Shown here: positions 1-64,000 of the stretch, piece after piece | Numbering within the stretch: the stretch's first letter is position 1 | Layout: every line of letters starts with the position of its first letter | Assembly: GCF_014217685.1 (NCBI RefSeq) | Contig: NZ_CP043654.1 | Location: 1 to 64,000 of the forward strand | DNA length: 64,000 bases | DNA from: Glaciihabitans sp. INWT7 | GTDB lineage: Bacteria; Actinomycetota; Actinomycetes; Actinomycetales; Microbacteriaceae | Direction: 5' to 3' | Translations under genes and position numbers: made by a program | The notes under the pieces: model-generated | What the model was told of the DNA's origin: nothing | Databases searched by the model: none | Seen by the model: the letters and a program-made list of their open reading frames with translations, nothing else

Positions 1-630
1 ATGACCAGCAACACCAACCGCACAGCTCGCCGCATCGTCCTGCTGAGCGCAGCGATCCTTCTCGCGGCCACGCTGGCCGGCTGCACACCAGAAGCACGAG
101 CCGCAATCCTGAACAAGCCAGCCGGCACCACGGCAAGTGCGACCTCCACACCTGCGCCGACTGCCGCGGCTCCGAAGCCTGGTGACACTCTTACCGGAGC
201 TCAGGCTGTCGCGCTCCGGAAGTCGCTGCCGAAGAACGGCGACTGGGTCTACACGACCTCCGCCGGAGTGAACATCATGATCAACTCCCATGAGCTGCTG
301 CCGGAACCGGTCAAGGCTGACGCGAGCGCACAGCTTGCCGCGGCGGCCCAAGCTGGCCATGACGCAAACGACACGATGAACCCGACTTTGGGCCCGGTGA
401 TCAAACGGATCAGCGGCTCGATGGGGAAGCCCGTTGTCGTCATCGTGAGGATCTGGACCGGCAATGACGCAGGGGACGCCAAAGTCTGGCGATGGGCAGT
501 TCAAGGTCCTGCCGCAAAACCCGGCCTCGCGAACCGGTTCCCTGACGCCGCGTCCGCTGTCGCATCCGTTCAGGGCTACATCGCCTCGCAGCCTCAGACC
601 ACCAAATGGGAAGTCCTGGTCGCCGGCTAG
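1..630 (+). CDS. Putative secreted lipoprotein, function unknown
   Basis: This is a 209-residue protein with a typical lipoprotein signal: a basic N-terminus (residues 1-12), a hydrophobic stretch, and the lipobox LAGC with the acceptor cysteine near residue 28. A low-complexity Ala/Thr/Pro linker (about 40-60) follows, then a globular domain with no family I recognise. It should be membrane-anchored outside the cell. The window begins at this ATG, so an upstream start or promoter cannot be excluded. Several other lipoproteins of similar build lie in this element (20002-20604, 28850-29329, 29326-29928). Confidence 0.7.
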   Translation: MTSNTNRTARRIVLLSAAILLAATLAGCTPEARAAILNKPAGTTASATSTPAPTAAAPKPGDTLTGAQAVALRKSLPKNGDWVYTTSAGVNIMINSHELLPEPVKADASAQLAAAAQAGHDANDTMNPTLGPVIKRISGSMGKPVVVIVRIWTGNDAGDAKVWRWAVQGPAAKPGLANRFPDAASAVASVQGYIASQPQTTKWEVLVAG

Positions 631-709
631 TTCCGGCGACCATGTGGTCATGGGTCCAGTCCTACCCGCTTCGTAAGATCAAGAATTCGCGCAAAGTTCG
701 GAGATCCAG

Positions 710-1060
710 ATGAGCACCACGCCCAGACCATCGCGCAAGCTTCCCACCACCGTCCCATCAGCCACGGATCCCGGGCTGGCCGACACTCTTGCTGGAGACC
801 TCATCCGCGCCGCCGCAGCCTCAGCTTCTGCCCGTCAACACCTGACCTCTGAGGCTGACCAGCTGACGGCCGCCCGGGATGTGGTGGCCACCGGCAACTA
901 CAGGCAGCTCGACCACAACGGCAACCCGCTCGACCAGAAAGCCGAGAGGCTCCGCGTCACGTCGCTAGTCGGAATCCTCGAAGCCAGAGTGGCCGACGCT
1001 CAGGCCGCGCTCGACGTTGCCGAAGCGCAAGAGGAAGCGCTCGACGGCCAGCAGCCGTAG
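710..1060 (+). CDS. Small helical protein, function unknown
   Basis: The protein has 116 residues. A GGAG ribosome-binding site lies 7 nt before the ATG. After a Pro/Ser/Thr-rich start, the body (about 25-116) is rich in Ala, Glu, Gln and Leu and looks like two long helices, with an acidic C-terminal helix; it could be a coiled coil. There are no catalytic motifs. The upstream stretch CGCGCAAAGTTC loosely resembles the element's start-linked motif but is too degenerate to count. I do not recognise the family. Confidence 0.6.
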   Translation: MSTTPRPSRKLPTTVPSATDPGLADTLAGDLIRAAAASASARQHLTSEADQLTAARDVVATGNYRQLDHNGNPLDQKAERLRVTSLVGILEARVADAQAALDVAEAQEEALDGQQP

Positions 1061-1064
1061 AGGC

Positions 1065-1793
1065 TCAGAGAGACGTCGACCGTTGATTCGCCTGCCCGAC
1101 CATGTCGCGGGTGAAACCGTCTAGGTCTCCCGCGTCAACACGCCCCTCACCGATGAGCCGAACCAGCTCAGTCACCGCGTCGAAGATCGGTGCGCCGGAC
1201 AGGATCGGGAAGTCGAACGTGGTTCTGATCGCTCGGGGCCGCAGCACCTTCGCCGCCATCAGCGGGAAGCCGAGCTCAGGATCTGCAACGTCGCCCCGCA
1301 GGTGATCGTTGAACGGCAGCCAGGCGTAACCGCGGCCGTCCCCGCAGACTTCCCATCCGCTGGTCCGGTAGAAGTCATCCTGTGCTGCGGGCACGTGGGC
1401 GACGATGACGTTCTGCCGGGCGGCGAGGCTTCTCCGTTCGATCTCCGCAATGAGCGCACTGCCGATCCCCTGACGTCGACGGGCCGGGTCGACCGCAAGG
1501 TAGTTCAGGAGCATGTGGGCGCGGTCGACCGCGCCCGACCCCGGGAGCCGCCACGGAACCGCCGCGGCGAACCCAATGATCTGGCCGTCAGATTCAGCGA
1601 CAACAGTGAACACGCGCATCGGGGCTGCGATCTGCTCGGTCAAGGTGAGAGTGGAAAGTTCGACGCTCTCGAAGACATAGCCGGAGTGAGGCTGCCCGGC
1701 GACCGCCGGGAAGTAGTTCCGCTCGTACTCGAACAGCGCAGCGCGGTCAGTGGGCGCGGCAAAACGAATGCGTACGCCTGCTGTTGGATCCAT
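1065..1793 (-). CDS. GNAT-family N-acetyltransferase
   Basis: This 242-residue protein has the GNAT core. Motif A (LAVDPARRRQGIGSA, about 99-113) contains the R/Q-x-x-G-x-G/A acetyl-CoA pyrophosphate-binding loop, preceded by the beta strand VVAESDGQIIGFAAAV. Family members move an acetyl group from acetyl-CoA to an amine; the substrate here is unknown. The last 60 residues extend beyond the usual 150-180-residue domain. The gene is divergent from the helicase gene starting at 1880, with about 85 bp between them, so the two promoters lie back to back. It ends 4 bp after the preceding plus-strand gene, so the pair is convergent. Confidence 0.8.
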   Translation of the reverse strand: MDPTAGVRIRFAAPTDRAALFEYERNYFPAVAGQPHSGYVFESVELSTLTLTEQIAAPMRVFTVVAESDGQIIGFAAAVPWRLPGSGAVDRAHMLLNYLAVDPARRRQGIGSALIAEIERRSLAARQNVIVAHVPAAQDDFYRTSGWEVCGDGRGYAWLPFNDHLRGDVADPELGFPLMAAKVLRPRAIRTTFDFPILSGAPIFDAVTELVRLIGEGRVDAGDLDGFTRDMVGQANQRSTSL

Positions 1794-1862
1794 ACGCCGA
1801 GGCTAGCGGGAGGGTCCGACACGGGCCCGCCGCCCGCACCGCCGCCCACACCGGCGCAGCTG

Positions 1863-1882
1863 CCGCGCATGGCTTTCCTATG
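1863..1882 (+). promoter_or_regulatory. Start-linked motif CCGCGCATG-N8-ATG, helicase gene
   Basis: CCGCGCATG at 1863-1871 is followed by 8 nt and then the ATG at 1880. This is one of thirteen such motifs at gene starts in 1-30.4 kb. It fixes the helicase start at 1880 rather than at the upstream in-frame ATG at 1784. The spacing fits a leaderless promoter, with CATGGC acting as the -10-like element. Confidence 0.75.
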
Positions 1883-4546
1883 AGCCTCACCGCACCGTCC
1901 TCCGTCCAGACCACACCAGCGAACCTGCTCGAGCTGGTCACGCTCGACGTGGATGTCGCGGCACCAAAATACGTCCTCCGTGACTACCAGCAGAAAGCGC
2001 TGGCACGGACGCTGGAGGCTCTTGCGACAGACTCCCTGGCTACCGTCCTCTCCGCCTGCGGAACGGGCAAGACCGTCACGATGCTCGCCCTGCATGAGGC
2101 GACGAACTCCACCCTCACTGGTTTCTTCTGCCCGAACCTGTCGCTGCTGCAGCAGACCGTTGCCAGCTGGCGTGCGCTCGGCCGCAAGTTCGTCGCACTG
2201 ATCGTCTGCTCGGACCCGAGCGTCGGTAAAGCCTCCGTGGACGACATCTCCGAAGACGAGCTCCGCGCTTCCCTCCCGGACATTGAAGTCACTCAGGATC
2301 CAGCCCGAGTCGCCGAGTTCATCACCTTCGCCGAGAGCGGCTTCACCGACATGCCGCACATCGTCTTCGGCACCTACCAGTCGTCGCACAAGATCGCCAC
2401 CGCACAAGAGTCCACGAAGGGCACCTTCGACCTGATCATCGCCGACGAAGCTCATTACCTCGGAACCCGCGACCGAAAAGCGTCCGCTGCAGAGAACAAA
2501 AACGGTGAAGCCGTCCGGAACCCGAAGATGATCCGCTCCGACCGTCGCGTGTTCACCACCGCCACCCAGAGGACCGTCTCGTCGAAGAACGGGCAGGACA
2601 CCGAGTCGCACGCGTCGATGGACAACCCGGCCCTGTTCGGCACGGTTGCGTTCGAGCTGTCGCTTCGGGATGCCATAAACCTTCCCCGGCAGGCAAACGG
2701 GATGCCGGTCCTCACTGAGTACGAAATCCTCATCCTCGCCGTCACCGAGACCGAAATTGAAGAGCTCTACCCAGACCATCAGTTCGCGCTCGACAGCACC
2801 GACGAAGGAGCCCGTCATGCGATGGCGCTGATCGCAGCACGGAAGCTCAACGAGGAGTACGGGGTCACCCGGATGATCTCGTACCACTCCGGCGTGGAGC
2901 GCGCACAGCAGTTCGCCGCCGATTTGCTCGAGAACGGCTTCGATCGCGCGCGATCGATCACCGCGGACGTGCCGATGGACGAACGCCGGGAGATCCTCCG
3001 CCAGCTCGAGGACGGCTGCGTGGTCACGAACGTGAACTGCCTCACCGAAGGCATCGACGTGCCGGCTCTCGAAGCGGTCCTCCTTGTTGACCCCCGCACC
3101 AGCGAGATCGACATCGTCCAGATCATCGGCCGGGCGATCCGCCCGTTCCGCTTCCCTGACGGACGGATGAAGGAGAAGGGCTACGTTGTCATGCCGGTCC
3201 TCGCCGGCCCGGACGGTCAGCCGAAAGAAGGCGCGTTCGAGAACGTGTTCAACGTGCTCCGGAAGATGGCTGCGAACGATGAACGGCTCGCCCAGGAGAT
3301 CATCGACGCGGGGATCCGCGCGAAAACCGGGGAAGGCGACGAGCCGGAAGAGCGGATCGTGAAAGTTGACCTCGGCGGCCTCGCCGGGGAGTTCCATGGG
3401 CTGGCGCTGGCGGCCCTAACCAAGGGGCTCAGCCTGCAGGTGTTCGAGGCGGTGACCGATTCGTGGGCACTGTTCCTGGTCGACTTGAAGATCTGGGGGG
3501 ATGCACATCCGGGGGAGAGGCCGACTGCGCATTCAGCCGATCTGTTGGAGAAGCGGCTCGGAAAGAGGCTGATCAAACTACGAATCGACAACAAGAAAGG
3601 GCTGCTCCCGGCGCGCACTAAAGCTGAACTGACAGCGGCAATGTCGGTCTGGGATGTGGTGATCGACGCCACCGAAGAGAGTCTGGTTCGCTTCATCTCC
3701 TGGTGCACCGCCAACCCCGGTCACAAACCGCGATCTACGGCTGTCGAACCGGAAGAAAAATTCGCCTACAAGTGGCTGAAAACCCGACGCAGCATCAACA
3801 AGGGGACGATCAACGGCACGAAACTCACTTCAAACCAGCTCGCCCGCCTCAACACCGCATTCCCCGACTGGCATCTTGTCGTTGACGCCACCGAAGAGGG
3901 TCTGGTTCGCTTCATCTCCTGGTGCACCGCCAACCCCGGTCACAAACCGCGATCTACGGCTGTCGAACCGGAAGAAAAATTCGCCTACAAGTGGCTGAAA
4001 ACCCGACGCAGCATCAACAAGGGGACGATCAACGGCACGAAACTCACTTCAAACCAGCTCGCCCGCCTCAACACCGCATTCCCCGACTGGCATCTTGTCG
4101 TTGACGCCACCGAAGAGGGTCTGGTTCGCGTCATCGCCTGGTGCACCGCCAACCCCGGTCACAAACCGCGATCTACGGCTGTCGAACCGGAAGAAAAATT
4201 CGCCTACAAGTGGCTGAAAACCCGACGCAGCATCAACAAGGGGACGATCAACGGCACGAAACTCACTTCAAACCAGCTCGCCCGCCTCAACACCGCATTC
4301 CCCGACTGGCATCTTGTCGTTGACGCCACCGAAGAGGGTCTGGTTCGCTTCATCTCCTGGTGCACCGCCAACCCCGGTCACAAACCGCGATCTACGGCTG
4401 TCGAACCGGAAGAAAAATTCGCCTACAAGTGGCTGAAAACCCGACGCAGCATCAACAAGGGGACGATCAACGGCACGAAACTCACTTCAAACCAGCTCGC
4501 CCGCCTCAACACCGCTGTCCCTGGCTGGCGGCACACCTCCCGCTAA
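1880..4546 (+). CDS. DEAD/DEAH-box helicase with four near-identical C-terminal repeats
   Basis: This is an 888-residue superfamily 2 helicase. Walker A is SACGTGKT (58-65), the Walker B/DEAH box is IADEAH (187-192), and motif VI is QIIGRAIR (414-421). ATP-driven translocation or unwinding of nucleic acid is expected. The N-terminus begins directly with the Q-motif-like segment YVLRDYQQKAL, so there is no nuclease domain, unlike the second helicase at 9283. The C-terminus (about 596-888) consists of four 73-residue repeats of a W...R...KLT...LARLN..FP.W type that resemble helicase-associated domains. The repeats are nearly identical at DNA level. The start was chosen from the motif at 1863. 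The gene converges on the replication gene (4554-6494). Confidence 0.85.
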   Translation: MSLTAPSSVQTTPANLLELVTLDVDVAAPKYVLRDYQQKALARTLEALATDSLATVLSACGTGKTVTMLALHEATNSTLTGFFCPNLSLLQQTVASWRALGRKFVALIVCSDPSVGKASVDDISEDELRASLPDIEVTQDPARVAEFITFAESGFTDMPHIVFGTYQSSHKIATAQESTKGTFDLIIADEAHYLGTRDRKASAAENKNGEAVRNPKMIRSDRRVFTTATQRTVSSKNGQDTESHASMDNPALFGTVAFELSLRDAINLPRQANGMPVLTEYEILILAVTETEIEELYPDHQFALDSTDEGARHAMALIAARKLNEEYGVTRMISYHSGVERAQQFAADLLENGFDRARSITADVPMDERREILRQLEDGCVVTNVNCLTEGIDVPALEAVLLVDPRTSEIDIVQIIGRAIRPFRFPDGRMKEKGYVVMPVLAGPDGQPKEGAFENVFNVLRKMAANDERLAQEIIDAGIRAKTGEGDEPEERIVKVDLGGLAGEFHGLALAALTKGLSLQVFEAVTDSWALFLVDLKIWGDAHPGERPTAHSADLLEKRLGKRLIKLRIDNKKGLLPARTKAELTAAMSVWDVVIDATEESLVRFISWCTANPGHKPRSTAVEPEEKFAYKWLKTRRSINKGTINGTKLTSNQLARLNTAFPDWHLVVDATEEGLVRFISWCTANPGHKPRSTAVEPEEKFAYKWLKTRRSINKGTINGTKLTSNQLARLNTAFPDWHLVVDATEEGLVRVIAWCTANPGHKPRSTAVEPEEKFAYKWLKTRRSINKGTINGTKLTSNQLARLNTAFPDWHLVVDATEEGLVRFISWCTANPGHKPRSTAVEPEEKFAYKWLKTRRSINKGTINGTKLTSNQLARLNTAVPGWRHTSR
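3665..4540 (+). repeat. Four tandem 219-bp in-frame repeats
   Basis: Units begin at about 3665, 3884, 4103 and 4322, a period of 219 bp (73 codons). The copies are almost identical: the first differs near its left edge, the third reads VIAW where the others read FISW, and the last diverges in its final 20 bp. Silent positions are identical too, so the duplication is recent or is kept uniform by gene conversion. Confidence 0.95.
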
Positions 4547-4553
4547 ATCACCC

Positions 4554-6494
4554 TTACGCCGCCCAGATGTCCGGCGCCCGCAACGCCCCCGCCGCGGCGA
4601 GCTGCTTCGCTTTCCGATGATCGGCGCGCCGGTCGGCCCCACGCGGGTAGAACGGGTACTCGGTCCGGGCGGTCTGCGCGAACAAGGCGAGGGCGGTTCC
4701 GCCTTGCTTGCCGCGCCTCCGTTTGCCTCGGGTGGTCATCCAGGTGTGCTCGGCATGCCACCAGGACCAGACGGCGCGTTCGGTCGCGTACCGGTCGCGG
4801 CGGCCGTCAAGGTAGCCGGTGACACCAAGCTCCCAGGCTGCACTTTCGAGGTCTGCCGTTTCGTCGCGAGCCCAGCCCTCATCGGTGAGGTGAGCGAGGC
4901 GTGACCGGTCCAGTTCTCGGAGCGCGCGTAGGGCTTGGCCGGGGCTCGTTTGCGCGCGGCGTGCGATGTCGGCGGCGGTCACCGCGGCGCCAGGGCGGAG
5001 CTGAGCGAAAACCCTGCCGGCAGTGCGGCCGAGACTGCCGGGCGCGGCGAAAGTATCCGAGGCAAGCGGCGCAAGGAGTGAGCTGATTTTCTGGATCCAC
5101 CATTGGCGGTTCTCGAGGGGGAGCTCGGCGGGGCGTGTCATGACTTGTGCCCAGCTTTGATCCTCTGACTCTGTGGAGAACCGGTGGCTGAGTCGGAATC
5201 TGCTGCCGTGGATCCCGACGCTGTCTTCGGTCTTGACGATCCATGCGGACTCGGCATCGCCGTCGATCGACGGGGCGGCCAGTGCAAGGAGCGCGAGCCG
5301 GCAGGACTCCCGCCCGTAGCCGGTGTCCTCGGCCAGGCGCCTGGTGTCCACTTCCACGGTGCTCTGCACGGACTGGGTGAGGTAGAGGCAGATGGCGTCG
5401 AGGACGAGCCGGTGGGTTCGGCGGCCGCGGTCCGCGCGCGCCGGTCGTGAGTCGGTGTCGAAACCCCAGATGCCAGGCATGCTATCCGCGCGAGCCTGGC
5501 AGGCGGCGACCGCCGCCGTGACCTGGGTAGCGCGTTCGAGGAAGTCGTCGTCGTTGCCGACGACGCTGAATGGGTTCGCTGCGGCGAAGTACACCGCGCG
5601 GGACCACGCCGCGGCGAGCCGTCGCGCTGCCGCATGTTCTGACACCGGCCGGCGCGCGCCGCGGCCGGCGATCGACCGGGCGTGAACCAGCGCGGGGGAG
5701 CTCGGCAGGAGCGCAGCTACATCCGAGTACCGCCAGCGGGCGCGTGCGAGCATCGCGAGGGCTCGGGCGAGAGTGACGGAGGTGTCAGCTTCCGGTTCGC
5801 TGTCGAGGAGCGTCCGCGCTCGACTCGTGAGAACGCGGCGGGGACCGAGAAGGTGAGGGTGCCCGGCGGTGTCGAACGCCATCCCTTTCGCGGGGCTGGT
5901 CCGCGGCGGGTCGAGGGTCGCGCCGGAGTCGGCGAGGAAGCTGCGAAGGGCGGTCAGATCGTCGGCGGTCACGGACGGGAAGATGAACGCAGTCAGGGTT
6001 CCAGCGAGGACGGTGGAGAAACCGCCGAGCCGGTGCGGGGCGCCGGGCGGGCGGACGCAGCCGGTCCGCGGGTTCGTCAGCGGGGTGATGTCCAGAGACG
6101 GGAGCAGCTGCGCGGCCATCCGGCCGATCTGCTCGATGACGGCGGGATCCGCGCCGTGGTCGAGAGCCAGCCAAACGTGCCGGCCTCCGGTCGGACCGGA
6201 CTCGCAGACCAGATGGGAGACGTTCAAGTCCGCCAGCCAGAAGGAAAGCCGGTCGGCGTCGTTGGCGGCGTTGCCGTGGCTGGCGTCAAGGTCGAAGCAG
6301 ACGAAACGGTACATGCCGTCGGCGCCGGCGAGGTACATCGCCCACGGGGTGCTGGGCGTCGGGCCGGCCAGGGGGACCTGGTGCGGGTAGCTGTTGGTGA
6401 TGCCCGCGCCGGTTGCCGGGTCGGTGACGCGGACCTGGTCTCGGGGGCTTGCCCTCTGGGTGAAGCGCCAGGCGTCGTTGTCGAAGCGCGACAC
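4554..6494 (-). CDS. Replication initiator/primase-like protein (AEP fold)
   Basis: This 646-residue protein has the three signatures of archaeo-eukaryotic-type primase/polymerases: the acidic pair in FDLDA (D68, D70), the GGRHVW motif (103-108), and a third segment around TGCVRPPGAPHR (about 143-154). The C-terminal half holds a winged-helix-like region (about 470-540) and a very basic segment (RGKRRRGKQGG), as in DNA-binding Rep proteins of actinobacterial plasmids and integrative elements. By family it should start or prime replication of the element. The start is a GTG at 6494. The 180 bp upstream lacks genes and could hold replication control. That this is the element's own Rep is inferred. 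Confidence 0.7.
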   Translation of the reverse strand: MSRFDNDAWRFTQRASPRDQVRVTDPATGAGITNSYPHQVPLAGPTPSTPWAMYLAGADGMYRFVCFDLDASHGNAANDADRLSFWLADLNVSHLVCESGPTGGRHVWLALDHGADPAVIEQIGRMAAQLLPSLDITPLTNPRTGCVRPPGAPHRLGGFSTVLAGTLTAFIFPSVTADDLTALRSFLADSGATLDPPRTSPAKGMAFDTAGHPHLLGPRRVLTSRARTLLDSEPEADTSVTLARALAMLARARWRYSDVAALLPSSPALVHARSIAGRGARRPVSEHAAARRLAAAWSRAVYFAAANPFSVVGNDDDFLERATQVTAAVAACQARADSMPGIWGFDTDSRPARADRGRRTHRLVLDAICLYLTQSVQSTVEVDTRRLAEDTGYGRESCRLALLALAAPSIDGDAESAWIVKTEDSVGIHGSRFRLSHRFSTESEDQSWAQVMTRPAELPLENRQWWIQKISSLLAPLASDTFAAPGSLGRTAGRVFAQLRPGAAVTAADIARRAQTSPGQALRALRELDRSRLAHLTDEGWARDETADLESAAWELGVTGYLDGRRDRYATERAVWSWWHAEHTWMTTRGKRRRGKQGGTALALFAQTARTEYPFYPRGADRRADHRKAKQLAAAGALRAPDIWAA

Positions 6495-6674
6495 GCCGAG
6501 AGAATTCTCGGTCGTTGCCAGCTTTTCGGGTGCGCTCGTGCGTACTATGGGATCACTTCCAGTTCGTGGAGTTCTGGATACAACGAAGGCCCGGGTTCAC
6601 CGGATCTTCTGAATATCGGCTTTCGCACCTGGCCCTGTCGCCAAACTGAATCAGGTGGGAAGCTGTGAGACTTC

Positions 6675-6706
6675 GGCCCGTCGCTTGCGGCGGGCCTTCT
6701 CTTCTT
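6675..6706 (+). terminator. Hairpin with T-rich tail
   Basis: GGCCCG-TCGC-TT-GCGG-CGGGCC can fold into a GC-rich stem and is followed on the plus strand by TTCTCTTCTT. It is oriented to stop plus-strand transcription coming from the region upstream of rep. No plus-strand protein gene lies there, so it may end a short RNA. Confidence 0.45.
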
Positions 6707-6944
6707 AAGCGGCTGGGATCGGCAGCTCCTCCCAGCGTGGGCGTGCCAGGTGGTCGAAGACCGGCAGGGAACCGTGGTCCTCCAGCTGCTGCTGGACGAG
6801 AGCTTCGATGTAGAGCGCTAGGGACAGCCCGCTCTCTTCGGCTGCGGCATGCATGGCATCCCGGACCGTGGTGGTCACCCGCGTTTGCAGGAGCACCGTC
6901 ACGGCGTTGTCGCGTCGCTTCGTTCTGCCCTTGATCGCACTCAT
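6705..6944 (-). CDS. Ribbon-helix-helix DNA-binding protein (CopG/MobC-like)
   Basis: This is a 79-residue protein with a basic N-terminus (KGRTKRRDNAV), a short beta strand (TVLLQTRVT), then two helices (TVRDAMHAAAEESGLSLALYIEALVQQQLED), the ribbon-helix-helix layout. Such proteins repress their own promoters and often act in plasmid copy control, partition or relaxosome function. The start was set at the ATG at 6944 because a degenerate form of the element's motif (GCGCCAAG-N8-ATG) immediately precedes it. A perfect 10-bp inverted repeat 19-68 bp upstream is a likely operator. It sits beside rep, which suggests copy control. Confidence 0.65.
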   Translation of the reverse strand: MSAIKGRTKRRDNAVTVLLQTRVTTTVRDAMHAAAEESGLSLALYIEALVQQQLEDHGSLPVFDHLARPRWEELPIPAA

Positions 6945-6962
6945 GGGACGATCTTGGCGCGG

Positions 6963-7012
6963 AATCAATTCAATGCGTGGAGGCTGTCGGCGCGCCAACG
7001 AATGAATTGATT
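6963..7012. promoter_or_regulatory. Probable operator pair for the RHH protein
   Basis: AATCAATTCA (6963-6972) and its exact complement TGAATTGATT (7003-7012) form an inverted repeat with 40 bp between centres, about four helical turns. The AT-rich arms stand out in GC-rich DNA and lie just upstream of the RHH gene start at 6944. Ribbon-helix-helix regulators commonly bind such paired short sites cooperatively. Confidence 0.5.
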
Positions 7013-7322
7013 TCGTGGGGGATTGGCGGGGTTCTCCTCCGCCTGCCTTGGCCGCACATCACGCCAGTAGGTGTCCGCGCCCCGAGAGGGCGAGTCGTGC
7101 CGGTGATCATGCGCGAGCCTCTACTGCATAATCTGCCAGCCTCATTGTGCGGTTTTCACCAGCCGTCAGCAGATGGAATAGGTGCGATCGGCGAGCGTGC
7201 ACAGCCGCACGTACCGCGACTAAATGGATCGACAAGCGGCGGTCCTGGTAAGGCGATCCGAGCCCTGTGGATGGCAATCTGCGCCGAGACGCCACGAAGG
7301 CTGTTGAATGGCCGGCTTCGCA
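7013..7322. other. Intergenic region without a convincing gene
   Basis: No ORF here has a believable protein sequence. The one notable element is a minus-strand CGCGCATG at about 7109-7116, not followed by a start codon at 8 nt. It could act as a distal promoter for the RHH gene about 165 bp downstream. Confidence 0.4.
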
Positions 7323-7661
7323 CTACACCGCGGCGTCCGCGTCCTTCGCTGCCAGCTTCGCCAGCCGCTTCATCAGCGGGGTGGCGCGGAGAACCGCCAG
7401 CGGGTCGGTTCCGGTCAGCTCATCCAGAACCTCCCGGATCAGCCCGGCCAGCACACCGGCGTCGTCGGGCGTGTTCGCACGGTCCTGCATCGCGGTGAGC
7501 TCGTCGATCGCGGCAATGTGGCGGGCGGTCGCTTCACGTTCCAGCATTCGGACGATGTTCGCGCGGTGGGCAGCGGTGAGGTCTTTGACTCGCAGGACCG
7601 TGCCGTTCTGCTGGGTCCAGGTCTTCCGGTTGTTCAGGTCGTTTTTCGATGCGTTTCTCAT
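7323..7661 (-). CDS. Small hypothetical protein
   Basis: The protein has 112 residues. The N-terminus is polar and basic (RNASKNDLNNRK), and the rest is helical with many Ala, Leu, Arg and Glu (for example TAAHRANIVRMLEREATARHIAAIDEL and VLAGLIREVLDELTG). There is no signal peptide or membrane segment. The start at 7661 is supported by a perfect start-linked motif. The gene is divergent from the DUF262 gene (7781), and each has its own copy of the motif. Function unknown. Confidence 0.65.
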   Translation of the reverse strand: MRNASKNDLNNRKTWTQQNGTVLRVKDLTAAHRANIVRMLEREATARHIAAIDELTAMQDRANTPDDAGVLAGLIREVLDELTGTDPLAVLRATPLMKRLAKLAAKDADAAV

Positions 7662-7678
7662 GGGAAGAACATGCGCGG
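7659..7678 (-). promoter_or_regulatory. Start-linked motif, minus strand
   Basis: Read on the minus strand: CCGCGCATG (7678-7670), then TTCTTCCC, then the ATG at 7661. The 8-nt spacer is identical to that upstream of 24720. Confidence 0.75.
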
Positions 7679-7763
7679 TGCCCGACTACTTCGAGGTGAC
7701 AATTCTGAGCGCCCTTTTCGACGGCGACAACGGCGAACCTCGGAACGGGGTTCCCGCCGTCAC

Positions 7764-7783
7764 TCGCGCATGGTCTTCCCATG
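7764..7783 (+). promoter_or_regulatory. Start-linked motif, DUF262 gene
   Basis: CTCGCGCATG ends at 7772, followed by GTCTTCCC and the ATG at 7781. The T at the second position of the core replaces the usual C of CCGCGCATG. Confidence 0.75.
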
Positions 7784-8380
7784 AACACCTCGCCGATTGA
7801 CGTGACGGACTCCGAACCGAAGCTTCTCGTCCAGCTGAAACTGAGCCACACCACTCGATCCTTCGACCACTTCCTCAGCCGGCGTGAGCGTTTCGAGGTG
7901 AACCCGCCGTATCAGCGGGGGAGCGTCTGGGATGTTTCCCGCCGCCGCGAGCTGATCAAATCGGCGCTGATGGGATTGCCGATCGGCACGATAACCGTCA
8001 ACGACCGTGGTTATCAGAAGAGCGGTGTGGATATCGCTGTCGTCGACGGAAAACAGCGGCTGGAAGCCCTCCAAGCTTTCGCCGACTCCGAATTTGCGAT
8101 CCCCGCAGCTTGGGTTGACCCCAAGGATGTGCTCGAGACGGAGCCGATGGATTACCGTGGCCGGACCGTCCCCGGTGTCCGCTACTCAGGGACCAGTATT
8201 GTCTTTGGCCGGCGGTTCGCTAACATGCCGTTGCAGGTGACAGAAGCCGCGGTCTCCGGCGTCGACGCGGAGGCGGAGATCTTCATGCTGATCAACTTCG
8301 CCGGCGTTGCGCAGACGGACGCCGACCGGGCGAACGCGACCGTGGTGCTCACGAACGGCGCGAGCGACCGCACCGTCTGA
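7781..8380 (+). CDS. DUF262 (ParB/sulfiredoxin-like) domain protein
   Basis: This 199-residue protein has the DUF262 core. NPPYQRGSVW (41-50) is followed by a helix and then VVDGKQRLEA (87-96), whose DGQR-like motif is shared with the ParB/Srx fold and with the GmrS half of type IV restriction enzymes. In those proteins it is linked to nucleotide use and nuclease control. The DUF1524 HNH nuclease that often accompanies DUF262 is absent here and in the neighbouring genes, so this is a stand-alone DUF262 protein. Three small genes and the nuclease-helicase follow on the same strand. A defence role is possible but inferred. Confidence 0.75.
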   Translation: MNTSPIDVTDSEPKLLVQLKLSHTTRSFDHFLSRRERFEVNPPYQRGSVWDVSRRRELIKSALMGLPIGTITVNDRGYQKSGVDIAVVDGKQRLEALQAFADSEFAIPAAWVDPKDVLETEPMDYRGRTVPGVRYSGTSIVFGRRFANMPLQVTEAAVSGVDAEAEIFMLINFAGVAQTDADRANATVVLTNGASDRTV

Positions 8381-8385
8381 CCGTG

Positions 8386-8405
8386 CCGCGCATGGTGTTC
8401 GTATG
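8386..8405 (+). promoter_or_regulatory. Start-linked motif
   Basis: CCGCGCATG at 8386-8394 is followed by GTGTTCGT and the ATG at 8403. It begins 5 bp after the DUF262 stop codon, so this gene has its own start signal despite lying immediately downstream. Confidence 0.75.
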
Positions 8406-8687
8406 ACCACTCAACTTCACCCCAACTCCGCCGCCATCATCCATACCCGGCCTCGCGCGATCGACATTGGGTTCCTCGCCGCAGCTGTCATCGTTGTCGT
8501 GCAACTTGTCCTCGTCACACTTCGTCTGACCGGGATTGTCGAATGGGATTGGCGTTTTGTTCTCTTGCCCGTGACCGGTTCGATCATGCTGTGCATGGGC
8601 GTCGCTATCGGGATGCTGGTCGTCGGGCTGACCATTGCGTTCTGGCGTGAGGTCAGAGCGTCTGCCAAGCGGGTGTTCCACCGATGA
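8403..8687 (+). CDS. Small membrane protein, two transmembrane helices
   Basis: The protein has 94 residues. After a polar N-terminus (about 1-20) come two hydrophobic helices (about 22-42 and 53-78) and a short basic tail (REVRASAKRVFHR), predicting a hairpin in the membrane. No family recognised. The start-linked motif fixes the ATG at 8403 instead of the longer in-frame opening. It overlaps the next gene by ATGA, so the two are probably translated together. Confidence 0.65.
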   Translation: MTTQLHPNSAAIIHTRPRAIDIGFLAAAVIVVVQLVLVTLRLTGIVEWDWRFVLLPVTGSIMLCMGVAIGMLVVGLTIAFWREVRASAKRVFHR

Positions 8688-8983
8688 GCGTCCACCACCT
8701 GATCGACACGTTCGCCTTGGCGGCGGACTGCTCGCACCACGACCCGGACTACGACCCGCCAGTGTTCAATCTCGCCACCGGCGAAGCTCCCGACTGGGCT
8801 GCGTACGCCGCCGAGAAGAAAACCTTCGACGCGCACCACCAGGATTCCCCTGCCGGCTTCCTCTGCTTGGACATGCCCTGTGTCAGCTGCCTCGAATGTG
8901 GCGGAGACGAAGGGTACGACGTCTGCCAGCTGGACTCAGCGGACCCGAACTACGCTGCCCGTCGTGAGCTGGTCACCGCATGA
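8684..8983 (+). CDS. Small cysteine-containing hypothetical protein
   Basis: This acidic protein of 99 residues contains the cluster CLDMPCVSCLECGG (about 65-78), which holds two CxxC pairs and could bind zinc. The N-terminus (HHLIDTFALAADCSHHDPDYD) is rich in His and Asp. The family is not recognised. It starts inside the stop codon of the preceding gene (ATGA) and ends inside the start of the next, which is strong evidence of a coupled three-gene unit (8403-9216). Confidence 0.6.
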   Translation: MSVHHLIDTFALAADCSHHDPDYDPPVFNLATGEAPDWAAYAAEKKTFDAHHQDSPAGFLCLDMPCVSCLECGGDEGYDVCQLDSADPNYAARRELVTA

Positions 8984-9216
8984 AAAGCATCCTCGTCGGC
9001 CTGGTCACCGTCACCGGAGCGGCCTGGCTGCTCTTCGCGATCGGCCGGCTCGCCTACCAAGGTCAGCCTGAGATTTTCCACGCGGCAGGTGACCATTTCA
9101 CGAAGCCAGTCTGGTACTGGTGGGACTGGATTGCGATCGCTCCGCTGCTAGCGATCGGAGTCGGCTTGATCCTTGTGATTCTGTGGGGTATCGGGGAGAA
9201 GCTCGCCGGGGAATAG
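8980..9216 (+). CDS. Small membrane protein, two transmembrane helices
   Basis: The protein has 78 residues, with hydrophobic helices at about 3-24 and 49-71 separated by an aromatic loop (FTKPVWYWWDWI). The charged end is GEKLAGE. It overlaps the previous gene by ATGA. It may work with the membrane protein at 8403-8687. Function unknown. Confidence 0.6.
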   Translation: MKSILVGLVTVTGAAWLLFAIGRLAYQGQPEIFHAAGDHFTKPVWYWWDWIAIAPLLAIGVGLILVILWGIGEKLAGE

Positions 9217-9265
9217 CGCCCGTTTGACGGCGAGGGCTGGGTACCGCTCCAGCCGATTTGATTCG

Positions 9266-9285
9266 CTGCGCATAGAGACATCATG
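9266..9285 (+). promoter_or_regulatory. Variant start-linked motif (TGCGCATA)
   Basis: CTGCGCATA is followed by GAGACATC and the ATG at 9283. Spacing matches the strict copies, but the core differs at two positions (C to T, and the last G to A). Confidence 0.6.
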
Positions 9286-10985
9286 TTCTCCAATGCGAAT
9301 CTCAACTTCCTGCTCGCCGAAGCAGAAGCGGCGCCCACCACAACCGAGCACGGCGCCTGGTTCGAGTACATCTCCGACTATGCGCTAAGAACCAGCCCCG
9401 AGTACGGCGGCCAGATCTCGAAGATCGAACGCTACGAGACGTGGGCTCGGAGGGAGCTGCCGCAGGCCTTACCGTCACAGTGGCGAGACCTAGGCGTCGA
9501 CCGTGTGGTCACCACACACTCGGGGGAGTTCTGGGCCGTGCAGAACAAGGGCTACGCCGCCGAAGCAGAGAGCAGCTACAGCCACTACACGAACTTCATC
9601 GCGCAGGCGCGCAGCATTCCCGGTGTCACCAAGCTTCTGTGGATCACGAGCGGAGCTGGTCTCAATCGGACCGCCACAGACCACAACCGGAGCAGCGGAA
9701 GCCAAGTCGTCGTGCACAACCGTTCCTGGCTCGCCGCCGGAATCAACTACCCCGCCACCATCGCCGAGGTGCGCGCCTACCTGGAGGAAGGCAAGAGCCT
9801 CCCGGCCGACGGCCCCTACCAATTGCGCATTCATCAGGAAGTCGCGGTAGCAAACGTGCTCGCCGGGCTCGATACGAACCCTGCTGTTCAATTCATCTCC
9901 GCCTGCGGAACCGGGAAGACCATCACCGCCCACGCACTGCACGAAGCTCTCGGCTCGAAACTCACCTCGTTCTTCGCGCCGACCCTCGGGCTTCTGCGAC
10001 AGACCATCAGAGCGTGGACGCAGCAGTCCGCCGGTCGGCTAACCGTTATCGCCGTCTGCTCCGACGAGGACATGCTGGCGACGGAAGACCACCTGATCGC
10101 CAACGAACAAGAGTTCGGCCGGCACCTCATCCGCAACCCGGATGAACTCGCGTCCACCATCGCTTCGGCGTTGCAGGAGACGACGACCGATGCGGACGGG
10201 ACCGGCCGACCTGTGCCAGTAGTCGTCTTCTCCACCTACCACAGCTCTGAAATCCTCGTCAACGCTCAGCACCAGTTCGGCGCACCCACGTACGACCTCG
10301 CGGTGGCTGACGAGGCGCACAACCTCGCCGGCTGTGGGTTCCGCGGCGAGCTGGTGAAGTTCAAGGAGGACGGCAAGAAGCGACTCATCGCCACGAAGCG
10401 CGTTTACACAACAGCGACCCCGAAGGTGACCAGTTCGGACATGGCCGCCCGGCACGAGATCGACTCCCTCGACGAGAACTCACCAGTGTTCGGCCCTCAA
10501 GCACATGTGCTCACTTTCGGCGAAGCGATCCAGCTGGCCATCATCTCCCCGTACCGGATGAGCATCATCGTGGTTCCAGACGAGCTGATGGCGGTGATCA
10601 ATCAGAACGTCTCCATCGACGGGATGAGCAGCCAGTATCTGTCCGCCGCGTATGCCATCGATCAGAGCATCAAGCAGGGCCAACGGAAGTTCATTTCCTA
10701 CCATTCGCGTGTGGCTCAGGCGAAGGCATTCGCCAACTTCATGGGTAAGCGGAATCCGCTTGGTGACTCCGGCGTCGAGCAGGTCGGGTACTCCGAGACG
10801 GTGTGGGGGAACCTCTCTGCGTTCAAGCGGGAGTCGGCGATCGCCGCTTTCAAAGCGTCGGACGCTCCCGCGCTTCTGACGAACTCGCGGTGCTTGAATG
10901 AGGGCATCGACATTCCCGAACTGGACACGGTCGTCTTTGCGGACCCAAAAGCGCAGGTCGTAGACATTGTCCAGTCGGCCTCCCG
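9283..10985 (+). pseudogene. 5' part of nuclease-helicase gene, split by IS21-type insertion
   Basis: The first 567 codons encode an N-terminal PD-(D/E)xK-like restriction endonuclease domain (GVDRV with D73, then WAVQNKG with the QxK at 87-89). This is followed by a superfamily 2 helicase core: Walker A SACGTGKT (206-213) and DEAH (about 343-346). The reading frame then runs into the insertion and stops at 11023-11025. Joining 10985 directly to 16589 restores VQSASRVLRLHPDKKFG, the expected motif VI region, and gives an 818-residue protein. The 5' fragment alone lacks motif VI and should be inactive as a helicase. Confidence 0.85.
10980..10985. repeat. Left target-site duplication CTCCCG
   Basis: CTCCCG at 10980-10985 is repeated at 16583-16588, directly outside the two ends of the IS21-family element. 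Six bp lies within the 4-8 bp known for that family. Confidence 0.8.
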
Positions 10986-11124
10986 TGTCTGTGACAGCCT
11001 GAAGTGGCCCCGGGGTGACGGTTAGATCTGGCCCCATTTGGTGACTTGCCGGGGTGGTTGTGACGGTTTGATTTGGCCCCACTTGATCGTGGTCTCGTCT
11101 GAATGATTCGGCGAGGAGGCCAGG

Positions 11125-12103
11125 ATGAGGTCAAGGGTGGATGTGTTCGCAGAGATCCGCAGGGATGCCAGGGTTGCAGGGCTGTCGGTGCGAGAGCTGG
11201 CGCGCCGACATAAGGTCCACCGGCGCACGGTGAGGGCAGCGTTGGAATCGGCCCAACCGCCGGCCCGGAAACCGCAGGTGAGATCCTCACCCCGCCTGGA
11301 GCCGTTCACCTCGGCGATCGATGAGATGCTGACGACGGATCTGGATGCTCCGCGCAAGCAGCTCCATACCGCGACCCGGATCCTGGCCCGCCTCGCGGAT
11401 GAGCACGGTGCGACGGAGTTATCGTATTCGACGGTCAGGGATTATGTGCGGGCGCGGCGGGTGGAGATCGAGATCGCGGCGGGCCGACGCGTGAAAGCGT
11501 TCGTCCCGCAAGGCCACGAGCCGGGAGCGGAAGCGGAGGTCGACTTCGGCGAGGTGTGGGTGATCCTGTCCGGGGTGAAGACGAAGTGTCACCTGTTCGT
11601 CTTCCGCCTCTCCCACTCGGGTAAGGCCATCCACCGTGTCTATTCGACCCAGGGACAGGAAGCGTTCCTGGAGGGCCACATTGACGCGTTCGAGGCGATC
11701 GGTGGGATCCCGACCAGGCATATCCGTTACGACAACCTGACGTCCGCGGTCACGAAGGTGCTCTTCGGTCGCAACCGGGTAGAGAATCCCCGCTGGGTGC
11801 TGTTCCGTTCGCACTACGGGTTCGACTCGTTCTATTGCGAGCCGGGTATCAAGGGAGCGCATGAGAAGGGTGGTGTCGAGGGCGAGGTTGGCAGGTTTCG
11901 CCGCAACCATCTCTCACCGATGCCCGTGGTCGGTTCTCTGGCCGAGTTGAACGACCGCATCCGCGCGTGGGATCACGCTGATGACGTTCGGCGGATCTCG
12001 ACCAGGATCCGCACTGTCGGTGCGGACTTCAGCACCGAGCAACCTCTGCTGGCTCCGTTGCCTGGGGAGCGGTTCGATCCGGGCCTGTCGTTGACACCGC
12101 GGG
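11125..12103 (+). pseudogene. istA: istA 5' part (IS21 transposase), interrupted by IS3
   Basis: It has an N-terminal helix-turn-helix (LSVRELARRHKVHRRTVRAAL) and the first catalytic aspartates of the DDE core (EAEVDFGEVW, IRYDNLTSAV), followed by HEKGGVEGEVG, which carries the glutamate. The frame is broken at LSLTPR by the IS3 insertion. The continuation RVDRSSLITVRMAKYSVPSRLIG is found at 13449 onward. Removing 1,345 bp restores one 564-residue IstA. Confidence 0.85.
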
Positions 12104-12168
12104 GACTTAACCCCGGTTCTTGGACACGCTGATTCCAGCACGATGCTGGGGAAGCGAGAATTCAAGAG

Positions 12169-12498
12169 ATGGCTAGGAAGAGTTACACGGACGAGTTTCG
12201 TCGGCGGGCGGTGGATTTATACGAGTCCACGCCTGGTGCGACGGTGAAGGGCATCGCGGCTGATCTGGGAATTTCCCGTGGTGCGTTGAAGGAATGGGTG
12301 GGCAGGCTCGGCTCCGAAGTAACGGTGCCCGGGACTGCGTTCCTCGGGTCTGCGAGGCGATCCGAGTCGCACGCTGGGAGGGTTGTCCGGTTGGAGGCGG
12401 AGCTGGCTGCGTCTCGCGCTGAGGCCCGCAAGCTCGAAACGGAGCGAGACATTCTCCGTCAGGCGGCGAAGTATTTCGCCGGGGAGACGAACTGGTGA
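12169..12498 (+). CDS. IS3-family transposase OrfA
   Basis: The protein has 109 residues: an N-terminal helix-turn-helix (DEFRRRAVDLYESTPGATVKGIAADLGISRGALKEWV) and a C-terminal leucine-zipper-like helix (LEAELAASRAEARKLETERDILRQAAKYF). This is the DNA-binding subunit of IS3 transposases. It overlaps OrfB by 4 nt (GTGA). In this family a programmed -1 frameshift often fuses the two; no slippery run was identified. Confidence 0.9.
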   Translation: MARKSYTDEFRRRAVDLYESTPGATVKGIAADLGISRGALKEWVGRLGSEVTVPGTAFLGSARRSESHAGRVVRLEAELAASRAEARKLETERDILRQAAKYFAGETNW

Positions 12499-13403
12499 CC
12501 CGCTTCCAGTTCGTCGAGGATCACAAGGGCGCCTATGGCGTGAAGCGGTTGTGTGAGGGTGTCGAGGTGTCTAGGTCATCGTTCTACGCGTGGCTGGTCG
12601 CCGCGCCCGCTCGGGCCGGCAGGGCTGCCGCGGACGCGGCATTAGCCGCAAAGATCCGGCAGGTGCAGGACCCGGTCCAGGGTGGTGATCGCGCTTACGG
12701 TGTCCCCAGAGTCACTGCCGACCTGAACGAGAACGCGGCCGGCGGGCAACGGGTCAACCACAAGCGTGTGGCGCGCGTGATGCGCCAGGAAGGACTGGCG
12801 GGGATTCGGTTGCGCCGCCGGGTGAAGACCACAATCCCGGACCAGTCGGGCAGGAAGTTCCCCGATCTGGTGGGCCGCGACTTCACCGCTGAGAGCCCGA
12901 ACCTCCGCTACGTGGGCGACATCACCTACCTGCCCATCGCTGACGGCACGAACCTCTACCTCGCCACGGTGATCGACCTGTGTTCCAGGAAGCTGCCCGG
13001 CTGGGCGATGGCTGACCATATGCGCACCGAGCTTGTCGAAGACGCGTTGAGGGCCGCCTGGCATCAACGCGGCTCGCTGCGCGGTGCGGTCTTTCACTCG
13101 GATCATGGGTCGGTCTATACCTCGAAGGACTACGCGCGTCTCTGCACGGGCATGGGTGTGACTCAGTCGATGGGCGCGGTTGGCTCCAGTGCGGACAACG
13201 CCCTCGCGGAGTCGTTCAACGCGTCGCTGAAACGCGAGCTCCTCGACGGTGTCCCAACATTTCCCGACCAAGCGACCGCCTACCGGGCCGTGTTCCGCTG
13301 GGCGACCCGCTACAACACCCGTCGCCGGCACTCCGCGATCGGCAACATCAGCCCCGACGCATACGAAACCATCGTGTCCGCTACGCTCACGAAAGCGGCA
13401 TAA
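12495..13403 (+). CDS. IS3-family transposase OrfB (DDE integrase core)
   Basis: This 302-residue protein has an HTH_21-like segment near residues 45-95 and the rve catalytic core: GDITYL (first Asp), HSDHGSVYTS (second Asp) and AESFNASLKREL (Glu), with the C-terminal YNTRRRHSAIG typical of IS3. It begins with a GTG inside the OrfA stop. It appears intact and so may be active. Its presence splits istA. Confidence 0.92.
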   Translation: MTRFQFVEDHKGAYGVKRLCEGVEVSRSSFYAWLVAAPARAGRAAADAALAAKIRQVQDPVQGGDRAYGVPRVTADLNENAAGGQRVNHKRVARVMRQEGLAGIRLRRRVKTTIPDQSGRKFPDLVGRDFTAESPNLRYVGDITYLPIADGTNLYLATVIDLCSRKLPGWAMADHMRTELVEDALRAAWHQRGSLRGAVFHSDHGSVYTSKDYARLCTGMGVTQSMGAVGSSADNALAESFNASLKRELLDGVPTFPDQATAYRAVFRWATRYNTRRRHSAIGNISPDAYETIVSATLTKAA

Positions 13404-13448
13404 ACCGAAACGACACCGTGTCCAAGAACAAGGGCCAAGGCCCGCGGG

Positions 13449-14164
13449 TGGACCGGTCGAGTCTGATCACGGTGCGGATGGCGAAATACTCCGTGCCCTC
13501 CCGCTTGATCGGCCGGCAGGTGCGAGTGTCTTTGCGGGCGTCGGAGCTGGTCGTCTTCGACGCCCGGACGGTCGTGGCACGCCATCCCCGGGTGGTGGCC
13601 CGCGGCGGCGAGTCGGTTGATCTGGACCACTACCTCGATGTGCTGAAACTGAAGCCTGGTGCGCTGCCGGGCTCGACCGCTTTGGCGCACGCACGGGCTA
13701 CGGGCGCGTTCACGGCGGCGCATGAAGCATTCTGGGCTGCCGCGCGCAAAACTGACGGTGATGCCGTCGCCACTCGGGAGCTGATCGATGTCCTGTTGTT
13801 GCACCGCTCCATGGACGCGGCTGATGTTGTTGCTGGTCTGTGGGCCGCGGTCATGGTCGGTGCGGTGACCGCGGATGTCGTCGCGGTCGAAGCCCGCCTG
13901 CACGCATCACAACACCACGAAACACCCGGCACGCCCGCGTCTCGCTGTGATCGGGTGAGGTTCCCCTCCGCCGAGCAGCAGCGAGTCGAGCCGAGGGTGG
14001 TCAGTCTCACCCAACGGCGTCTGGCGGATCCTGCGGCGGTGATCGCGGGTCTGCCGCCTGACCGGCGTCCGATACCTTCGATGGCCGGATATGACGAACT
14101 ACTCCATCTACCCGGCAAGTCATCAACCGAAGAACTACCAGCGAGGGAAGAGACCGGATCATGA
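13449..14164 (+). pseudogene. istA: istA 3' part, separated by IS3 insertion
   Basis: It encodes the C-terminal domain of IstA (VDRSSLITVRMAKYSVPSRLIGRQVRV, then a mostly helical tail). It is read in a different frame from the 5' part because of the 1,345-bp insertion. A GTG at 13418, inside the IS3 end, could start an isolated fragment. The stop overlaps istB by ATGA, the normal IS21 arrangement. Confidence 0.85.
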
Positions 14165-14991
14165 GCCCCACAACCACATCGATCACGACCACGCTGCGCC
14201 GCCGACGCGGGATGACCGAACAGGCAGCCAATGCCGCCGTCGATCAAGCCTGCCGGCGCCTACGACTGCCGACAATCCGGGCGGTAGTGGATAAAGCCAT
14301 CAGTGCCGCGCAGAAGGAACAACTGACCTACCAAGGTTTTCTCGCAGAGCTGCTGCTGGCCGAATGTGACGACCGCGACCGACGTTCCTCAGTCCGTCGG
14401 GTCAAGGCAGCCGGCTTCCCGCGGGACAAATGGTTGGGTGACTTCGACTTCGACGCGAACCCGAACATCAACCCCGCCACCATCCACACCCTCGCCTCCG
14501 GAGACTGGGTCCGCAAAGGCCAACCGCTGTGTCTAATCGGGGACTCCGGCACCGGCAAAACGCACCTGCTCATCGGGTTGGGCGCCGCCGCGGCCGAGGC
14601 CGGATACCGAGTCAAATACACTCTCGCTACCCGGCTGGTCAACGAGCTCGTCGAGGCCGCCGACGAGAAAGTGTTAGCGCGCACCATCGCCCGCTACGGC
14701 CGCGTCGATCTGCTCATGATCGACGAGCTGGGATACATGGAACTAGACCGACGCGGTGCCGAACTCCTGTTTCAAGTACTGACCGAGCGGGAAGAGAAAA
14801 ACAGCGTCGCGATCGCCTCCAACGAATCGTTCTCCGGCTGGACGAAGACGTTCACCGACCCACGCCTGTGTGCTGCGATCGTCGACCGGCTCACCTTCGG
14901 CGGCAACATCATCGAAACCGGCTCCGACTCCTACCGCCTCGCACACACCAAAAACAACCAACCAACGCGTGTGGATGCTAAGACGGAATAG
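14161..14991 (+). CDS. istB: IS21-family ATPase IstB
   Basis: This is a 276-residue AAA+ ATPase that helps IstA in target choice and strand transfer. Walker A is GDSGTGKTH (about 123-131) and Walker B is LLMIDELGY, followed by the sensor segment SVAIASNES. The start overlaps the istA stop by 4 nt. It appears intact, but with istA broken the element cannot transpose without a helper. Confidence 0.92.
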   Translation: MSPTTTSITTTLRRRRGMTEQAANAAVDQACRRLRLPTIRAVVDKAISAAQKEQLTYQGFLAELLLAECDDRDRRSSVRRVKAAGFPRDKWLGDFDFDANPNINPATIHTLASGDWVRKGQPLCLIGDSGTGKTHLLIGLGAAAAEAGYRVKYTLATRLVNELVEAADEKVLARTIARYGRVDLLMIDELGYMELDRRGAELLFQVLTEREEKNSVAIASNESFSGWTKTFTDPRLCAAIVDRLTFGGNIIETGSDSYRLAHTKNNQPTRVDAKTE

Positions 14992-15026
14992 CCCGTAAGC
15001 GGAACCTGCGGCGGGCGGTCTCGGGC

Positions 15027-16435
15027 CCGGGTCTGTCAGATTTCTTGTGTAACTGGTCATCGGCTAGTTGAGTCCTAGGCGGTCGCCGTAGGTCATTGCG
15101 AGGGTGTTAAGAATAGCTTTCCACCCGTTGATCTCGCCTGTCGGATTGGCCCGGTTGTGGCGTCGTTCGATGATCGCGAGATACATCACTTTCAGTGCGG
15201 ATTGTTCGTTGGGGAAGTGGCCGCGACGCCTGGTCGCGGCTCTGAATCTCGCGTTCAACGACTCGATCCCGTTTGTCGTATAGATGAGCTTCCTGATCTC
15301 TAACGGGTAGTCGAGAAACGGGGTGAACTCACCCCACGACCGCCGCCACATCGCGATCATCGCCGGGTAGATGGGTTCCCATTCCTTCGCAAACTCGTCG
15401 AAGCGTTGCTCTGCCGCCTTCACCGTCGGCGCCTGGTAGACCTGCTTCAACCTCTCCGCGATCGGTTTCCAATACTTCCTGGACGCGAACCGCAGGCTGT
15501 TGCGCACCAAATGCACGACACAAGTTTGAACGGTCGCCATCGGCCAGGTCGCGAGGATCGAGTCCGGCAGGCCCTTCAGCCCGTCACAACAGACGAACAG
15601 GACATCGGCGACGCCGCGGTTCTTCAGCTCGGTGAGCATGTTCATCCATTGCTTCGATCCCTCACCACCGGTCGGTCCAACCCACATGCCCAGAACGTCG
15701 CGATGGCCATCAAGATCGATTCCGAGCGCCACATACACGGGTCGGTTGCCGACCTGCCCATCCCGAACCTTCATCACGATCGCGTCGATGAGGATCACTG
15801 GATACACCGGATCCAGGGGCCTTGCCTGCCACACCTCCATGTCGGCCACGACCCGGTCGGTGACTTTCGACACCAGCTCCCGGGAGATGTCTTGCCCATA
15901 CACGTCGGAGAGGTGGGCCTGGATATCGCCGGTCGTGAGCCCTTTCGCATAAAGCGAGACGACGGCCTCATCGAAGCCCGCGATGCGACGCTGATATTTC
16001 GGCACGATCGCCGGCTCGAAAGTTCCCTGCCGATCCCTCGGAATCTGGACCGTCACTTCACCGATCTCGGTCCGCAACGTTTTCGGCGTCGACCCGTTCC
16101 TCGAGTTCTGCCCGTTGCGGCCGTCGAAGTCGTGCTTGTCATAACCCAGATGGTCAGACATCTCGACCTCAAGAGCTGTCTGCAACACCTGCCGGGTCAA
16201 CCCCGTCAGGAGCCCATTCGGCCCAGTCAACTCGATGCCCTGCCCCTTAGCCGACTCGACGAGCTCCGCCGCTAACGCGGCGAAATCGGTCTCCGCCGGC
16301 AACGGCCGGCCCGTCTCAGGATCAAAGCGAAGATGCTTCTGAATATCTCTGCTCATGCGTCATTGTTCCCATCCCACAGCTCCCAGCCGCGGATGTCACG
16401 CCGAACCAATTACACAAGATTTCTTACAGACCCGG
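15027..16435 (-). mobile_element. IS256-family insertion sequence inside the IS21 element
   Basis: The terminal inverted repeats are about 24-26 bp. The left begins CCGGGTCTGTCAGA and the right, read inward, CCGGGTCTGTAAGA; both end TCTTGTGTAA, with three mismatches. The single transposase gene is on the minus strand. I found no convincing 8-9 bp target duplication beside the ends, so the flanks may have changed since insertion. Confidence 0.85.
15064..16356 (-). CDS. IS256/mutator-type transposase
   Basis: This 430-residue transposase is of normal length for the family. Recognisable segments are the N-terminal TALEVEMSDHLGYDKHD, SLYAKGLTTGDIQAHLSDVYG, the catalytic region VILIDAIVMKVRDG (first Asp) and FVCCDGLKGLPDSI (second Asp), the mutase signature TCVVHLVRNSLRF, and YTTNGIESLNARFR with the catalytic Glu. 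It appears intact and could move both itself and non-autonomous copies. Confidence 0.93.
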   Translation of the reverse strand: MSRDIQKHLRFDPETGRPLPAETDFAALAAELVESAKGQGIELTGPNGLLTGLTRQVLQTALEVEMSDHLGYDKHDFDGRNGQNSRNGSTPKTLRTEIGEVTVQIPRDRQGTFEPAIVPKYQRRIAGFDEAVVSLYAKGLTTGDIQAHLSDVYGQDISRELVSKVTDRVVADMEVWQARPLDPVYPVILIDAIVMKVRDGQVGNRPVYVALGIDLDGHRDVLGMWVGPTGGEGSKQWMNMLTELKNRGVADVLFVCCDGLKGLPDSILATWPMATVQTCVVHLVRNSLRFASRKYWKPIAERLKQVYQAPTVKAAEQRFDEFAKEWEPIYPAMIAMWRRSWGEFTPFLDYPLEIRKLIYTTNGIESLNARFRAATRRRGHFPNEQSALKVMYLAIIERRHNRANPTGEINGWKAILNTLAMTYGDRLGLN

Positions 16436-16582
16436 TTGCGGCCGACGAGATCACCGAACGAAGGCCACCGCTCTGTTGTAGCGCCGACGCGCTCACGCGT
16501 TGACGTGTTGGCCACCCGGCAAGTCACCAGGTGGGGCCAGATCTAGCCGTCATCCTGGGGCCACTTTGAGTTGACATAGCCA

Positions 16583-16588
16583 CTCCCG
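16583..16588. repeat. Right target-site duplication CTCCCG
   Basis: This is the direct copy of 10980-10985 and adjoins the right end of the IS21-family element at 16582. Confidence 0.8.
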
Positions 16589-17342
16589 AGTACTCCGACT
16601 GCACCCGGATAAGAAGTTCGGACACATCATCGTCCCCGTGGCGATTGCCCAGTCTGACTTCAACGACGGCATGTCAGTCGAAGAGGTTTCCGTAGCGCTG
16701 AGGAAAGACCGCCGCTGGAAAACAGTGTTCGCGACTGTGAAAGCGCTCGGGCTCCACGACGAAGTTGTGAAACAGATCATCGACCAGGCCGTTCGGCGGT
16801 CGGACACAGGCCCCGGCGAGGGTGGCGACTTCGACCAGAAGGTCACCATCGACATCTCCGGCGACGTCGGGGAGCGGTTCAAGGTGAGCCTGAAAGAGGG
16901 ACTTCGCCTGGCCATTCACCGTGAGGTCGCCGGCACGTGGAACGAAGCTTACGGGGAGCTGGCGGCCTGGCTCGCCGAGCACGAGGGCGTCTGGCCGTCT
17001 TCGAAGAAGGACCGAAGCGAGAAAGAACGCAAGCTCGGCGGCTGGGTTTCCGGTCAGGTCAGCCTCATGCGCAAGGGGGCGATGTCCAAGGAGCGAAGCA
17101 GATATTTTGGAGAACTCCCCGGCTGGTTCGACAGGTACGCAACGGCGAACACCAAGAATGAGAACGCCCTCGAAGAGTACATCGACTGGACCAACGCTCA
17201 CGGCCGACCGCCGCGGCACGATGCTGCCGACCCCGTCGAAGCTGGACTCGCGTCAAAACGTGCAGCTCTGTCCGTGTTCGTGGCCAAGTTCGGCGGCGTT
17301 CTGCTGGGGTCCTCAGACGATGCGACTCCCGATGTCCGTTGA
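16589..17342 (+). pseudogene. 3' part of the split nuclease-helicase gene
   Basis: In frame with the 5' part after paper removal of the insertion, it encodes motif VI (RVLRLHPDKKFGHIIVPVAIA), the rest of the helicase C-domain, and one helicase-associated repeat (about WNEAYGELAAWLAEHEGVWPSS...LGGWVSGQ). A GTG at 16638 could start a 234-residue fragment, but without the ATPase core it would not be a helicase. It overlaps or abuts the repeat protein that follows. Confidence 0.85.
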
Positions 17343-18471
17343 GTATGTGATGCCCGAGGCGCTCCGGGCGAAGCTGCTCGCTTCGTCAGAGAGCCTGGAC
17401 GCGCTCAGGAGGCCGAAGACCCCACTTGCGCGCCAAGCCCATTGGCTCGAACTGCTCGCGGCGTTTGCGTTACGAGAAGGGCACACTAATGTGCCTCAAC
17501 GTCATGAAGAAGGCGGGTATGCCCTCGGCAGATTTGTGAACGGACAACGGAAGGCCTACCGGGCGGGTGCACTTTCATCAGCTTGGATAGAGGCTCTTGA
17601 AGGGCTTGTTGGGTGGACGTGGGACGCGCAGGCGGACGCTTTCGCGAGCTCTCTAGCGCTCATGCACTCGTTCGCGCTCCGCGAAGGGCACGCTGACGTG
17701 CCGCGGGGCCACATCGAAGGCGGACGCAGGCTCGCAGTCTTCGCCACGACCCAGAAGGTCATGCACCGCGCTGGAAGGCTCTCCAATGAGCGGATCAGCG
17801 CCTTGGGGCAGGTCACCGGCTGGACGTGGGGCGTTCAGTCAGACTCGTTCACAACCGGGTTGCCGCACTTGTTGACGTTCGCCCGCCGCGAGGGCCACGC
17901 TGATGTGCCTCGGGGACACATCGAGGACGGTTTCAAGCTAGGCAGGTTCGCCCACGCGCTACAGGGTATGTACGGCGCCGGGACGCTTTCCCATGATCGG
18001 ATCAGAAGACTCGAACAGGTCACCGGCTGGACCTGGGGTGCTCACGCGGAAGCGTTCGCAACCGCGACACGTTACCTGCTGGCATTCGTCCTCCGCGAAG
18101 GCCACGCTGACGTTCCTCAGGGGCACATCGAGGACGGTTTCAAGCTAGGCAGATTCGTGAAGTCCCAACGCGCCTTCTATAACGCAGGAACGTTACCCGA
18201 GGACTGCATCGAGTCTCTGGAGAGCATCGCGGGCTGGTCGTGGGAATCGAAGTCAAACTCCTTCATCGCGGCGCTCGACCATCTGAATTCATTTGCCCTC
18301 CGCGAAGGTCACGCTGACGTTCCGCAGAACCACAATGAAGATGGGTTTCTCCTCGGCCGCTTCGTGAACAAGCAACGACCCGAATACCGCGCAAACAGAC
18401 TCTCCCCAAGCCGCATAGCCGCCCTTGAGGCGGTTGCCGGCTGGAAATGGAATCATCGGACCGGCAAATGA
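17332..18471 (+). CDS. Protein made of five helicase-associated (HA) repeats
   Basis: The protein has about 379 residues. Five repeats of roughly 65-70 residues each carry the signature REGHxxVP...LGRF...Q...Y.AG.L...RI..LE...GW.W, which matches the helicase-associated domain usually found at the C-terminus of large helicases. Here it stands alone, without a motor domain. Possible starts are 17320, 17332 and 17350; none has a clear ribosome-binding site, and 17332 overlaps the stop of the split helicase by 11 nt. It was probably co-transcribed with the helicase before the insertion and may have served as its DNA-binding partner. Confidence 0.75.
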   Translation: MSVEYVMPEALRAKLLASSESLDALRRPKTPLARQAHWLELLAAFALREGHTNVPQRHEEGGYALGRFVNGQRKAYRAGALSSAWIEALEGLVGWTWDAQADAFASSLALMHSFALREGHADVPRGHIEGGRRLAVFATTQKVMHRAGRLSNERISALGQVTGWTWGVQSDSFTTGLPHLLTFARREGHADVPRGHIEDGFKLGRFAHALQGMYGAGTLSHDRIRRLEQVTGWTWGAHAEAFATATRYLLAFVLREGHADVPQGHIEDGFKLGRFVKSQRAFYNAGTLPEDCIESLESIAGWSWESKSNSFIAALDHLNSFALREGHADVPQNHNEDGFLLGRFVNKQRPEYRANRLSPSRIAALEAVAGWKWNHRTGK

Positions 18472-18511
18472 CGACGGATACATATCGCTTCCCGACCCGT
18501 TCCTCGTCTCA

Positions 18512-18531
18512 CCGCGCATGGCCTTCCCATG
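18512..18531 (+). promoter_or_regulatory. Start-linked motif
   Basis: CCGCGCATG (18512-18520), GCCTTCCC, then the ATG at 18529. Confidence 0.75.
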
Positions 18532-19131
18532 ACCACCACGAACCAGTACTCCCGCGCGCTCGATGAGATTTATGCGCACCGCCGCTCTTTCGCATACGAA
18601 GCGGGCGTCGTTCAGGCGAGCTTGACGATGGCGAGGTTCCCGAAGTCCCGTCGGGAGGCGAGCGCAGGGCAGGTCGTCCGAATGAGAGCGATCGCTCGTG
18701 GTGACGCCGCTGGTATTCGCTCGTATGAGCGCATGAACGCCCGTTCCCTGAGTCGATGCCTTGCCGTCGCCGCTATCGACGGCGCAGGCCGCGACGGCTG
18801 GCTCGGAGAGTCTGCGATCGGCTTCTCATCCGATTCGAGCTCTCCCGCACCACAGGAACTCTTCTCGAGAGCGGTCGAGGCGGTGCTTGCGCTTCGCCGG
18901 GCGGCCGCGTACGAAATTCCGATCCTCTCCGCGCCCACCGAGTTTGCCAGCTTCCCGAAGTCACGCCTCAGCATCGTTGGTGAGCAGATCAGCCGCCTGA
19001 CCTCGTCTGCGCAGGGTCATACGGCCGTCGCGTACGCGGGGGTCTTCACGACCTATCTCGATCGGGCGATGGCTGCGGCCGGCGCGAACACGACTTTCAC
19101 TCGAGCGGAGTTCGAAGCGTCGATCGAGTGA
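18529..19131 (+). CDS. Hypothetical protein with an internal duplication
   Basis: This is a 200-residue protein in two similar halves. RALDEIYAHRRSFAYEAGVVQ...FPKSRREASAGQVVRM (about 9-52) and RAVEAVLALRRAAAYEIPIL...FPKSRLSIVGEQISRL (about 114-157) align along their length, sharing RR..AYE, FPKSR and a trailing helix. This points to duplication of a helical domain of about 100 residues. There is no signal peptide or known motif. It is a single-gene unit with its own start-linked motif. Function unknown. Confidence 0.65.
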   Translation: MTTTNQYSRALDEIYAHRRSFAYEAGVVQASLTMARFPKSRREASAGQVVRMRAIARGDAAGIRSYERMNARSLSRCLAVAAIDGAGRDGWLGESAIGFSSDSSSPAPQELFSRAVEAVLALRRAAAYEIPILSAPTEFASFPKSRLSIVGEQISRLTSSAQGHTAVAYAGVFTTYLDRAMAAAGANTTFTRAEFEASIE

Positions 19132-19154
19132 ACCGGCCGAGGCCGATACCGACG

Positions 19155-19174
19155 CCGCGCATGAACTGTGCATG
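19155..19174 (+). promoter_or_regulatory. Start-linked motif
   Basis: CCGCGCATG (19155-19163), AACTGTGC, then the ATG at 19172. The spacer lacks the usual TTC, but the spacing is unchanged. Confidence 0.7.
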
Positions 19175-19894
19175 GGACACAACACTGAAACCTCGTTCGT
19201 AGCAATCGCTCAGGCGGCAACCCCCGGGCTCGCTATCCGCGAGGCCGTCAACCACTGGAACGACACCGAGCGGAACCGCTACGAAGACGCCCGCGAAGGG
19301 CATAGCGACACGCACCCGCTGATGACGCCGGCCGCGGCGGAGCGTTCAATGAACGAAGAGCCTTTCCGTGTCTACGACGGCAAGTCTGTGGCGATCCCCA
19401 CGTGCGCGGACGCTGACGCGGTCGAGAAGACGACGAAGCACAAGCTGACCGTCTCCGCAGAGGACCTGGTCCAGTTCCGCCGCGGGAACACCTGGGCGCT
19501 CACCGAGCGCCTTCGTAAAGACCTTGGCCACACCGTCATTTCTTTCGGGATCGTCTCCCTTCCGAAGGCGCGGAAAGCTGTCGCGACCGCGACCGAGGGG
19601 AAGGCGACCACGAAGTACATCGTCAGCTTCCCCGGCGGAAAGACCATCGGCACGTATCACGACTCGCAGTCCGAAGCCCGCGCCGCAGCTCTCGCGACAG
19701 TAAACGCGGACCCCACCATCTCCGCTCTCGAGGTCACGGCGCTCATCGTCCGTGACAGCGGCAGCCGCGCGCTGGTGTCCATCACCCGTCCGGAGGCTGA
19801 GACCAACGAGATCACGGTGAACGTGACCACGTCGGAGCCGAAGATCGGGGCGAAGCAGGCCGGGTGGTTGGTCGGGTTCGACTACCACAGCTGA
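19172..19894 (+). CDS. Hypothetical soluble protein
   Basis: The protein has 240 residues, with an Ala-rich N-terminus and a polar body. Segments such as TTKYIVSFPGGKTIGTYHDSQSEARAAALATVNADPTISALEVTALIVRDSG look like an alternating alpha/beta fold that occurs perhaps twice. There is no signal peptide, membrane helix or catalytic motif. It is a single gene between two copies of the start-linked motif. I do not recognise the family. Confidence 0.6.
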   Translation: MGHNTETSFVAIAQAATPGLAIREAVNHWNDTERNRYEDAREGHSDTHPLMTPAAAERSMNEEPFRVYDGKSVAIPTCADADAVEKTTKHKLTVSAEDLVQFRRGNTWALTERLRKDLGHTVISFGIVSLPKARKAVATATEGKATTKYIVSFPGGKTIGTYHDSQSEARAAALATVNADPTISALEVTALIVRDSGSRALVSITRPEAETNEITVNVTTSEPKIGAKQAGWLVGFDYHS

Positions 19895-19906
19895 GCCGCA
19901 GCGGTG

Positions 19907-19924
19907 CCGCGCATGTAGCGAGTG
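19907..19924 (+). promoter_or_regulatory. Start-linked motif with shifted start (GTG at N6)
   Basis: CCGCGCATG (19907-19915) is followed by 6 nt and a GTG at 19922. No ATG lies at the usual distance. The next strong start is the lipoprotein ATG at 20002, with its own AGGAGA ribosome-binding site. Confidence 0.65.
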
Positions 19925-19984
19925 AAGCGCGCCGTCTCGGCCGCCGCCCTCGTCGCCGCAACGTGCGGCGGGGATTCCAGATGA
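19922..19984 (+). CDS. Possible 20-residue leader peptide
   Basis: From the GTG at 19922 the frame reads MKRAVSAAALVAATCGGDSR and stops at 19982-19984, where TGA overlaps an ATG (19981). It lies between the start-linked motif and the lipoprotein gene. It resembles a truncated signal or lipoprotein leader (basic start, hydrophobic core, Cys). It could be a leaderless coupling peptide or a decayed start of the lipoprotein gene. No direct evidence of translation. Confidence 0.35.
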   Translation: MKRAVSAAALVAATCGGDSR

Positions 19985-20001
19985 CCTTGTCAGGAGACAC
20001 C

Positions 20002-20604
20002 ATGCTCAAGAAGACCGCCGCGATAGTGATTGCGATCGGGGTGATCTGCTCCCTCGCCGCCTGCACCGAACCCACGACTCGAGACTCTCAGCTGAACTCC
20101 AGCACTCAGAAGTTCGACAACCGGAAGCCGCCGAAAACCTCCGGCGACGCCGAGTACTCCAACTACACCCGCGCCCAGGAGGATGTGTACGACTCCCCGT
20201 CGACCATCCTCTGGTGCACGGTGTTCCCGCCGTCCAACACCGCTCCGATCTACACCGTCCCGATCGCCGGCAAGCTCACCTCATCGAGCACCAGCTACTA
20301 CCCGGGCAACCACTGGGTGGACCACGGTTCCAGCATGGGATCGATGGTTGAGTCTCAGTCTGTGGACGGGATGTTTCACGGCTCGCCGCCGGCGTACCGG
20401 TACGGATTTACGCCGAGCGGGCAGTACTGGGACTTCACCAACCTGGCGTACAGCTGCACGACCGCTCTGACCTCTTTCCAGCGCCAGACGCTGAAGGTCG
20501 CAACCGTTGACCCGGGAGACTCCGTGACCAAGGAAGCGGAAGCGCTTTTGAAGAAGGGCGACGCCGCTGGCGCTCAGGCCCTGATCGACGGGCTGACCAA
20601 ATGA
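20002..20604 (+). CDS. Putative lipoprotein
   Basis: This 200-residue protein has a signal peptide MLKKTAAIVIAIGVICSLAAC and a lipobox (SLAAC, Cys21). The start at 20002 was preferred to 19981 because AGGAGA lies 5 nt before it. The exported part contains many Tyr, Ser, Thr and Pro and a pair of cysteines (WCTVFPP and YSCTTAL) that could form a disulfide, ending in a helix (EAEALLKKGDAAGAQALIDGL). The stop overlaps the next gene by ATGA. Function unknown; probably surface-exposed. Confidence 0.7.
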   Translation: MLKKTAAIVIAIGVICSLAACTEPTTRDSQLNSSTQKFDNRKPPKTSGDAEYSNYTRAQEDVYDSPSTILWCTVFPPSNTAPIYTVPIAGKLTSSSTSYYPGNHWVDHGSSMGSMVESQSVDGMFHGSPPAYRYGFTPSGQYWDFTNLAYSCTTALTSFQRQTLKVATVDPGDSVTKEAEALLKKGDAAGAQALIDGLTK

Positions 20605-21092
20605 GCTGGGACGAGCGGGCAGACCGCTTCGAGAAGAAGCCCGTAGCCACCGGGGTCCGCTGGGCGTTCATCGCTCTGGGTCTCGGCGTGGTCGCCGCAA
20701 TCATCTTCGGTGTGCTCGGGTTCGCGGGCGCGTGGACGAGCAAGTCCGCGTCGATCGTCAGCCCGGCGAACGTGGAGAAGCAGTACGGCGTCGTCATCAA
20801 GAACTGGGAGGCTCTGACCGCTGCGGCGGACACCGCCTGCCAGGTCGCGGCTCCCCAGCCTGCCTCGAGCGACCAGCCGTTGATCGTCGAGTCGCCGAGC
20901 CTCGCGTACGCCAGCGTGTACCGGAACATCTGGGTGAAGTACAACGCTGCTCAGGCGAACGTCTTCGACGCCGGCCTTGTCGGTCCTCCCGGATACCCGA
21001 AGGAGATCCCGCGGTACAAGGAGGCTTCCGGACCGTCGCCGGACTTCTGTGCCATCAGCGACAAGCTGGCGGCACTGAAGGCCGCGCAGTAG
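20601..21092 (+). CDS. Membrane-anchored hypothetical protein
   Basis: This 163-residue protein has one transmembrane helix (about 23-44, VRWAFIALGLGVVAAIIFGVLGFAGAW) after a short charged cytoplasmic N-terminus. An outside helical domain follows, with two cysteines. It resembles the LemA-like arrangement (one N-terminal helix, then VSPANVEKQYGVVIKNWEALTAAADT...), but I cannot assign it firmly. It is coupled to the lipoprotein upstream by ATGA overlap and followed by a strong hairpin terminator. Confidence 0.6.
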   Translation: MSWDERADRFEKKPVATGVRWAFIALGLGVVAAIIFGVLGFAGAWTSKSASIVSPANVEKQYGVVIKNWEALTAAADTACQVAAPQPASSDQPLIVESPSLAYASVYRNIWVKYNAAQANVFDAGLVGPPGYPKEIPRYKEASGPSPDFCAISDKLAALKAAQ

Positions 21093-21101
21093 AACGAACA
21101 C

Positions 21102-21137
21102 AGAATGGGCGGCACCTTCGCGGGTGCCGCCCATTCT
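21102..21137 (+). terminator. Strong hairpin terminator
   Basis: A perfect 15-bp inverted repeat (AGAATGGGCGGCACC at 21102-21116 and its complement at 21123-21137) surrounds a TTCGCG loop, 10 bp after the stop at 21092. No U-tract follows, which is common for actinobacterial terminators. Confidence 0.75.
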
Positions 21138-21161
21138 GCTGCCCGGAGGCATACTGGACCC

Positions 21162-21308
21162 ATGCACTGGGAAGCTCTTCGCCGCGTCGAACCTGACGGG
21201 CCGATCAGCGCGTCGACTGTCGAGGCGGCAGATTCAGCCTCCGCACTGGACTGGTTTCGAGAGAACCTCGCCGATGGCGAATCTCTCCTGCAGATACGTC
21301 GGCTGTGA
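21162..21308 (+). CDS. Short hypothetical protein (48 aa)
   Basis: It begins at the ATG at 21162, directly after the terminator of the previous unit. The -10-like CATACT lies 6 nt before the ATG, the same geometry as the start-linked motif, suggesting a leaderless start. The sequence MHWEALRRVEPDGPISAST... is acidic, with one helix (ALDWFRENLADGESLLQIRRL). No family recognised; the small size makes it uncertain. Confidence 0.45.
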   Translation: MHWEALRRVEPDGPISASTVEAADSASALDWFRENLADGESLLQIRRL

Positions 21309-21325
21309 TCGCGGGCATTTTGCTG

Positions 21326-21345
21326 CCGCGCATGATCTTGGTATG
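21326..21345 (+). promoter_or_regulatory. Start-linked motif
   Basis: CCGCGCATG (21326-21334), ATCTTGGT, then the ATG at 21343. Confidence 0.75.
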
Positions 21346-21645
21346 GAACACCTCAACGAAGTGGGCACCCCTGCGCAGCTGCTGGTCGCGGTTCTCGGAG
21401 ATTACGAGACGGACCGATGCCAAGCCCTGGTCCGCGAGCCCGGTTCTGCCCCGGCCCGCTGCATCCTGAAACGCCACGGCGGGATATTCCAGCACAGCCT
21501 CCAGCCGCTGGACACCGCCAGGACCCGCCGAGCGCGGGATGCCGACGTGTGGGATGCCGCCGCGGACTGCCTCGCCGACGACACTCAGCGATCGGTTCTG
21601 AAAGGACTGAACCCGCACCGGGATGCGGTCGCCACATGCCTGTAG
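21343..21645 (+). CDS. Small hypothetical protein
   Basis: This is a 100-residue soluble protein starting at the motif-defined ATG (MEHLNEVGTPAQLLVAVLGDYETD). It contains two cysteine-bearing segments (DRCQALV, ARCILKRHGG) and a C-terminal helix DVWDAAADCLADDTQ. No known domain. Its stop lies inside the possible start of the following membrane protein. Confidence 0.55.
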   Translation: MEHLNEVGTPAQLLVAVLGDYETDRCQALVREPGSAPARCILKRHGGIFQHSLQPLDTARTRRARDADVWDAAADCLADDTQRSVLKGLNPHRDAVATCL

Positions 21646-22112
21646 ACGAGCGGATGATTTCTCCTGCGCCCGAGACTGTGAACCCCCGGAAGGACATGAT
21701 GACTGCCAACACGCTGGAATCGAGCGCCCAGGCGGACGCTTCTGACCTTGTGCCAGCCTCCACCTTGCGGAGCCGACACGCATCCGCTCCATCTGGTTCC
21801 GGCTCAGCGCCAGTGGGCGCGCGCGCAGTCCGCGTTCTCATCGCAGTCGGCACACTCCTGATGCTGGCGGCGGGGCTCGCGTTCGCTTGGCTCATCGCGC
21901 AGGCTCTCACTAACCGTGCAGTGCTGGTGATGCTCAACTCCGACCTGCATCGCGTCTCCGGGCGCACCGGCCCGCACAACACATCGACGCTCATCACGAT
22001 CATCGCGCTGTCCGTCATCGGGTTCCTAGTCGGGGTTGTCTGCGTGACGATCGGGGCAGCGAACCGTCCGGGGAAACCTCGCACCGAGCTCACCGCTGTG
22101 CAGGAGGCCTGA
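21636..22112 (+). CDS. Membrane protein, two transmembrane helices
   Basis: The protein has up to 158 residues. Hydrophobic helices lie in VRVLIAVGTLLMLAAGLAFAWLIAQAL and TLITIIALSVIGFLVGVVCVTIGA, with a polar, disordered N-terminus. Starts at 21636, 21654 and 21696/21699 are possible; a GGAAGGA sequence supports the last pair, while the first overlaps the previous stop. It is followed after 3 bp by another membrane protein, so the two may form a pair. Function unknown. Confidence 0.55.
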   Translation: MPVDERMISPAPETVNPRKDMMTANTLESSAQADASDLVPASTLRSRHASAPSGSGSAPVGARAVRVLIAVGTLLMLAAGLAFAWLIAQALTNRAVLVMLNSDLHRVSGRTGPHNTSTLITIIALSVIGFLVGVVCVTIGAANRPGKPRTELTAVQEA

Positions 22113-22115
22113 ACC

Positions 22116-22703
22116 ATGGGGAAGAAAAGCCGCGCTGCGTCTGCTCGGACTAACGCCGCGAAGATCGCTGAGATTCGGGCGCGATCCCGATGGTTCGGCT
22201 TCACCAGTCTGAAACGGGGAGAAGCAAAGATCGCCTTTGGCGTCGGGCTGTCGTTCATCGTCGTGTCGGTCATCGTCTACGGCCAGCTGGCGATGACCGC
22301 CGTCACCGATCGTCTGCGATATATCCAGCTGTCGTACGAGATGCACACCAGTGCCGATGAGTTCGGCCCTCGCACTTTCTCTGCGGTCGCGGCGTCCTCT
22401 GGGCCCTTCGTGGTGCTGTTCCTCGTAGGGTGCCTTCTTGTTGCCTTGGCGGACATCTCCCGCCGCCGGCCGCGCCCAGTCTCGGTCGGCGCCCTCCTGG
22501 GCGTCTCCGCGGTGTTCCTGTTGGCTTTCCTCGCCGTGTGTCCGTTGCAGTTCGTGACCGGGGTCCTCCCCGGCGACCCGCACTTCGACGGTGTCCGCGT
22601 CACCCTCACCCCGCCGGCGATCGTGTTTGCGCTAGGTGCGCTTGCACCGTTGGGTTACCTGCTCGTCCGGCGGATCCGCTCTGGATCTGTCCCGCGCATG
22701 TAG
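22116..22703 (+). CDS. Membrane protein, about four transmembrane helices
   Basis: This 195-residue protein has a basic N-terminus (MGKKSRAASARTNAAK...) and helices near AFGVGLSFIVVSVIVYGQ, SGPFVVLFLVGCLLVALAD, VGALLGVSAVFLLAFLAV and PPAIVFALGALAPLGYLLV. No transporter signature recognised. The last codons (PRM-stop) lie inside the start-linked motif of the next gene, so motif and coding sequence overlap. Confidence 0.65.
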   Translation: MGKKSRAASARTNAAKIAEIRARSRWFGFTSLKRGEAKIAFGVGLSFIVVSVIVYGQLAMTAVTDRLRYIQLSYEMHTSADEFGPRTFSAVAASSGPFVVLFLVGCLLVALADISRRRPRPVSVGALLGVSAVFLLAFLAVCPLQFVTGVLPGDPHFDGVRVTLTPPAIVFALGALAPLGYLLVRRIRSGSVPRM

Positions 22704-22711
22704 TTCTTATG
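22692..22711 (+). promoter_or_regulatory. Start-linked motif overlapping the upstream gene
   Basis: CCGCGCATG (22692-22700), TAGTTCTT, then the ATG at 22709. The TAG of the spacer is the stop codon of the preceding gene. Confidence 0.75.
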
Positions 22712-22951
22712 AGCGATGGAAGCAAACCTACGATCACCGTCCGGAAGACGACCTTCGTTGTCGCGGTGCTCGCCGTCGCGGCTTTCGCTACGAACCTCGC
22801 CGCGCTTCTGGTTTCCGCTGCGCTTCTTCACACGCCCTTGCTTTCCGCCTCGCTCGTCGTCGACTTCGGCGGGCTGGTGATCGCGGTGATCGTCGCAGTA
22901 ATCACCCGACAGCTTCGCGCCCAGCCGCCGAACGAAGTTGATCAGCCGTGA
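22709..22951 (+). CDS. Small membrane protein
   Basis: The protein has 80 residues with two hydrophobic helices (TTFVVAVLAVAAFATNLAALLVSAALL and ASLVVDFGGLVIAVIVAVI) and a short polar tail ending QPPNEVDQP. The start follows the motif. Function unknown; it resembles in size and shape the membrane proteins at 8403 and 8980. Confidence 0.6.
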   Translation: MSDGSKPTITVRKTTFVVAVLAVAAFATNLAALLVSAALLHTPLLSASLVVDFGGLVIAVIVAVITRQLRAQPPNEVDQP

Positions 22952-23009
22952 GAATGAAAATCGCCGGGTTCGGTGAGAATATCGTCGAAGACGTATCGGT
23001 CAGAAACAA

Positions 23010-23050
23010 CGCACATCTTTGTGCGCACTAAGCCTCAGAAGACATATAAT
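23010..23050 (+). promoter_or_regulatory. hipBA promoter and probable operator
   Basis: The palindrome CGCACA-TCTT-TGTGCG lies at 23010-23025 and a consensus -10 TATAAT at 23045-23050. The -10 ends 7 nt before the ATG at 23058, predicting a leaderless hipB transcript. HipB-type proteins repress their own operon through such palindromes. The element's CGCGCATG motif is absent here. Confidence 0.65.
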
Positions 23051-23057
23051 GACTACC

Positions 23058-23381
23058 ATGATGGGCACACCGGAACACACGACAGACGAGTGGGAAGCCC
23101 GCGTCGGCGAGCAGTTCCGCGCTATCCGCATCCAGCAAGGACTCGACCAGGAAGCCCTTGCGGACAGAGCGTCCATTAGCCGAGGTGCCGTCCAGAACCT
23201 CGAGTCGGGCCACGGCTCGAGCCTCGTAACGATCATCAAAGTAGCGCGCGCGCTCGGCCGCACCGAATGGCTCGACACCCTCGATGACACGGGCGGGGAG
23301 ATCAGCCCGATCGAGATGCTCCGCCAGAAGCGGCTGGAACCGAAGCCCCGCCAGCGCGTTCGCATGGGCTCGGCCAGCTGA
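23058..23381 (+). CDS. hipB: HipB-like antitoxin (Xre-family HTH)
   Basis: This 107-residue protein has a helix-turn-helix of the Xre/Cro type (about 17-62: GEQFRAIRIQQGLDQEALADRASISRGAVQNLES). HipB binds HipA and represses the operon. The ATG at 23058 was chosen because TATAAT sits 7 nt upstream; an ATG at 23049 overlaps the -10 box. It overlaps hipA by TGATG, so the two are translated together. Confidence 0.85.
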   Translation: MMGTPEHTTDEWEARVGEQFRAIRIQQGLDQEALADRASISRGAVQNLESGHGSSLVTIIKVARALGRTEWLDTLDDTGGEISPIEMLRQKRLEPKPRQRVRMGSAS

Positions 23382-24697
23382 TGGCGTTCGTCCCGACGCA
23401 GCTGATCGAAGTGATCGCCTGGGGCCGCACCGTCGGCGCTCTCGCCAGTGGCCGGACCCGCGGCGCCTACGTTTTCGAGTACGACCCGGCGTGGGTCAGA
23501 TCCGGCATCGAGATCTCACCCATCCACATGCCGACGTCGCAACGCCGATACACATTCCCCAGCCTGTCGCAGAAGACCTTCCAAGGCCTCCCGCCCGCGA
23601 TCGCAGACGCCCTCCCGGACAAGTTCGGCAACGGCCTGGTCGACGCGTGGTTGGCACGAGAGGGCGTACCAGTTTCGTCCATCACGGCCCTGGACCGTCT
23701 GGCGTACCTCGGCGGCCGCGGGCTCGGCGCGCTGGAGTTCCAGCCGGACACCGGAGCGAAGGACCTGCCTCCCACCGCACTGGATTTGCAGATGCTCGTC
23801 CAGAGCGCGCGCGACGCTGTGGCGGGAACGCTGAACTCTGAGGGTGAATCCAAGCAGGCCTTACAGCAGATCATCACCGTGGGCACGAGCGCCGGTGGCG
23901 CGCGCGCAAAAGCGGTCGTGAACTTCAACTCGGAGACCCAGGAGATCCGGCCCGGCCATGTGCTGCCGAGCGACGGGTTCGAAGCGTGGCTGCTGAAATT
24001 CGACGGTGTCGGCGACGACCACCAGCTCGGGAAGGGCGGAAACTACGGACGGATCGAGTACGCCTACTCGAAGATGGCGCGCGCGGCCGGCATCACGATG
24101 ACGGAAACGCGACTGCTCGAGGAGAACGGCCGCGCCCACTTCATGACGAAACGCTTCGACCGGACCGCGGAGCGACAGAAGCTTCACACGCAGTCGCTTT
24201 GCGGGATGTCCATCCTCGACTTCAATACCATCGGAGTGCACGACTACGCCCAATACCAGGGAGCGATCGGCGAGCTCGAACTCGGCGCGTCAGCCCGCAC
24301 GGAAGCGTTCCGTCGGATGGTGTTCAACGTGGTCGCCGCGAACTGCGACGACCACACGAAGAACTTCGGATTCCTGATGGACCCGGACGGACTGTGGTCA
24401 CTCGCACCGGCGTACGACATCACCCACGCTTTCAACCCGGAAGGCGAGTGGACCCACCAGCATCTGATGAGCGTGAACGGAAGGTTCGAGAAGATACGGC
24501 GTCAGGACTTCCTCACCTTCGCTGAACGGCACGGTGTCGAACGGGCCGCGTCGATCATCGGTGAGGTGAACGATGCGGTGCGCTCCTGGCCGGAGTTTGC
24601 GAAAGAAGCCGGACTCCCTGCCGCGGCGACCGCCGTGGTCGCGAAGGACCACCATGAGGTCGCGCCCGCGAAGAAGAAGAAGCCGGCCGCAACCTGA
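23381..24697 (+). CDS. hipA: HipA-like serine/threonine kinase toxin
   Basis: This 438-residue protein has an N-terminal HipA domain (about 12-110), the glycine-rich nucleotide loop VGTSAGGARAK (about 167-177), the catalytic segment NCDDHTKNFGF (about 321-331) and the metal-binding DITHAF (about 346-351). All key kinase positions look present. HipA phosphorylates glutamyl-tRNA synthetase in the E. coli case and causes growth arrest; the target here is unknown. The C-terminus ends in a Lys/Ala tail. As a toxin-antitoxin pair it probably stabilises the element. Confidence 0.9.
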   Translation: MAFVPTQLIEVIAWGRTVGALASGRTRGAYVFEYDPAWVRSGIEISPIHMPTSQRRYTFPSLSQKTFQGLPPAIADALPDKFGNGLVDAWLAREGVPVSSITALDRLAYLGGRGLGALEFQPDTGAKDLPPTALDLQMLVQSARDAVAGTLNSEGESKQALQQIITVGTSAGGARAKAVVNFNSETQEIRPGHVLPSDGFEAWLLKFDGVGDDHQLGKGGNYGRIEYAYSKMARAAGITMTETRLLEENGRAHFMTKRFDRTAERQKLHTQSLCGMSILDFNTIGVHDYAQYQGAIGELELGASARTEAFRRMVFNVVAANCDDHTKNFGFLMDPDGLWSLAPAYDITHAFNPEGEWTHQHLMSVNGRFEKIRRQDFLTFAERHGVERAASIIGEVNDAVRSWPEFAKEAGLPAAATAVVAKDHHEVAPAKKKKPAAT

Positions 24698-24702
24698 CGT
24701 TG

Positions 24703-24722
24703 CCGCGCATGTTCTTCCCATG
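24703..24722 (+). promoter_or_regulatory. Start-linked motif
   Basis: CCGCGCATG (24703-24711), TTCTTCCC, then the ATG at 24720; it begins 5 bp after the hipA stop. Confidence 0.75.
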
Positions 24723-25013
24723 AGCCACGCAGAACTCGACATCGTCAACGAAGACGCAACGATCGCGCACGTCCGTGCATCCATTTTCTGGCAGACCCGG
24801 CCGGATTGTGAGCACGAGATCGCAGCCGACGCTCTGTCCGACCAGCTGAGACTCGAAGTGTCGCAGCTGAGGACGGAGATCATGCGTTTGACCGCGGAAC
24901 TCTCCGCGGCGAAGAGCGGAATGGGGACCCTGTCGGCGGCGAGTCTCTTCCTAGACATGGAACGAGCGAGGCATTTCGCCCGGTCGAGCGGCGCTGTCTC
25001 CGCTGACCGCTGA
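24720..25013 (+). CDS. Small coiled-coil protein
   Basis: This is an acidic 97-residue protein with a central heptad-like helix (DALSDQLRLEVSQLRTEIMRLTAELSAAKSG, about 37-67), probably a coiled coil. The start is set by the start-linked motif. It lies between hipA and a convergent minus-strand gene. Function unknown. Confidence 0.6.
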   Translation: MSHAELDIVNEDATIAHVRASIFWQTRPDCEHEIAADALSDQLRLEVSQLRTEIMRLTAELSAAKSGMGTLSAASLFLDMERARHFARSSGAVSADR

Positions 25014-25049
25014 CCGCGTACCCCGATCGACCGGCAGCTACCCTCGCGG

Positions 25050-26426
25050 TTACGGCTTCATGTCGTCGTGGGTGACCACCCGGCTGAGCTCAATGGTCCC
25101 GTCGACGAGCTTCCAGTAGTGGAGCCGGCGTGCGGACGACGCCTTCTGTTCGACGTACGCTCGGAAGCAGACCGCGCCATCAGCTCGAACGATTCCGCCG
25201 ACGTCGGCGGCTGCCGTGCCCCGCAGCGGGTGGATCCCTCGGGATTCCCGCGCCAGGTCGCAGAGGACATCCACGACACATTTCATCGCCTTGGTGAACT
25301 GGCCGGGGGACAGCTTCTCGAGGGAGTTGACAAACTCCGTACCGACAGAGAAGTCCGGGAGCGGGGTTGTCGGCTTTTCGTTCGCGGGAACGCGGGCGAC
25401 CCAGGCGAGGTACACCTCATGCTTCACGGCGTCCGCCTCGGTGGGGAAGAGCTCCGGTCGGAAGTCGGATGCGGCCGTCTCGACCTTGCCGTTTTTCTTC
25501 CGCAGAGCGGAGAGCTGCTCGGTGTTGCGGGCACGGATGTCGCTCAGCTGGCGGACCAGTCTCGCGTTCTCGACGATCGCTTCATTCATGCGGTCGGCGC
25601 AGTCGTTGAGAGCTTGCGCTCGTCCTGCGGCGATGGTTGCCTGCAGCGAAGCGTTCGTCGCTTTGAGCGCGGTGATGGTGAGCAGAGCGTCGTTCAGGGC
25701 TCCGGTCTTCCGTCCCGGGCTTGGAGCCTCGGACGGTTCGACAATGGCGATCGGCTGGGTACTCGCGGCGACCGCGGCGATTCCGCTCAGTCGCTGCGGG
25801 GCGGGCTCTGTCCGGGGTACGTCAGAGACGACCGGCTCAGAGCGCAGGATTGCGGGTGTGACTGACTGTGCCGGAGCTGACTCAGCCGCAGCCAGCGGGG
25901 CTGTGACGGGCGCGCTGGCAGCAGCGGCGGAAGCGCGGGCGAGAAGTTCAAGCTGCTCGGCGCTGAACGCTGAGTTCGCTGCTCCGGTCGGCGGTGTTGC
26001 CTGCCCTCTGGGGATGGCAGCGTCGTCGATCAGTTGCTCGGTGGAGGAAGCGCCACCAGCCGCGTCGTATGCGAATCTGAGGGGAGAACGTCGGAGGTCT
26101 TCCTCCCAGGCAGTGCCCGGCTGATAGACCCGTCCTGCGCCGCCGTAGACGTGAGAGCCCTCGACCATGAGGTCGGCGAAGGCGTAAGTGAGCGAGCCCG
26201 TTTTGATCAGGAACACAGTGGCCGTGTTGCCTAACGCTTCCGCGATTCGGTCAGCGTCTATGAGCGGGACGTCTTCCCGGTTCTGGGTGGAAACAGCCAC
26301 GACCGGGGTGGTTCTCGCTGGGGAGCGAAGCAGGGTGACAAGGTCTTCGACCTCGCGGACGGTGGTGATCCGGTGGGCGAGCGCGCTGGGCGTACGGTTC
26401 CGGGTGGGGGTGGCTGTGACGGTCAT
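25050..26426 (-). CDS. Large hypothetical protein with coiled coil
   Basis: This 458-residue protein has an N-terminal alpha/beta domain (about 18-130) with segments such as TTPVVAVSTQNREDVPLIDADRIAEALG and TATVFLIKTGSLTYAFADLM. A long Ala/Pro/Ser-rich linker follows, then a coiled coil (about 265-315, LITALKATNASLQATIAAGRAQALNDCADRMNEAIVENARLVRQL) and a C-terminal folded domain. No family recognised. A GAGG sequence precedes the ATG at 26426. The CCGCGCATG motif lies about 50 nt upstream, here serving a leadered transcript. Confidence 0.6.
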   Translation of the reverse strand: MTVTATPTRNRTPSALAHRITTVREVEDLVTLLRSPARTTPVVAVSTQNREDVPLIDADRIAEALGNTATVFLIKTGSLTYAFADLMVEGSHVYGGAGRVYQPGTAWEEDLRRSPLRFAYDAAGGASSTEQLIDDAAIPRGQATPPTGAANSAFSAEQLELLARASAAAASAPVTAPLAAAESAPAQSVTPAILRSEPVVSDVPRTEPAPQRLSGIAAVAASTQPIAIVEPSEAPSPGRKTGALNDALLTITALKATNASLQATIAAGRAQALNDCADRMNEAIVENARLVRQLSDIRARNTEQLSALRKKNGKVETAASDFRPELFPTEADAVKHEVYLAWVARVPANEKPTTPLPDFSVGTEFVNSLEKLSPGQFTKAMKCVVDVLCDLARESRGIHPLRGTAAADVGGIVRADGAVCFRAYVEQKASSARRLHYWKLVDGTIELSRVVTHDDMKP

Positions 26427-26475
26427 GGCCTGAACCTCGATCTGTTTCTGGGCGGCGTTCTCTTTGCCCTCAGAA

Positions 26476-26484
26476 CATGCGCGG
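26476..26484 (-). promoter_or_regulatory. CCGCGCATG motif 50 nt upstream of its gene
   Basis: The minus-strand core at 26484-26476 is followed at 8 nt by GCA, not a start codon. The gene starts further down at 26426 with its own GAGG site. This copy argues that the motif is a promoter rather than a translation signal. Confidence 0.65.
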
Positions 26485-26492
26485 CAGCCTGG

Positions 26493-26855
26493 TCAAGTGT
26501 GCAGGTCGAACCTCGCAAGGAGCGTGACGACATCCCACCGGTCGGCGGGGATCTCATAAACGTGCTTGCCGCCCCGATACGACGAGTGCCAGAAGAACAG
26601 ATGGAACCCGGTCCGGTAGCTGAGCGCCCCGATCACAGATTCTGCCCCGGACCAGCCGCAGGTGACGAAAGCGACCTGCTTTGCGTCGCGACCGAAATCG
26701 TCAACCACGTCGGTGATCGAAACGGAGCCGCCATCGAACATCTGCGCCGCGAACGCGACCAGGTCCTTCGGCGTCCCGACGAACGTCTCGATCGCTTCCA
26801 GCGACTCGTCGGTCGGGTAGCCGTCCGAGTCGAAGGTGGCGTCTAGTGCGATCAT
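26493..26855 (-). CDS. Hypothetical protein
   Basis: This is a 120-residue soluble alpha/beta protein (for example AKQVAFVTCGWSGAESVIGALSYRTGFHLFFWHSSYRGGKHVYEIP). Aromatic and basic residues cluster in the second half. It overlaps the upstream gene by ATGA and is the last of a coupled run (28512 to 26493). No family recognised. Confidence 0.6.
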   Translation of the reverse strand: MIALDATFDSDGYPTDESLEAIETFVGTPKDLVAFAAQMFDGGSVSITDVVDDFGRDAKQVAFVTCGWSGAESVIGALSYRTGFHLFFWHSSYRGGKHVYEIPADRWDVVTLLARFDLHT

Positions 26856-27142
26856 GCGGTGGGCTCGCTTTCGCTGTCATCTGTCGAGAGAACGAAGTCG
26901 AACGAGCCGAGCAGCCAGTTGTGTCGCCGGCTCTCGGTGTGGCCGTGATGGTCGAACCAGTGTCCGCTGGCGTCGAGGCTCCACCTTTGCCCTTCGCCGT
27001 CAAGGTAGCTTCCCGGCAGGGTCGGCACTTTCGCCAACATGATCTTCCGGTAGGAAGCGGGCACGGAGCGCCACAGCTTCCATCGTGTGCGGATGGTGAT
27101 TGTGCTGCGCCGATTGGATCGGGACTCGACCGCGCCGATCAT
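26852..27142 (-). CDS. Hypothetical protein
   Basis: The protein has 96 residues with a basic first third (ESRSNRRSTITIRTRWKLWRS) and an acidic end (STDDSESEPTA). Aromatic residues (Trp, Tyr, His) are frequent. It is ATGA-coupled to the genes on both sides. Function unknown. Confidence 0.55.
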   Translation of the reverse strand: MIGAVESRSNRRSTITIRTRWKLWRSVPASYRKIMLAKVPTLPGSYLDGEGQRWSLDASGHWFDHHGHTESRRHNWLLGSFDFVLSTDDSESEPTA

Positions 27143-27858
27143 CGCGAACCCACGTTCGGCATCAGCGCGGCGAGCAGCTCGTCACGGCAGACCAGATCGG
27201 CGGGGGAGCGGTGCCTGAGGTGCTTGTCGATAAGCGCGGCGATCCTCTCGTCAGTGGAGATCGACGAGGCGGCCGGCTGGTGAGAGGTGGCGGTGCGGCT
27301 CCGTTCTGTCCGATGGCTCTCGGTCACTTCCCCCACCTCCCGGCCGCAGATCGAGCAGGCGTAAGTTTTGGACATCCCTGGAATGAGCTCGAACTGGAAC
27401 GCGAAAGAGAGGTCTCCTGGCTGGCAGATTCCCTCCCGGGGGCCGTCCGGCTCCGTGGGGACAGGAGTGTCTGCCGAGAACGCGTCCGCGACCGGAACGT
27501 GCAGAGCTCGGCCGTTGATCAGCGGGTCAAGGATCCGGAACACTGACTCGAGACGTTGACGGTCCGTGTCGCCATACTGGATCCCGCGGAGGTCCGCCGC
27601 GGTCACCTCGGCGATGATCGCTTGGGCGCTACTGATAGCGGAGAGCAGCGCCGGAATGCCGGCTCGGGCGAGGGCCGCGAGGTCCGCTTCAGCCCGCGGC
27701 TCCGCGGTCTCCCATTCGGGGTTGCTGATGCCCGTTCCAGGTAAGGCGGCTCCTGCCGGCTCGATCGCGGTGATCTCGGTGGTGCCGGAGTGGATCTTCT
27801 CGTTCGTGCTCTTCTTCATCGTGTTCGTGCTCTTCCTCGTGCTCGTGTTCGTGCTCAT
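27139..27858 (-). CDS. Hypothetical protein with a low-complexity N-terminus and CxxC
   Basis: The protein has about 239 residues from the ATG at 27858, or 257 from a TTG at 27912. The N-terminus is a Ser/Thr/Lys/Asn low-complexity stretch encoded by a repetitive DNA tract. Later segments are a helical region (AEADLAALARAGIPALLSAISSAQAIIAEVTAADLRGI), the pair CSICG (possible zinc or redox site), and a C-terminal helix. The 27858 start is favoured because a 13-codon ORF (27896-27855) links it to the upstream gene by ATGA overlaps on both sides. Family unknown. Confidence 0.5.
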   Translation of the reverse strand: MSTNTSTRKSTNTMKKSTNEKIHSGTTEITAIEPAGAALPGTGISNPEWETAEPRAEADLAALARAGIPALLSAISSAQAIIAEVTAADLRGIQYGDTDRQRLESVFRILDPLINGRALHVPVADAFSADTPVPTEPDGPREGICQPGDLSFAFQFELIPGMSKTYACSICGREVGEVTESHRTERSRTATSHQPAASSISTDERIAALIDKHLRHRSPADLVCRDELLAALMPNVGSR

Positions 27859-27892
27859 CTTCGTGATCGTGACCGTGATCGTGTCGAGGCAG

Positions 27893-28093
27893 TCATCTGG
27901 ACCCGACGGCAACTATTACGTCGGACTCGGTTCCAGGCTGACGGGAAGCGGGTGAAGACCGCCGGTGCAGCCGCACATAGCTGACGAAGTCACCCGCGGG
28001 ATACAGCGCCACATCGAGCAGCTTCTGTTCGACGAGTTGACCATCGGCGCGGCTCAAAGGTTCGCCGGAATCGTCAGCGGTCCTGCGGCTCAT
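27893..28093 (-). CDS. Small hypothetical protein
   Basis: This 66-residue protein starts at the ATG at 28093, inside the stop of the upstream gene (ATGA). The sequence MSRRTADDSGEPLSRADGQLVEQKLLDVALYPAGDFVSYVRLHRR has a helix-strand pattern with no known motif. Confidence 0.5.
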   Translation of the reverse strand: MSRRTADDSGEPLSRADGQLVEQKLLDVALYPAGDFVSYVRLHRRSSPASRQPGTESDVIVAVGSR

Positions 28094-28512
28094 CGTGCAA
28101 CCCATCCGGCCAGAGTTCTGGCGCGAAGGTTCTCATAAGAGACTGTCGCGTGCTCGAACAGTCGATCGCTTGCCGCGAACGAACCGGCGACACCGCGTTT
28201 CAGATCGACGAGGAATCTCAACGCCGAGGCTGCCGCACTACTGAGGGCCTGCTGCGCTCCGATCGCCCGCTGTTGCAGGTCCCGCTCGAAGACCGCCTCG
28301 CCCGAGACCGAATCGTCCACCGGTGCGATCATCGCCTCGAAGATCGGAAGGAACTCATCCGCACGCCGAAGGCACTCGTCGACCTGCAGCCGGTGTTCGG
28401 CCGAACCTTCGCTCGCGCAGGTGCGCGCGGCATCCCAGGACAGCTTGGTCTCGGTCTGGTAGAGAGCCTGCGCGATGCGCTGTCTGATGGTCTCGCGGGT
28501 GTGGATGGTCAC
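28090..28512 (-). CDS. Hypothetical helical protein
   Basis: This protein of about 140 residues is mainly helical (ETIRQRIAQALYQTETKLSWDAARTC, RADEFLPIFEAMIAPV, RDLQQRAIGAQQALSSAAASALRFLVDLKRG). The start is uncertain: a GTG at 28512 has an AGGAG 11 nt upstream, and a GTG at 28557 lies only a few nt from the predicted transcript start. It is the first gene of the coupled run 28512-26493 and is preceded by the CCGCGCATG motif. Confidence 0.55.
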   Translation of the reverse strand: MTIHTRETIRQRIAQALYQTETKLSWDAARTCASEGSAEHRLQVDECLRRADEFLPIFEAMIAPVDDSVSGEAVFERDLQQRAIGAQQALSSAAASALRFLVDLKRGVAGSFAASDRLFEHATVSYENLRARTLAGWVAR

Positions 28513-28572
28513 GGTGGGTCGCGCTCCTCGGTCGGATGCTCGCGGTCGCGAGCTCACATGTCACCTATTGCA

Positions 28573-28581
28573 TGCGCGGCA
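28573..28581 (-). promoter_or_regulatory. CCGCGCATG motif without a start codon at N8
   Basis: The minus-strand core lies at 28581-28573. The gene downstream probably starts at 28557 or 28512, so the motif would give a short leader. Confidence 0.6.
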
Positions 28582-28613
28582 GTGCCCGGCGCCGGTAACG
28601 TCGGGATCCGATG

Positions 28614-28853
28614 TCACCATTCCGAGCCTGGCCACAGGGCCACGTTCGTCGCGGGGTTATGGCCGTCGTCACGCTCGCGGGAGCTCCCGGGCGTGCATCC
28701 GGTCAGCGCAGCCCATTCGGCCCGCTCAGCGGCGGTGAGAGCGGAGCGGCCGATTCGGTCGCCGACGCGTTCGACGAACCGGTCCATCGCGTCCATCTGC
28801 TCCGCTGACACGACAGTGGGATGCGGCGGGGAGAGCGGAGTGGTTGGGCTCAT
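28614..28853 (-). CDS. Small hypothetical protein
   Basis: This 79-residue protein has a Pro-rich start and a helix (SAEQMDAMDRFVERVGDRIGRSALTAAERAEWAALTG). It overlaps the upstream lipoprotein gene by ATGA and is the last gene of the run beginning at 30331. Function unknown. Confidence 0.5.
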   Translation of the reverse strand: MSPTTPLSPPHPTVVSAEQMDAMDRFVERVGDRIGRSALTAAERAEWAALTGCTPGSSRERDDGHNPATNVALWPGSEW

Positions 28854-29329
28854 CGCGACACCGGTTCGAACTTGGCTTCGAGGTCGGAAGCTGACAGGTA
28901 CAGGTCACCCTTGAACGCTCGGGCGCCCGGTATCTGCAGCAGGGGCAGCGTTTCGGTCAGGTCCACTCGTTTGGTGTTGTCGTACGGGGGACTCTGCTTC
29001 GGTCCGCTCCACATTTCGACCGTGTATCCGCTCGGTGCGAACCCGTCGAATTGCCACAGGTGCAGGAGCGTCGCCTGGGCGACGGATGGCACGTCTGCGG
29101 TCGCCGGTTCGTCCAGATAGATCCGGGCGATGATCCGTTTTGTGGCGGGGGATCCGTCGTAGCTGGTTGTGGCGACCGCGTCCTGCACGCCGTCGATTGC
29201 GGCGATCTCGTCGGACAGCGCTGCGAGTGAGGGGTCTGGAGTGCGTACCGTCGGCGGAGCCAAGGCGCAGCCAGTGAGAAGGATCGCGGCCGCCGCTGCG
29301 AGAGCCAGGCCGATGAGGCGGCGGCTCAC
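28850..29329 (-). CDS. Putative lipoprotein, paralogue of the upstream gene
   Basis: The protein has 159 residues from a GTG at 29329 that overlaps the previous stop (GTGA). Signal sequence VSRRLIGLALAAAAAILLTGC carries the lipobox LTGC. The exported domain is similar in plan to the lipoprotein encoded just upstream: IAAIDGVQDA..., IIARIYLDEP..., LLHLWQFDG... Tandem duplication followed by divergence is likely. Function unknown. Confidence 0.65.
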   Translation of the reverse strand: MSRRLIGLALAAAAAILLTGCALAPPTVRTPDPSLAALSDEIAAIDGVQDAVATTSYDGSPATKRIIARIYLDEPATADVPSVAQATLLHLWQFDGFAPSGYTVEMWSGPKQSPPYDNTKRVDLTETLPLLQIPGARAFKGDLYLSASDLEAKFEPVSR

Positions 29330-29928
29330 GGGGTGGCCTCTACGTTCGGCGCCGCTGAGGGGACGGCAAGGCCTGAAGGAAGAACCGGGACCGGGCCTGG
29401 CCATGCGCTGTAGTGCTTGCTCATTTCGGAGGCGCCGAGTCCGTATCCGAGGTATCTGATGCGGGTTGGGTCCGAGTCGTAGCCGGTGAATCCGAGCTTC
29501 GTGAGGGCGGGGGCAAGGTCGGCACGCTCAGCTGCCGTCGGGGCGTCCGCTGTTCCGATGAAGAAGCTGATCGACACGAGTGTGCTGATGTGGGTTTTGT
29601 TCTGCGACCACATCTGGCGGAGCACGTAGTCGAGGAGTTGATCGGTCGCTGGGGCGAGCTCCGGTTCGACGATGATGCGAGCGTTGATTTCGTTTTGGCC
29701 AGGGAGACCATCGGGCCCGCCCCCGATCTGGACGAGTGCGACGCCAGGTATGGCTTCGATCGCCCTAGTGACATCCGCTGTGGTGCGCGCCTCCGGGGAC
29801 GGTTTCGGCCGCGCAAGAAGGCCGCTGCAGCCAGCGAGAGTGAGAGCCAGCACGGCGGCTACCGTGGTCAACCGCGTTGCAGTCTGGAAGCGTGAGGACC
29901 AGCGTTTCGGCGCACCAGCGAGGGTCAT
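29326..29928 (-). CDS. Putative lipoprotein
   Basis: This 200-residue protein has a long basic N-terminus, then the hydrophobic stretch TTVAAVLALTLAGCSG with lipobox LAGC (Cys about 34). The mature domain has the order AIEAIPGVALVQIGG, INARIIVEPE, LLDYVLRQMWSQN, TLVSISFFIGTAD, matching the downstream paralogue. The ATG at 29928 was chosen because it places the signal peptide near the N-terminus. A long unbroken frame upstream is not plausible protein. Confidence 0.65.
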   Translation of the reverse strand: MTLAGAPKRWSSRFQTATRLTTVAAVLALTLAGCSGLLARPKPSPEARTTADVTRAIEAIPGVALVQIGGGPDGLPGQNEINARIIVEPELAPATDQLLDYVLRQMWSQNKTHISTLVSISFFIGTADAPTAAERADLAPALTKLGFTGYDSDPTRIRYLGYGLGASEMSKHYSAWPGPVPVLPSGLAVPSAAPNVEATP

Positions 29929-29956
29929 GCTGGGTTCCGGTCGGGAGTGATGCCGG

Positions 29957-30331
29957 TCACAGCGCTTCGCCGTCCGGGCCGGTGACCGGTCCGAGAGCCG
30001 TTCCGAGCTCATTGAGAATGGTGTCCAGAGAGTCGGGTGCCGGCGCGACGGAGGCGTGGAATTCGTAGAGTTCGCGGATGTTCTGCAGCGCTGCGAGGTG
30101 CTTGGTGTCACGGTCGAGTTCGTGGGTGGCGACGAGAAGCATGATGTAGGCGAGGATGAGTTCGTTCGCGGCTTCGGCGTCCTTGTTGGGGGCGTTCAGG
30201 AGTGGGAGAGTTCCGCTTATCCAGTCTCCGAGTCCTTCGTCGGTCAGTCTGGCGACTCGGATGTCGATCTGCTCCTGGCGGGCGATTGCGGCGCTCAGGA
30301 GCTGCTGGTCTTCCTCTTCGATGGAGTTCAT
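29957..30331 (-). CDS. Hypothetical helical protein
   Basis: This acidic 124-residue protein consists mostly of helices (IEEEDQQLLSAAIARQEQIDIRVARLTDEGLG, AANELILAYIMLLVATHELDRDTKHLAALQNIRELYEF). It is the first gene of the minus-strand run to 28614. Its ATG at 30331 is fixed by a perfect start-linked motif. Function unknown. Confidence 0.6.
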   Translation of the reverse strand: MNSIEEEDQQLLSAAIARQEQIDIRVARLTDEGLGDWISGTLPLLNAPNKDAEAANELILAYIMLLVATHELDRDTKHLAALQNIRELYEFHASVAPAPDSLDTILNELGTALGPVTGPDGEAL

Positions 30332-30348
30332 AGGAAGACCATGCGCGG
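30329..30348 (-). promoter_or_regulatory. Start-linked motif, last copy in the window
   Basis: The minus strand reads CCGCGCATG (30348-30340), GTCTTCCT, ATG (30331). No further gene-start copy was seen between here and 64000. Confidence 0.75.
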
Positions 30349-30542
30349 GAGGTCATCGCCTGAAGCTCCGTTGCCCCCGCAGTGGGGGTGCGAGGAGCTT
30401 CAAGAATGGTGCAATAGCGCAAATGATCAGATAGCCTGAGTGAGGTCGTTCATGCGCGTGATGCCATGGCCGACGGTAGCTCCGAGCGACAGAATTGCTT
30501 AGCGGGTACAGAGACTTGACACCTGCTACCGCAAAGGAAATC

Positions 30543-31013
30543 GTGACCTCGTTCGTCGCCCATCACGTCAACATACAAAGCCTGTCGCGCACCGCGCGCC
30601 GACGTCCAGGCCGGTCCAAGATCACCATCAGTCGGGTCATGTCTCTGGCCAACTTCGCCCCAGCTCGGCGTGCTAGTCCGGCAGGTGAGATCAGAGACTC
30701 TGGTCGGCCTGCGCTCAGTGAGCCCCGCCGCGAACCATCCATCCATGAGCTCCTCACTACCGCCGAGTCGCGCGCTCTCGGTTTCATCGTCATCATGGCT
30801 TGCACGCAACTGTCCTGGCAGGCCGGAGTGGTCGCCGAGCGGCTCTTCAGCGGATCTATCGCGGCACCCTCCGACGCGCTGATGCCGGAACAGATGGCCG
30901 AAGCGCTTGAGATGACAATCGACCAGACCGAGGCCGTCATCGCCCAAGCCAAAGACGTCGCCCACGAGATATGCCGTTCCGAGCTCGGCATCACCTCGCC
31001 GTGGGGCCGTTGA
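30543..31013 (+). CDS. Hypothetical protein
   Basis: The protein has about 156 residues. A GTG at 30543 has AAAGGA 4 nt upstream; a TTG at 30495 is also possible. The N-terminal third is basic and disordered. The rest is helical (IHELLTTAESRALGFIVIMACTQLSWQAGVVAERLF, EALEMTIDQTEAVIAQAKDVAHEI), ending with a winged-helix-like pattern. A similar-length frame on the other strand looks like noise. It converges on the PAS-like gene. Confidence 0.5.
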   Translation: MTSFVAHHVNIQSLSRTARRRPGRSKITISRVMSLANFAPARRASPAGEIRDSGRPALSEPRREPSIHELLTTAESRALGFIVIMACTQLSWQAGVVAERLFSGSIAAPSDALMPEQMAEALEMTIDQTEAVIAQAKDVAHEICRSELGITSPWGR

Positions 31014-31015
31014 GG

Positions 31016-32101
31016 CTAGAGCGGCGAGACCCGCATCATCACGTACCGATTCTTCTCAGATCCCGATCGCAGTCCGCTCGCGCGGACGGAGTAGAACTTG
31101 TAGGCGCCCGGTGCGGTCTGCAACTTCACGACGAGTGGTTTTTCTGCCACTTCCGGTGACAGCGCCGCCGCGAGCAGGAACTGCTCAAGCTCGGCGATGT
31201 CGGTCCTCTCAGCCAGGCTAGAAATCGAGCCGTTTGTGATCGTCGCCAAGCCGGCCGCTTCCCAGCCGGGCGAGGTCATGTAGACATGCCAGTACCTCGT
31301 GTCGACGGCCGCGAGTGCCACGTCCGTCGCCAGCTCGAACGCTGCCCGGAGGAAGTCGTCCGTCAGCGCAGCCGTCAGCCCGGGAGTGGACTCGTCGATG
31401 TGATCTGAGATTTCGTGGGTGATTCCGCGAAGCCAGACGATGTCGGCCGATGCGTCCTTGTGGGCGCGTCCGGATAGCCGCAGCTTCCTCCGCCCGGGCT
31501 TCGAGGATCCGCTACCGGTGACAACGCTGTAGATCAGGGTGTGAAGCTCTGGCGTGACCGCGGAGATGCCTTCGTCGATCATGATCCTCAGCCGCGCGCG
31601 ATCCTCCGGGACGATGATTTCGTTGAACCACTGAGGGGTGGGCCATGCTCCTCTTCCTGAGCTGTGGCCGGTCGGCTCGATGCCGTAGATCTCGAACATC
31701 TCGTCGTCCCAGTAGCTGCGCATGGTCTGGTTTGGGCCGGGAGGGCTCACCTCCCATTCCCATGATCCGACAATCGGAGCGCCCGGAAGGACGTCGCCTG
31801 CCTCAACGTAGATGCCCAGGACGGCGGTGATCTCGCCGGATTGCGGCGCGATGATCGGAATGGTCCTCACCACCCAGTTCCTCGAGTCGTAGCTCACTTC
31901 GAGAGCCGTGTCGGTGGTTCGTTGCGCCGCTGACTTCAGTTCCGGCATGAGGATCGCGCGCCCGACCGGGTCCAGAGTACGGCGGAGGCTCACCCCGGTG
32001 TAGGTTTTGTCGCCCGCCGCGAGCAGGTGCTGCTCCCGCTCGACGAGAAGCCACTGGCCCTGCATTGTGGCGTTTGAACGAGACGGCCGCGAGTTTGGCA
32101 C
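31016..32101 (-). CDS. PAS/GAF-like sensory domain protein
   Basis: The protein has 361 residues from a GTG at 32101, or 349 from an ATG at 32065. The region SWEWEVSPPGPNQTMRSYWDDEMFEIYGIEPTG...EIIVPEDRARL looks like a PAS fold. The preceding part (about 45-105, SRNWVVRTIPIIAPQSGEITAVLGIYV) may be a second PAS-like unit. There is no kinase or DNA-binding domain. It begins 2 nt after the stop of the truncated SDR gene, so the two once formed an operon. A ligand or redox sensing role is inferred. Confidence 0.5.
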   Translation of the reverse strand: MPNSRPSRSNATMQGQWLLVEREQHLLAAGDKTYTGVSLRRTLDPVGRAILMPELKSAAQRTTDTALEVSYDSRNWVVRTIPIIAPQSGEITAVLGIYVEAGDVLPGAPIVGSWEWEVSPPGPNQTMRSYWDDEMFEIYGIEPTGHSSGRGAWPTPQWFNEIIVPEDRARLRIMIDEGISAVTPELHTLIYSVVTGSGSSKPGRRKLRLSGRAHKDASADIVWLRGITHEISDHIDESTPGLTAALTDDFLRAAFELATDVALAAVDTRYWHVYMTSPGWEAAGLATITNGSISSLAERTDIAELEQFLLAAALSPEVAEKPLVVKLQTAPGAYKFYSVRASGLRSGSEKNRYVMMRVSPL

Positions 32102-32103
32102 GA

Positions 32104-32403
32104 TCAGTAGCCGAGTTCCAGGCCGCCGGCGACGGGGACTGTGGTGCCGGTCATGAACGTGGACTGAGACACCCAGTAGACAACGCTGGCGATCTCTTCG
32201 ACTCGGCCGAGCCGGCCGAGGGGTACGCCGGCGGCCATGGCCTGCTTCTGCTCGTCGTTCAAAGCGGCGATCATGTCAGTGTCGGTTGGGCCGGGCGCGA
32301 CGACGTTGATGCGAATGCCGCGACTGGCGTACTCGCGCGCAAACGACCTGGCGAAGCCTTCGAGCGCTGCTTTCGACGCTGTGTAGTTGCCCGTCCTAGG
32401 CGT
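32104..32403 (-). pseudogene. SDR dehydrogenase, C-terminal fragment
   Basis: The frame encodes the end of a short-chain dehydrogenase: the catalytic YTASK, then ALEGFARSFAREYASRGIRINVVAPGPTDTDM, LGRLGRVEEIASVVYWV and SQSTFMTGTTVPVAGGLELGY. The Rossmann glycine motif and the catalytic Ser region are missing. Upstream of about 32403 the sequence no longer matches the family and belongs to the facing DUF4357 remnant, so this is a deletion or rearrangement break. Confidence 0.8.
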
Positions 32404-32464
32404 CAATGCGATCCGCACTGGTCCTGCCATCCCGACATCTGGATTGGCGGATAACGCTTCTCCA

Positions 32465-32815
32465 GTTTTCACTCTCCTGCACGCCAAGGCGGGAGTTGAC
32501 GCACGCGCACAGGTTATCGGTGACGAGTTCACCGTGCTCGCAGGGTCGACTGTCCGGGCCGCCTGGAGTGGTGTGGGCAGCGCCGAAAGCACTCAGCGTG
32601 CCTACGCTGGTTACCGAGCGCAACACGAGCGGTTAGTCGCAGACGGGTCGATCTCGGTCGAGAACGGAACAGGTCGAGTAACGCGGGACATACCATTTCG
32701 TTCCCCTTCAACCGCGGGGGCAATAGCGCTTGGACGATCTTGCAATGGCCGTATCGAGTGGACCTGGCCCGGCGGCACGTATGGAGCCTGGGAAGAGCGC
32801 GATATCGATGTCTGA
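32465..32815 (+). pseudogene. DUF4357 protein, C-terminal fragment
   Basis: The frame reads FTLLHAKAGVDARAQV, then FTVLAGSTVRAAW, YRAQHERLVADGSI, and the end FRSPSTAGAIALGRSCNGRIEW. This is the DUF4357 domain, usually the C-terminus of GIY-YIG-type nucleases or restriction-associated proteins. The N-terminal part is missing; homology stops near the junction with the SDR fragment. Its stop codon (32813-32815) overlaps the hsdR start by 8 nt, so the two belong to one former restriction operon. Confidence 0.7.
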
Positions 32816-35800
32816 ATCCGCCGCAACTCGGTTCGAGCCGATCGCGATCAGCGCTGAGAGCACGGTCGTCGCTGAGTTCGTGCCCGACTCTTCCGGCTCG
32901 GCCGCGTATCAGTCGGAGGCGGAACTTGAGCGGGAGTTCATCCGGTTGCTGCAGGGCCAGGCATTCGAGTACGTGACGATCCACTCAGGGGGTGAGCTGC
33001 TGGCGAATTTGCGTGTGCAACTTGAGGCGCTCAACGCTGTCACGTTCACCGACGGCGAGTGGCAGCGGCTGCTCGCCGAATACGTGGTGGGTGCCAACGA
33101 TGGCGCGGTGCAGAAGACAGTGCGCGTGCAAGAAGACCACGTTTATGGCTTCAGGCGTGATGATGGCAGCACTAAGAACATTGCGCTGATCGATAAGAAG
33201 AGCATCCACAACAATCGCCTGCAGGTGATCAACCAATACGAGGTCGCGGCCGGTGGTGTTGGCGGGGTGGAGTCTGGGGGTGCGAACGCGAACCGCTACG
33301 ACGTGACGATTCTGGTCAACGGGTTGCCGCTCGTGCATGTGGAGTTGAAGCGGCGCGGGGTCGATATTCGCGAGGCGTTCAATCAGATCGACCGCTACCA
33401 GCGCGACAGTTTCTGGGCAGGCTCCGGCTTGTTCGACTACGTGCAGTTGTTTGTCATCAGCAATGGCACGCTGACGAAGTACTACTCGAACACCACCCGG
33501 CGCCAACATATTGAGGATGCTGCGGGGCGGGCACGCACGCGCAAGTCGAGCAACTCGTTCGAGTTCACCTCATGGTGGGCGGATGCCGCGAACACTCCGA
33601 TCCGTGACTTGGTGGGGTTCACGAAGACGTTCTTCGCCAAGCACGCGTTACTCGCCATCTTGACCCGGTATTGCGTGCTCACCGGTGACCGCCAGTTGAT
33701 GGTGATGCGCCCGTACCAAATCGTGGCGACCGAGCGCATTCTGCAGCGCATCGAGGTGGCCACCAACTACAAGAAGCTCGGCACGACCGCGGCAGGCGGG
33801 TACGTGTGGCACACGACCGGGTCGGGCAAGACCCTCACCTCCTTCAAGGCCGCACAGCTCGCCTCGAAGTTGCCGAGTGTCGACAAGGTGCTGTTCGTTG
33901 TGGACCGGAAAGACTTGGACTGGCAGACGCAGAAAGAGTACGACCGCTTCGAGAAAGGGTCAGCGAACGCATCGACCTCGACCGCGCAACTGGCCAAGCA
34001 CCTGGCAGACCCAGAGCGGCGCATTGTCATCACGACAATTCAGAAGCTCGCCCGACTCGTACAGTCAGACAAAAGCCACACAATCTACGACGGCCATGTG
34101 GTGCTCATCTTTGACGAGTGCCACCGTTCCCAATTTGGCGACATGCACGCCTCGATCACGAAGGCGTTCAAGCGTTACAACCTGTTCGGATTTACCGGCA
34201 CCCCGATCTTTGCCGAGAATGCCGGATCGGGTGGCAACCCGCAGCTGAAGACCACCGAGCAGGCGTTTGGCGAGAAGCTGCACACGTACACAATCGTTAA
34301 CGCGATCACCGATAAGAACGTGTTGCCGTTTCGCATCGACTACGTCAACACAATCAAACTGCCCGAAGGGCTGACCGACAAGCAGGTGTCGGCGATCGAT
34401 ACCGAGCGGGCGCTGCTCGATTCGACCCGCATCGGCATGGTTGTTGAATACATTTTGGAACACTTCGACCAGAAGACCCGGCGCAGCGAACACTACGCAC
34501 TGGGGGAACGCCGGGTGCGCGGCTTCAACTCCCTGTTCGCCACAGCTTCGATCGAGGCGGCGAAGCGGTACTACTCGGCGTTCCGGTCGATGCAGTCGAC
34601 GATTCCGGATGCTCAACGCCTCAAAGTTGGCATCATCTACTCGTTCGCCGCCAATGAGGCTGTAGTCGACGGGTTTCTCGACGAAGAGGGTTTCGACACC
34701 GGCGACCTTGACCTGCCGTCGCGGCAGTTCTTGGACGAGGCGATCACCGACTACAACACCATGTTCGGCACGCGGTGGGGCACGAGCTCTGACGGCTTCG
34801 CCGGCTACTACACCGATCTCTCGATGAGGCTCAAGAACCGCGAGATCGACGTCGTCATTGTCGTGAACATGTTCCTGACCGGGTTCGACGCCACGACGCT
34901 CAACACTCTGTGGGTTGATAAGAACCTGCGCTCTCACGGGCTGATCCAGGCCTACTCACGCACCAACCGCATCCTGAATGCGGTGAAGACGTACGGCAAC
35001 ATTGTCAGCTTTCGCGACCTCGAGCAGCAGACGAATGATGCGATCGCCCTGTTTGGTAACAAAAACGCGCAGGGCGTCGTGGTGCTCAAGCCGTACGGCG
35101 AGTACTACACGGAGTACGCGGGCAAGGTCACGGAGTTGCTCGACCGGTTTGTTCCGGGCCAGCAGATCATCGGAGAGCAGGACCAGAAAGACTTCATTGC
35201 CCTGCTCGGTGCGATTCTGCGTCTGCAGAACATTTTGACCTCCTTCGACGACTTTGAGGGCAACGAGATTCTTACCGAGCGGCAAATGCAGGACTACCGC
35301 TCGGAATACCTCGACCTCTACGCCTCTCTGCGTCGGCCGACCGACGAGAAGGAGACGATCAATGACGACATTGTCTTCGAAATTGAGCTCATCAAGCAGG
35401 TCGAGATCACGGTCGACTACATCCTGCTGCTCGTGCAGAAATACCGCGACGAGCGCGGCGACGGTGATGACAAAGAGGTGCGTGCCGAGATCACCCGCGC
35501 TATCGACGCGTCACCCAGCTTGCGCAACAAGAAAGACCTCATCGAGGCTTTCGTCGATCGTGTTTCCGTGGCAGGTGCGGTCGACCAAGAGTGGGCCGCC
35601 TTCGTCACGGCCCGACGGGATGCTGAGCTTACGTACCTGATTGCCGATGAGGGTCTCAATGCCGACGCCACCCGCGAGTTCATCGACCGAGCTTTTCGCG
35701 ATGGTGTCATTCAGACCACCGGGGTGGCGATCACCAAGGTACTGCCGCCCGTGTCGCGGTTCTCGCCGGGCGGTGGCCACGGCGAGAAGAAGCAGCGAGT

Positions 35801-35849
35801 ACTTGACCGGTTTGCCGAATTCTTCGAGCGGTACTTCGGGCTCGGGTGA
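32808..35849 (+). CDS. hsdR: Type I restriction enzyme, R (motor/nuclease) subunit
   Basis: The protein has 1,013 residues, normal for HsdR. The PD-(D/E)xK nuclease is RYDVTILVNGLPLVHVELKRR (D165, E179, K181). The motor has Walker A TTGSGKT (about 336-342), the DECH box (about 436-439), GFTGTP, and the C-terminal helicase motifs GFDATTLNTLWVDK and QAYSRTNR. The ATG at 32808 overlaps the DUF4357 stop. No HsdM or HsdS gene is present, so it cannot form the usual complex from this locus; it may be a remnant or act with subunits coded elsewhere. Confidence 0.92.
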   Translation: MSESAATRFEPIAISAESTVVAEFVPDSSGSAAYQSEAELEREFIRLLQGQAFEYVTIHSGGELLANLRVQLEALNAVTFTDGEWQRLLAEYVVGANDGAVQKTVRVQEDHVYGFRRDDGSTKNIALIDKKSIHNNRLQVINQYEVAAGGVGGVESGGANANRYDVTILVNGLPLVHVELKRRGVDIREAFNQIDRYQRDSFWAGSGLFDYVQLFVISNGTLTKYYSNTTRRQHIEDAAGRARTRKSSNSFEFTSWWADAANTPIRDLVGFTKTFFAKHALLAILTRYCVLTGDRQLMVMRPYQIVATERILQRIEVATNYKKLGTTAAGGYVWHTTGSGKTLTSFKAAQLASKLPSVDKVLFVVDRKDLDWQTQKEYDRFEKGSANASTSTAQLAKHLADPERRIVITTIQKLARLVQSDKSHTIYDGHVVLIFDECHRSQFGDMHASITKAFKRYNLFGFTGTPIFAENAGSGGNPQLKTTEQAFGEKLHTYTIVNAITDKNVLPFRIDYVNTIKLPEGLTDKQVSAIDTERALLDSTRIGMVVEYILEHFDQKTRRSEHYALGERRVRGFNSLFATASIEAAKRYYSAFRSMQSTIPDAQRLKVGIIYSFAANEAVVDGFLDEEGFDTGDLDLPSRQFLDEAITDYNTMFGTRWGTSSDGFAGYYTDLSMRLKNREIDVVIVVNMFLTGFDATTLNTLWVDKNLRSHGLIQAYSRTNRILNAVKTYGNIVSFRDLEQQTNDAIALFGNKNAQGVVVLKPYGEYYTEYAGKVTELLDRFVPGQQIIGEQDQKDFIALLGAILRLQNILTSFDDFEGNEILTERQMQDYRSEYLDLYASLRRPTDEKETINDDIVFEIELIKQVEITVDYILLLVQKYRDERGDGDDKEVRAEITRAIDASPSLRNKKDLIEAFVDRVSVAGAVDQEWAAFVTARRDAELTYLIADEGLNADATREFIDRAFRDGVIQTTGVAITKVLPPVSRFSPGGGHGEKKQRVLDRFAEFFERYFGLG

Positions 35850-36311
35850 GTTTTTTATTACATCTGGTGTAGCGCCCGCCCGCTGGTGCCAGCGACGTAA
35901 TTTCCCCACTGCCAACGGTGGTGTCACTGTCTTCGCAACTGACAACCCGAAAGCAATGCCCGCAATCTCGACTGACCAAGCGGAACTCCTCGCACGGATG
36001 GCGGTGAAAGGCACGAAGTTGTCGACGTCGGTAATTTAGCGGTACGGCAGCGAAAGACGAGTTCTCGCATCAGATGCAATTGGTCTTACTTAACCGCTGA
36101 TAACAGCCGATATGAAAGTCGGCGGGCAGGCACGCGGAGTGAGCTCAATCGTGTGACCGAAACCATGCAACTTCATGAGGCCGGCGCTCCGGAAGTCGAG
36201 CCTCGAGATTTGGACTTAACGTGGTCCCACCCTTTGGTCGCGCTGGTTTCACCGTGTCGGGGACCTTCCGGCGCAAGGCGGCTGTCACGCCGCTGCACAC
36301 GGGCCTCAGGG
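35850..36311. other. Intergenic region, possibly holding gene debris
   Basis: After the hsdR stop comes GTTTTTTATT, a possible weak terminator tail. A plus-strand frame to 36039 ends FATDNPKAMPAISTDQAELLARMAVKGTKLSTSVI, which reads like protein but has no start or family, so it may be debris. A small hairpin GCCGA-N8-TCGGC lies at about 36107-36124. Confidence 0.35.
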
Positions 36312-37100
36312 TTATCGGGTTTGAATTTTGCAGATCTCCTGCGCCATTTTGAGGTCGACGTCACTTTCGACGATTGCCTCCTCCTCGAGGATGGTGACCG
36401 GTTCGTCCAGGCCAGCGTCGGTGGCACGCATCCAGTACGCCCAGCAGGTACCGGTCCCGTTCGTTGGGTGTCCGTGCTTGGACGTAAAGCGGATGCCCAG
36501 TGGTTGTGTTCCGTCGAAGAGTGTCGCGGTGGACCTCAGCCATTGGGCGATGAGGGTCGTGACGGCTCTGGTGTCACCGGTGATGTGCGCGATCGTTAGA
36601 CCGCCCGTGATGCCGAGGTCGGCAAGTTCATCTTCAAGGTGATGCGACAGGGCCGTAAGAGTGCTCGTAGATGTGATGTCGACCCACCACCCGGCCGGGT
36701 AGCCGAGTCGGTACAGGCTTCGTCCTTCGCGCCATGCCTTGGGCAACCATCTGGCCCGCATCGTGCCTGCCTGATCCCAGTCGTCGACGACCATCGCCCA
36801 GTATTGCTCGAGCGGGATCCCCATCGCATCTGCATCCTTCTGCAGTGCACGACGCGCTCCATTGATCTCGGTCCTGTACGGGGCGAGGAGCTCCATGAAT
36901 GAGGTGAGCCGATCATCCGTCGTATAGAGGGTGTGACCGGTCGTATCGAAACGACTCCACGCGACAGTGTCGAGTGAGCCGTCCGGCTCAGATTCACGCT
37001 GTCTCGGTGCCAGAGCCCCGTAGGAGCTGCGGGCGATGCGGTAGTTTCCGGGTTCTGGACTTCCCACAAGCTCCAACCCGGTAGCTGAACAGAGAGTCAT
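36312..37100 (-). CDS. Probable RES-domain-type toxin
   Basis: The protein has 262 residues from the ATG at 37100. The first half contains YRIARSSYGALAPRQRESEPDGSL, WSRFDTTGHTLYTTDDRLTSFMELLAPYR and WAMVVDDW, which resemble the RES fold of NAD-degrading toxins: an early Arg, an RFD/RYN...LY.AD segment and a conserved Glu. The protein is longer than classic RES toxins (about 160-230). It overlaps the upstream gene by TGATG, with antitoxin first and toxin second. The assignment rests on pattern and context and is not firm. Confidence 0.45.
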   Translation of the reverse strand: MTLCSATGLELVGSPEPGNYRIARSSYGALAPRQRESEPDGSLDTVAWSRFDTTGHTLYTTDDRLTSFMELLAPYRTEINGARRALQKDADAMGIPLEQYWAMVVDDWDQAGTMRARWLPKAWREGRSLYRLGYPAGWWVDITSTSTLTALSHHLEDELADLGITGGLTIAHITGDTRAVTTLIAQWLRSTATLFDGTQPLGIRFTSKHGHPTNGTGTCWAYWMRATDAGLDEPVTILEEEAIVESDVDLKMAQEICKIQTR

Positions 37101-37483
37101 CAACCAGAGAAGGAATCGTCAAGGACGGCCTGGACGGCCCGACCTGCTGCTTTGTATCGGTCTTCACGAATAGCAGTGACAGGGGTGTCGTATTCAAGCC
37201 ATGGGTTGGCGCCGATGAACCAGGCGCGGGCGACGTGCTCGCCTTCCGCTTCGCTGAGGAGTGTCCACTGCTCGTAGGCGAACTGCAGTCGACGCACGGC
37301 TTCATTTTTCGGCGATGGCCCTTCGACCTTTGCCCACCGGTAAGGAAGCTTGGCGTCTTTACTCCCGGCGATGGAGGCGACAAGGGTGCCACCCAAGGAG
37401 CCATTGAGCCGACGAGTGATCTCTCGAATGTCGAGTTTGATCGTTCTCGTGTGAGCGCTGGTGATGTGCGTTGTATTCGTCAT
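37100..37483 (-). CDS. Probable antitoxin of the RES/Xre type
   Basis: This 127-residue protein starts at the ATG at 37483, with GAAGG 5 nt upstream. The C-terminal half (NEAVRRLQFAYEQWTLLSEAEGEHVARAWFIGANPWLEYDTPVTAIRED) resembles the MbcA/ParS/Xre antitoxin C-domain that blocks RES toxins (..ARAWF...NP.L....P...). The N-terminal part is basic (IKLDIREITRR). Coupling to the next gene supports a toxin-antitoxin pair. Confidence 0.45.
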   Translation of the reverse strand: MTNTTHITSAHTRTIKLDIREITRRLNGSLGGTLVASIAGSKDAKLPYRWAKVEGPSPKNEAVRRLQFAYEQWTLLSEAEGEHVARAWFIGANPWLEYDTPVTAIREDRYKAAGRAVQAVLDDSFSG

Positions 37484-37585
37484 GGTGACCTTCAATCCCG
37501 GACGGTGATCTAGCAAGGCTACTTTCGCATCCACTTGGATACCACCAATTTTACACCATTCTCGGTTCCGAGCTGCAGCCACCTC

Positions 37586-37638
37586 ACTTCAACTGCCCAA
37601 ATGGTAGGCGCGGCTGATCGATGCACGGGAGTTGAAGT
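37586..37638. repeat. 9-bp inverted repeat upstream of the antitoxin gene
   Basis: ACTTCAACT (37586-37594) and AGTTGAAGT (37630-37638) are exact complements about 100 bp upstream of the antitoxin start. They could be an operator or a remnant of an insertion end. The surrounding 37484-37766 contains no gene. Confidence 0.35.
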
Positions 37639-37766
37639 AAATGTGGGAACACCCGGGCACCGGCCAGGACAAGGAAATCCCAGACCAGATTGGCGACCCT
37701 AGTGTTCGCTGGGCGCGCACGAGGCAAGCCCGTCTACTCCCGATCTGACAGTCCCTGCTGCTGCAA

Positions 37767-38348
37767 TCACCCGGCGTTCAGGTTTAGGTATCGGTAGACG
37801 GTGGCGCGGCTGGTTCCGATGATCTTTCCGATGTCAGCGGGCTTGAGGCCCTGGGCTTTCAGTTCGTGGGCACGCTTAACTTCGCCATGGTCGGCTGTGA
37901 CTTCGCGTCGTCCTGCCTTCCGCCCGTGCGAGGCGGCGATGGCCATCCCGGCCCGGGTTCGTTCGGAGAGCTGGTCGCGTTCCAGTTGGGCGAACGCGGA
38001 CATGATGGTGACCATGGCCTTCGCCATGGCACCGCCTAATTCGCTGTCGGGATCGGTGGCGATGCCGTCGCGCAAAGACCGGAACTTGATGCCGCGTTCG
38101 GTGAACCCGTCCAGTAGCTCAAGTAGGTGGCGGGTGTTGCGTCCGAGGCGGTCGAGTTTCCACACCACCACTTCATCGCCTCGGCCGAGGCGGTCGAGCA
38201 TTTTGTCCAGCTCGGGTCGGCTGGTTTTGGTTCCGCTGACTCCCTGATCGCGGTAAATGCGTACACACCCCGCGGCTTCCAGTTCCCGGATTTGGAGCTC
38301 GGTGTTCTGATCCGCAGTGCTCACTCGCGCATATCCAAGAACCGTCAC
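37767..38348 (-). CDS. Serine recombinase (resolvase/invertase family)
   Basis: This 193-residue protein has the catalytic serine in YARVSTADQN (Ser10), further family segments (GVSGTKTSRPELDKMLDRLGRGDEVVVWKLDRLGRN, AFAQLERDQLSERTRAG) and a C-terminal helix-turn-helix (LKPADIGKIIGTSRATVYRYL). It resolves cointegrates or inverts DNA at short sites. The GTG start at 38348 has a strong AGGAGG 8 nt upstream. No Tn3-type transposase or terminal repeat is visible nearby, so it is probably a plasmid multimer resolvase or a transposon leftover. Confidence 0.9.
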   Translation of the reverse strand: MTVLGYARVSTADQNTELQIRELEAAGCVRIYRDQGVSGTKTSRPELDKMLDRLGRGDEVVVWKLDRLGRNTRHLLELLDGFTERGIKFRSLRDGIATDPDSELGGAMAKAMVTIMSAFAQLERDQLSERTRAGMAIAASHGRKAGRREVTADHGEVKRAHELKAQGLKPADIGKIIGTSRATVYRYLNLNAG

Positions 38349-38569
38349 AGGGGTTGCCTCCTATTTTCTCGCCAAAGGTCTAAATGTTGTTATCTTGAGA
38401 ATATCAGTGTGAGACACATTGTTGAGATAGGGGACTGGGCGGACACGCCGACGATTTTCGATGTGACAGCGCGCAGACGGTTCGTCCTGTCTAAGGATCC
38501 TTTGATGGGATATCGCTGAAGTCGAAATCCCTTGGAGGGGGCCCCGAGTATACGACCGCGGTCAGATTC
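38349..38569. other. Region upstream of the resolvase, possible recombination site
   Basis: An AT-rich stretch at about 38380-38440 (TTATCTTGAGAATATC, then GTGTGAGACAC and TTGTTGAGATAG) stands out in the GC-rich context and lies where resolvase genes usually keep their res site and promoter. Sub-site structure could not be defined. No gene is evident. Confidence 0.35.
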
Positions 38570-39436
38570 CTAGGATTGTGGGGTCCATGCTGACTGGTTG
38601 TTGTGAACGAACTCGGCGAAGGTGGTCGCGGGCACACCGGTCAGTTGGCGGACGGTTCGGTTGGGCAGGGCGCTGAGGTTGAAGCGGACGATGCGGTAGA
38701 TCATTTTCTGCACGTCGATGTAGTCCTGGGGTTGGCCTTCTGCGGCCAGGTGGGCGAGGTAGTCCTTCTCCGATGGGCGGGCATAGGTGATGGGGCGTCC
38801 GAGTGCTTCGGTCATGGTGCGAGCGATGTGGCGGTAGCTGAGCGATTGCTCCCCGGACAGGGTGTATGCCTTGCGGGTGTGGCCTGGTTCGGTGAACGTG
38901 GTTGCGGCGACCCGACCAATGTCGCGTGCGTCGATGAACGCGGTGAACGACCGCCCGGCGGGCACATAAATCACTCCGCGTTCGCGAATCTCGGCAGCGT
39001 AGGTGGTCGACAGGTTTTGCATGAAGAAGTTGGGGCGGAGGAACGTGTAGGGGGCGTCGATCTGGCGCATATACTCCTCCACCGCGTGGTGCGGGGTCAA
39101 TTTGTTTAGTTGCACTCCTTGCATGGAGAGGAACACGGTCTGACGGGTGCGGCGATTGCGGGCGGCGTCGATGAGGGGGAAGAGTTGCGTTTGAACGTCC
39201 GCGATCTGCGGGGGTCGCATGAGGAACAACCGATCGGTGCCCTCAAGCACGTCCTCCAGCTCACCGGTGGACGCGCCGAAGTGGAATGGGCGGCCTTCGA
39301 CCCCGTCGGGGAGGAGTTCGGCGTCTTTGGCGTCGCGTACGCCCGCGATCACTTTTTCGCCCTTCGTGATTAGTGCATTGACGACGCCTCGGCCCACGGT
39401 GCCGGTCGCGCCGGTAACGAATATGGCGTTGGTCAT
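38570..39436 (-). CDS. NmrA-like NAD(P)-binding protein
   Basis: This 288-residue atypical short-chain dehydrogenase has the Rossmann motif GATGTVGRGV (about 8-17) and the NmrA/quinone-reductase-like plan (GVRDAKDAELLPDGVEGRPFHFGAS, VFLSMQGVQLNKLTPHHAVEEYMRQIDAPYTFLRPNFFMQNL). Such proteins sense or reduce with NAD(P)H. It overlaps the MarR gene upstream by ATGA, so the two form a unit that probably responds to a small toxic or redox-active compound. Confidence 0.8.
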   Translation of the reverse strand: MTNAIFVTGATGTVGRGVVNALITKGEKVIAGVRDAKDAELLPDGVEGRPFHFGASTGELEDVLEGTDRLFLMRPPQIADVQTQLFPLIDAARNRRTRQTVFLSMQGVQLNKLTPHHAVEEYMRQIDAPYTFLRPNFFMQNLSTTYAAEIRERGVIYVPAGRSFTAFIDARDIGRVAATTFTEPGHTRKAYTLSGEQSLSYRHIARTMTEALGRPITYARPSEKDYLAHLAAEGQPQDYIDVQKMIYRIVRFNLSALPNRTVRQLTGVPATTFAEFVHNNQSAWTPQS

Positions 39437-39867
39437 GGTGTTCTCCTTGTCCGGTCGAGGAGCTCAGCAAGTTCGGCCAGTTGCTTATCGGTTAGGGGAT
39501 CAAATTGTGATGCGAGCTTCTCGGTCAGCTGTCGCTCGAAAACTGCTGCTTGGGATGCTGCACTCTCGGTGAGGGTGAGAATGCGGGAACGAGCATCATC
39601 CGGATGCGGCCCGGTTTCGACTAATCCCTCACGTCTCAGCCCGTCGACAAGCTGGGTGATCGCGCCCGGAGTCACTGCCAACGCAGTAGCGATCGAGCTC
39701 GGGGTCACGGGGCCGAGGGCGTGGGAGATGAAGAACAGAGTCTCGACTTGGGACGGCGTCAGCCGAATATCGCCAAAGGGCGAAGAGCGGGCCTGCCTCA
39801 GGGTCCGAGACCAGGCGACAACTGACTCGAGGACGCTTCCGATGTCCTGCATGCGTGAACTCGCCAC
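39433..39867 (-). CDS. MarR-family transcriptional regulator
   Basis: The protein has 144 residues with the MarR winged helix (LTPSQVETLFFISHALGPVTPSSIATALAVTPGAITQLVDGLRREGLVETGPHPDDARSRILTLTESA) and long dimer helices at both ends. A GTG at 39867 or an ATG at 39852 may start it. It probably represses itself, the NmrA-like gene and the divergent-in-function but same-strand NAD(P)-binding gene at 39997-40629. The palindrome at 40637 is a candidate site. Confidence 0.85.
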   Translation of the reverse strand: MASSRMQDIGSVLESVVAWSRTLRQARSSPFGDIRLTPSQVETLFFISHALGPVTPSSIATALAVTPGAITQLVDGLRREGLVETGPHPDDARSRILTLTESAASQAAVFERQLTEKLASQFDPLTDKQLAELAELLDRTRRTP

Positions 39868-39996
39868 AGAACGGTCACCCCTGACAGCTGGTGAAGCGAT
39901 GGGCGGTAGGTGCGAGCTGCCCGAGCAGAAACAGGGACCTGTTGTGCGGGGTGCCTGAGCTTCCGATACCTTCCCTGACTGCCTTGTAGCGGGGGA

Positions 39997-40629
39997 TCAT
40001 CGGGACACGAAGGGCATTTCGTGGATGAAGGACCGATCGTCTATTTGGGTGAGGATGAAGTCCGCAAGGTCGTCGCGACTGATTTGTGTGCTCGCGTTCA
40101 CCCCTACCCATCCCACCCGGAAAGTACCACGTCCGGGCTGTTCCGTCAGCCGTGGACCGCGCACCACCGTCCAATCGGTGTCCGACGCCTGCAACACCTG
40201 AAGATGGTCTCGGGCGTCCGCCAACACGTGCCCAGCCATCACTTTCAACAGAAACTGGATGACTATATCTGCCGCTTTGGGCTTGTCTTGCGCCGCACGG
40301 ACCCCCCCTCCGGAGAGAGTCACTAACCGCTTCACACCGCGCCGGTCCATCGCCGTGACAATGTTACGGGTGCCCTCAGTTTGCAACGATGCCGGTGAGC
40401 CCTTGACCTGTCCAAACACACTCACCACCGCACCGGAGCCGGCCACGGTCGCCTCCACCGCCGGCAAATCGAGGACGTCGCCGTGGATGATCGTCACACG
40501 GGCATCCGATACCGAGAGCTTCCTCGGATCCCGCACCAGGACGCGGACATCGAAACCCGCCGTCAGCAAGCGGTGTAACACCCGACGCCCGGTTTTCCCG
40601 GTCGCCCCAAATAGTGCGATAACTGTCAT
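39997..40629 (-). CDS. NAD(P)-binding SDR-like protein (BVR/NmrA type)
   Basis: This 210-residue protein has an N-terminal Rossmann motif FGATGKTGRRVL (about 7-18), followed by VRVLVRDPRKL and the atypical SDR core VTLSGGGV. This is the flavin-reductase/NAD(P)H-binding group with a single domain. It is preceded by a palindrome that overlaps its promoter. It is on the same strand as the MarR/NmrA pair and 130 bp upstream of it, so it may belong to the same stress response. Confidence 0.8.
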   Translation of the reverse strand: MTVIALFGATGKTGRRVLHRLLTAGFDVRVLVRDPRKLSVSDARVTIIHGDVLDLPAVEATVAGSGAVVSVFGQVKGSPASLQTEGTRNIVTAMDRRGVKRLVTLSGGGVRAAQDKPKAADIVIQFLLKVMAGHVLADARDHLQVLQASDTDWTVVRGPRLTEQPGRGTFRVGWVGVNASTQISRDDLADFILTQIDDRSFIHEMPFVSR

Positions 40630-40636
40630 GTTAATA

Positions 40637-40651
40637 GTTTAGTAGCTAAAC
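40637..40651. promoter_or_regulatory. Probable MarR operator
   Basis: GTTTAG-TAG-CTAAAC is a perfect 15-bp palindrome 8-22 bp upstream of the ATG at 40629, placed to block transcription or translation initiation. The length and AT-rich character fit MarR-family sites. The regulator gene lies 0.8 kb away. Confidence 0.55.
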
Positions 40652-40867
40652 CAGCCGATTTTATAGGTTTTGGCATCGATCGCGGCTGGGCCTTCGATTA
40701 GACCGCCTCGGGTCAAGATGCCAATCAGATCGACAGCCCATGCAGCTCACGACAGCTCGGCGTTCGTCACGACACGGACGCGCAACGCGTAGTGGTCGGC
40801 GGGTGCGGCGCCCCCGGACAACTGCCTCTCATCAAGCTGCAACGGGTGGGTCGACGATTCGCTTGGC

Positions 40868-41457
40868 TCACGCAGCACCATCCGCGCGGTGCGAATCAAG
40901 CACCACGATCAGGTCCGGACGTTCCGGGGCAACCGGCGGGAGCCGGTCGCCCGCATGCCACATGCGGTTGGTGTCGTTAACTGCCAGCTCCATGGCCATG
41001 AGCTGCACCTTCAATGATGTGCCGGGGTTCCCGCCGACCTTGACCAGGAATTTGCCGCGGCCGGGAGGCTCCGCCTCCCGGCCGGTCGACGAGTCCCAGG
41101 CGGGCGGGTCCTGCCACGAGATGAGGAGATCCTGTTCCGCTTTCGATAGCGGAATAGCTGAGGTGAGCATCGACATCTCTGCGCTCGGGAGCCCGCCGGC
41201 GATGACCATGCCGGCGTGCTCGACGAAGCCGCGGGCCTTCATACGTTCTGCCTCCGTGGGGAGCGCGAGCAGGTCGCTCATGGTGTGCGGAATCGTCGCC
41301 AAGCCGACGCCGCGCTGGCGGTTGAGGCAAGTCAGCGCGTCGACACGATCGACCATGCCGCGGCCGGCGCGTAGGGCGCGCCACAGCTCGTCGAGGATGA
41401 CGAAGTAGTGGCGCCGTGGCTCGAGGCCTGCGTCGGCCAAAGCGTTCGCGACGGTGA
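40868..41457 (-). pseudogene. VirB4/TraC-like conjugation ATPase, C-terminal fragment
   Basis: The frame encodes GLEPRRHYFVILDELWRALRAGRGMVDRVDALTCLNRQRGVG, containing the Walker B aspartate/glutamate (ILDEL). Then follow TMSDLLALP, KARGFVEHAGMVIAGGLP, and PPGRGKFLVKVGG near the end. This is the last third of the ATPase found in actinobacterial type IV secretion-like conjugation modules. Walker A and everything upstream is missing. Homology stops at 41457, where a 67-bp fragment of an enolase-type gene begins. It is evidence of a lost conjugation module. Confidence 0.75.
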
Positions 41458-41524
41458 CGTCGGTCTCGGCACCAGCCTGATGGAGCGCGCCATGATCGAC
41501 GCGTGGTGCCGGCTCACAGCTATC
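41458..41524 (+). repeat. 67-bp exact copy of an enolase-type gene segment
   Basis: The 67 bases are identical to the complement of 61723-61789, inside the enolase-superfamily gene (codons for GTSLMERAMIDAWCRLTAI). Here they join a broken VirB4 gene to the region beside glycerate kinase, marking a rearrangement point. The two copies are in inverted orientation, about 20.2 kb apart. Confidence 0.9.
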
Positions 41525-41567
41525 ACCCCACGACCGCGATCCATACGAAATGACGACTTCGCGGTAG

Positions 41568-42731
41568 TCAGCGATGCCGTGCCCAGTCGGGCGACGCCAT
41601 CGGCACAGGACCACGTACGTCGGCCCTCGATCCGACTGCCACGAGGATGGCAGCTTCTCGCCCCGCCTGGTACAGCCAGCGCGGCGGATCGGCCATCGCG
41701 GCCTCCGGGCTACCCGCCAGCTCGCGAAGGCTCACCCCGACGACCCCTGTCGGCATGACCGCGGTTCCTCCCTCGATCTCGCCCGCGATGACGAACGCCC
41801 TGGAGTTCTCCCTCCGTTGGGAGAGTGCGTAGCCCGCGACCTTCCCCTGGGACGACGTCTCATCAAAGCGACCCTCTCCGGTGATCACGACACCAGCGAC
41901 CTCGATGGCCCGATCCAACCCGGTGAGCGCGGCAATCGCGGCGGCCCCTGGCATAGAGGACGCTGACCACGCAGCCATGAACCCGAACGCGGCGCCACCC
42001 GCTGCTCCCGAACCAGTCAGGTCCGCGAAACCCGTGCCGATGAGTCCAGCGAGAATGGACAGTCCAAGATCGAGCACGGCCACATCGTTATCGGTCGCGC
42101 CCTTCTGTGGACCGAAGGTCGCTGCCGACCCGCGCGCTCCGAGCAGCGGAGCGTCGACGTCGACGAGCAGGCGAATGCCACCTCCGGGAACTGGCTGGAG
42201 GGATCGAAAGTCGACCCGCTTCAGGTCGCAGAGCCCCCCGCCGCCGTCGGAGATCGGATGTTTCTCCACATCGAGTAGCCGGGCTCCGAGCTCCGAGAGT
42301 GCTCCCGCGCCTCCGTCGGTCGAGACCGAACCGCCGAGACAGATCGTGAGCGCGGTGACTCCGGCGTCAAGGGCGGCAGCAATCACCGCACTGAGTCCGC
42401 GCGTATGGGCAGTGAGCGGAGACAGTTTCTCCATCAGCGGTAGCCCCGAAACACGTGCAAGCTCGACCACACCGGAACTGTCCGGCAGCAGAAGCCACGA
42501 GCCTGGCGTCGGGCGGCCGTCGGGGCCGGGTACCGGACCGACATCGACCAACTGTGATCCCGGGACCGCCGCGAAGATGGCGTCGAGGGTGCCTTCCCCG
42601 CCGTCTGCTTGGGGTAGGAGGATGAGCTCGTCGAACGGCCGCTCGACTCGCCAACCAGCTGCGATTGCTGACGCAGCACGGGCAGCATCGATGGACCCCT
42701 TGAAGGAGTCGGGCGCGATCACGACCCGCAT
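41568..42731 (-). CDS. Glycerate kinase
   Basis: This 387-residue glycerate kinase is of the GarK/GlxK family: MRVVIAPDSFKGSIDAARAA at the start, LPQADGGEGTLDAI (about 37-50), CLGGSVSTDGGAGALSELGARLLD, FGPQKGA, and GEGRFDETSSQGKVAGYA. It phosphorylates D-glycerate to 2-phosphoglycerate (or 3-phosphoglycerate in some members), feeding glycolysis. The ATG at 42731 begins the conserved N-terminus. It is the last gene of the run from 45916. The final 25 residues are unusual and lie next to the rearrangement point, so the C-terminus may be altered. Confidence 0.88.
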   Translation of the reverse strand: MRVVIAPDSFKGSIDAARAASAIAAGWRVERPFDELILLPQADGGEGTLDAIFAAVPGSQLVDVGPVPGPDGRPTPGSWLLLPDSSGVVELARVSGLPLMEKLSPLTAHTRGLSAVIAAALDAGVTALTICLGGSVSTDGGAGALSELGARLLDVEKHPISDGGGGLCDLKRVDFRSLQPVPGGGIRLLVDVDAPLLGARGSAATFGPQKGATDNDVAVLDLGLSILAGLIGTGFADLTGSGAAGGAAFGFMAAWSASSMPGAAAIAALTGLDRAIEVAGVVITGEGRFDETSSQGKVAGYALSQRRENSRAFVIAGEIEGGTAVMPTGVVGVSLRELAGSPEAAMADPPRWLYQAGREAAILVAVGSRADVRGPVPMASPDWARHR

Positions 42732-42741
42732 TCTGCGTGCC

Positions 42742-43578
42742 TCACACGTGTTCGGCGATGAGCCGCTCGTACGCATCCGCGACGCGGTTGGCGACCTCGA
42801 ACGCATCAGCATCCCAGATCTCTTGGCGAAAGATTTCGCATTCGACATCCCTCCGGTATCCCGCGGCCCTCACCCACTCGGTGATCGTTGCAAAGTCGAT
42901 GCAGCCGTCCCCTGGAATGCCGCGAGAAAGGAGCGGATCGGAAGCGATGGGCATCATCCAGTCGCAGACCTGGTAGCTGGCGATGCGTCTTTCGCGGCCG
43001 GCGCGCGCGATTTGTTCGCGAAGGGCGGGATCCCACCAGACGTGGAACGTGTCGACAACGACTCCGACCTCCTCGGGGGTGAAAGGAGCGGCGAGGTCGA
43101 GTGCCTGGCCGAGGGTCGACACGACCGCGCGGTCCGAGACGTACATCGGATGGAGGGCCTCGATCGCGAGTGTGACGCCGACCTGGCGAGCGTGCGGAGC
43201 GAGTTCGCCAAGAGCCTCGACAACACGGGACCGCGCGCCCACCAGGTCACGGCTGCCCTCTGGAAGGCCACCCGCGACCAACACCAGCGTGGGCGCTCCC
43301 AGTACGGCCGCCTCGTCGAGCGCGCGCCGGTTATCATCGCTCGCCGCTCGCCGTGCCCGGCCCTCCGGCACGGTGAAGAACCCGCCACGACAGAGGCTCG
43401 ACACCCGCAAACCCGCGTCCCGAACGGCCGCCGCGCTGGCCGTCAACCCGAATTCGGCGACCGGTTCGCGCCAGAGACCGATGGCCGGGATGCCGGCGTC
43501 GACTGTAGCCCGTACCGCGGTCGGGAGGTCGGCGCACTTGATGGTCGCCTGGTTGAGCGAGAAGCGGGCGAGACTCAC
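42742..43578 (-). CDS. Sugar phosphate isomerase/epimerase-like TIM barrel
   Basis: This 278-residue AP-endonuclease-2-type TIM barrel includes FSLNQATIKCADLPTAVRATVDAGIPAIGLWREPVAEFG, LVLVAGGLPEGSRDL, VTLAIEALHPM with a metal-binding Glu, VVVDTFHVWWDP with Asp/His, and a final Glu in VECEIFRQEIW. Family members move carbonyl or hydroxyl groups on sugars, or cleave glycosidic bonds after oxidation. It overlaps the upstream aldolase-like gene by 4 nt. Substrate unknown. Confidence 0.82.
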   Translation of the reverse strand: MSLARFSLNQATIKCADLPTAVRATVDAGIPAIGLWREPVAEFGLTASAAAVRDAGLRVSSLCRGGFFTVPEGRARRAASDDNRRALDEAAVLGAPTLVLVAGGLPEGSRDLVGARSRVVEALGELAPHARQVGVTLAIEALHPMYVSDRAVVSTLGQALDLAAPFTPEEVGVVVDTFHVWWDPALREQIARAGRERRIASYQVCDWMMPIASDPLLSRGIPGDGCIDFATITEWVRAAGYRRDVECEIFRQEIWDADAFEVANRVADAYERLIAEHV

Positions 43579-44753
43579 GCCTGCACCGAGGAGAGAGCGA
43601 GTAGGCCGTTCAGGGCGAGCATCCCGTTCCAGCGCTCGGCGGCGAGGTCCGGTCGCTCGAGGGCACCGGAGGCGTTCGCCAGCCGGACGATCTCACTGAG
43701 GTGCGGCAGGTCGCGTGCCGAATGCAAGCCCCCCACCATGCTGAACGACGATTGGTGACCGTTGAGCCAACTGAGGAACGCGACGCCGGTCTTGTAATAC
43801 TGCGTCGGGGTGGCGAAGACCTGTCGTGCCAGCGCTTCAGTCGGTTCCAGGATGCGACGGTACCCGACGAGGTCGCCGCGGTCCAAGGCTTGCAGCGAGG
43901 CAGATGCATTGGGAGCGATCGCCGCGAAGGCTCCCAGGAGAGCATCGGAATGTCCTCGTTCATCACCCTCGATCAAGCCGACGTAGTTGAAGTCGTCGCC
44001 GGTGAACATGCGCACGCCAGCCGGCAACCGTCGTCGCATCGCGATCTCAGCGTCGGCGTTGAGAAGTGACATCTTGATGCCGCTCACCTGGTCATGGTTT
44101 TCCTCGATGGTCCGGATGACCACGTCGGAGGCGACGGCGACATCTCGCGAGCCGAAATACCCCGCTAGGCTTTCGTCGAAGGCTTCCCCCAGCCAGTGCA
44201 GCACGACGGGGGCTCCCGCTTGCGACAGCACTTCGCGATAGACCCGTTCATAGTCGGCGGCGGTTTCGGCGGCTCGCGCGAGATGCCGCGACGCCATCAT
44301 CACGACGCCCGCGCCCGCCGCCTCGGCGACCTCGAGCTGGAGAAGATAGGCCGCGACGACCGCGTCCAGCGAGATGTACTCCTCCGCGACGTGGTCCGTG
44401 TTGACGCCCACCACAAGCGTCCCTCCGACCTCTCGCGCCTCGGCAGCACTCCGCCGGATGAGTGCGGCCGTCGCGGCCCAGTCCAGGCCCATGTTGCGCT
44501 GGGCAGTATCCATGGCGTCCGCCACCCCAAGCCCCCATGACCAGACGTGACGTCGCACCGCAAGCGTTGCGTCCCAGTCGATCGCCGCGGGCTGTCCTGG
44601 TGTGTTCGCTCCCCACGCGTGGGGCACGACGTGCGCGGCGGCGAACACCATGCGAGACGCGAGAGGGACCGCTGGCCGGGCAAATGCAGGTGCCTCCATG
44701 AGCTCGGCGCTCGAGAGGGTGCCATCCGCGGCGAGCAGCGTGATTGAGGTCAC
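43575..44753 (-). CDS. DUF993 dihydrodipicolinate-synthase-like protein
   Basis: The protein has 392 residues. The segments VFAAAHVVPHAW, VGVNTDHVAEEYISLDAVVAAYLLQLEVAEAAGAGVVMMASRHLARAA, APVVLHWLGEAFDESLAGYFGS, VSGIKMSLLNAD (possible Schiff-base Lys) and VRMFTGDDFNYVGLIEGDE match DUF993, a branch of the class I aldolase/DHDPS fold. An aldol cleavage step is likely. It is 4-nt coupled to genes on both sides (Gfo/Idh upstream, isomerase downstream). Confidence 0.8.
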   Translation of the reverse strand: MTSITLLAADGTLSSAELMEAPAFARPAVPLASRMVFAAAHVVPHAWGANTPGQPAAIDWDATLAVRRHVWSWGLGVADAMDTAQRNMGLDWAATAALIRRSAAEAREVGGTLVVGVNTDHVAEEYISLDAVVAAYLLQLEVAEAAGAGVVMMASRHLARAAETAADYERVYREVLSQAGAPVVLHWLGEAFDESLAGYFGSRDVAVASDVVIRTIEENHDQVSGIKMSLLNADAEIAMRRRLPAGVRMFTGDDFNYVGLIEGDERGHSDALLGAFAAIAPNASASLQALDRGDLVGYRRILEPTEALARQVFATPTQYYKTGVAFLSWLNGHQSSFSMVGGLHSARDLPHLSEIVRLANASGALERPDLAAERWNGMLALNGLLALSSVQA

Positions 44754-45916
44754 GCGGAGCCCACCGGCAACGACGAGGGCTCAAGCTCGACCCGTCGCCC
44801 CTCCCGGGACGATTCGAGGGCCGCCTCGACGAGCCGAAGACCGCGTACACCGGCCATGAAGTCGTAAGGATGGTGACGGCCGGCGTCGACATCCGTGATA
44901 AACTCCTCCCACTGTGCGCGGAAGCCGTTGTCGAAGACCTGATTGTCCGGAACATCCATCCAGATGGAGCGGTAGTCGACGGTTTCGCGCAGATCCGGAT
45001 TCCACACCGGCCGAGGCGTGGCGGTGCGAGGTTGAATGCGGCACTCGAACAAGCCGGCGACGGCCGAGCCGTTGATCCCATCCACCTGGAACTCGATGAG
45101 CTCCCCGCGGTCGACGCGAACCGCCCAGCTCGAGTTGACCTGGGCGATGATGCCGCCCTCGAGTTCGAAGATGCCGTACGCCGCGTCGTCCGCCGTCGCC
45201 GCGTAGTGCTCGCCGCGCTCGTCCCAGCGATCGTGCACGTGCGTGACCGACTTGTTGGTGACCGCCCTGACCGAACCGAACAGATTCTCGAGCACGTAGT
45301 TCCAGTGGCAGTACATGTCGAGCGTGATCCCGCCGCCGTCCTCCGCGCGGTAGTTCCAACTCGGTCGCTGCGCAGGGATCATGTCGCCCTCGAACACCCA
45401 GTAGCCGAACTCGCCTCGAACGCTCAAGATCCGGCCGAAGTAGCCCGAGTCGATCAGGCGCTTGAGCTTGCGCAGGCCGGGAAGGTAGAGCTTGTCGTGC
45501 ACCACGCCATTGATGACTCCGGCGTCGTCGGCCGCGTGAGCCAACTCGAGGCCATCATCGACCGACTCCGCGACGGGCTTCTCGGTGTAGACATGCTTGC
45601 CGGCGGCGATGGCTTTGAGGATGCCGACCTTGCGAACGCCCGTGAGAGCGGCATCGAAATAGATCGGCGCCGTCGCGTCGGCGAGCGCGGCGTCGAGGTC
45701 TGTGGTGAACTCAGCGACCCCGTGAAGCGCCGCCAGCTCGGCGAGTTTCTCGCGATCGCGACCGACCAGGATCGGCTCGACCTGAATGCGGGATCCATCC
45801 GGCAACAGGACGCCGCCCGCATCCCGAATCGCCAGGATCGACCGGACCAGGTGCTGCCGGTACCCCATTCGGCCGGTCACTCCGTTCATGATGATGCGCA
45901 TGGTCCGCGTCGTCAT
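44750..45916 (-). CDS. Gfo/Idh/MocA-family oxidoreductase
   Basis: The protein has 388 residues from the ATG at 45916, which has GGAGCAGAG immediately upstream; a much longer in-frame opening is not protein-like. It has an N-terminal NAD(P)-binding start (RIIMNGVTGRMGYRQHLVRSI), AGKHVYTEKPVAES (the EKP motif), and the C-terminal substrate domain (EDGGGITLDMYCHWNYVLENLFG, with the GG...D...H pattern). It oxidises a hydroxyl group of a cyclic sugar or polyol. It is the first gene of the run to glycerate kinase, so the product is presumably cleaved by the DUF993 enzyme. Confidence 0.85.
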   Translation of the reverse strand: MTTRTMRIIMNGVTGRMGYRQHLVRSILAIRDAGGVLLPDGSRIQVEPILVGRDREKLAELAALHGVAEFTTDLDAALADATAPIYFDAALTGVRKVGILKAIAAGKHVYTEKPVAESVDDGLELAHAADDAGVINGVVHDKLYLPGLRKLKRLIDSGYFGRILSVRGEFGYWVFEGDMIPAQRPSWNYRAEDGGGITLDMYCHWNYVLENLFGSVRAVTNKSVTHVHDRWDERGEHYAATADDAAYGIFELEGGIIAQVNSSWAVRVDRGELIEFQVDGINGSAVAGLFECRIQPRTATPRPVWNPDLRETVDYRSIWMDVPDNQVFDNGFRAQWEEFITDVDAGRHHPYDFMAGVRGLRLVEAALESSREGRRVELEPSSLPVGSA

Positions 45917-46021
45917 CTCTGCTCCTTCGCATCGGGTGGCGTCGTATCTCGGGCGGCGAAAGAGACCCCCGCGCCAACCCAGCCCCACGGTAGCGAGCAG
46001 CCTCTTGGGGAGGGCGAGAGT

Positions 46022-46038
46022 CTTTCGGCCAGTGAAAA
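46022..46038. promoter_or_regulatory. Predicted IclR site A (divergent promoter region)
   Basis: CTTTC-GGCCAGT-GAAAA lies between the Gfo/Idh gene (start 45916, minus) and the DUF2264 gene (start 46105, plus). It shares CAGT-GAA and the 5-7-5 layout with three other intergenic sites in this island. Confidence 0.55.
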
Positions 46039-46104
46039 AAATCTCGGACTTTGCGCGGACCCCCATGGGAAAGTCGAGGGCCACACTGCGTCGAGGAGAA
46101 CGAC

Positions 46105-48099
46105 ATGAGCACACAGAGCCAGTACGCGTCGCCGATACTTCCCCCGCGGCGAATCACGGATCCCGAGATGGAACGCTATTCGTCAACGCTCGAAGACCGC
46201 GAACTGAGCCCCTACACCGGGATCACACGTGAACACTGGCGCGGCGTTGCGCGCGACCTGCTCGATGGCGCGGCGCGATACCGCTCGGCCAGCGGCGCGC
46301 GCATCGAGTTTCCGGGCGCCGCTTCGCAGCAGGGCCCGCGGGCAGACGGACTGGAGGGGTTCTCGCGGACCTTTCTCCTCGCCGCGTTCGACCACATCGG
46401 CGCGCCGGATACCGAAACCGCGACCCGTCTGGACGACTACCTGCAGGGAGTCGTCGCCGGCACGAGCGCCGACCCCCGCGTCGAGGACGCGTGGGAACCG
46501 ATCGAGAACATCGGTGAAAGGTGGGGCCAGTCACAGGTCGAAGCCGCCTGCATCTCGTTGAGCCTGCACCTGACGAAAAGCGATACCTGGGATCGCCTCG
46601 CGCCGGACGAGCAGGATGCCGTGGAGGGCTGGCTGCGTACGGCACTCGATAAGGAGCCGTCGTCCAACAACTGGTACCTGTTTCCGCTCACCATCGCCAG
46701 CTTCTTGGAGGGTGTCGGTCGCATGGATCGCCAGACGTCGTTCGTTATCGAACGCGGCTTCTCTCTGATCGACCAGTGGTATCGGGGCGATGGCTGGTAC
46801 AGCGATGGCGACGGCGAGGCATTCGACCACTACAACGGCTGGGCGATACACTTCTACCCGCTACTTCACGCGTGGCTGCGAGATGACACGGTACGGATGA
46901 CCGTTTTTCGCGAGCGGCTCAGGGCGTTCGTCGGCACCTTCGCAACGACCTTCGACCGCACCGGCGCCTCTCTCTATTTCGGCCGATCACTGACATACCG
47001 GATGAGCGCCTCGGCGTCACTCGCGATAGCCCAGGTCATGGACTGTTCGCCCCTCGAACCGGGCCAGTCCCGGCGGATCATGTCCTCGAATCTGCGCTAC
47101 TTCCTCGACCGCGGCGCCACCTCGAACGGTGTGCTGAGTCTCGGCTGGCAGGGGGAGCACGCGGCGAGCTTGCAGCGCTACTCCGGGCCGGGGTCGCCGT
47201 ACTGGGCGTCGAAGGGATTCGCCGGGCTGTTGCTGCCGCTCGAGCACCCGTTTTGGACGAGCCCTGAGAGCGAGCTGTCGGCCGATCGAGACGATCTGGT
47301 GCGGCCGATCGCGCCGATCGGGCTGATGATCCAGAGCACGGCAGCGGATGGCCTCGTTCGCGTCCACAATCACGGCAGCGACCACCTGAAGCCGCATCAC
47401 GCCGACGACGGGCCGTCGGATCCGCTCTACGCCCGCTTCGCCTACTCGACCCGAACGGGACCAACCGTGGCCGACGGTCCGGCCGACAACGATATCCGAG
47501 TTCAGTTCCGCGGGATCTGGAGCGTCAGGCGTCGAATCCACCACGTCGCCTCGGGGGGCGACTGGGTGGCCTCGTGGCACGCGCCGCGCTTTCCCACATT
47601 GACCAGTGAAGGACATGTCCTCCCCTCCGCCAGGATCGAGAGCGTCACCATCGCGCACGCGCATCTCGAGGTGCGCGTGCACCGTCTTCGCAACGTCCCG
47701 CCCGATTCGGCTGTCGAGTTGTCGGGATGGGCCGTAGCGTCCGATGGCCCGGAGACGTTGATCCGACGCGCACATGGACTCTCCGCCGACTGTCTGCCGG
47801 TCGATGGGAGGGGGCCGAGCTCGAGGGTGATCGGGATAGAGGGCTGGACGTATGCCACGACTGCCGCCGCCACCGGTGGCACCGCATTCGGGCGTTGGGC
47901 CGCCGTGCCGCAGCTGCGCGGATCCGCCGCGACACAGGTACTCGTCGCACTCGTATCACTCAGCGCCGATCCGGGCGCGAACGCAAACGACCTCAGCGAC
48001 CTCGCCGAGATCGAAATCGATGCCTCAACGGTTCGAGTGACGTGGTCGGACTCACTGATCGGGTCGTCGGTCAACCTCGACGACCTGCCATGGACTTGA
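46105..48099 (+). CDS. DUF2264 protein, probable carbohydrate-active enzyme
   Basis: This 664-residue protein starts at the ATG at 46105, with GAGGAG 6 nt upstream. The N-terminal two thirds look like an alpha/alpha barrel: GLEGFSRTFLLAAF, WEPIENIGERWGQSQVEAACISLSLHL, NNWYLFPLTIASFLEG, WYSDGDGEAFDHYNGWAIHFYPLLHAW, YFGRSLTYRMSAS. The last third is a beta-rich domain like those of polysaccharide lyases and hydrolases. There is no signal peptide, so it would act on imported oligosaccharides. DUF2264 proteins are associated with plant cell-wall sugar loci; the exact reaction is not known to me. Confidence 0.8.
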   Translation: MSTQSQYASPILPPRRITDPEMERYSSTLEDRELSPYTGITREHWRGVARDLLDGAARYRSASGARIEFPGAASQQGPRADGLEGFSRTFLLAAFDHIGAPDTETATRLDDYLQGVVAGTSADPRVEDAWEPIENIGERWGQSQVEAACISLSLHLTKSDTWDRLAPDEQDAVEGWLRTALDKEPSSNNWYLFPLTIASFLEGVGRMDRQTSFVIERGFSLIDQWYRGDGWYSDGDGEAFDHYNGWAIHFYPLLHAWLRDDTVRMTVFRERLRAFVGTFATTFDRTGASLYFGRSLTYRMSASASLAIAQVMDCSPLEPGQSRRIMSSNLRYFLDRGATSNGVLSLGWQGEHAASLQRYSGPGSPYWASKGFAGLLLPLEHPFWTSPESELSADRDDLVRPIAPIGLMIQSTAADGLVRVHNHGSDHLKPHHADDGPSDPLYARFAYSTRTGPTVADGPADNDIRVQFRGIWSVRRRIHHVASGGDWVASWHAPRFPTLTSEGHVLPSARIESVTIAHAHLEVRVHRLRNVPPDSAVELSGWAVASDGPETLIRRAHGLSADCLPVDGRGPSSRVIGIEGWTYATTAAATGGTAFGRWAAVPQLRGSAATQVLVALVSLSADPGANANDLSDLAEIEIDASTVRVTWSDSLIGSSVNLDDLPWT

Positions 48100-48112
48100 T
48101 TGCCCTACCAGG

Positions 48113-48697
48113 TCAGTCTTCGGCGAGCTGCTGGCGCACCGGAGGCTCGATCACAAAGCGCGCGATGAGGGTTGGAACGAGCCCCGACCCGACCAGGACC
48201 AGCGGGGAAACGGAGACCAGGACGAAGTACCAGGCGGCGAGCATGACGACGCCACCCAGGCTGCGAAGTGGTCGCCCTACCAGCGCCGCTCGGGTCTCGG
48301 CAAAGAGCGGCCGCCATCCTGTCTCGCGTTCCCGGTCCGCGCAGCTGAGCAGGTTGAGATAGGTGGCGGCCGCGAGACCCGCGATAAAGCTCAGTGTTCC
48401 GACGGCGACGTAGCCCAGCGGGGCGTGAACGGAGAGCCAGAAGAGCCCGCCGACGACGAGCCCTACAGCAAGAAGAGCGCCGATGACGCCGAGCGGCCAA
48501 CTCTGTCGCCATGCGACGGTGAACTGGCGCAGATAGCTGAGAACGCCGACCTTCTCACCGGCGCGATCGTCGGAGAACGACCGCTGAAGGGCGATCGCTG
48601 CGGGCACGGCCGTGATCACCGGGAGGGCGCAGACCACGAAACAGACCTGCAGGAGCAACGCCGTCCCGAGCGCGGAGATGGCGCCGACAATGCGCAT
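48113..48697 (-). CDS. DUF624 (YesL-like) membrane protein
   Basis: This 194-residue membrane protein has about five hydrophobic helices (AISALGTALLLQVCFVVCALPVITAVPAA, PLGVIGALLAVGLVVGGLFWL, GYVAVGTLSFIAGLAAATYL, LGGVVMLAAWYFVLVSVSPLVLVG). It fits DUF624, often found in sugar ABC transporter and pectin-fragment loci. It probably assists uptake or membrane assembly; no direct function known. It converges on the DUF2264 gene and diverges from the CoA-transferase gene across a 147-bp regulatory region. Confidence 0.75.
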   Translation of the reverse strand: MRIVGAISALGTALLLQVCFVVCALPVITAVPAAIALQRSFSDDRAGEKVGVLSYLRQFTVAWRQSWPLGVIGALLAVGLVVGGLFWLSVHAPLGYVAVGTLSFIAGLAAATYLNLLSCADRERETGWRPLFAETRAALVGRPLRSLGGVVMLAAWYFVLVSVSPLVLVGSGLVPTLIARFVIEPPVRQQLAED

Positions 48698-48760
48698 GGT
48701 GCCGCCTCCCGACTCTGGTCAGAGAAGTCAATCACATCCGTCGGGGCTCTCAAGGACCAT

Positions 48761-48777
48761 TTTTCGGTCAGTGAACA
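48761..48777. promoter_or_regulatory. Predicted IclR site B at the CoA-transferase promoter
   Basis: TTTTC-GGTCAGT-GAACA covers the likely -35 region of a promoter whose -10 would be TACATT at 48789-48794. This placement would let a regulator block or recruit polymerase. Confidence 0.55.
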
Positions 48778-48844
48778 ATCGGTTGCGCATACATTTTTGC
48801 GGTGCTACCGTCCAGTCACTTCCCACTGTGAGAAAGGGCACACC

Positions 48845-50026
48845 ATGCTGTCAGGAATCCGCGTCATCAGCTTCACGCACTTCCTCCAGGGGCCATCTGC
48901 CAGCCAGTTCCTCGCCGACCTCGGCGCCGAGGTGATCAAGGTCGAACCACCGACCGGTGCCTTCGAACGAAGCTGGTCTGGCCCGGATGCATACCTCGAC
49001 GGCACAAGCGTCTTCTTCCTCCTAGGGAACCGCAACCAGCAGAGCTTCAGCATCGACTTGAAGGCCCCGGGTGCTCGACGGGTGCTCACCGATCTGCTTG
49101 CTTCGGCCGACGTGCTCATCGAGAGCTTCCGGCCCGGCGCCATGGATCGACTCGGTTTGGGCTACAACGACGTCGCGGCGATCAACCCTCGCCTGATCTA
49201 CTGCTCGCTCTCCGGATACGGCTCCGATGGCCCGTACGTCGACCGACCGGGACAGGACGTCCTGCTCCAAGCGGTTTCCGGGCTCGCCGCGGCAACGGGG
49301 CGAGGCGGGGTCTCCCCCACGCCGGTCGGGGCAAGCATCGTCGATCAGCACGGGGCCACGCTCGGTGCGCTCGGGATCCTGGCGGCTCTGCACGGTCGTG
49401 AGCGCACCGGGCGCGGCATGAAAGTCGAGAGCAATCTCTTGAACGCCGCGCTCGACCTCCAGATCGAACCCTTTGCCTACTATCTCAACGGGTTCCGGGG
49501 AGAGCGCAGCGAGTCGGGGGTCTCGTCGCGCTTTTACAAGGCGCCGTATGGGGTCTTCCCCACCGCAGATGGCTTCGTCTGCCTTTCTTTGAACTCGCTC
49601 GCGACGCTTGAGAAGCTGTTCGGTGATCCGTGGTTCGGTGGGGTGTCGGAAACGGATTCGTACGCACGACGCGAAGAAGTCAACCGTCGGATCGTCGGAC
49701 ATCTCCGTGAGATCCCGACTGCGGAGTGGTTCGCCCGTTGCGAGGCGGTGAAGGTCTGGTACGCACCGGTCAATGGCTATGAGGAGGTCGTGGTGGATCC
49801 GCAGGTGCTTCACAATGAATCGATCCTGGCGTTCGAGCACCCGGAGGCCGGGCACGTAGAGGTGCTTGCGCATCCGATCACATACGACGGGCGGAGGCCC
49901 GGCATCCGATCTGTTCCCCAGGCGCTCGGCGCCAGCACCCGCAGTGTTCTCGGCTCCCTCTCATACACCGAAGCCGAGATCGACGAGCTCGTGGCAGAGG
50001 GAGTGATTCTCGATGGTGCTCACTGA
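48845..50026 (+). CDS. Class III (CaiB/Frc-type) CoA-transferase
   Basis: The protein has 393 residues, the usual family length. The N-terminus (GIRVISFTHFLQGPSASQFLADLGAEVIKVEPP) and the segments SIDLKAPGARRVLTDLLASADVLIESFRPGAMDRLGL and GYGSDGPY are typical. The catalytic aspartate lies in VGASIVDQHG (Asp167). It transfers CoA between carboxylic acids. It overlaps the enoyl-CoA hydratase gene by 14 nt, so the two form one module that activates and hydrates an acid produced in this pathway. CoA chemistry is unusual beside sugar isomerases. Confidence 0.9.
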   Translation: MLSGIRVISFTHFLQGPSASQFLADLGAEVIKVEPPTGAFERSWSGPDAYLDGTSVFFLLGNRNQQSFSIDLKAPGARRVLTDLLASADVLIESFRPGAMDRLGLGYNDVAAINPRLIYCSLSGYGSDGPYVDRPGQDVLLQAVSGLAAATGRGGVSPTPVGASIVDQHGATLGALGILAALHGRERTGRGMKVESNLLNAALDLQIEPFAYYLNGFRGERSESGVSSRFYKAPYGVFPTADGFVCLSLNSLATLEKLFGDPWFGGVSETDSYARREEVNRRIVGHLREIPTAEWFARCEAVKVWYAPVNGYEEVVVDPQVLHNESILAFEHPEAGHVEVLAHPITYDGRRPGIRSVPQALGASTRSVLGSLSYTEAEIDELVAEGVILDGAH

Positions 50027-50813
50027 GGACAACGCGGGGCGGCTAACGCTCGATCGATCTGATGGCGTTCTCACCGTCAGCCTCAATCGGCCCGCGAAAT
50101 ACAACGCCATCGACTCGACCACCGTTCACGAACTGCGCCGCGTGTTCGTGAGTGTCGGCGATGACGCGTCGATCGGCGCCGTCGTGATCACCGGATTCGG
50201 GAAAGCCTTCGCGGCGGGCGCGGACCTCGGCGAATACGCCGTGGCCGACGCCCAGGCGTTCGCGGCCCTGACCGAGAACGCCAACGAACTGTGCCGCGAA
50301 ATCCGAGAATCGCCGGTTCCCGTGATCGCCGCTGTGAACGGCGTTGCCCTCGGGGGTGGATTCGAAGTCGTGCTGAGTTGCGATCTCGTCGTGGCCGCCG
50401 AGTCGGCTCGCTTCGGGCTCCCGGAGATCAAACTCGGGCTCATCCCCGGCTGGGGAGGAACGCAGCGACTTGCCCAGTACGTCGGTCCCAACCGTGCGAA
50501 GCAACTGATCTTCACGGGCGAGACGATCACCGCACACGAAGCCGCGGCCGCGGGGATCGTCAATCGGATGACCACAGCAGAGGAACTGCTCGAGGTCGCG
50601 GGTACGCTCGCCGCGAGCTGTGCGTCCGGACCTCGGCTGGCGATCGCCGCGGCGAAGCGCGCAGTCGACGGGGGTGCTTTCGGAAGTCCCACGGCATCCA
50701 CCGGTTTCGCGCTCGAACAGTCGGAGTTGCGTGGCCTGTTCGCATCGAGCGATGGTCAGGAGGGCATTGCCGCCTTCCTCGCGAAGCGCCCTGCCGACTT
50801 CACGGGTCGGTGA
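50013..50813 (+). CDS. Enoyl-CoA hydratase/isomerase (crotonase family)
   Basis: This 266-residue crotonase has SLNRPAKYNAIDSTTVHEL, the first oxyanion-hole segment GKAFAAGADLGEY, the second in VNGVALGGGFEVVLSCDLVVAAESARFGLPEIKLGLIPGWGGTQRL, and the catalytic Glu in the PEIKLG region. It likely hydrates or isomerises the CoA ester made by the upstream transferase. The downstream FAD oxidoreductase starts 3 nt after the stop. Confidence 0.9.
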   Translation: MVLTEDNAGRLTLDRSDGVLTVSLNRPAKYNAIDSTTVHELRRVFVSVGDDASIGAVVITGFGKAFAAGADLGEYAVADAQAFAALTENANELCREIRESPVPVIAAVNGVALGGGFEVVLSCDLVVAAESARFGLPEIKLGLIPGWGGTQRLAQYVGPNRAKQLIFTGETITAHEAAAAGIVNRMTTAEELLEVAGTLAASCASGPRLAIAAAKRAVDGGAFGSPTASTGFALEQSELRGLFASSDGQEGIAAFLAKRPADFTGR

Positions 50814-50818
50814 GGAGA

Positions 50819-52186
50819 GTGACAGAACACGATTTCTCGGCGTGGTCGTCGACCAGTGGTTCACGCCCAGCGTCCCCTCCCCCCGTCCTCGCCGACGTCG
50901 ACCTCGTTGTCGTCGGGGCTGGGGCCGCGGGGGTGGCGGCGGCAACCGTCGCCGCGGAGGCCGGGCTGTCGGTCATCTTGATCGAGCGCTACGGCTTCGC
51001 TGGTGGAGCGGCCGTCGCGGGCATGTCCGGAACGATCTGCGGGATGTATTTGGCGAGCGACAACGGCCGGGGCCCCGAACAAGTGGTGTACGGCTTCGCA
51101 GAGAGATTCCGCGCAGCGCTCGACCACCGGGGCGGGCTGACGCCGCCCCAGAAATACGGCAAGACCTGGACGAGCGCGCACGACCCGTTGATGTGGCGCG
51201 AGACCGCGGATGACCTGCTCATCACCGCGGGAGTCCGCATCCTCTTTCACACCGTCGTCTCCGGCGTCGTGGTGACCGGGGCAACGGTCACTGGGGTGAT
51301 CATCGAGTCGAACGCCGGGGTGTCGTCCGTCATCGCGCGTCGGGTGATCGATGCATCGGGCGACGCCGCGGTGATCGCCCGGGCCGGTGGCGGACACCGA
51401 TTCGGCGACCACGGCCGCATCCAGAATCCCACCATGTTCTTCCGGCTCGGCAACGTCGACGTCCCGACTTTCCTGGCGGGCTACGGACCGGACACGATCT
51501 GTCCACCTGAAGTGACAGCGAAGATTCTCGCGGCGCGCGCGACAGGCGCGAACCTTCCGCGGCAACACATCTGGATTTTCACCAGCACCCGGCCCGGTGA
51601 ACTCCTGGTGAATGCAACTCGGCTCAGCGCCCGCAACGGGTCGATGCTCAACGTGATCGACCCCGCCGACTTCACCGAAGCGGAAGTCGCCGGCCGCCGG
51701 CAGGTGCGCGAATATGCCGCCTTCCTCGCCCAGGAGCTCGCTGGCTGCGGTAACAGCTACGTCGTCGACACGGGTGTGGAAGTGGGCATCCGACAAACCC
51801 GAAGCGTCATCGGCGCGCTGACGCTCTCAAACCAGGATGTGGTCGAAGCCCGCAAGCGGCCGACCGACGGTATTTGCCGGGCCCCCTGGCCGATCGAACT
51901 GCACGATGGAGACCGCCCGAAACTCCACTGGCTGATCGACGACTACTACGACGTGCCGTACCTGAGCCTCGTGCCCGAGCGGCTCGAGAACGTGATCGTG
52001 GCAGGTCGCTGCCTCAGCGCCGAACACGAGGCGCTGGCGTCGGCACGGGTGACCGCACAGTGCTTCGAGTACGGGCACGCGGCCGGACGTGCTGCGGTAA
52101 TGTCCATCGCGACCGGCGACGCCTTCCGACATCTCAATCAGGCCGCCCTGCGGGCCGAGATGATCGCCGGTGGCAGCGCGCTGTGA
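50819..52186 (+). CDS. FAD-dependent oxidoreductase
   Basis: The protein has 455 residues from a GTG at 50819 with GAGGAG just upstream. The dinucleotide motif VVVGAGAAGVAAATVAAEAGLSVILIER (about 31-58) is followed by GFAGGAAVAGMSGTICGMY. Later segments (RRVIDASGDAAVIARAG, RQTRSVIGALTLS, ERLENVIVAGRCLSAEHEALASARV) are typical of the FAD-dependent oxidoreductase group PF12831. It oxidises or reduces a small organic acid or sugar derivative. It is the third gene of the CoA-transferase unit. Confidence 0.85.
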   Translation: MTEHDFSAWSSTSGSRPASPPPVLADVDLVVVGAGAAGVAAATVAAEAGLSVILIERYGFAGGAAVAGMSGTICGMYLASDNGRGPEQVVYGFAERFRAALDHRGGLTPPQKYGKTWTSAHDPLMWRETADDLLITAGVRILFHTVVSGVVVTGATVTGVIIESNAGVSSVIARRVIDASGDAAVIARAGGGHRFGDHGRIQNPTMFFRLGNVDVPTFLAGYGPDTICPPEVTAKILAARATGANLPRQHIWIFTSTRPGELLVNATRLSARNGSMLNVIDPADFTEAEVAGRRQVREYAAFLAQELAGCGNSYVVDTGVEVGIRQTRSVIGALTLSNQDVVEARKRPTDGICRAPWPIELHDGDRPKLHWLIDDYYDVPYLSLVPERLENVIVAGRCLSAEHEALASARVTAQCFEYGHAAGRAAVMSIATGDAFRHLNQAALRAEMIAGGSAL

Positions 52187-52225
52187 CCTGAGTCGCATGC
52201 TCCGCGCGGAGAGAGGATCCCACCG

Positions 52226-53251
52226 ATGCCGGACCGTTCCGCTGCGACTCTAGGAGACGTCGCTCGTCTCGCCGGGGTGTCCCAGTCGGTCGCGTCGCGG
52301 GCGCTCAACGACGACCGGATGGCGCGAATCAGCGCCAGCACTCGAGAGCGAGTGAAAGGCGCGGCGAGCAAACTCGACTACATCCCCGATCACACCGCGA
52401 GGGCCCTTCGTGCGGGGCGTGCGGGCGCACTTGCGCTCGTAGTGCCGGATGTCGGTAACGCGGTGTTCTCGGAGCTATTCGCGGGAGTCCGCGCCGCGTC
52501 GGCGGCCGAACGCGTGACCGTTCTCCTCGGCCAGCTCAACGAGCCATCTGTCGTCGAAGAGGGCCTCTCCGGTATCGCCGGCAACGGTCGCGTCGACGGG
52601 ATCATTCTCCAGCGACCCGAGCGGATGACCGATGCCGAGCTGGAGGCACTGCTGGACGTTCGCGCCCCGGTGGTCTTGTTCAACTCTGTGCTGCGTCGTC
52701 GCATGGGCTCTGTGATCCTCGACGACCATCGGGCCGCGTGGATTGCGACCGACTATCTGCTCTCACTCGGGCACACTCGGATTGGTCTGATCGGCGGAAC
52801 TCGCGAGCACGACGCCGCTCGCCGCCGCGAGGCGGGGTATCGCGAGGCCATGCACCATGCGGGCCGACGGATCGACTTGGCCTGGGTCAGCAGCACCGGA
52901 TGGGAAGCAGAGGCCGCCGCCGGAGCTCTGGAGGATGTGCTCGCGGGGACCAGGAGGCCGACTGCCCTGGTGGTCGCCAGTGTCAACGCCGCGATCGGCG
53001 TGGTCGCGGCGGCGCTGCGACGAGGGCTGCGCATCCCGGACGACCTCTCGATCGTCTCGATCCAAGACACCTGGGTTGCCGGCATGATGGTGCCGTCGGT
53101 CACCGTGGTGAGGATGCCGCTGCGCGAAGCGGGCACAGCGGCGGCCCGGATGCTGCTCGCGTACGCGTCTGGTGGCGGCCTCCACAACGTCGTGATCACG
53201 GATCCGGCACCCGTACTCGTCGTTCGCGAGTCGACGGCGCGACTCGCCTGA
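52226..53251 (+). CDS. LacI-family transcriptional regulator
   Basis: The protein has 341 residues. The helix-turn-helix is TLGDVARLAGVSQSVASRALND (8-29), with the hinge KLDYIPDHTARALRAGR. The periplasmic-binding-protein-like ligand domain reads GALALVVPDVGNAVFSELFAGV..., IGLIGGTREHDAARRREAGYREAM, LSIVSIQDTWVAGMMVPSVTVVRMP. It probably senses the imported sugar or an intermediate. A perfect CTCCGCGCGGAG palindrome with central CG lies just upstream (about 52199-52210) and may be its own site. Confidence 0.9.
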   Translation: MPDRSAATLGDVARLAGVSQSVASRALNDDRMARISASTRERVKGAASKLDYIPDHTARALRAGRAGALALVVPDVGNAVFSELFAGVRAASAAERVTVLLGQLNEPSVVEEGLSGIAGNGRVDGIILQRPERMTDAELEALLDVRAPVVLFNSVLRRRMGSVILDDHRAAWIATDYLLSLGHTRIGLIGGTREHDAARRREAGYREAMHHAGRRIDLAWVSSTGWEAEAAAGALEDVLAGTRRPTALVVASVNAAIGVVAAALRRGLRIPDDLSIVSIQDTWVAGMMVPSVTVVRMPLREAGTAAARMLLAYASGGGLHNVVITDPAPVLVVRESTARLA

Positions 53252-53265
53252 CGCGCCTGAGTCGC
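53239..53265. terminator. Bidirectional hairpin between convergent genes
   Basis: GCGACTC (53239-53245) and GAGTCGC (53259-53265) can pair around a 13-nt loop. The stem lies between the LacI gene end (53251) and the hydroxyacid dehydrogenase end (53277). Confidence 0.5.
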
Positions 53266-53276
53266 TCGATGCAATC

Positions 53277-54269
53277 TCAGGCGAGGATGTCGTACCGATC
53301 GGACGGGACCGTGAACTCGAGCGGCCGGCCGGCCGCCAGCCTCTCAATCTCCTCGACGACGATGAGCCCCTGCAGATGCTGCGCATGACGGGTGATACCC
53401 CCGACGTGAGGCGTCAAGATCACGTTCGGTAGCCCCCACAGACGGTTCGTCGACGGCAGCGGCTCCTCGTCGAACACATCGAGGCCCGCGCTCAGTCGTC
53501 CGGTGACCAGTTCGTCGGTCAGCGCTTCGATATCGACGATTGCTGACCGGGCAGTGTTGACCAAGACGCCGCCGTCGCAAATGAGCGAAAGTCGGCGACG
53601 ATCGAGAAGGTGCCGGGTCTCTGGAGTGACCGGCGCATGGACAGCGACGACCCGACAGCTGGCCAACAAGTCGTCGAGGTCGCTGAGGGTGACGCCTAAG
53701 CGAGCTGCCGACTCGAGATCCAAGTAGGGATCGTAAACAACTACCTCAGCTCCGGCGGCTCGAACCAAATCGATGTACGCGCGCCCCACCCTGCTCGCGC
53801 CGACGACACCGACTCGTGAACCGGCGAGTGCCGGGCCCGCAGTTATGGACGCCGCGGCCGACCAATCGTGGCTGGCCTCCATCAGTCGCGTGGTCAGGTG
53901 GAGATTGCGCAGCAAGGTGATCGTGAAGACGAGCGCAAGCTCGGCAACCGAAGTCGCCATCCCGAACGCAGCCTGGCTCACCAGGACGCCGTCGTCGATC
54001 AGCGACCTCGGAACGAACTCCCGGATCGTCCCCGCGCTATGGGCGACGAACCTGAGCCGATCCGACGATTCGAGGTGGTCGGGAAGCCGCCTCGAACCCC
54101 AGCCAGTCACGACGACCTCGGCCGACATCCTGGGGTCATTATCTCCGACCCGATAGTCAACGCGGCGGACTATGCCCACCGATCGCAGCCGCGTCTGAAG
54201 GTCGTCGTCGAAGAACATCGCCTCCAGCCGTGGCGGAATGTCGAGAATGATGTCGAGTGGGGCGCTCAC
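53277..54269 (-). CDS. D-2-hydroxyacid dehydrogenase
   Basis: This 330-residue protein has the Rossmann segment GSRVGVVGASRVGRAYIDLVRAAGAEVVVYDPY (about 149-181), VVAVHAPVTPETRHLLDRRRLSLI, the Arg of VNTARSAIVD, the Glu of DVFDEEPLP, and the catalytic His of LTPHVGG. It interconverts a 2-keto acid and a D-2-hydroxy acid with NAD(P)H. In this island it could make D-glycerate from hydroxypyruvate for the glycerate kinase. The glycine fingerprint GxxGAS is slightly unusual. It is adjacent to the permease genes on the same strand. Confidence 0.85.
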   Translation of the reverse strand: MSAPLDIILDIPPRLEAMFFDDDLQTRLRSVGIVRRVDYRVGDNDPRMSAEVVVTGWGSRRLPDHLESSDRLRFVAHSAGTIREFVPRSLIDDGVLVSQAAFGMATSVAELALVFTITLLRNLHLTTRLMEASHDWSAAASITAGPALAGSRVGVVGASRVGRAYIDLVRAAGAEVVVYDPYLDLESAARLGVTLSDLDDLLASCRVVAVHAPVTPETRHLLDRRRLSLICDGGVLVNTARSAIVDIEALTDELVTGRLSAGLDVFDEEPLPSTNRLWGLPNVILTPHVGGITRHAQHLQGLIVVEEIERLAAGRPLEFTVPSDRYDILA

Positions 54270-54273
54270 GGTC

Positions 54274-55218
54274 TTAACCCTTGAGCCCGGCCGTGGCGAC
54301 TCCCTGGATGAAGAAACGCTGGCCGAACACGAACAGAAGAATCATCGGCAGCATCGCGAGTGTCGCGATCGCCATGAGATACGACCATTGCACCTCGCCG
54401 GCGGCCCCGGACGCACTCGCGACGAAGCTCGCCAAGCCGAACTGAATCGGTCGCAGGTCGAGCGAGCTCGTCGCCACAAGCGGCCAGATGAACCCGTTCC
54501 AGCCCGCTTCGATGCTGAACAAGGCAATCGTTACGAAGGCGGGCTTGGCCAGCGGAGCCATGATTCGGAAGAAGATCCCGACCTCGGAGACGCCGTCGAC
54601 GCGAGCTGCGTCCGCCAAGTCGGTGGGAAGCGAGACGAAGAACTGTCGCGCCAGGAACACGTAGATCGGGCTGGTGATGAACGGAACGATCAGGGCGAAG
54701 AAGGTGTTGATCCAGCCCGTTCCTCCCTGCCCCAGGATGTCATTTCCACCCGCCAACGGGATCGCGCGGACGACGAGGAAGAGCGGGATGATCAGAATCT
54801 GGAAGGGGATCACCAACAGGATGATGAAGTAGTTCAGGATCCGGTCTGCACCACGCACCGGAAGCCGAGCGAGTGCATAGCCGGCCGCCGAAGACAGGAT
54901 CATCGTGGGAACCGTCTGCCCAACCACCACGATGATGCTGTTGCGGAAGTACGTGACGAACGGTGCCAGGTTGAAGGCATCCGGGTAGTTCTCAGGATGC
55001 CAGGTGATGGGCAGCCAAGAGAAGGTGTTCACATCGGCGGGCGCCTTGAACGACGTCAACACCATCCAGATGAACGGCGCCACCATGAAGAGACCGCCAA
55101 CCCCGAGCAGCACATAGATCAGGACGCGCCCCAGCGTGACGGGGGACTTGCGTCTCGGCGCCGCTGCGATCGTGGCATCCTTCGCCACGATCGCAGGGTT
55201 AATCGTTGCGGTCATCAT
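54274..55218 (-). CDS. Sugar ABC transporter permease (MalG/UgpE type)
   Basis: This is a 314-residue permease with six predicted helices and the EAA-type loop (VDGVSEVGIFFRIMAPLAKPAFVTIALFS). It is one of two inner-membrane components of a carbohydrate-importing ABC system, following the second permease by 4 bp. As usual in actinobacteria there is no dedicated ATPase gene; a shared MsiK-type ATPase probably serves the importer. Confidence 0.9.
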   Translation of the reverse strand: MMTATINPAIVAKDATIAAAPRRKSPVTLGRVLIYVLLGVGGLFMVAPFIWMVLTSFKAPADVNTFSWLPITWHPENYPDAFNLAPFVTYFRNSIIVVVGQTVPTMILSSAAGYALARLPVRGADRILNYFIILLVIPFQILIIPLFLVVRAIPLAGGNDILGQGGTGWINTFFALIVPFITSPIYVFLARQFFVSLPTDLADAARVDGVSEVGIFFRIMAPLAKPAFVTIALFSIEAGWNGFIWPLVATSSLDLRPIQFGLASFVASASGAAGEVQWSYLMAIATLAMLPMILLFVFGQRFFIQGVATAGLKG

Positions 55219-55222
55219 CGGG

Positions 55223-56149
55223 TTAGTCGCTCTCTCTCTGGGTCCGTCGTGCCAGGTAGATGATCGATGCCAGGACCACGAGCATCACCATGGTTTCTGC
55301 GGCGGCCTGACCGAACTCGAAGTTGCCAAATGCGTTCTGGAAGATGTCGTAGGCCAACACACGAGTGGCATTGATCGGACCGCCCTGCGTCGTCACATAG
55401 ACCAGGTCGAACGCCTGGAAGGAGGTCGCGATCGACGTGACGACCACGAAGAAGTGAACGGGACGGAGGGCCGGCCAAGTGACGTTCCAGAACACCTGCC
55501 AAGGGGAGGCCCCATCCAGGCGAGCCGCCTCGAGCAGCTCAGGAGAAACGCCCTGAAGTCCGCCCAGGTACAACACCATCTTGGTTCCGAGCCCCTGCCA
55601 GAGACCCACCACAGCCAGCGCGGGAAGCGCGATGTTGGGGTCCGTCAACCAGCCAGACCTCGCGAGACCGAAGAAGCTCAAGATCTGATTGGCAAGCCCA
55701 GACTGCGGGTTGTAGACCCACTCCCAGACCGTGGCAACCGCCACCGTAGAGGTCACGACCGGGAGGTAGAACGCCGTCCTGAACAGGGGACGCAACCTCA
55801 GCTTCTGGTTGAGCCCCAGTGCGACGAGAAGAGCGATCGCCATACCACCCGGGACAACGACCACCGTGTAGAACAGGGTGTTCAGGACTGCCGGACCGAA
55901 GTTGGCATCCGCGAACAGCTTGCGGTAGTTGTCGAAACCGACGAAGTCAGGCACCCCGAGGAGCTTGAAGTCGATGAAGCTCAACACCACCAGAATCACG
56001 CCCGGCAGGGCGATGAAGATGGCGGAGTGAAGAAGGGCGGGGGCGAGCAGCACCCAGCCGGCGCGTGCTTTCGCACGTTCCATGCCGCTCGGGCGCCGAC
56101 GACGCGACGCCCGAGCGGTGGCGGAAGCCACGACTGCGTGTGTTGACAT
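55223..56149 (-). CDS. Sugar ABC transporter permease (MalF/UgpA type)
   Basis: This 308-residue permease has about six helices and the EAA loop LLEAARLDGASPWQVFWNVTWPALRPVHFFV. The N-terminus is basic (SRRRRPSGMERAKARAGW). It pairs with the next gene to form the channel. It lies 32 bp after the substrate-binding protein gene. Confidence 0.9.
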   Translation of the reverse strand: MSTHAVVASATARASRRRRPSGMERAKARAGWVLLAPALLHSAIFIALPGVILVVLSFIDFKLLGVPDFVGFDNYRKLFADANFGPAVLNTLFYTVVVVPGGMAIALLVALGLNQKLRLRPLFRTAFYLPVVTSTVAVATVWEWVYNPQSGLANQILSFFGLARSGWLTDPNIALPALAVVGLWQGLGTKMVLYLGGLQGVSPELLEAARLDGASPWQVFWNVTWPALRPVHFFVVVTSIATSFQAFDLVYVTTQGGPINATRVLAYDIFQNAFGNFEFGQAAAETMVMLVVLASIIYLARRTQRESD

Positions 56150-56181
56150 GGTGTTGTCCGAGCTTCCGTGAGAAACGTTGA

Positions 56182-57480
56182 CTACTGGCTGGCTGCCGAG
56201 AGGACGGTGTTCAGAGCGTCCTTCGATGAACTCTTCTTCAACAGAGCGGAGTCGATGGCCGGTCCGAACACGGTCCGAAGCTTCAGCCAGTTGGTCGGTC
56301 CGCCCTCGAACACCGAGATGTCGAGGTTGTTCAAGAAGAACTTCCCGCCCGGGTTCGAGTCAGCGAACTTCGCTGCCGCGTCGCTGTTGCTCAGCGGCAC
56401 CTCATTCTGCAGGGTCGCGATCGTCTCGAGCGACGATTCTTGCCGCAGCGCCTTGATGAAGGCGACCGCCGGGCCTTCGAGCTTCGTGCCGGCCCCCACC
56501 GACGCGATCGCACCTCCGACGAACATCGCTTTGGACTTGTCCTGAATGGGGGCGAACACCAGATCGTCGCACTTTGCCTGACCGATCTTCGAGCAGTCGG
56601 CGTAGCTGTAGGACAGACCCATCCCCGCTTTACCGAGCAGCACGGCATTGACGTTGGAAGGGTCGGCCTGACCATAGGTCGAGGTGTTGCCCTGCAGGCT
56701 CGTCATCCAGTCGAGCACCGAGGTGCCCGTCGATGTGGCGAAGTTCGGCGTCGTACCACCGTTCTTGTAAAGCTTCTGGCCCATGGCCCCCAGGAAGCCG
56801 ACGAACGGCTGCCGGTAGTTGCCGGGGGTCTCACCGAGGGCGAAGCCCTCTTGCGTGATGTTGCCAGAGGCGTCTTTGACGGTGAGCTTCTCCGCGTCCG
56901 ACTTGATCTCGGCGAGCGTTGTCGGGGGCTTGCTCGGGTCGAGTCCGGCCTTCTCGAAAGCGCTCTTGCTGTAAACAAGCGTCAGTCCGGATGCCGTGAG
57001 AGGGATCCCGTAGAGAGCTCCCTGGTACAGCGACGGATCGAGCAGCGTGCTGCCGCCCTTGCCGAGTTCCTTGCTCACCGTCTTGGTGTCGAAACCCAGC
57101 TTGTTGAGATTCTGGATCGCGCCGAGTGACGCGAGCGGCGGGATCCACGCGAGGCCGGCCATGACGACGTCGTAGTTCTGACCGGTGATGACCGCAGTGG
57201 TCATCTTCTGCGAGAGGTTTCCGAACGTCGCTTGGTCACGCGTGACCTCGACGTTGGGGTACGACTTGTGGAAATCGTCCACAACTGCCTGGAAGCCCTG
57301 AGCGCCTGCATCGTTCGCGGTGAACCACGGGTCAATGACCCTGAGAGTGCCGGTCACCTTCGAGTTGCTGCTACCGCTGCTGGCACTGGGCTTGGCGGAT
57401 CCTCCGCCTGCTGAGCACCCGACGAGCGTGACCGATGCTATCAGCGCCACGATGCCGATGGTGAGGGAATTGCGTTTCAT
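56182..57480 (-). CDS. Extracellular sugar-binding lipoprotein of the ABC importer
   Basis: This 432-residue family 1 solute-binding protein has the signal peptide MKRNSLTIGIVALIASVTLVGCSAGGGSA with lipobox LVGC (Cys22). Mature segments VDDFHKSYPNVEVTRDQATFGNLSQKMTTAVITGQNYDVVMAGLAW, LYGIPLTASGLTLVYSKSAFEKAGLDPSKPPTTLAEI and VGGAIASVGAG are typical of carbohydrate binders. It captures the substrate outside and hands it to the permeases. AAGGAGG lies 5 nt before the ATG. The promoter TTGACC-N16-TAATCT (57565-57538, minus) starts just below the predicted IclR site C. Confidence 0.92.
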   Translation of the reverse strand: MKRNSLTIGIVALIASVTLVGCSAGGGSAKPSASSGSSNSKVTGTLRVIDPWFTANDAGAQGFQAVVDDFHKSYPNVEVTRDQATFGNLSQKMTTAVITGQNYDVVMAGLAWIPPLASLGAIQNLNKLGFDTKTVSKELGKGGSTLLDPSLYQGALYGIPLTASGLTLVYSKSAFEKAGLDPSKPPTTLAEIKSDAEKLTVKDASGNITQEGFALGETPGNYRQPFVGFLGAMGQKLYKNGGTTPNFATSTGTSVLDWMTSLQGNTSTYGQADPSNVNAVLLGKAGMGLSYSYADCSKIGQAKCDDLVFAPIQDKSKAMFVGGAIASVGAGTKLEGPAVAFIKALRQESSLETIATLQNEVPLSNSDAAAKFADSNPGGKFFLNNLDISVFEGGPTNWLKLRTVFGPAIDSALLKKSSSKDALNTVLSAASQ

Positions 57481-57572
57481 GCCGACCTCCTTGTCTGAGA
57501 AAATTCTCGCGCCGCTTGGCCCCTGCGAGATGCCGAAAGATTATTTGTTGCACCGAAAGGGTCAAATCAACT

Positions 57573-57589
57573 TTTTCGTTCACTGAAAA
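57573..57589. promoter_or_regulatory. Predicted IclR site C between iclR and the ABC operon
   Basis: TTTTC-GTTCACT-GAAAA is a perfect 5-bp inverted repeat with a 7-nt spacer. It lies upstream of the -35 of the solute-binding-protein promoter (minus) and overlaps the probable iclR promoter (-10 TACGAT at 57594-57599, plus). One site could control both. Confidence 0.65.
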
Positions 57590-57692
57590 CGCTTACGATA
57601 TTGACGCCGCAGCTCTCGGCTACGCTCGCCCGAAACGCGAGGCCGGTGAATGAGCAAAGCGGCTCTACAGAGACAAACACTGGGGTTTGATC

Positions 57693-58463
57693 ATGACGGA
57701 TCCGAAGACAGATGGCACCTCGGTCGCGCGGCGCGCCCTAGACCTATTGAGCGCATTCGACGTACGCTCACGGCGCTTGACGCTGTCCGAGATGGCAGCG
57801 AGATGCAACCTGCCGGTCCCGACCGCCTACCGCCTCGTCAAAGTGCTGACCGAGTGGGGCGCCTTGGAGCGTGGCAGTGACCGCCGCTACGAGATCGGAC
57901 GCCGGGTCTGGGAACTCGGCTTGCTGGCCGACGTCCAGACCGAGATCCGGCAGATTGCCGCGCCATTCCTGCAGGACCTCTTTGTAGCTACTCGCGAGGC
58001 GGTCTATCTGGCGGTGCGACAGGGCAAAAGTGCTCTGTACGTCGACCGGCTGACCGGCCGTGTAGCGCCAAAGGTCTATGCCAACGTCGGTTCCCGCCTT
58101 CCGCTCCACGCGACCGGGGTCGGCAAGGTACTGCTGGCCCACTCTCCCGAAGATGTGACAGAAGATGTATTGGCGCATCTGCGCCAGTACACGCCGTACA
58201 CGGGCGTCGATCAGGCAAAGCTTCGACGTGAACTGGCCGTCGTGCGACAGCGAGGTTTCGCTCGCACGATGCAAGAGCTCGACATGTCTACGGCTTCTAT
58301 CGCGGTTCCCATTTTCGACTCGGACGGCCTTGTCGAGTCGGCACTGGGGTTGGTGACATCCGACCTCCGTAAGGATCTCTCGCGGGTCCTTCCCGCCTTG
58401 CACGTTGCCGCACAGGGCATTGGTCGCAGCCTTCCTCCTCGCCACGGCGATCTTTTCACATAG
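57693..58463 (+). CDS. IclR-family transcriptional regulator
   Basis: This 256-residue protein has an N-terminal winged helix (SVARRALDLLSAFDVRSRRLTLSEMAARCNLPVPTAYRLVKVLTEWGALER) and a C-terminal ligand-binding domain (REAVYLAVRQGKSALYVDRLTG, RLPLHATGVGKVLLAHSPEDV, RGFARTMQELDMSTASIAVPIFDSDGLVESALGLV). The ATG at 57693 was preferred to a TTG two codons upstream. It is divergent from the ABC operon. The sites of pattern TTTTC-N7-GAAAA at its own start, and at three other unit starts, suggest it is the regulator of the island. Confidence 0.92.
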   Translation: MTDPKTDGTSVARRALDLLSAFDVRSRRLTLSEMAARCNLPVPTAYRLVKVLTEWGALERGSDRRYEIGRRVWELGLLADVQTEIRQIAAPFLQDLFVATREAVYLAVRQGKSALYVDRLTGRVAPKVYANVGSRLPLHATGVGKVLLAHSPEDVTEDVLAHLRQYTPYTGVDQAKLRRELAVVRQRGFARTMQELDMSTASIAVPIFDSDGLVESALGLVTSDLRKDLSRVLPALHVAAQGIGRSLPPRHGDLFT

Positions 58464-58469
58464 CGAAAA
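58453..58469. promoter_or_regulatory. Predicted IclR site D upstream of the DHDPS-like gene
   Basis: TTTTC-ACATAGC-GAAAA, extended to CTTTTC/GAAAAG, overlaps the iclR stop codon and lies 70 bp upstream of the next gene start (58539). The arms match site C exactly, while the spacer differs. Confidence 0.6.
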
Positions 58470-58538
58470 GCCTCGCTCGCGAAGGTGAGTCCCGCCGAAT
58501 AGTGTCGGGCCGTTACCACACAGACGAGGAGACCCGTG

Positions 58539-59630
58539 ATGAGTTCGACGTGGCCGACGTTGGCCGCCGAGATCGCCGACGTCATCGCGCGCGGAGGCGT
58601 CATTCCGGCTCATCCGCTCGCCCTCGACGAGCAGCGTCGTCTAAGTCAGCCGCACCAGCGAGCCCTCACCCGGTATTACCTGGATGCGGGAGCGTCCGGT
58701 ATCGCCGTCGGCGTGCACACGACCCAATTCGCGATCCGCGAGCACGGGCTCTATCCGGAAGTGCTCGAACTCGCCGCGGAATCAGCGCGAGAATGGAGTG
58801 ACCGACCGGTCGCCTTGATCGCCGGCGTGACCGGCTTGACGAATCAAGCCCTCGCGGAAGTACGTCTCGCTCGCGAGTTGGGCTACCACGCGGCGCTCGT
58901 CAACGTCGCGACGTGGCGCGGGCGGCCAGAAGCCGAGATCCTGGCGCATTGCCGACGCCTCGGCGAAGAACTCCCGATCATCGGCTTCTCACTCCTGCCC
59001 GAATGTGGCGGATTCCATCTCTCGTACGAATTCTGGCGCGCCTTCGCTGACATTCCCTCAGTCGTCGCGATCAAGATGGCGCCATTCAACCGCTATCGCA
59101 CTCTCGAAATCATTCGAGCGGTGGTCGACGCCCGTGCCGAGCACCGCATCACGCTGTACACCGGCAACGACGACCACATCGTGATGGATCTGGTCGCACC
59201 GTTCGTCATGCGGCGCGACGGCGACGAGGTGCGCCTCCGGATTCGCGGGGGGCTGCTCGGCCACTGGAGCGTTTGGACCCGCCGAGCAGTCGAGTTGCTC
59301 GACCGAATCCAACAGCTCCCGGACGCAAGCAACATCCCCGCCGATCTGCTGGGGATGGATTCCATCGTGACCGAGTGCAACAGCGCCATCTACGACGCGC
59401 TCAACGACTTCGTGGGCTGCGTACCCGGTGGGCTCGAGATTCTGCGACGCCAAGGTCTGGTACCTGGCACTTGGTGCTTGAACCCCACCGAGCAGCTGGG
59501 CCCCGGGCAGCTGGAGGCGATCGACCGCGTCATCGCGGCCTATCCCGAGATGAATGACAACGACTACGTCGGCTCGCAATTGGAGCGTTGGATGGCGCCC
59601 GCTCACGTGACCACAGGGAGAACCGCATGA
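58539..59630 (+). CDS. Dihydrodipicolinate-synthase-family aldolase/lyase
   Basis: This 363-residue protein has the DHDPS plan: GGVIPAHPLALDEQRRLSQPHQRALTRYYLDAGASGIAVGVHTTQFAIREHGLY, PVALIAGVTGLTNQALAEVRLARELGYHAALVNVATWRG, and the probable Schiff-base lysine in VVAIKMAPFNRY (about Lys179). Such enzymes cleave or dehydrate 2-keto-3-deoxy sugar acids to pyruvate and an aldehyde. GAGGAG lies 8-10 nt before the ATG. The next gene overlaps by ATGA. Confidence 0.82.
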   Translation: MSSTWPTLAAEIADVIARGGVIPAHPLALDEQRRLSQPHQRALTRYYLDAGASGIAVGVHTTQFAIREHGLYPEVLELAAESAREWSDRPVALIAGVTGLTNQALAEVRLARELGYHAALVNVATWRGRPEAEILAHCRRLGEELPIIGFSLLPECGGFHLSYEFWRAFADIPSVVAIKMAPFNRYRTLEIIRAVVDARAEHRITLYTGNDDHIVMDLVAPFVMRRDGDEVRLRIRGGLLGHWSVWTRRAVELLDRIQQLPDASNIPADLLGMDSIVTECNSAIYDALNDFVGCVPGGLEILRRQGLVPGTWCLNPTEQLGPGQLEAIDRVIAAYPEMNDNDYVGSQLERWMAPAHVTTGRTA

Positions 59631-60712
59631 CGACCACGACCCGTTTCCTCGAAGACACCACGGCAGCCGGCCCATCCGTGCTGCACCGCGCGAACTTCCC
59701 CGCGTTCTTCACCGATGTCGAGCACCTCGAGGACTTCATGTCGATGCCCACACAGGAGCTGGTCGACGACCTCGCCCACGTGCCCGGCGACATCACGGTG
59801 CTCGGCGCCGCGGGCAAGATGGGCGTCACCCTGGCCAGGGTCCTGAAGAGGGCCGCTCCGGAGAAGCGCATCATCGCGGTCTCGCGCTTCACCGACGCCG
59901 AATCCCGGGCGAAACTCGAGAAGCACGGAATCGAGACAATCTCGTGTGATCTGCTCGATCGGGACGCCGTCGGCAAGCTTCCCCACGTCGAGAACGTGAT
60001 CTACATGGCGGGCCTGAAGTTCGACTTCACGGGTCGCGAGGACTTCCTCTGGGCGATGAACACTCTTGCGCCAGCGATCGTCGCCGACGCGTTCGCCAGA
60101 TCTCGGATCGTCTCGTTGTCGACGATCCACGTCTATCCGTGGAGCGATCCGCTTCGCGGCGGCGTCACCGAGAGCACCCCGCCGCTGGCTCGCCCTGGCG
60201 AGTACGCGAACTCGGTAGTGGGCCGGGAGCGGATTTTCGAGTACTTCTCGCGCCTGCACGGGTCGCCCGGTCGCAACGTGCGATTCGTCTACGCCATCGA
60301 CATGCGGTATGGAGTGCTGCAAGAGATCGCGAGTTGGGTCTTGGAGGGGAAGACGATCCCTCTCGAGACGGGCACGGTGAGCATCATGTGGCAGGGAGAT
60401 GCGATCAACCAGTTCGCGCGACTGCTTCGATACACCGAGATCCCTGCCTCCCCTCTGAACGTCGGCGGGCCCGAGATGGTGAGCGTCCGCAAGGTGGCCG
60501 AGCAGTTCGGTGCCCTGTTTGGGATCGAGCCGGTATTCTCGGGGGCCGAGGGTGAGGCGCTCGCGGTCAACTGCGATCAGGCCGCGGCGTTGCTCGGAAA
60601 TCCCTACGTGACCGTCGACACGATGGTCAAGTGGGTCGCCGAGTGGGCCCAGAGCGGCAAGCCGACGCTCGGCAAGCCGAGCAAGTTCGAGGTGCGCTCC
60701 GGGCGCTTCTGA
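59627..60712 (+). CDS. NAD-dependent epimerase/dehydratase-family protein
   Basis: This 361-residue extended SDR has the motif VLGAAGKMGVTLARVLKR (about 58-75) in place of the classical GxxGxxG (here GAAGKMG). The typical active-site segment is changed: YANSVVGRERIFEYF where YxxxK would be expected, so the catalytic pair is not obvious. VSLSTIHVYP is the usual strand before it. It may oxidise, reduce or epimerise a sugar, or bind NAD without the standard chemistry. It is coupled by ATGA to the DHDPS-like gene. Confidence 0.7.
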   Translation: MTTTTRFLEDTTAAGPSVLHRANFPAFFTDVEHLEDFMSMPTQELVDDLAHVPGDITVLGAAGKMGVTLARVLKRAAPEKRIIAVSRFTDAESRAKLEKHGIETISCDLLDRDAVGKLPHVENVIYMAGLKFDFTGREDFLWAMNTLAPAIVADAFARSRIVSLSTIHVYPWSDPLRGGVTESTPPLARPGEYANSVVGRERIFEYFSRLHGSPGRNVRFVYAIDMRYGVLQEIASWVLEGKTIPLETGTVSIMWQGDAINQFARLLRYTEIPASPLNVGGPEMVSVRKVAEQFGALFGIEPVFSGAEGEALAVNCDQAAALLGNPYVTVDTMVKWVAEWAQSGKPTLGKPSKFEVRSGRF

Positions 60713-60713
60713 G

Positions 60714-60744
60714 AGGCGCAGTCGACGGGCCGTCGAGGCGCTCA
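60714..60744. terminator. Hairpin between convergent genes
   Basis: TCGAC-GGGCC-GTCGA, flanked by GCGC on both sides, lies between the epimerase-like gene end (60712) and the enolase-type gene end (60742). It probably terminates both. Confidence 0.5.
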
Positions 60745-62139
60745 GACCAACTCGGGAAGTCCCGCCAAATCGAACTCGGGCGCGCAGCCGAAAGGTGCGT
60801 CGACGACAGTCCCGATGGCCACCTCGCCGTGCAAGATGGCAAGTTGGGCCCGGCCATCGGATGACCGCTCGAACAGGTCGGGGTGCGACTCGAGCAGCAA
60901 TTCGTCGACCCTGGGCGCGATCTGGGCCACCGTGCCGAAGAAGTAGTGCCCGTTGCGCTCGATGTGGGTCAATCCGAGAGCGGACACGACCGCGAAATCC
61001 TGCAGCAGGGCGAGAGGCGGCAGGGTCGTCAGATCTTCGGCCGTCAGGATAGTCGTGCGATCACCGAACCGCGCGTTGACGAGACAGGCGTTAGCGACGC
61101 CACGGAACACTCCCTTGCAGCCCTTATAGGTGCCACCGGCGTAGCCCAAGTCCATCGCTCGACGTATGGAGTCAGGCTCGCCGTCCGACTCGTCGATAAT
61201 CAACATCGGCAACTCGGGATGCGAGGTGAACATGTCAGCCAGGGTTGGATCCAGCGCCATCGATCGGTGAAACGGTTGCTCGATCGCGATCAGCGCCTCG
61301 GCGAGGAAGGAGCCGATACCGGGTGCGGCGGCGAGCTGCTGCCACCAGAGAACAAAATCCTCGCTCGAGTAGAAGCTCTCGTTGCCATCGACGGTGACCG
61401 CGAACGGCCGGCGCGTGGCCTCAATCATCTCCAGAATCTCCGCGAGACGGATGACATCCCGGGCCACGTCGCCCTGCGTCTTGATCTTGAGATGGTCGAG
61501 CCCGTACGCCCCTACGGCATCCTCTGCGGTCTCTGGCAGCCCGTCGTCGAGCACTCGCGGAGCGAGAGGCACGGGATCGGCCAGGCCGATGGTGTGGCGA
61601 ATCGCGAGGGATCGCCTGCCGCGCGCGGGGAGGTAACGAGAGGGCGCCGTGCCCGCCAGCTCAGGGTGAAGGGCACCGAGATCGACACCCAGAGCATCTG
61701 CGCGTAACGCGGTGCCGAATGGGATAGCTGTGAGCCGGCACCACGCGTCGATCATGGCGCGCTCCATCAGGCTGGTGCCGAGACCGACGAGCAAAGGAGG
61801 AAGCCCAGCGGCCCGGCCCCATTCCTCCTGAAGTGCCTGCAGCCGCATCCACCAGTCGAACGGGGATGCCCCCGCAAGTCCCTCTGCGGCACGCGCTGCG
61901 CTCAAGACCACCCTGACCATGTCGGCCAAGTCGTCATCCAGCGAGGAGTCCGGGTCTTTGGTGAACCACTTCGGCGGCAGGTTCTCGGCTGACATCCCTC
62001 GACTTGTTCCCGCTCCGCTCGTCAGTTGCAGCGAGACCACCGCGTGTGGCGCGGAGGTGAGCTCGGTGATGCCGTACCGGAACGGGATCCGGGTCGCCAC
62101 CGGAACGACCCGCACCTCGACATCGGTGACGTGGAACAC
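60742..62139 (-). CDS. Enolase-superfamily (mandelate racemase/muconate-type) enzyme
   Basis: The protein has 465 residues, long for the group (usually about 370-440). The N-terminal lid domain ends near LMERAMIDAWCRL. The barrel has HLKIKTQGD (catalytic or binding Lys, about 219-227), VTVDGNESF (metal Asp, about 245-253), IEQPF (metal Glu) and LIIDESDGE (third acidic position). A sugar-acid dehydratase or racemase activity is typical. A 67-bp piece of this gene (61723-61789) occurs again at 41458-41524, inverted. Confidence 0.85.
   Translation of the reverse strand: MFHVTDVEVRVVPVATRIPFRYGITELTSAPHAVVSLQLTSGAGTSRGMSAENLPPKWFTKDPDSSLDDDLADMVRVVLSAARAAEGLAGASPFDWWMRLQALQEEWGRAAGLPPLLVGLGTSLMERAMIDAWCRLTAIPFGTALRADALGVDLGALHPELAGTAPSRYLPARGRRSLAIRHTIGLADPVPLAPRVLDDGLPETAEDAVGAYGLDHLKIKTQGDVARDVIRLAEILEMIEATRRPFAVTVDGNESFYSSEDFVLWWQQLAAAPGIGSFLAEALIAIEQPFHRSMALDPTLADMFTSHPELPMLIIDESDGEPDSIRRAMDLGYAGGTYKGCKGVFRGVANACLVNARFGDRTTILTAEDLTTLPPLALLQDFAVVSALGLTHIERNGHYFFGTVAQIAPRVDELLLESHPDLFERSSDGRAQLAILHGEVAIGTVVDAPFGCAPEFDLAGLPELV
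61723..61789 (-). repeat. 67-bp segment duplicated at 41458-41524
   Basis: This is the donor-like copy, inside the intact enolase-superfamily gene (codons for GTSLMERAMIDAWCRLTAI). The other copy abuts a broken VirB4 gene, in opposite orientation. Confidence 0.9.
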
Positions 62140-62149
62140 GAGTAAGAAC

Positions 62150-62965
62150 TCAGGCGAACTGCGACATGTATTGCGCGAACTGCGGGATCACGACTTCTGG
62201 CTCCTCGAGCTCTGGCACCCAGAACTTCTCCCACTCGAAACTGACGTAGCCCTCGAAGTTTCCGGCTTCCAGCAGGGCGATGAGTTCTGGAAGCGGCGCG
62301 ATTCCCTGGCCGGTAAGAACGTAATCCTTGTCTTCGGCGACCATGCCCGCCGCGTCGCGCACGTGCAGATGCTTGATGAGCGACTTGAGCCCGTCATATG
62401 AACTCTCGAGCGACTCGCCATGCCGGTAGGTGTGCATGAGGTCCCACAGCACTCCGATGTTCTCGCCCACCCCGTACGAGAACACCTCGAGCAGATCGGC
62501 CGACTTGGACAGGGTTCCGTGAGTCTCGATCGCGGCCGTGACGCCGAGGTCGTGGACCACGTCGGCAAGAATCGCAAGCCCCTTCGCAACATCCGGAAAG
62601 AAGCTCTGCGGGTTGTCGACGCCCTCCGGCGGCCCGGCGAAGATCCGGATCAGTGGTGCGCCGAGTTCCGAGGCCAATGTGGCGTAGCGCTTCGCATCTG
62701 CTAGGTGGCGATCGAAGCCCTCTCCGGACCCGCTCTCGATCAGAACGCTGGTGTCGAGGCACGGAATCGCCAGGCCGGCATCCTCGAACTTGCGTCGGGT
62801 TGTCTCGACGGCTCCGGGTGCGAAATCGGGAAGGCTCAGCAGATCGTTGGTTCCTTCGATTGTGCGGAGTTCCACACCGTCGTAGTGATTTTCCTCGGCC
62901 AGCTGCACGATCTGATCGACGGTGTAAAACGGTGCGCCCAGGGTGCTGAAGGAGATCTTGACCAT
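62150..62965 (-). CDS. Sugar phosphate isomerase/epimerase-like TIM barrel
   Basis: This 271-residue AP-endonuclease-2-type barrel reads KISFSTLGAPFYTVDQIVQLAEENHYDGVELRTIEG, IRIFAGPPEGVDNPQSF, VTAAIETHGTLSKSADLLEVF (metal Glu and His), GVLWDLMHTYRHGES (Asp and His), LIKHLHVRDA and YVSFEWEKFWVPELEEP (final Glu). All four metal positions seem present. It is the second such enzyme in the island; both neighbours on its strand act on sugars. Substrate unknown. Confidence 0.87.
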   Translation of the reverse strand: MVKISFSTLGAPFYTVDQIVQLAEENHYDGVELRTIEGTNDLLSLPDFAPGAVETTRRKFEDAGLAIPCLDTSVLIESGSGEGFDRHLADAKRYATLASELGAPLIRIFAGPPEGVDNPQSFFPDVAKGLAILADVVHDLGVTAAIETHGTLSKSADLLEVFSYGVGENIGVLWDLMHTYRHGESLESSYDGLKSLIKHLHVRDAAGMVAEDKDYVLTGQGIAPLPELIALLEAGNFEGYVSFEWEKFWVPELEEPEVVIPQFAQYMSQFA

Positions 62966-62986
62966 CGGTATCGGTTCTTTCTGTTC

Positions 62987-64000
62987 TCAGTTGTCGATGC
63001 TGCTGATGAATGCGTCGAAGTCGACGGCCGCACCGGTGCGTGCGGACTCGTAGATGGCGACCACCGTCGCGAGCGAGAGGAAGGCGTCTTCGACGCCGGC
63101 GCGCGGGGTGGACTCACCGCGCAACGCACTCAAGAAGTCGAGGTACTGACGGCGATGCCCGATGATCTCAACGGGGTGACCGCTGTAGGGGACCTCGTTC
63201 ACCATTCTCGATGCCTGATTGCCGAGCCCGGGGCCATTGAGACCGTAGTCGCCGACCTCTGCCCCACTCGATGCCACGTGATAATACGCGAGGGCATCCG
63301 CGTCGATGACAGCTGATCCCCGGTCTCCGTGTACTTCGATCCGCGGCGGGAGGCCGGGATAGGCGGCGGTCGTGTACAGCACGCTCGCCAGCGCCCCGCT
63401 CACGAACTCGATGACGGCCGCTGCCGTATCCTCGACTTCGATTCGTTCGTGAGCCAGGCGCCCGGAGCGTGCCAGCACTGACTTCGGACGTCCCATGAAC
63501 CAGACGAGCAGGTCGATCGAGTGGACGCCCTGGTTCATCAAGGCACCGCCGCCGTCGAGCTTCCAGGTGCCGCGCCATTCCCCGGAGTCGTAGTACTCCT
63601 GCGAGCGCCACAAAGAACCGGTCACGACACCAGACGTCATACGCCCGAACTCACCCGCGTCGATGGCGGCCTTGACGACCTCGCTCGATGGCTCGAAACG
63701 CTTTTGGCTGATCACAGCCCCGATGAGTTCTGGGTGGGCCCGAGCCGCTTTGACGACCTCCACTGCTGCAGTCGGAGTGACGTCCAGAGGCTTCTCAATC
63801 AGCACGTGCTTGCCCGCGTTGATCGCCGAGACTGCGTTGGCCGCGTGGTATCCGGTCGGTGTACAGATCACGACGACATCGACGTCCACGGAACTCAGTG
63901 CCGTCGCCAGGTCGGCGAATACTTCCGGGCGAACTCCGGTGCTGTCCGCGACCGCGTCAGCCAGCGCGGCCGAGTTCTTTTCCACCGGGTCGACGATGGC
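62987..64000 (-). CDS. Gfo/Idh/MocA-family oxidoreductase, 5' end outside the window
   Basis: At least 337 residues are present; the frame is open to the window edge, so the N-terminal glycine motif is missing here. Visible parts are VVVICTPTGYHAANAVSAINAGKHVLIEKPLDVTP (EKP motif), WRGTWKLDGGGALMNQGVHSIDLLVWFMGRP (GGG..D...H with the catalytic His region) and DAFLSLATVVAIYESARTG. It probably oxidises a sugar ring hydroxyl with NAD. It lies directly upstream of the TIM-barrel isomerase, the same pairing as at 45916-42742. Confidence 0.88.
   Translation of the reverse strand, partial: AIVDPVEKNSAALADAVADSTGVRPEVFADLATALSSVDVDVVVICTPTGYHAANAVSAINAGKHVLIEKPLDVTPTAAVEVVKAARAHPELIGAVISQKRFEPSSEVVKAAIDAGEFGRMTSGVVTGSLWRSQEYYDSGEWRGTWKLDGGGALMNQGVHSIDLLVWFMGRPKSVLARSGRLAHERIEVEDTAAAVIEFVSGALASVLYTTAAYPGLPPRIEVHGDRGSAVIDADALAYYHVASSGAEVGDYGLNGPGLGNQASRMVNEVPYSGHPVEIIGHRRQYLDFLSALRGESTPRAGVEDAFLSLATVVAIYESARTGAAVDFDAFISSIDN

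Follow-up and report, generated by a model that had tools for sequence, protein, structure and literature searches.

Leaderless sigma-A promoters of actinobacteria place the start codon at the transcript start, with a TANNNT box at -12 to -7 and no Shine-Dalgarno sequence. In cluster K mycobacteriophages, start-associated sequences (SAS/ESAS) with the sequence GGGATAGGAGCCC, Shine-Dalgarno-like in our reading, are repeated before the start codons of many genes, about half with extended inverted repeats, and their function is unproven (PMC3203893). The Bifidobacterium megaplasmid pMP7017 carries 19 copies of a 34-bp motif that is absent from bifidobacterial chromosomes and overlaps a canonical TATACT -10 box, with ribosome-binding sites downstream; its authors read it as a transcription-factor site (PMC10832533). 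Leading-region or establishment genes of conjugative plasmids, some linked to anti-defence, show coordinated expression in other transfer systems (PMC11541004, PMC8708921). Here we describe a short signal that sits at one fixed distance before many unrelated genes of a large actinobacterial plasmid, and that looks like a private on-switch of a family of large soil-bacterium plasmids and related elements.

We analyzed the first 64,000 nt (the window) of contig NZ_CP043654.1 (assembly GCF_014217685.1), a 148,839-bp plasmid of Glaciihabitans sp. INWT7. A sequence-only reading had noted that CGCGCATG recurs at gene starts between 1.8 and 30.4 kb, in ten cases exactly 8 nt before an ATG, and this observation held, although its plus-strand coordinates were one base low. 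CGCGCATG occurs 15 times in the window (7.58 expected; at most 14 in any of 100 shuffles). The full pattern CGCGCATG-N8-ATG occurs exactly 10 times, each at the start of an open frame of 80 codons or more. Of the other five copies, three lie 5' of genes at other distances (19908+, 26483-, 28578-) and two (7115-, 30458-) are not at a start. A claimed variant at 9266 is real, and a second, at 6945-6961, is weak (CCGCGCCA). We refer to the signal as class I, CCGCGCAT[A/G]. The copies at or near gene starts in the window are as follows.

1864..1882 (+): class I copy, CGCGCATG-N8-ATG; starts helicase gene 1880-4546 (ResIII/Helicase_C)
7659..7677 (-): class I copy; starts gene 7323-7661 (-), unknown protein; divergent partner of 7765
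7765..7783 (+): class I copy; starts gene 7781-8380 (GmrSD_N)
8387..8405 (+): class I copy; starts gene 8403-8687 (94-aa protein, no Pfam family over its cut-off; membrane-like by eye)
9268..9285 (+): class I copy in the form found in the relatives, GCGCATAG-N7-ATG; starts gene 9283-11025 (Mrr_cat_2 + helicase)
18513..18531 (+): class I copy; starts gene 18529-19131 (unknown)
19156..19174 (+): class I copy; starts gene 19172-19894 (unknown)
21327..21345 (+): class I copy; starts gene 21343-21645 (unknown)
22693..22711 (+): class I copy; starts gene 22709-22951 (unknown, 80 aa)
24704..24722 (+): class I copy; starts gene 24720-25013 (unknown)
30329..30347 (-): class I copy; starts gene 29957-30331 (-), unknown
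19908..19915 (+): CGCGCATG upstream of a lipoprotein-like gene (called at 19981) without a start at N8; possible promoter with a leader
26476..26483 (-): CGCGCATG 49 nt before gene 25050-26426 (-), whose homologue on plasmid pS16 has CGCATAG-N7-ATG
28571..28578 (-): CGCGCATG 13 nt before a possible GTG start of frame 28090-28557 (-)

The absence of gene-start copies from 30.5 to 64 kb was confirmed (0 of 29 called genes, against 11 of 38 in 1-30.5 kb). Outside the window, the plasmid has three more copies at called starts (104584-, 115737-, 122846+), one with ATG and two with GTG. An equal density of the motif across the host chromosome had been named beforehand as grounds for rejection; the 3.48-Mb genome holds 11 exact N8-ATG copies, all on the plasmid and none on the chromosome, and the reversed control holds none. 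In an unbiased hexamer test of the plasmid, GCGCAT nine bases before a start codon (15 of 106 copies, log10 p -10.0) ranked first together with the overlapping CGCGCA. Over the whole plasmid, 14 of 144 called starts carry the signal; a Shine-Dalgarno sequence precedes 0 of these 14 against 32 of the other 130 (p 0.04), and a pyrimidine lies at -1 in 14 of 14 against 75 of 130. The motif fills much of the stretch searched for Shine-Dalgarno sequences, which by itself lowers that count.

We next turned to related plasmids. The same eight plasmids (pACHL01, pS16, pCPAA3 and others), of a large plasmid family with FtsK-like and PD-(D/E)XK genes, head both of two protein searches, and at least 40 of 145 called plasmid genes have a pS16 match at E<=1e-8, in agreement with a shared backbone. 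These sister plasmids carry CGCATAG-N7-ATG, with 29, 53 and 50 copies in three Curtobacterium plasmids and none in reversed controls, revealing that CATG is one variant of a more general CAT[A/G] block. In the Curtobacterium plasmid pS16, 64 of 173 CGCATAG have ATG at +7 or +8, whereas every other ATG distance from 0 to 19 has 4 or fewer; GTG at +7/+8 (25) is, however, no commoner than GTG at +2 and +5 (25). Of 76 annotated genes in 105-145 kb, 24 have GCAT in register, and Shine-Dalgarno sequences precede 3 of 24 against 27 of 52 (p 0.001). The RNA-ligase homologue carries the motif in both plasmids. A -35-like box was seen in three of five sampled elements: CA-N-C in 19 sites of element G263 (a Microbacteriaceae genome with the motif on small contigs) and C-N-G-C in pS16 and pCPAA3. 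No such box was found in the window plasmid (13 sites), nor a comparable one in plasmid W06 (76 sites) or in G280, a locus reached through the protein described below (12 sites).

These comparisons bear on the possibility that the conserved unit is a leaderless four-codon upstream ORF, in which transcription starts at the ATG inside CGCGCATG, the peptide M-x-[F/L/V]-[P/L/V] is made, and its TGA overlaps the real start (ATGA or GTGA), coupling translation. On the plasmid, 10 of 13 N8 copies at called starts do read ATG-3 codons-TGA with such an overlap. Yet any ATG-N8-RTGA gives this frame automatically, the relatives have ATA in place of the first ATG, as does gene 9283 of the window, the copy at 22693 has an early stop, and those at 19156 and 21327 have no such stop. 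We therefore dropped this reading as very unlikely; the apparent mini-ORF is geometry.

The relatives also carry an overlooked protein that may read the signal. A divergent sigma-70-like 'hypothetical protein' is encoded by all eight sister plasmids, where the gene may simply be backbone, and by both genomes found by motif alone. Of 299 Microbacteriaceae genomes, only two (G089 and G263, the latter on small contigs) have more than one copy of the strict form, the others having 0 or 1; both carry the sigma-like gene, which is full length in 7 of 299. In G089, the gene lies beside only two of the six copies, the other four being over 550 kb away. In the reverse direction, among loci reached through the protein alone, G280 has CGCATA at the same distance (9 of 25), Pseudactinotalea has GCACAT-N9 (6 of 14, two of the six in one palindrome), and Actinomyces vulturis has CGACCATA-N8, drifted forms in register; in Pseudactinotalea, one copy precedes the sigma-like gene itself. 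On the other hand, 6 of 15 sequence sets holding the gene do not give the motif as top hexamer (G089b, G309, G240, G212, A. terrae, ISL-65), and two are mixed (W01, G233).

Sigma70_r2 was detected in 6 of 9 members of the protein family at E<=1 (best 2.2e-4), with 16.3 bits against a cut-off of 24 for one member, and 16 of 17 NCBIfam families matched at E<=0.1 are sigma factors (best 6.2e-5), all below cut-off for one member. All family matches but one are below curated cut-offs; the copy on plasmid W01 reaches the Pfam cut-off with its neighbours in the frame (24.1 bits). A predicted structure was poor (pLDDT 65): at least 27 of the 51 Foldseek matches are sigma factors or chains of bacterial RNA-polymerase complexes, but none of the 51 is significant (best E 0.38, a designed protein). 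A second model, of the Pseudactinotalea protein, was also poor (mean pLDDT 60.5). No sigma-like homologue was found in the window's own genome by profile searches of all plasmid frames of 40 aa or more, hhalign against 989 plasmid frames of 80 aa or more, or whole-genome profile searches.

We also asked whether these proteins and motifs occur in phages. The Pseudactinotalea sigma-like protein has no match in 50,697 phage records, and searches of viral contigs gave no relative for two profiles. The strict class I pattern matched 110 viral stretches. None of 80 of these holds a sigma-like frame, and four of the 80 lie on one contig, IMGVR_UViG_2867207765_000001, which also holds tagged frames (see below) and looks like a fragment of this plasmid family.

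Taken together, the data suggest that the block is most likely the upstream -10 part of an element-specific promoter class, a reading to which we assign a probability of roughly 0.68. In this view, RNA polymerase carrying a dedicated, divergent sigma-70-type factor would be directed to CCGCGCATAG, open the DNA and start at the purine of the ATG or GTG 9-10 nt downstream of CAT, such that the mRNAs would be leaderless with the start codon as their 5' end. Our analysis establishes the fixed spacing, the restriction to the plasmid and related elements, the shortage of Shine-Dalgarno sequences, the pyrimidine at -1 and purine at +1, the -35-like box in some relatives, and the co-occurrence with a sigma-like gene in relatives. 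We infer, from sequence alone, that the block is a promoter, that transcripts begin at the start codon, and that the sigma-like protein binds core RNA polymerase, directs initiation and is the candidate and probable reader in those elements; no reader was found for the window's own plasmid, where CATA has become CATG. The interpretation in the sequence-only reading was thus partly supported: a promoter class specific to this element with leaderless starts is well supported and extends to a family of plasmids and other elements, whereas its suggestion of a dedicated sigma factor or activator is supported for relatives but not for the window's own genome. It could not see the wider CAT[A/G] block or the second promoter class described below.

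Two other readings of the promoters seem unlikely. The first is that they are read by a known-type sigma factor, either a FliA/WhiG-like sigma encoded on some of the plasmids or one of the host's chromosomal sigma factors. Proteins that look FliA/WhiG-like by eye lie on plasmids W01, W06, W07 and W08, the window's host has 16 Sigma70_r2 hits, all on its chromosome, and the FliA -10 (GCCGATAA) has A and T in the same register. However, there was no FliA-like hit on W03 or on the window plasmid (a search that left out W02, W04 and W05), sites in W08 are spread over the whole plasmid at 7-28 per 50 kb, and the strict form is rare among the 299 relatives, as noted above. The flagellar stretch of pS16 does not add to this case: it has no sites under a tighter definition but 7 of 155 under a looser one. 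The second reading is an operator for a plasmid repressor or activator laid over ordinary sigma-A promoters, as proposed for pMP7017. Against this, there is no TANNNT -10 at the expected place and there are few Shine-Dalgarno sequences, and the block itself sits in -10 register, with a separate -35-like box in some relatives.

In Curtobacterium, a second class, CCGCACAY, precedes genes for proteins that share an N-terminal tag (about ...R..G.P.GG.FA...H.E..V.L). The split is not clean everywhere. In the Arthrobacter-group stretches, CGCACAC-type starts precede both tagged and untagged proteins, and of nine tagged C2 proteins four do not show a CGCACAC start. The tag profile built from Curtobacterium scores the window plasmid's tagged proteins only weakly (best 11.4 bits), and those were recognized by eye. 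The sigma-like protein is itself tagged in 15 of 20 members, and on the sister plasmids its gene has a class II-type start. A speculative and rather unlikely possibility is that these elements use a two-class promoter code tied to protein destination, with class I driving untagged genes and class II tagged ones. If the tag is an export signal, the element would ship its own sigma factor and helper proteins along with its DNA and switch on class I genes at once in the recipient, a plasmid counterpart of phages that inject their RNA polymerase.

A private, leaderless promoter class with a candidate dedicated, so far unannotated sigma factor would show how large actinobacterial plasmids, mostly of hypothetical genes, run their own expression programme inside different hosts. 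It would help to place start codons and regulons for many unannotated genes, give a set of promoters whose sequence has drifted between elements (CATA, CACAT, CCATA, CATG) together with candidate readers to compare, and allow a direct test of whether promoter class marks protein destination. The results of literature searches, restricted to open-access papers, covering only part of the matches and leaving aside the contents of two papers that name pACHL01, show no paper on this motif, these plasmids' promoters or this protein.

We return to the systems described at the outset. The leading-region genes share the coordinated expression of plasmid genes, although no role in transfer is shown here. 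With the sister plasmids, the window's plasmid shares backbone genes but not, as far as we could find, the sigma-like gene. The resemblance to cluster K start-associated sequences, drawn in the sequence-only reading, holds only in concept: both are repeated directly before the start codons of many unrelated genes, but the consensus here is CCGCGCAT[A/G] and not GGGATAGGAGCCC. Like the pMP7017 motif, the signal has many dispersed copies on a large actinobacterial plasmid, whereas the pMP7017 motif overlaps a canonical -10 box with ribosome-binding sites downstream. As in leaderless sigma-A promoters, the start codon lies at the presumed transcript start and a Shine-Dalgarno sequence is usually lacking. 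What differs is that positions -12 to -7 read CATGNN or CATAGN in place of TANNNT, that the class is private to a group of mobile elements, and that its -35-like box differs between G263 and the Curtobacterium plasmids.

The 64-kb window makes up bases 1–64,000 of contig C2 (148,839 bp), one of the two contigs of a 3.48-Mb genome. We found CGCGCATG 15 times in the window (7.58 expected) and CGCGCATG-N8-ATG 10 times, each at the start of an open frame. Genome-wide, the exact N8-ATG form occurs 11 times, all on C2, with none in the reversed control. A narrower form, CGCGCATG-N3-TTC-N2-ATGA, was found in three of 398 Microbacteriaceae genomes, with eight copies in this genome and one in each of two others. 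A simple gene caller gave 145 genes on C2. Of the 144 with enough upstream sequence, 14 have GCGCAT ending nine bases before the start: 11 of 38 in 1–30.5 kb, 0 of 29 in 30.5–64 kb, and three of 77 beyond. Twelve of the 14 match CCGCGCAT fully and two with one change. The start-linked repeat described in the sequence-only reading is therefore real. Three further features of the window were noted:
10985–14991, IS21-type transposase genes with an IS3-type element at about 12101–13448 between them, by similarity
16638–18471, two frames with helicase-associated (HA) domains, five copies in the second, directly upstream of a motif gene; an HA protein is also annotated on plasmid pS16 (see below)
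38000–64000, a motif-free stretch of what look like sugar or ring metabolism, transporter and regulator genes, probably inserted and resembling a catabolic cargo island (judged by eye from protein starts)

We next asked what the motif-bearing genes encode. Pfam finds helicases, GmrSD_N and mostly nothing. Outside the window, the motif starts genes for a HAD domain of RNA-repair type, an RNA ligase and a PD-(D/E)XK nuclease. No Pfam family other than helicase domains recurs among them, so gene duplication does not explain the repeat.

Searches with the FtsK-like and PD-(D/E)XK proteins of C2 led to eight large plasmids (denoted W01–W08) of Arthrobacter, Pseudarthrobacter, Paenarthrobacter and Curtobacterium. 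In the five Arthrobacter-group plasmids the nuclease gene starts with CGCATA-N8-ATG, the same distance but with ATA in place of ATG. Upstream of the PD-(D/E)XK gene at two loci (L037 and L038), CGCATAG-N7-GTG opens a 15-codon frame whose TGA overlaps the start of the gene, a possible leaderless leader peptide with coupled translation (read by eye). Counts of CGCATAG-N7-ATG in W01–W08 were 4, 4, 2, 2, 2, 29, 53 and 50, with 0 in every reversed control. In W08 (pS16), 64 of 173 CGCATAG have ATG at +7 or +8, and every other ATG distance from 0 to 19 has four or fewer. GTG is less telling, with 25 at +7/+8 but also 25 at +2 and +5, inside the spacer. The block is therefore CCGCGCAT[A/G], of which the CATG of the window is one variant; gene 9283 of the window has the CATAG form. 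Of the seven class I genes of C2 (those started by this block) with a pS16 match, three keep class I there, against two of 32 others (p 0.03), although two of the three match the same pS16 gene. One of the two others is gene 25050–26426, which has CGCGCATG 49 nt upstream in C2.

Several lines of evidence suggest a promoter with leaderless starts. In the 105–145 kb region of pS16, 24 of 76 annotated genes have GCAT in register (77 features were listed and one cut gene was dropped; two of the 24 read GCATGA and GCATCT and may be chance). Shine-Dalgarno-like sequence precedes three of these 24 genes against 27 of the other 52 (p 0.001), and a pyrimidine occupies -1 in 23 of 24 against 33 of 52. 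For C2 the corresponding figures are 0 of 14 against 32 of 130 (p 0.04), and 14 of 14 against 75 of 130. The motif itself fills much of the -20 to -4 stretch searched, so part of the Shine-Dalgarno deficit is built in. Aligned on the block, 19 sites of element G263 show CA-N-C 16–19 bases upstream of GCATA, and 155 sites of W08 and 111 of W07 show C-N-G-C 17–20 bases upstream, whereas W06 (76 sites) and G280 (12 sites) show no comparable box; these site lists are loose and include chance matches. A constant box at this position fits a -35 element and is not expected of a translation signal. C2 itself shows no such box in 13 sites, which counts against this reading or reflects the small number of sites.

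We were also able to identify a candidate reader. A Pfam scan of five of the plasmids gave several sigma factors. The Curtobacterium plasmids pS16 and pCPAA3 have a FliA-like sigma factor beside a FlgK-like gene (both by eye), so flagellar genes may be plasmid-borne. In plasmid pACHL01, around 377.5–380.2 kb, one open frame of about 1,000 aa joins a helicase-like part, a sigma-70 part and an HA-like segment, with a CGCATAG-N7-ATG just beyond it at 380242. One weak hit of the Pfam scan belongs to a family annotated "hypothetical protein" where annotation exists, found in each of the eight plasmids and in no other of 72,556 records at E 0.01 (21 places in all, the extra ones left out of account). 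Since the eight share a backbone, this alone is weak evidence.

A stronger test does not rest on the backbone. Of 299 Microbacteriaceae genomes, 17 hold the strict form, and only G089 (six copies) and G263 (five copies) hold more than one. Both carry this protein, as found by tblastn from the plasmid sequences. In G263 the gene lies on contig C20 with three of the copies; in G089 it lies about 1 kb from a divergent pair of copies, while the other four are over 550 kb away. The full-length form (E below 1e-30) is in seven of 299 genomes, although G089 and G263 were by then in the profile and their own E-values are inflated. If independent, two of two would have a chance near 5 in 10,000. The reverse test was mixed. 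Of 15 sets that hold the gene or come from a plasmid that does, an unbiased hexamer scan put the motif or an in-register form first in seven: W08, W07, W06, G263, G280 (CGCATA, nine of 25), Pseudactinotalea (GCACAT, six of 14, two of them in one palindrome) and Actinomyces vulturis (CGACCATA). W01 and G233 were mixed, and G089b, G309, G240, G212, A. terrae and ISL-65 did not show it first. The Nocardioides locus, outside that scan, holds one CGCATA, not at a start.

Evidence that this protein is a sigma factor is weak. Sigma70_r2 matches six of nine members (best 2.2e-4), 16 of 17 NCBIfam families matched are sigma factors (best 6.2e-5), and the six best PDB profile hits are sigma factors at E 0.07–0.33; where a cut-off was shown, all but one hit fall below it. 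The AlphaFold model is poor (pLDDT 65.4), and none of its 51 fold matches is significant, though 27 of the 50 shown are sigma factors or chains of bacterial RNA-polymerase complexes. We therefore refer to the protein as sigma-like rather than as a sigma factor.

On the other hand, repeated searches of the window's own genome found no recognisable copy of the sigma-like protein. Its chromosome has 16 Sigma70_r2 hits. The putative C2 promoters also differ, with G at -9, T at -5 in 11 of 13 and T at -4 in 12 of 13. Either a diverged or different factor reads them, or the class has been taken over by a host factor. Taken together, the data point to a real, element-specific class of leaderless promoters, most likely sigma-driven, with promoter activity, transcription from the start codon and the role of the sigma-like protein all inferred from sequence; the reader is a good candidate in the relatives, and none was recognised for the window. 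The sequence-only interpretation, an element-specific leaderless promoter class that may have a dedicated sigma factor or activator, is thus partly supported. We assign the explanation as a whole, an element-specific leaderless promoter class read by a dedicated sigma-70-type factor, a probability of about 0.68, held down by the GTG counts, the W06 sites and the distant G089 copies.

Finally, we observed a second class of starts. In C2, CGCA[CT]A[CT] occurs 44 times, eight with a start 3–13 bases on. The five at 9–10 bases (93610, 106668, 108413, 116730 and 118999, all on the minus strand) encode proteins with a common N-terminal motif, judged by eye (the first is the least alike), whereas the three at 11–12 do not. 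In W08 the start is at +7 or +9 in 57 of 228 copies. Nine C2 proteins outside the window (92540, 93086, 105535, 106114, 107412, 111166, 115918, 117561 and 118640, all on the minus strand) share, by eye, an N-terminal motif (about HPR..GKF.DK.QS.PE..L), and the sister plasmids have a cognate tag linked to this second class. A tag profile trained on 19 class II proteins of the related plasmids W06/W07 finds, at 5 bits, 21 of 25 CCGCACAY genes of W08, 0 of 84 class I genes and 64 of 1,726 other open frames (p 8e-19 between classes; at 3 bits class I has three of 84). W06–W08 are related, so this is not a fully independent test, and in Arthrobacter-group plasmids the split is blurred. A contig listed as viral, IMGVR_UViG_2867207765_000001, carries both putative promoter classes and tagged frames and is probably a plasmid fragment.

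The sigma-like protein itself scores 9 bits or more for the tag in 15 of 20 members, although W06 and W07 may also have been in the training set. Its gene starts after CGCACAC in W01–W06 and after CGCATAC in W07/W08. That the sigma-like protein is injected into the recipient is an unlikely hypothesis only. Of ten tagged proteins scanned (nine from pS16 and one from C2, one of them cut), three matched a telling family: HA, GmrSD_N and, just below cut-off, the N-terminal domain of ArdC. ArdC of plasmid R388 is reported to be needed in the recipient cell.
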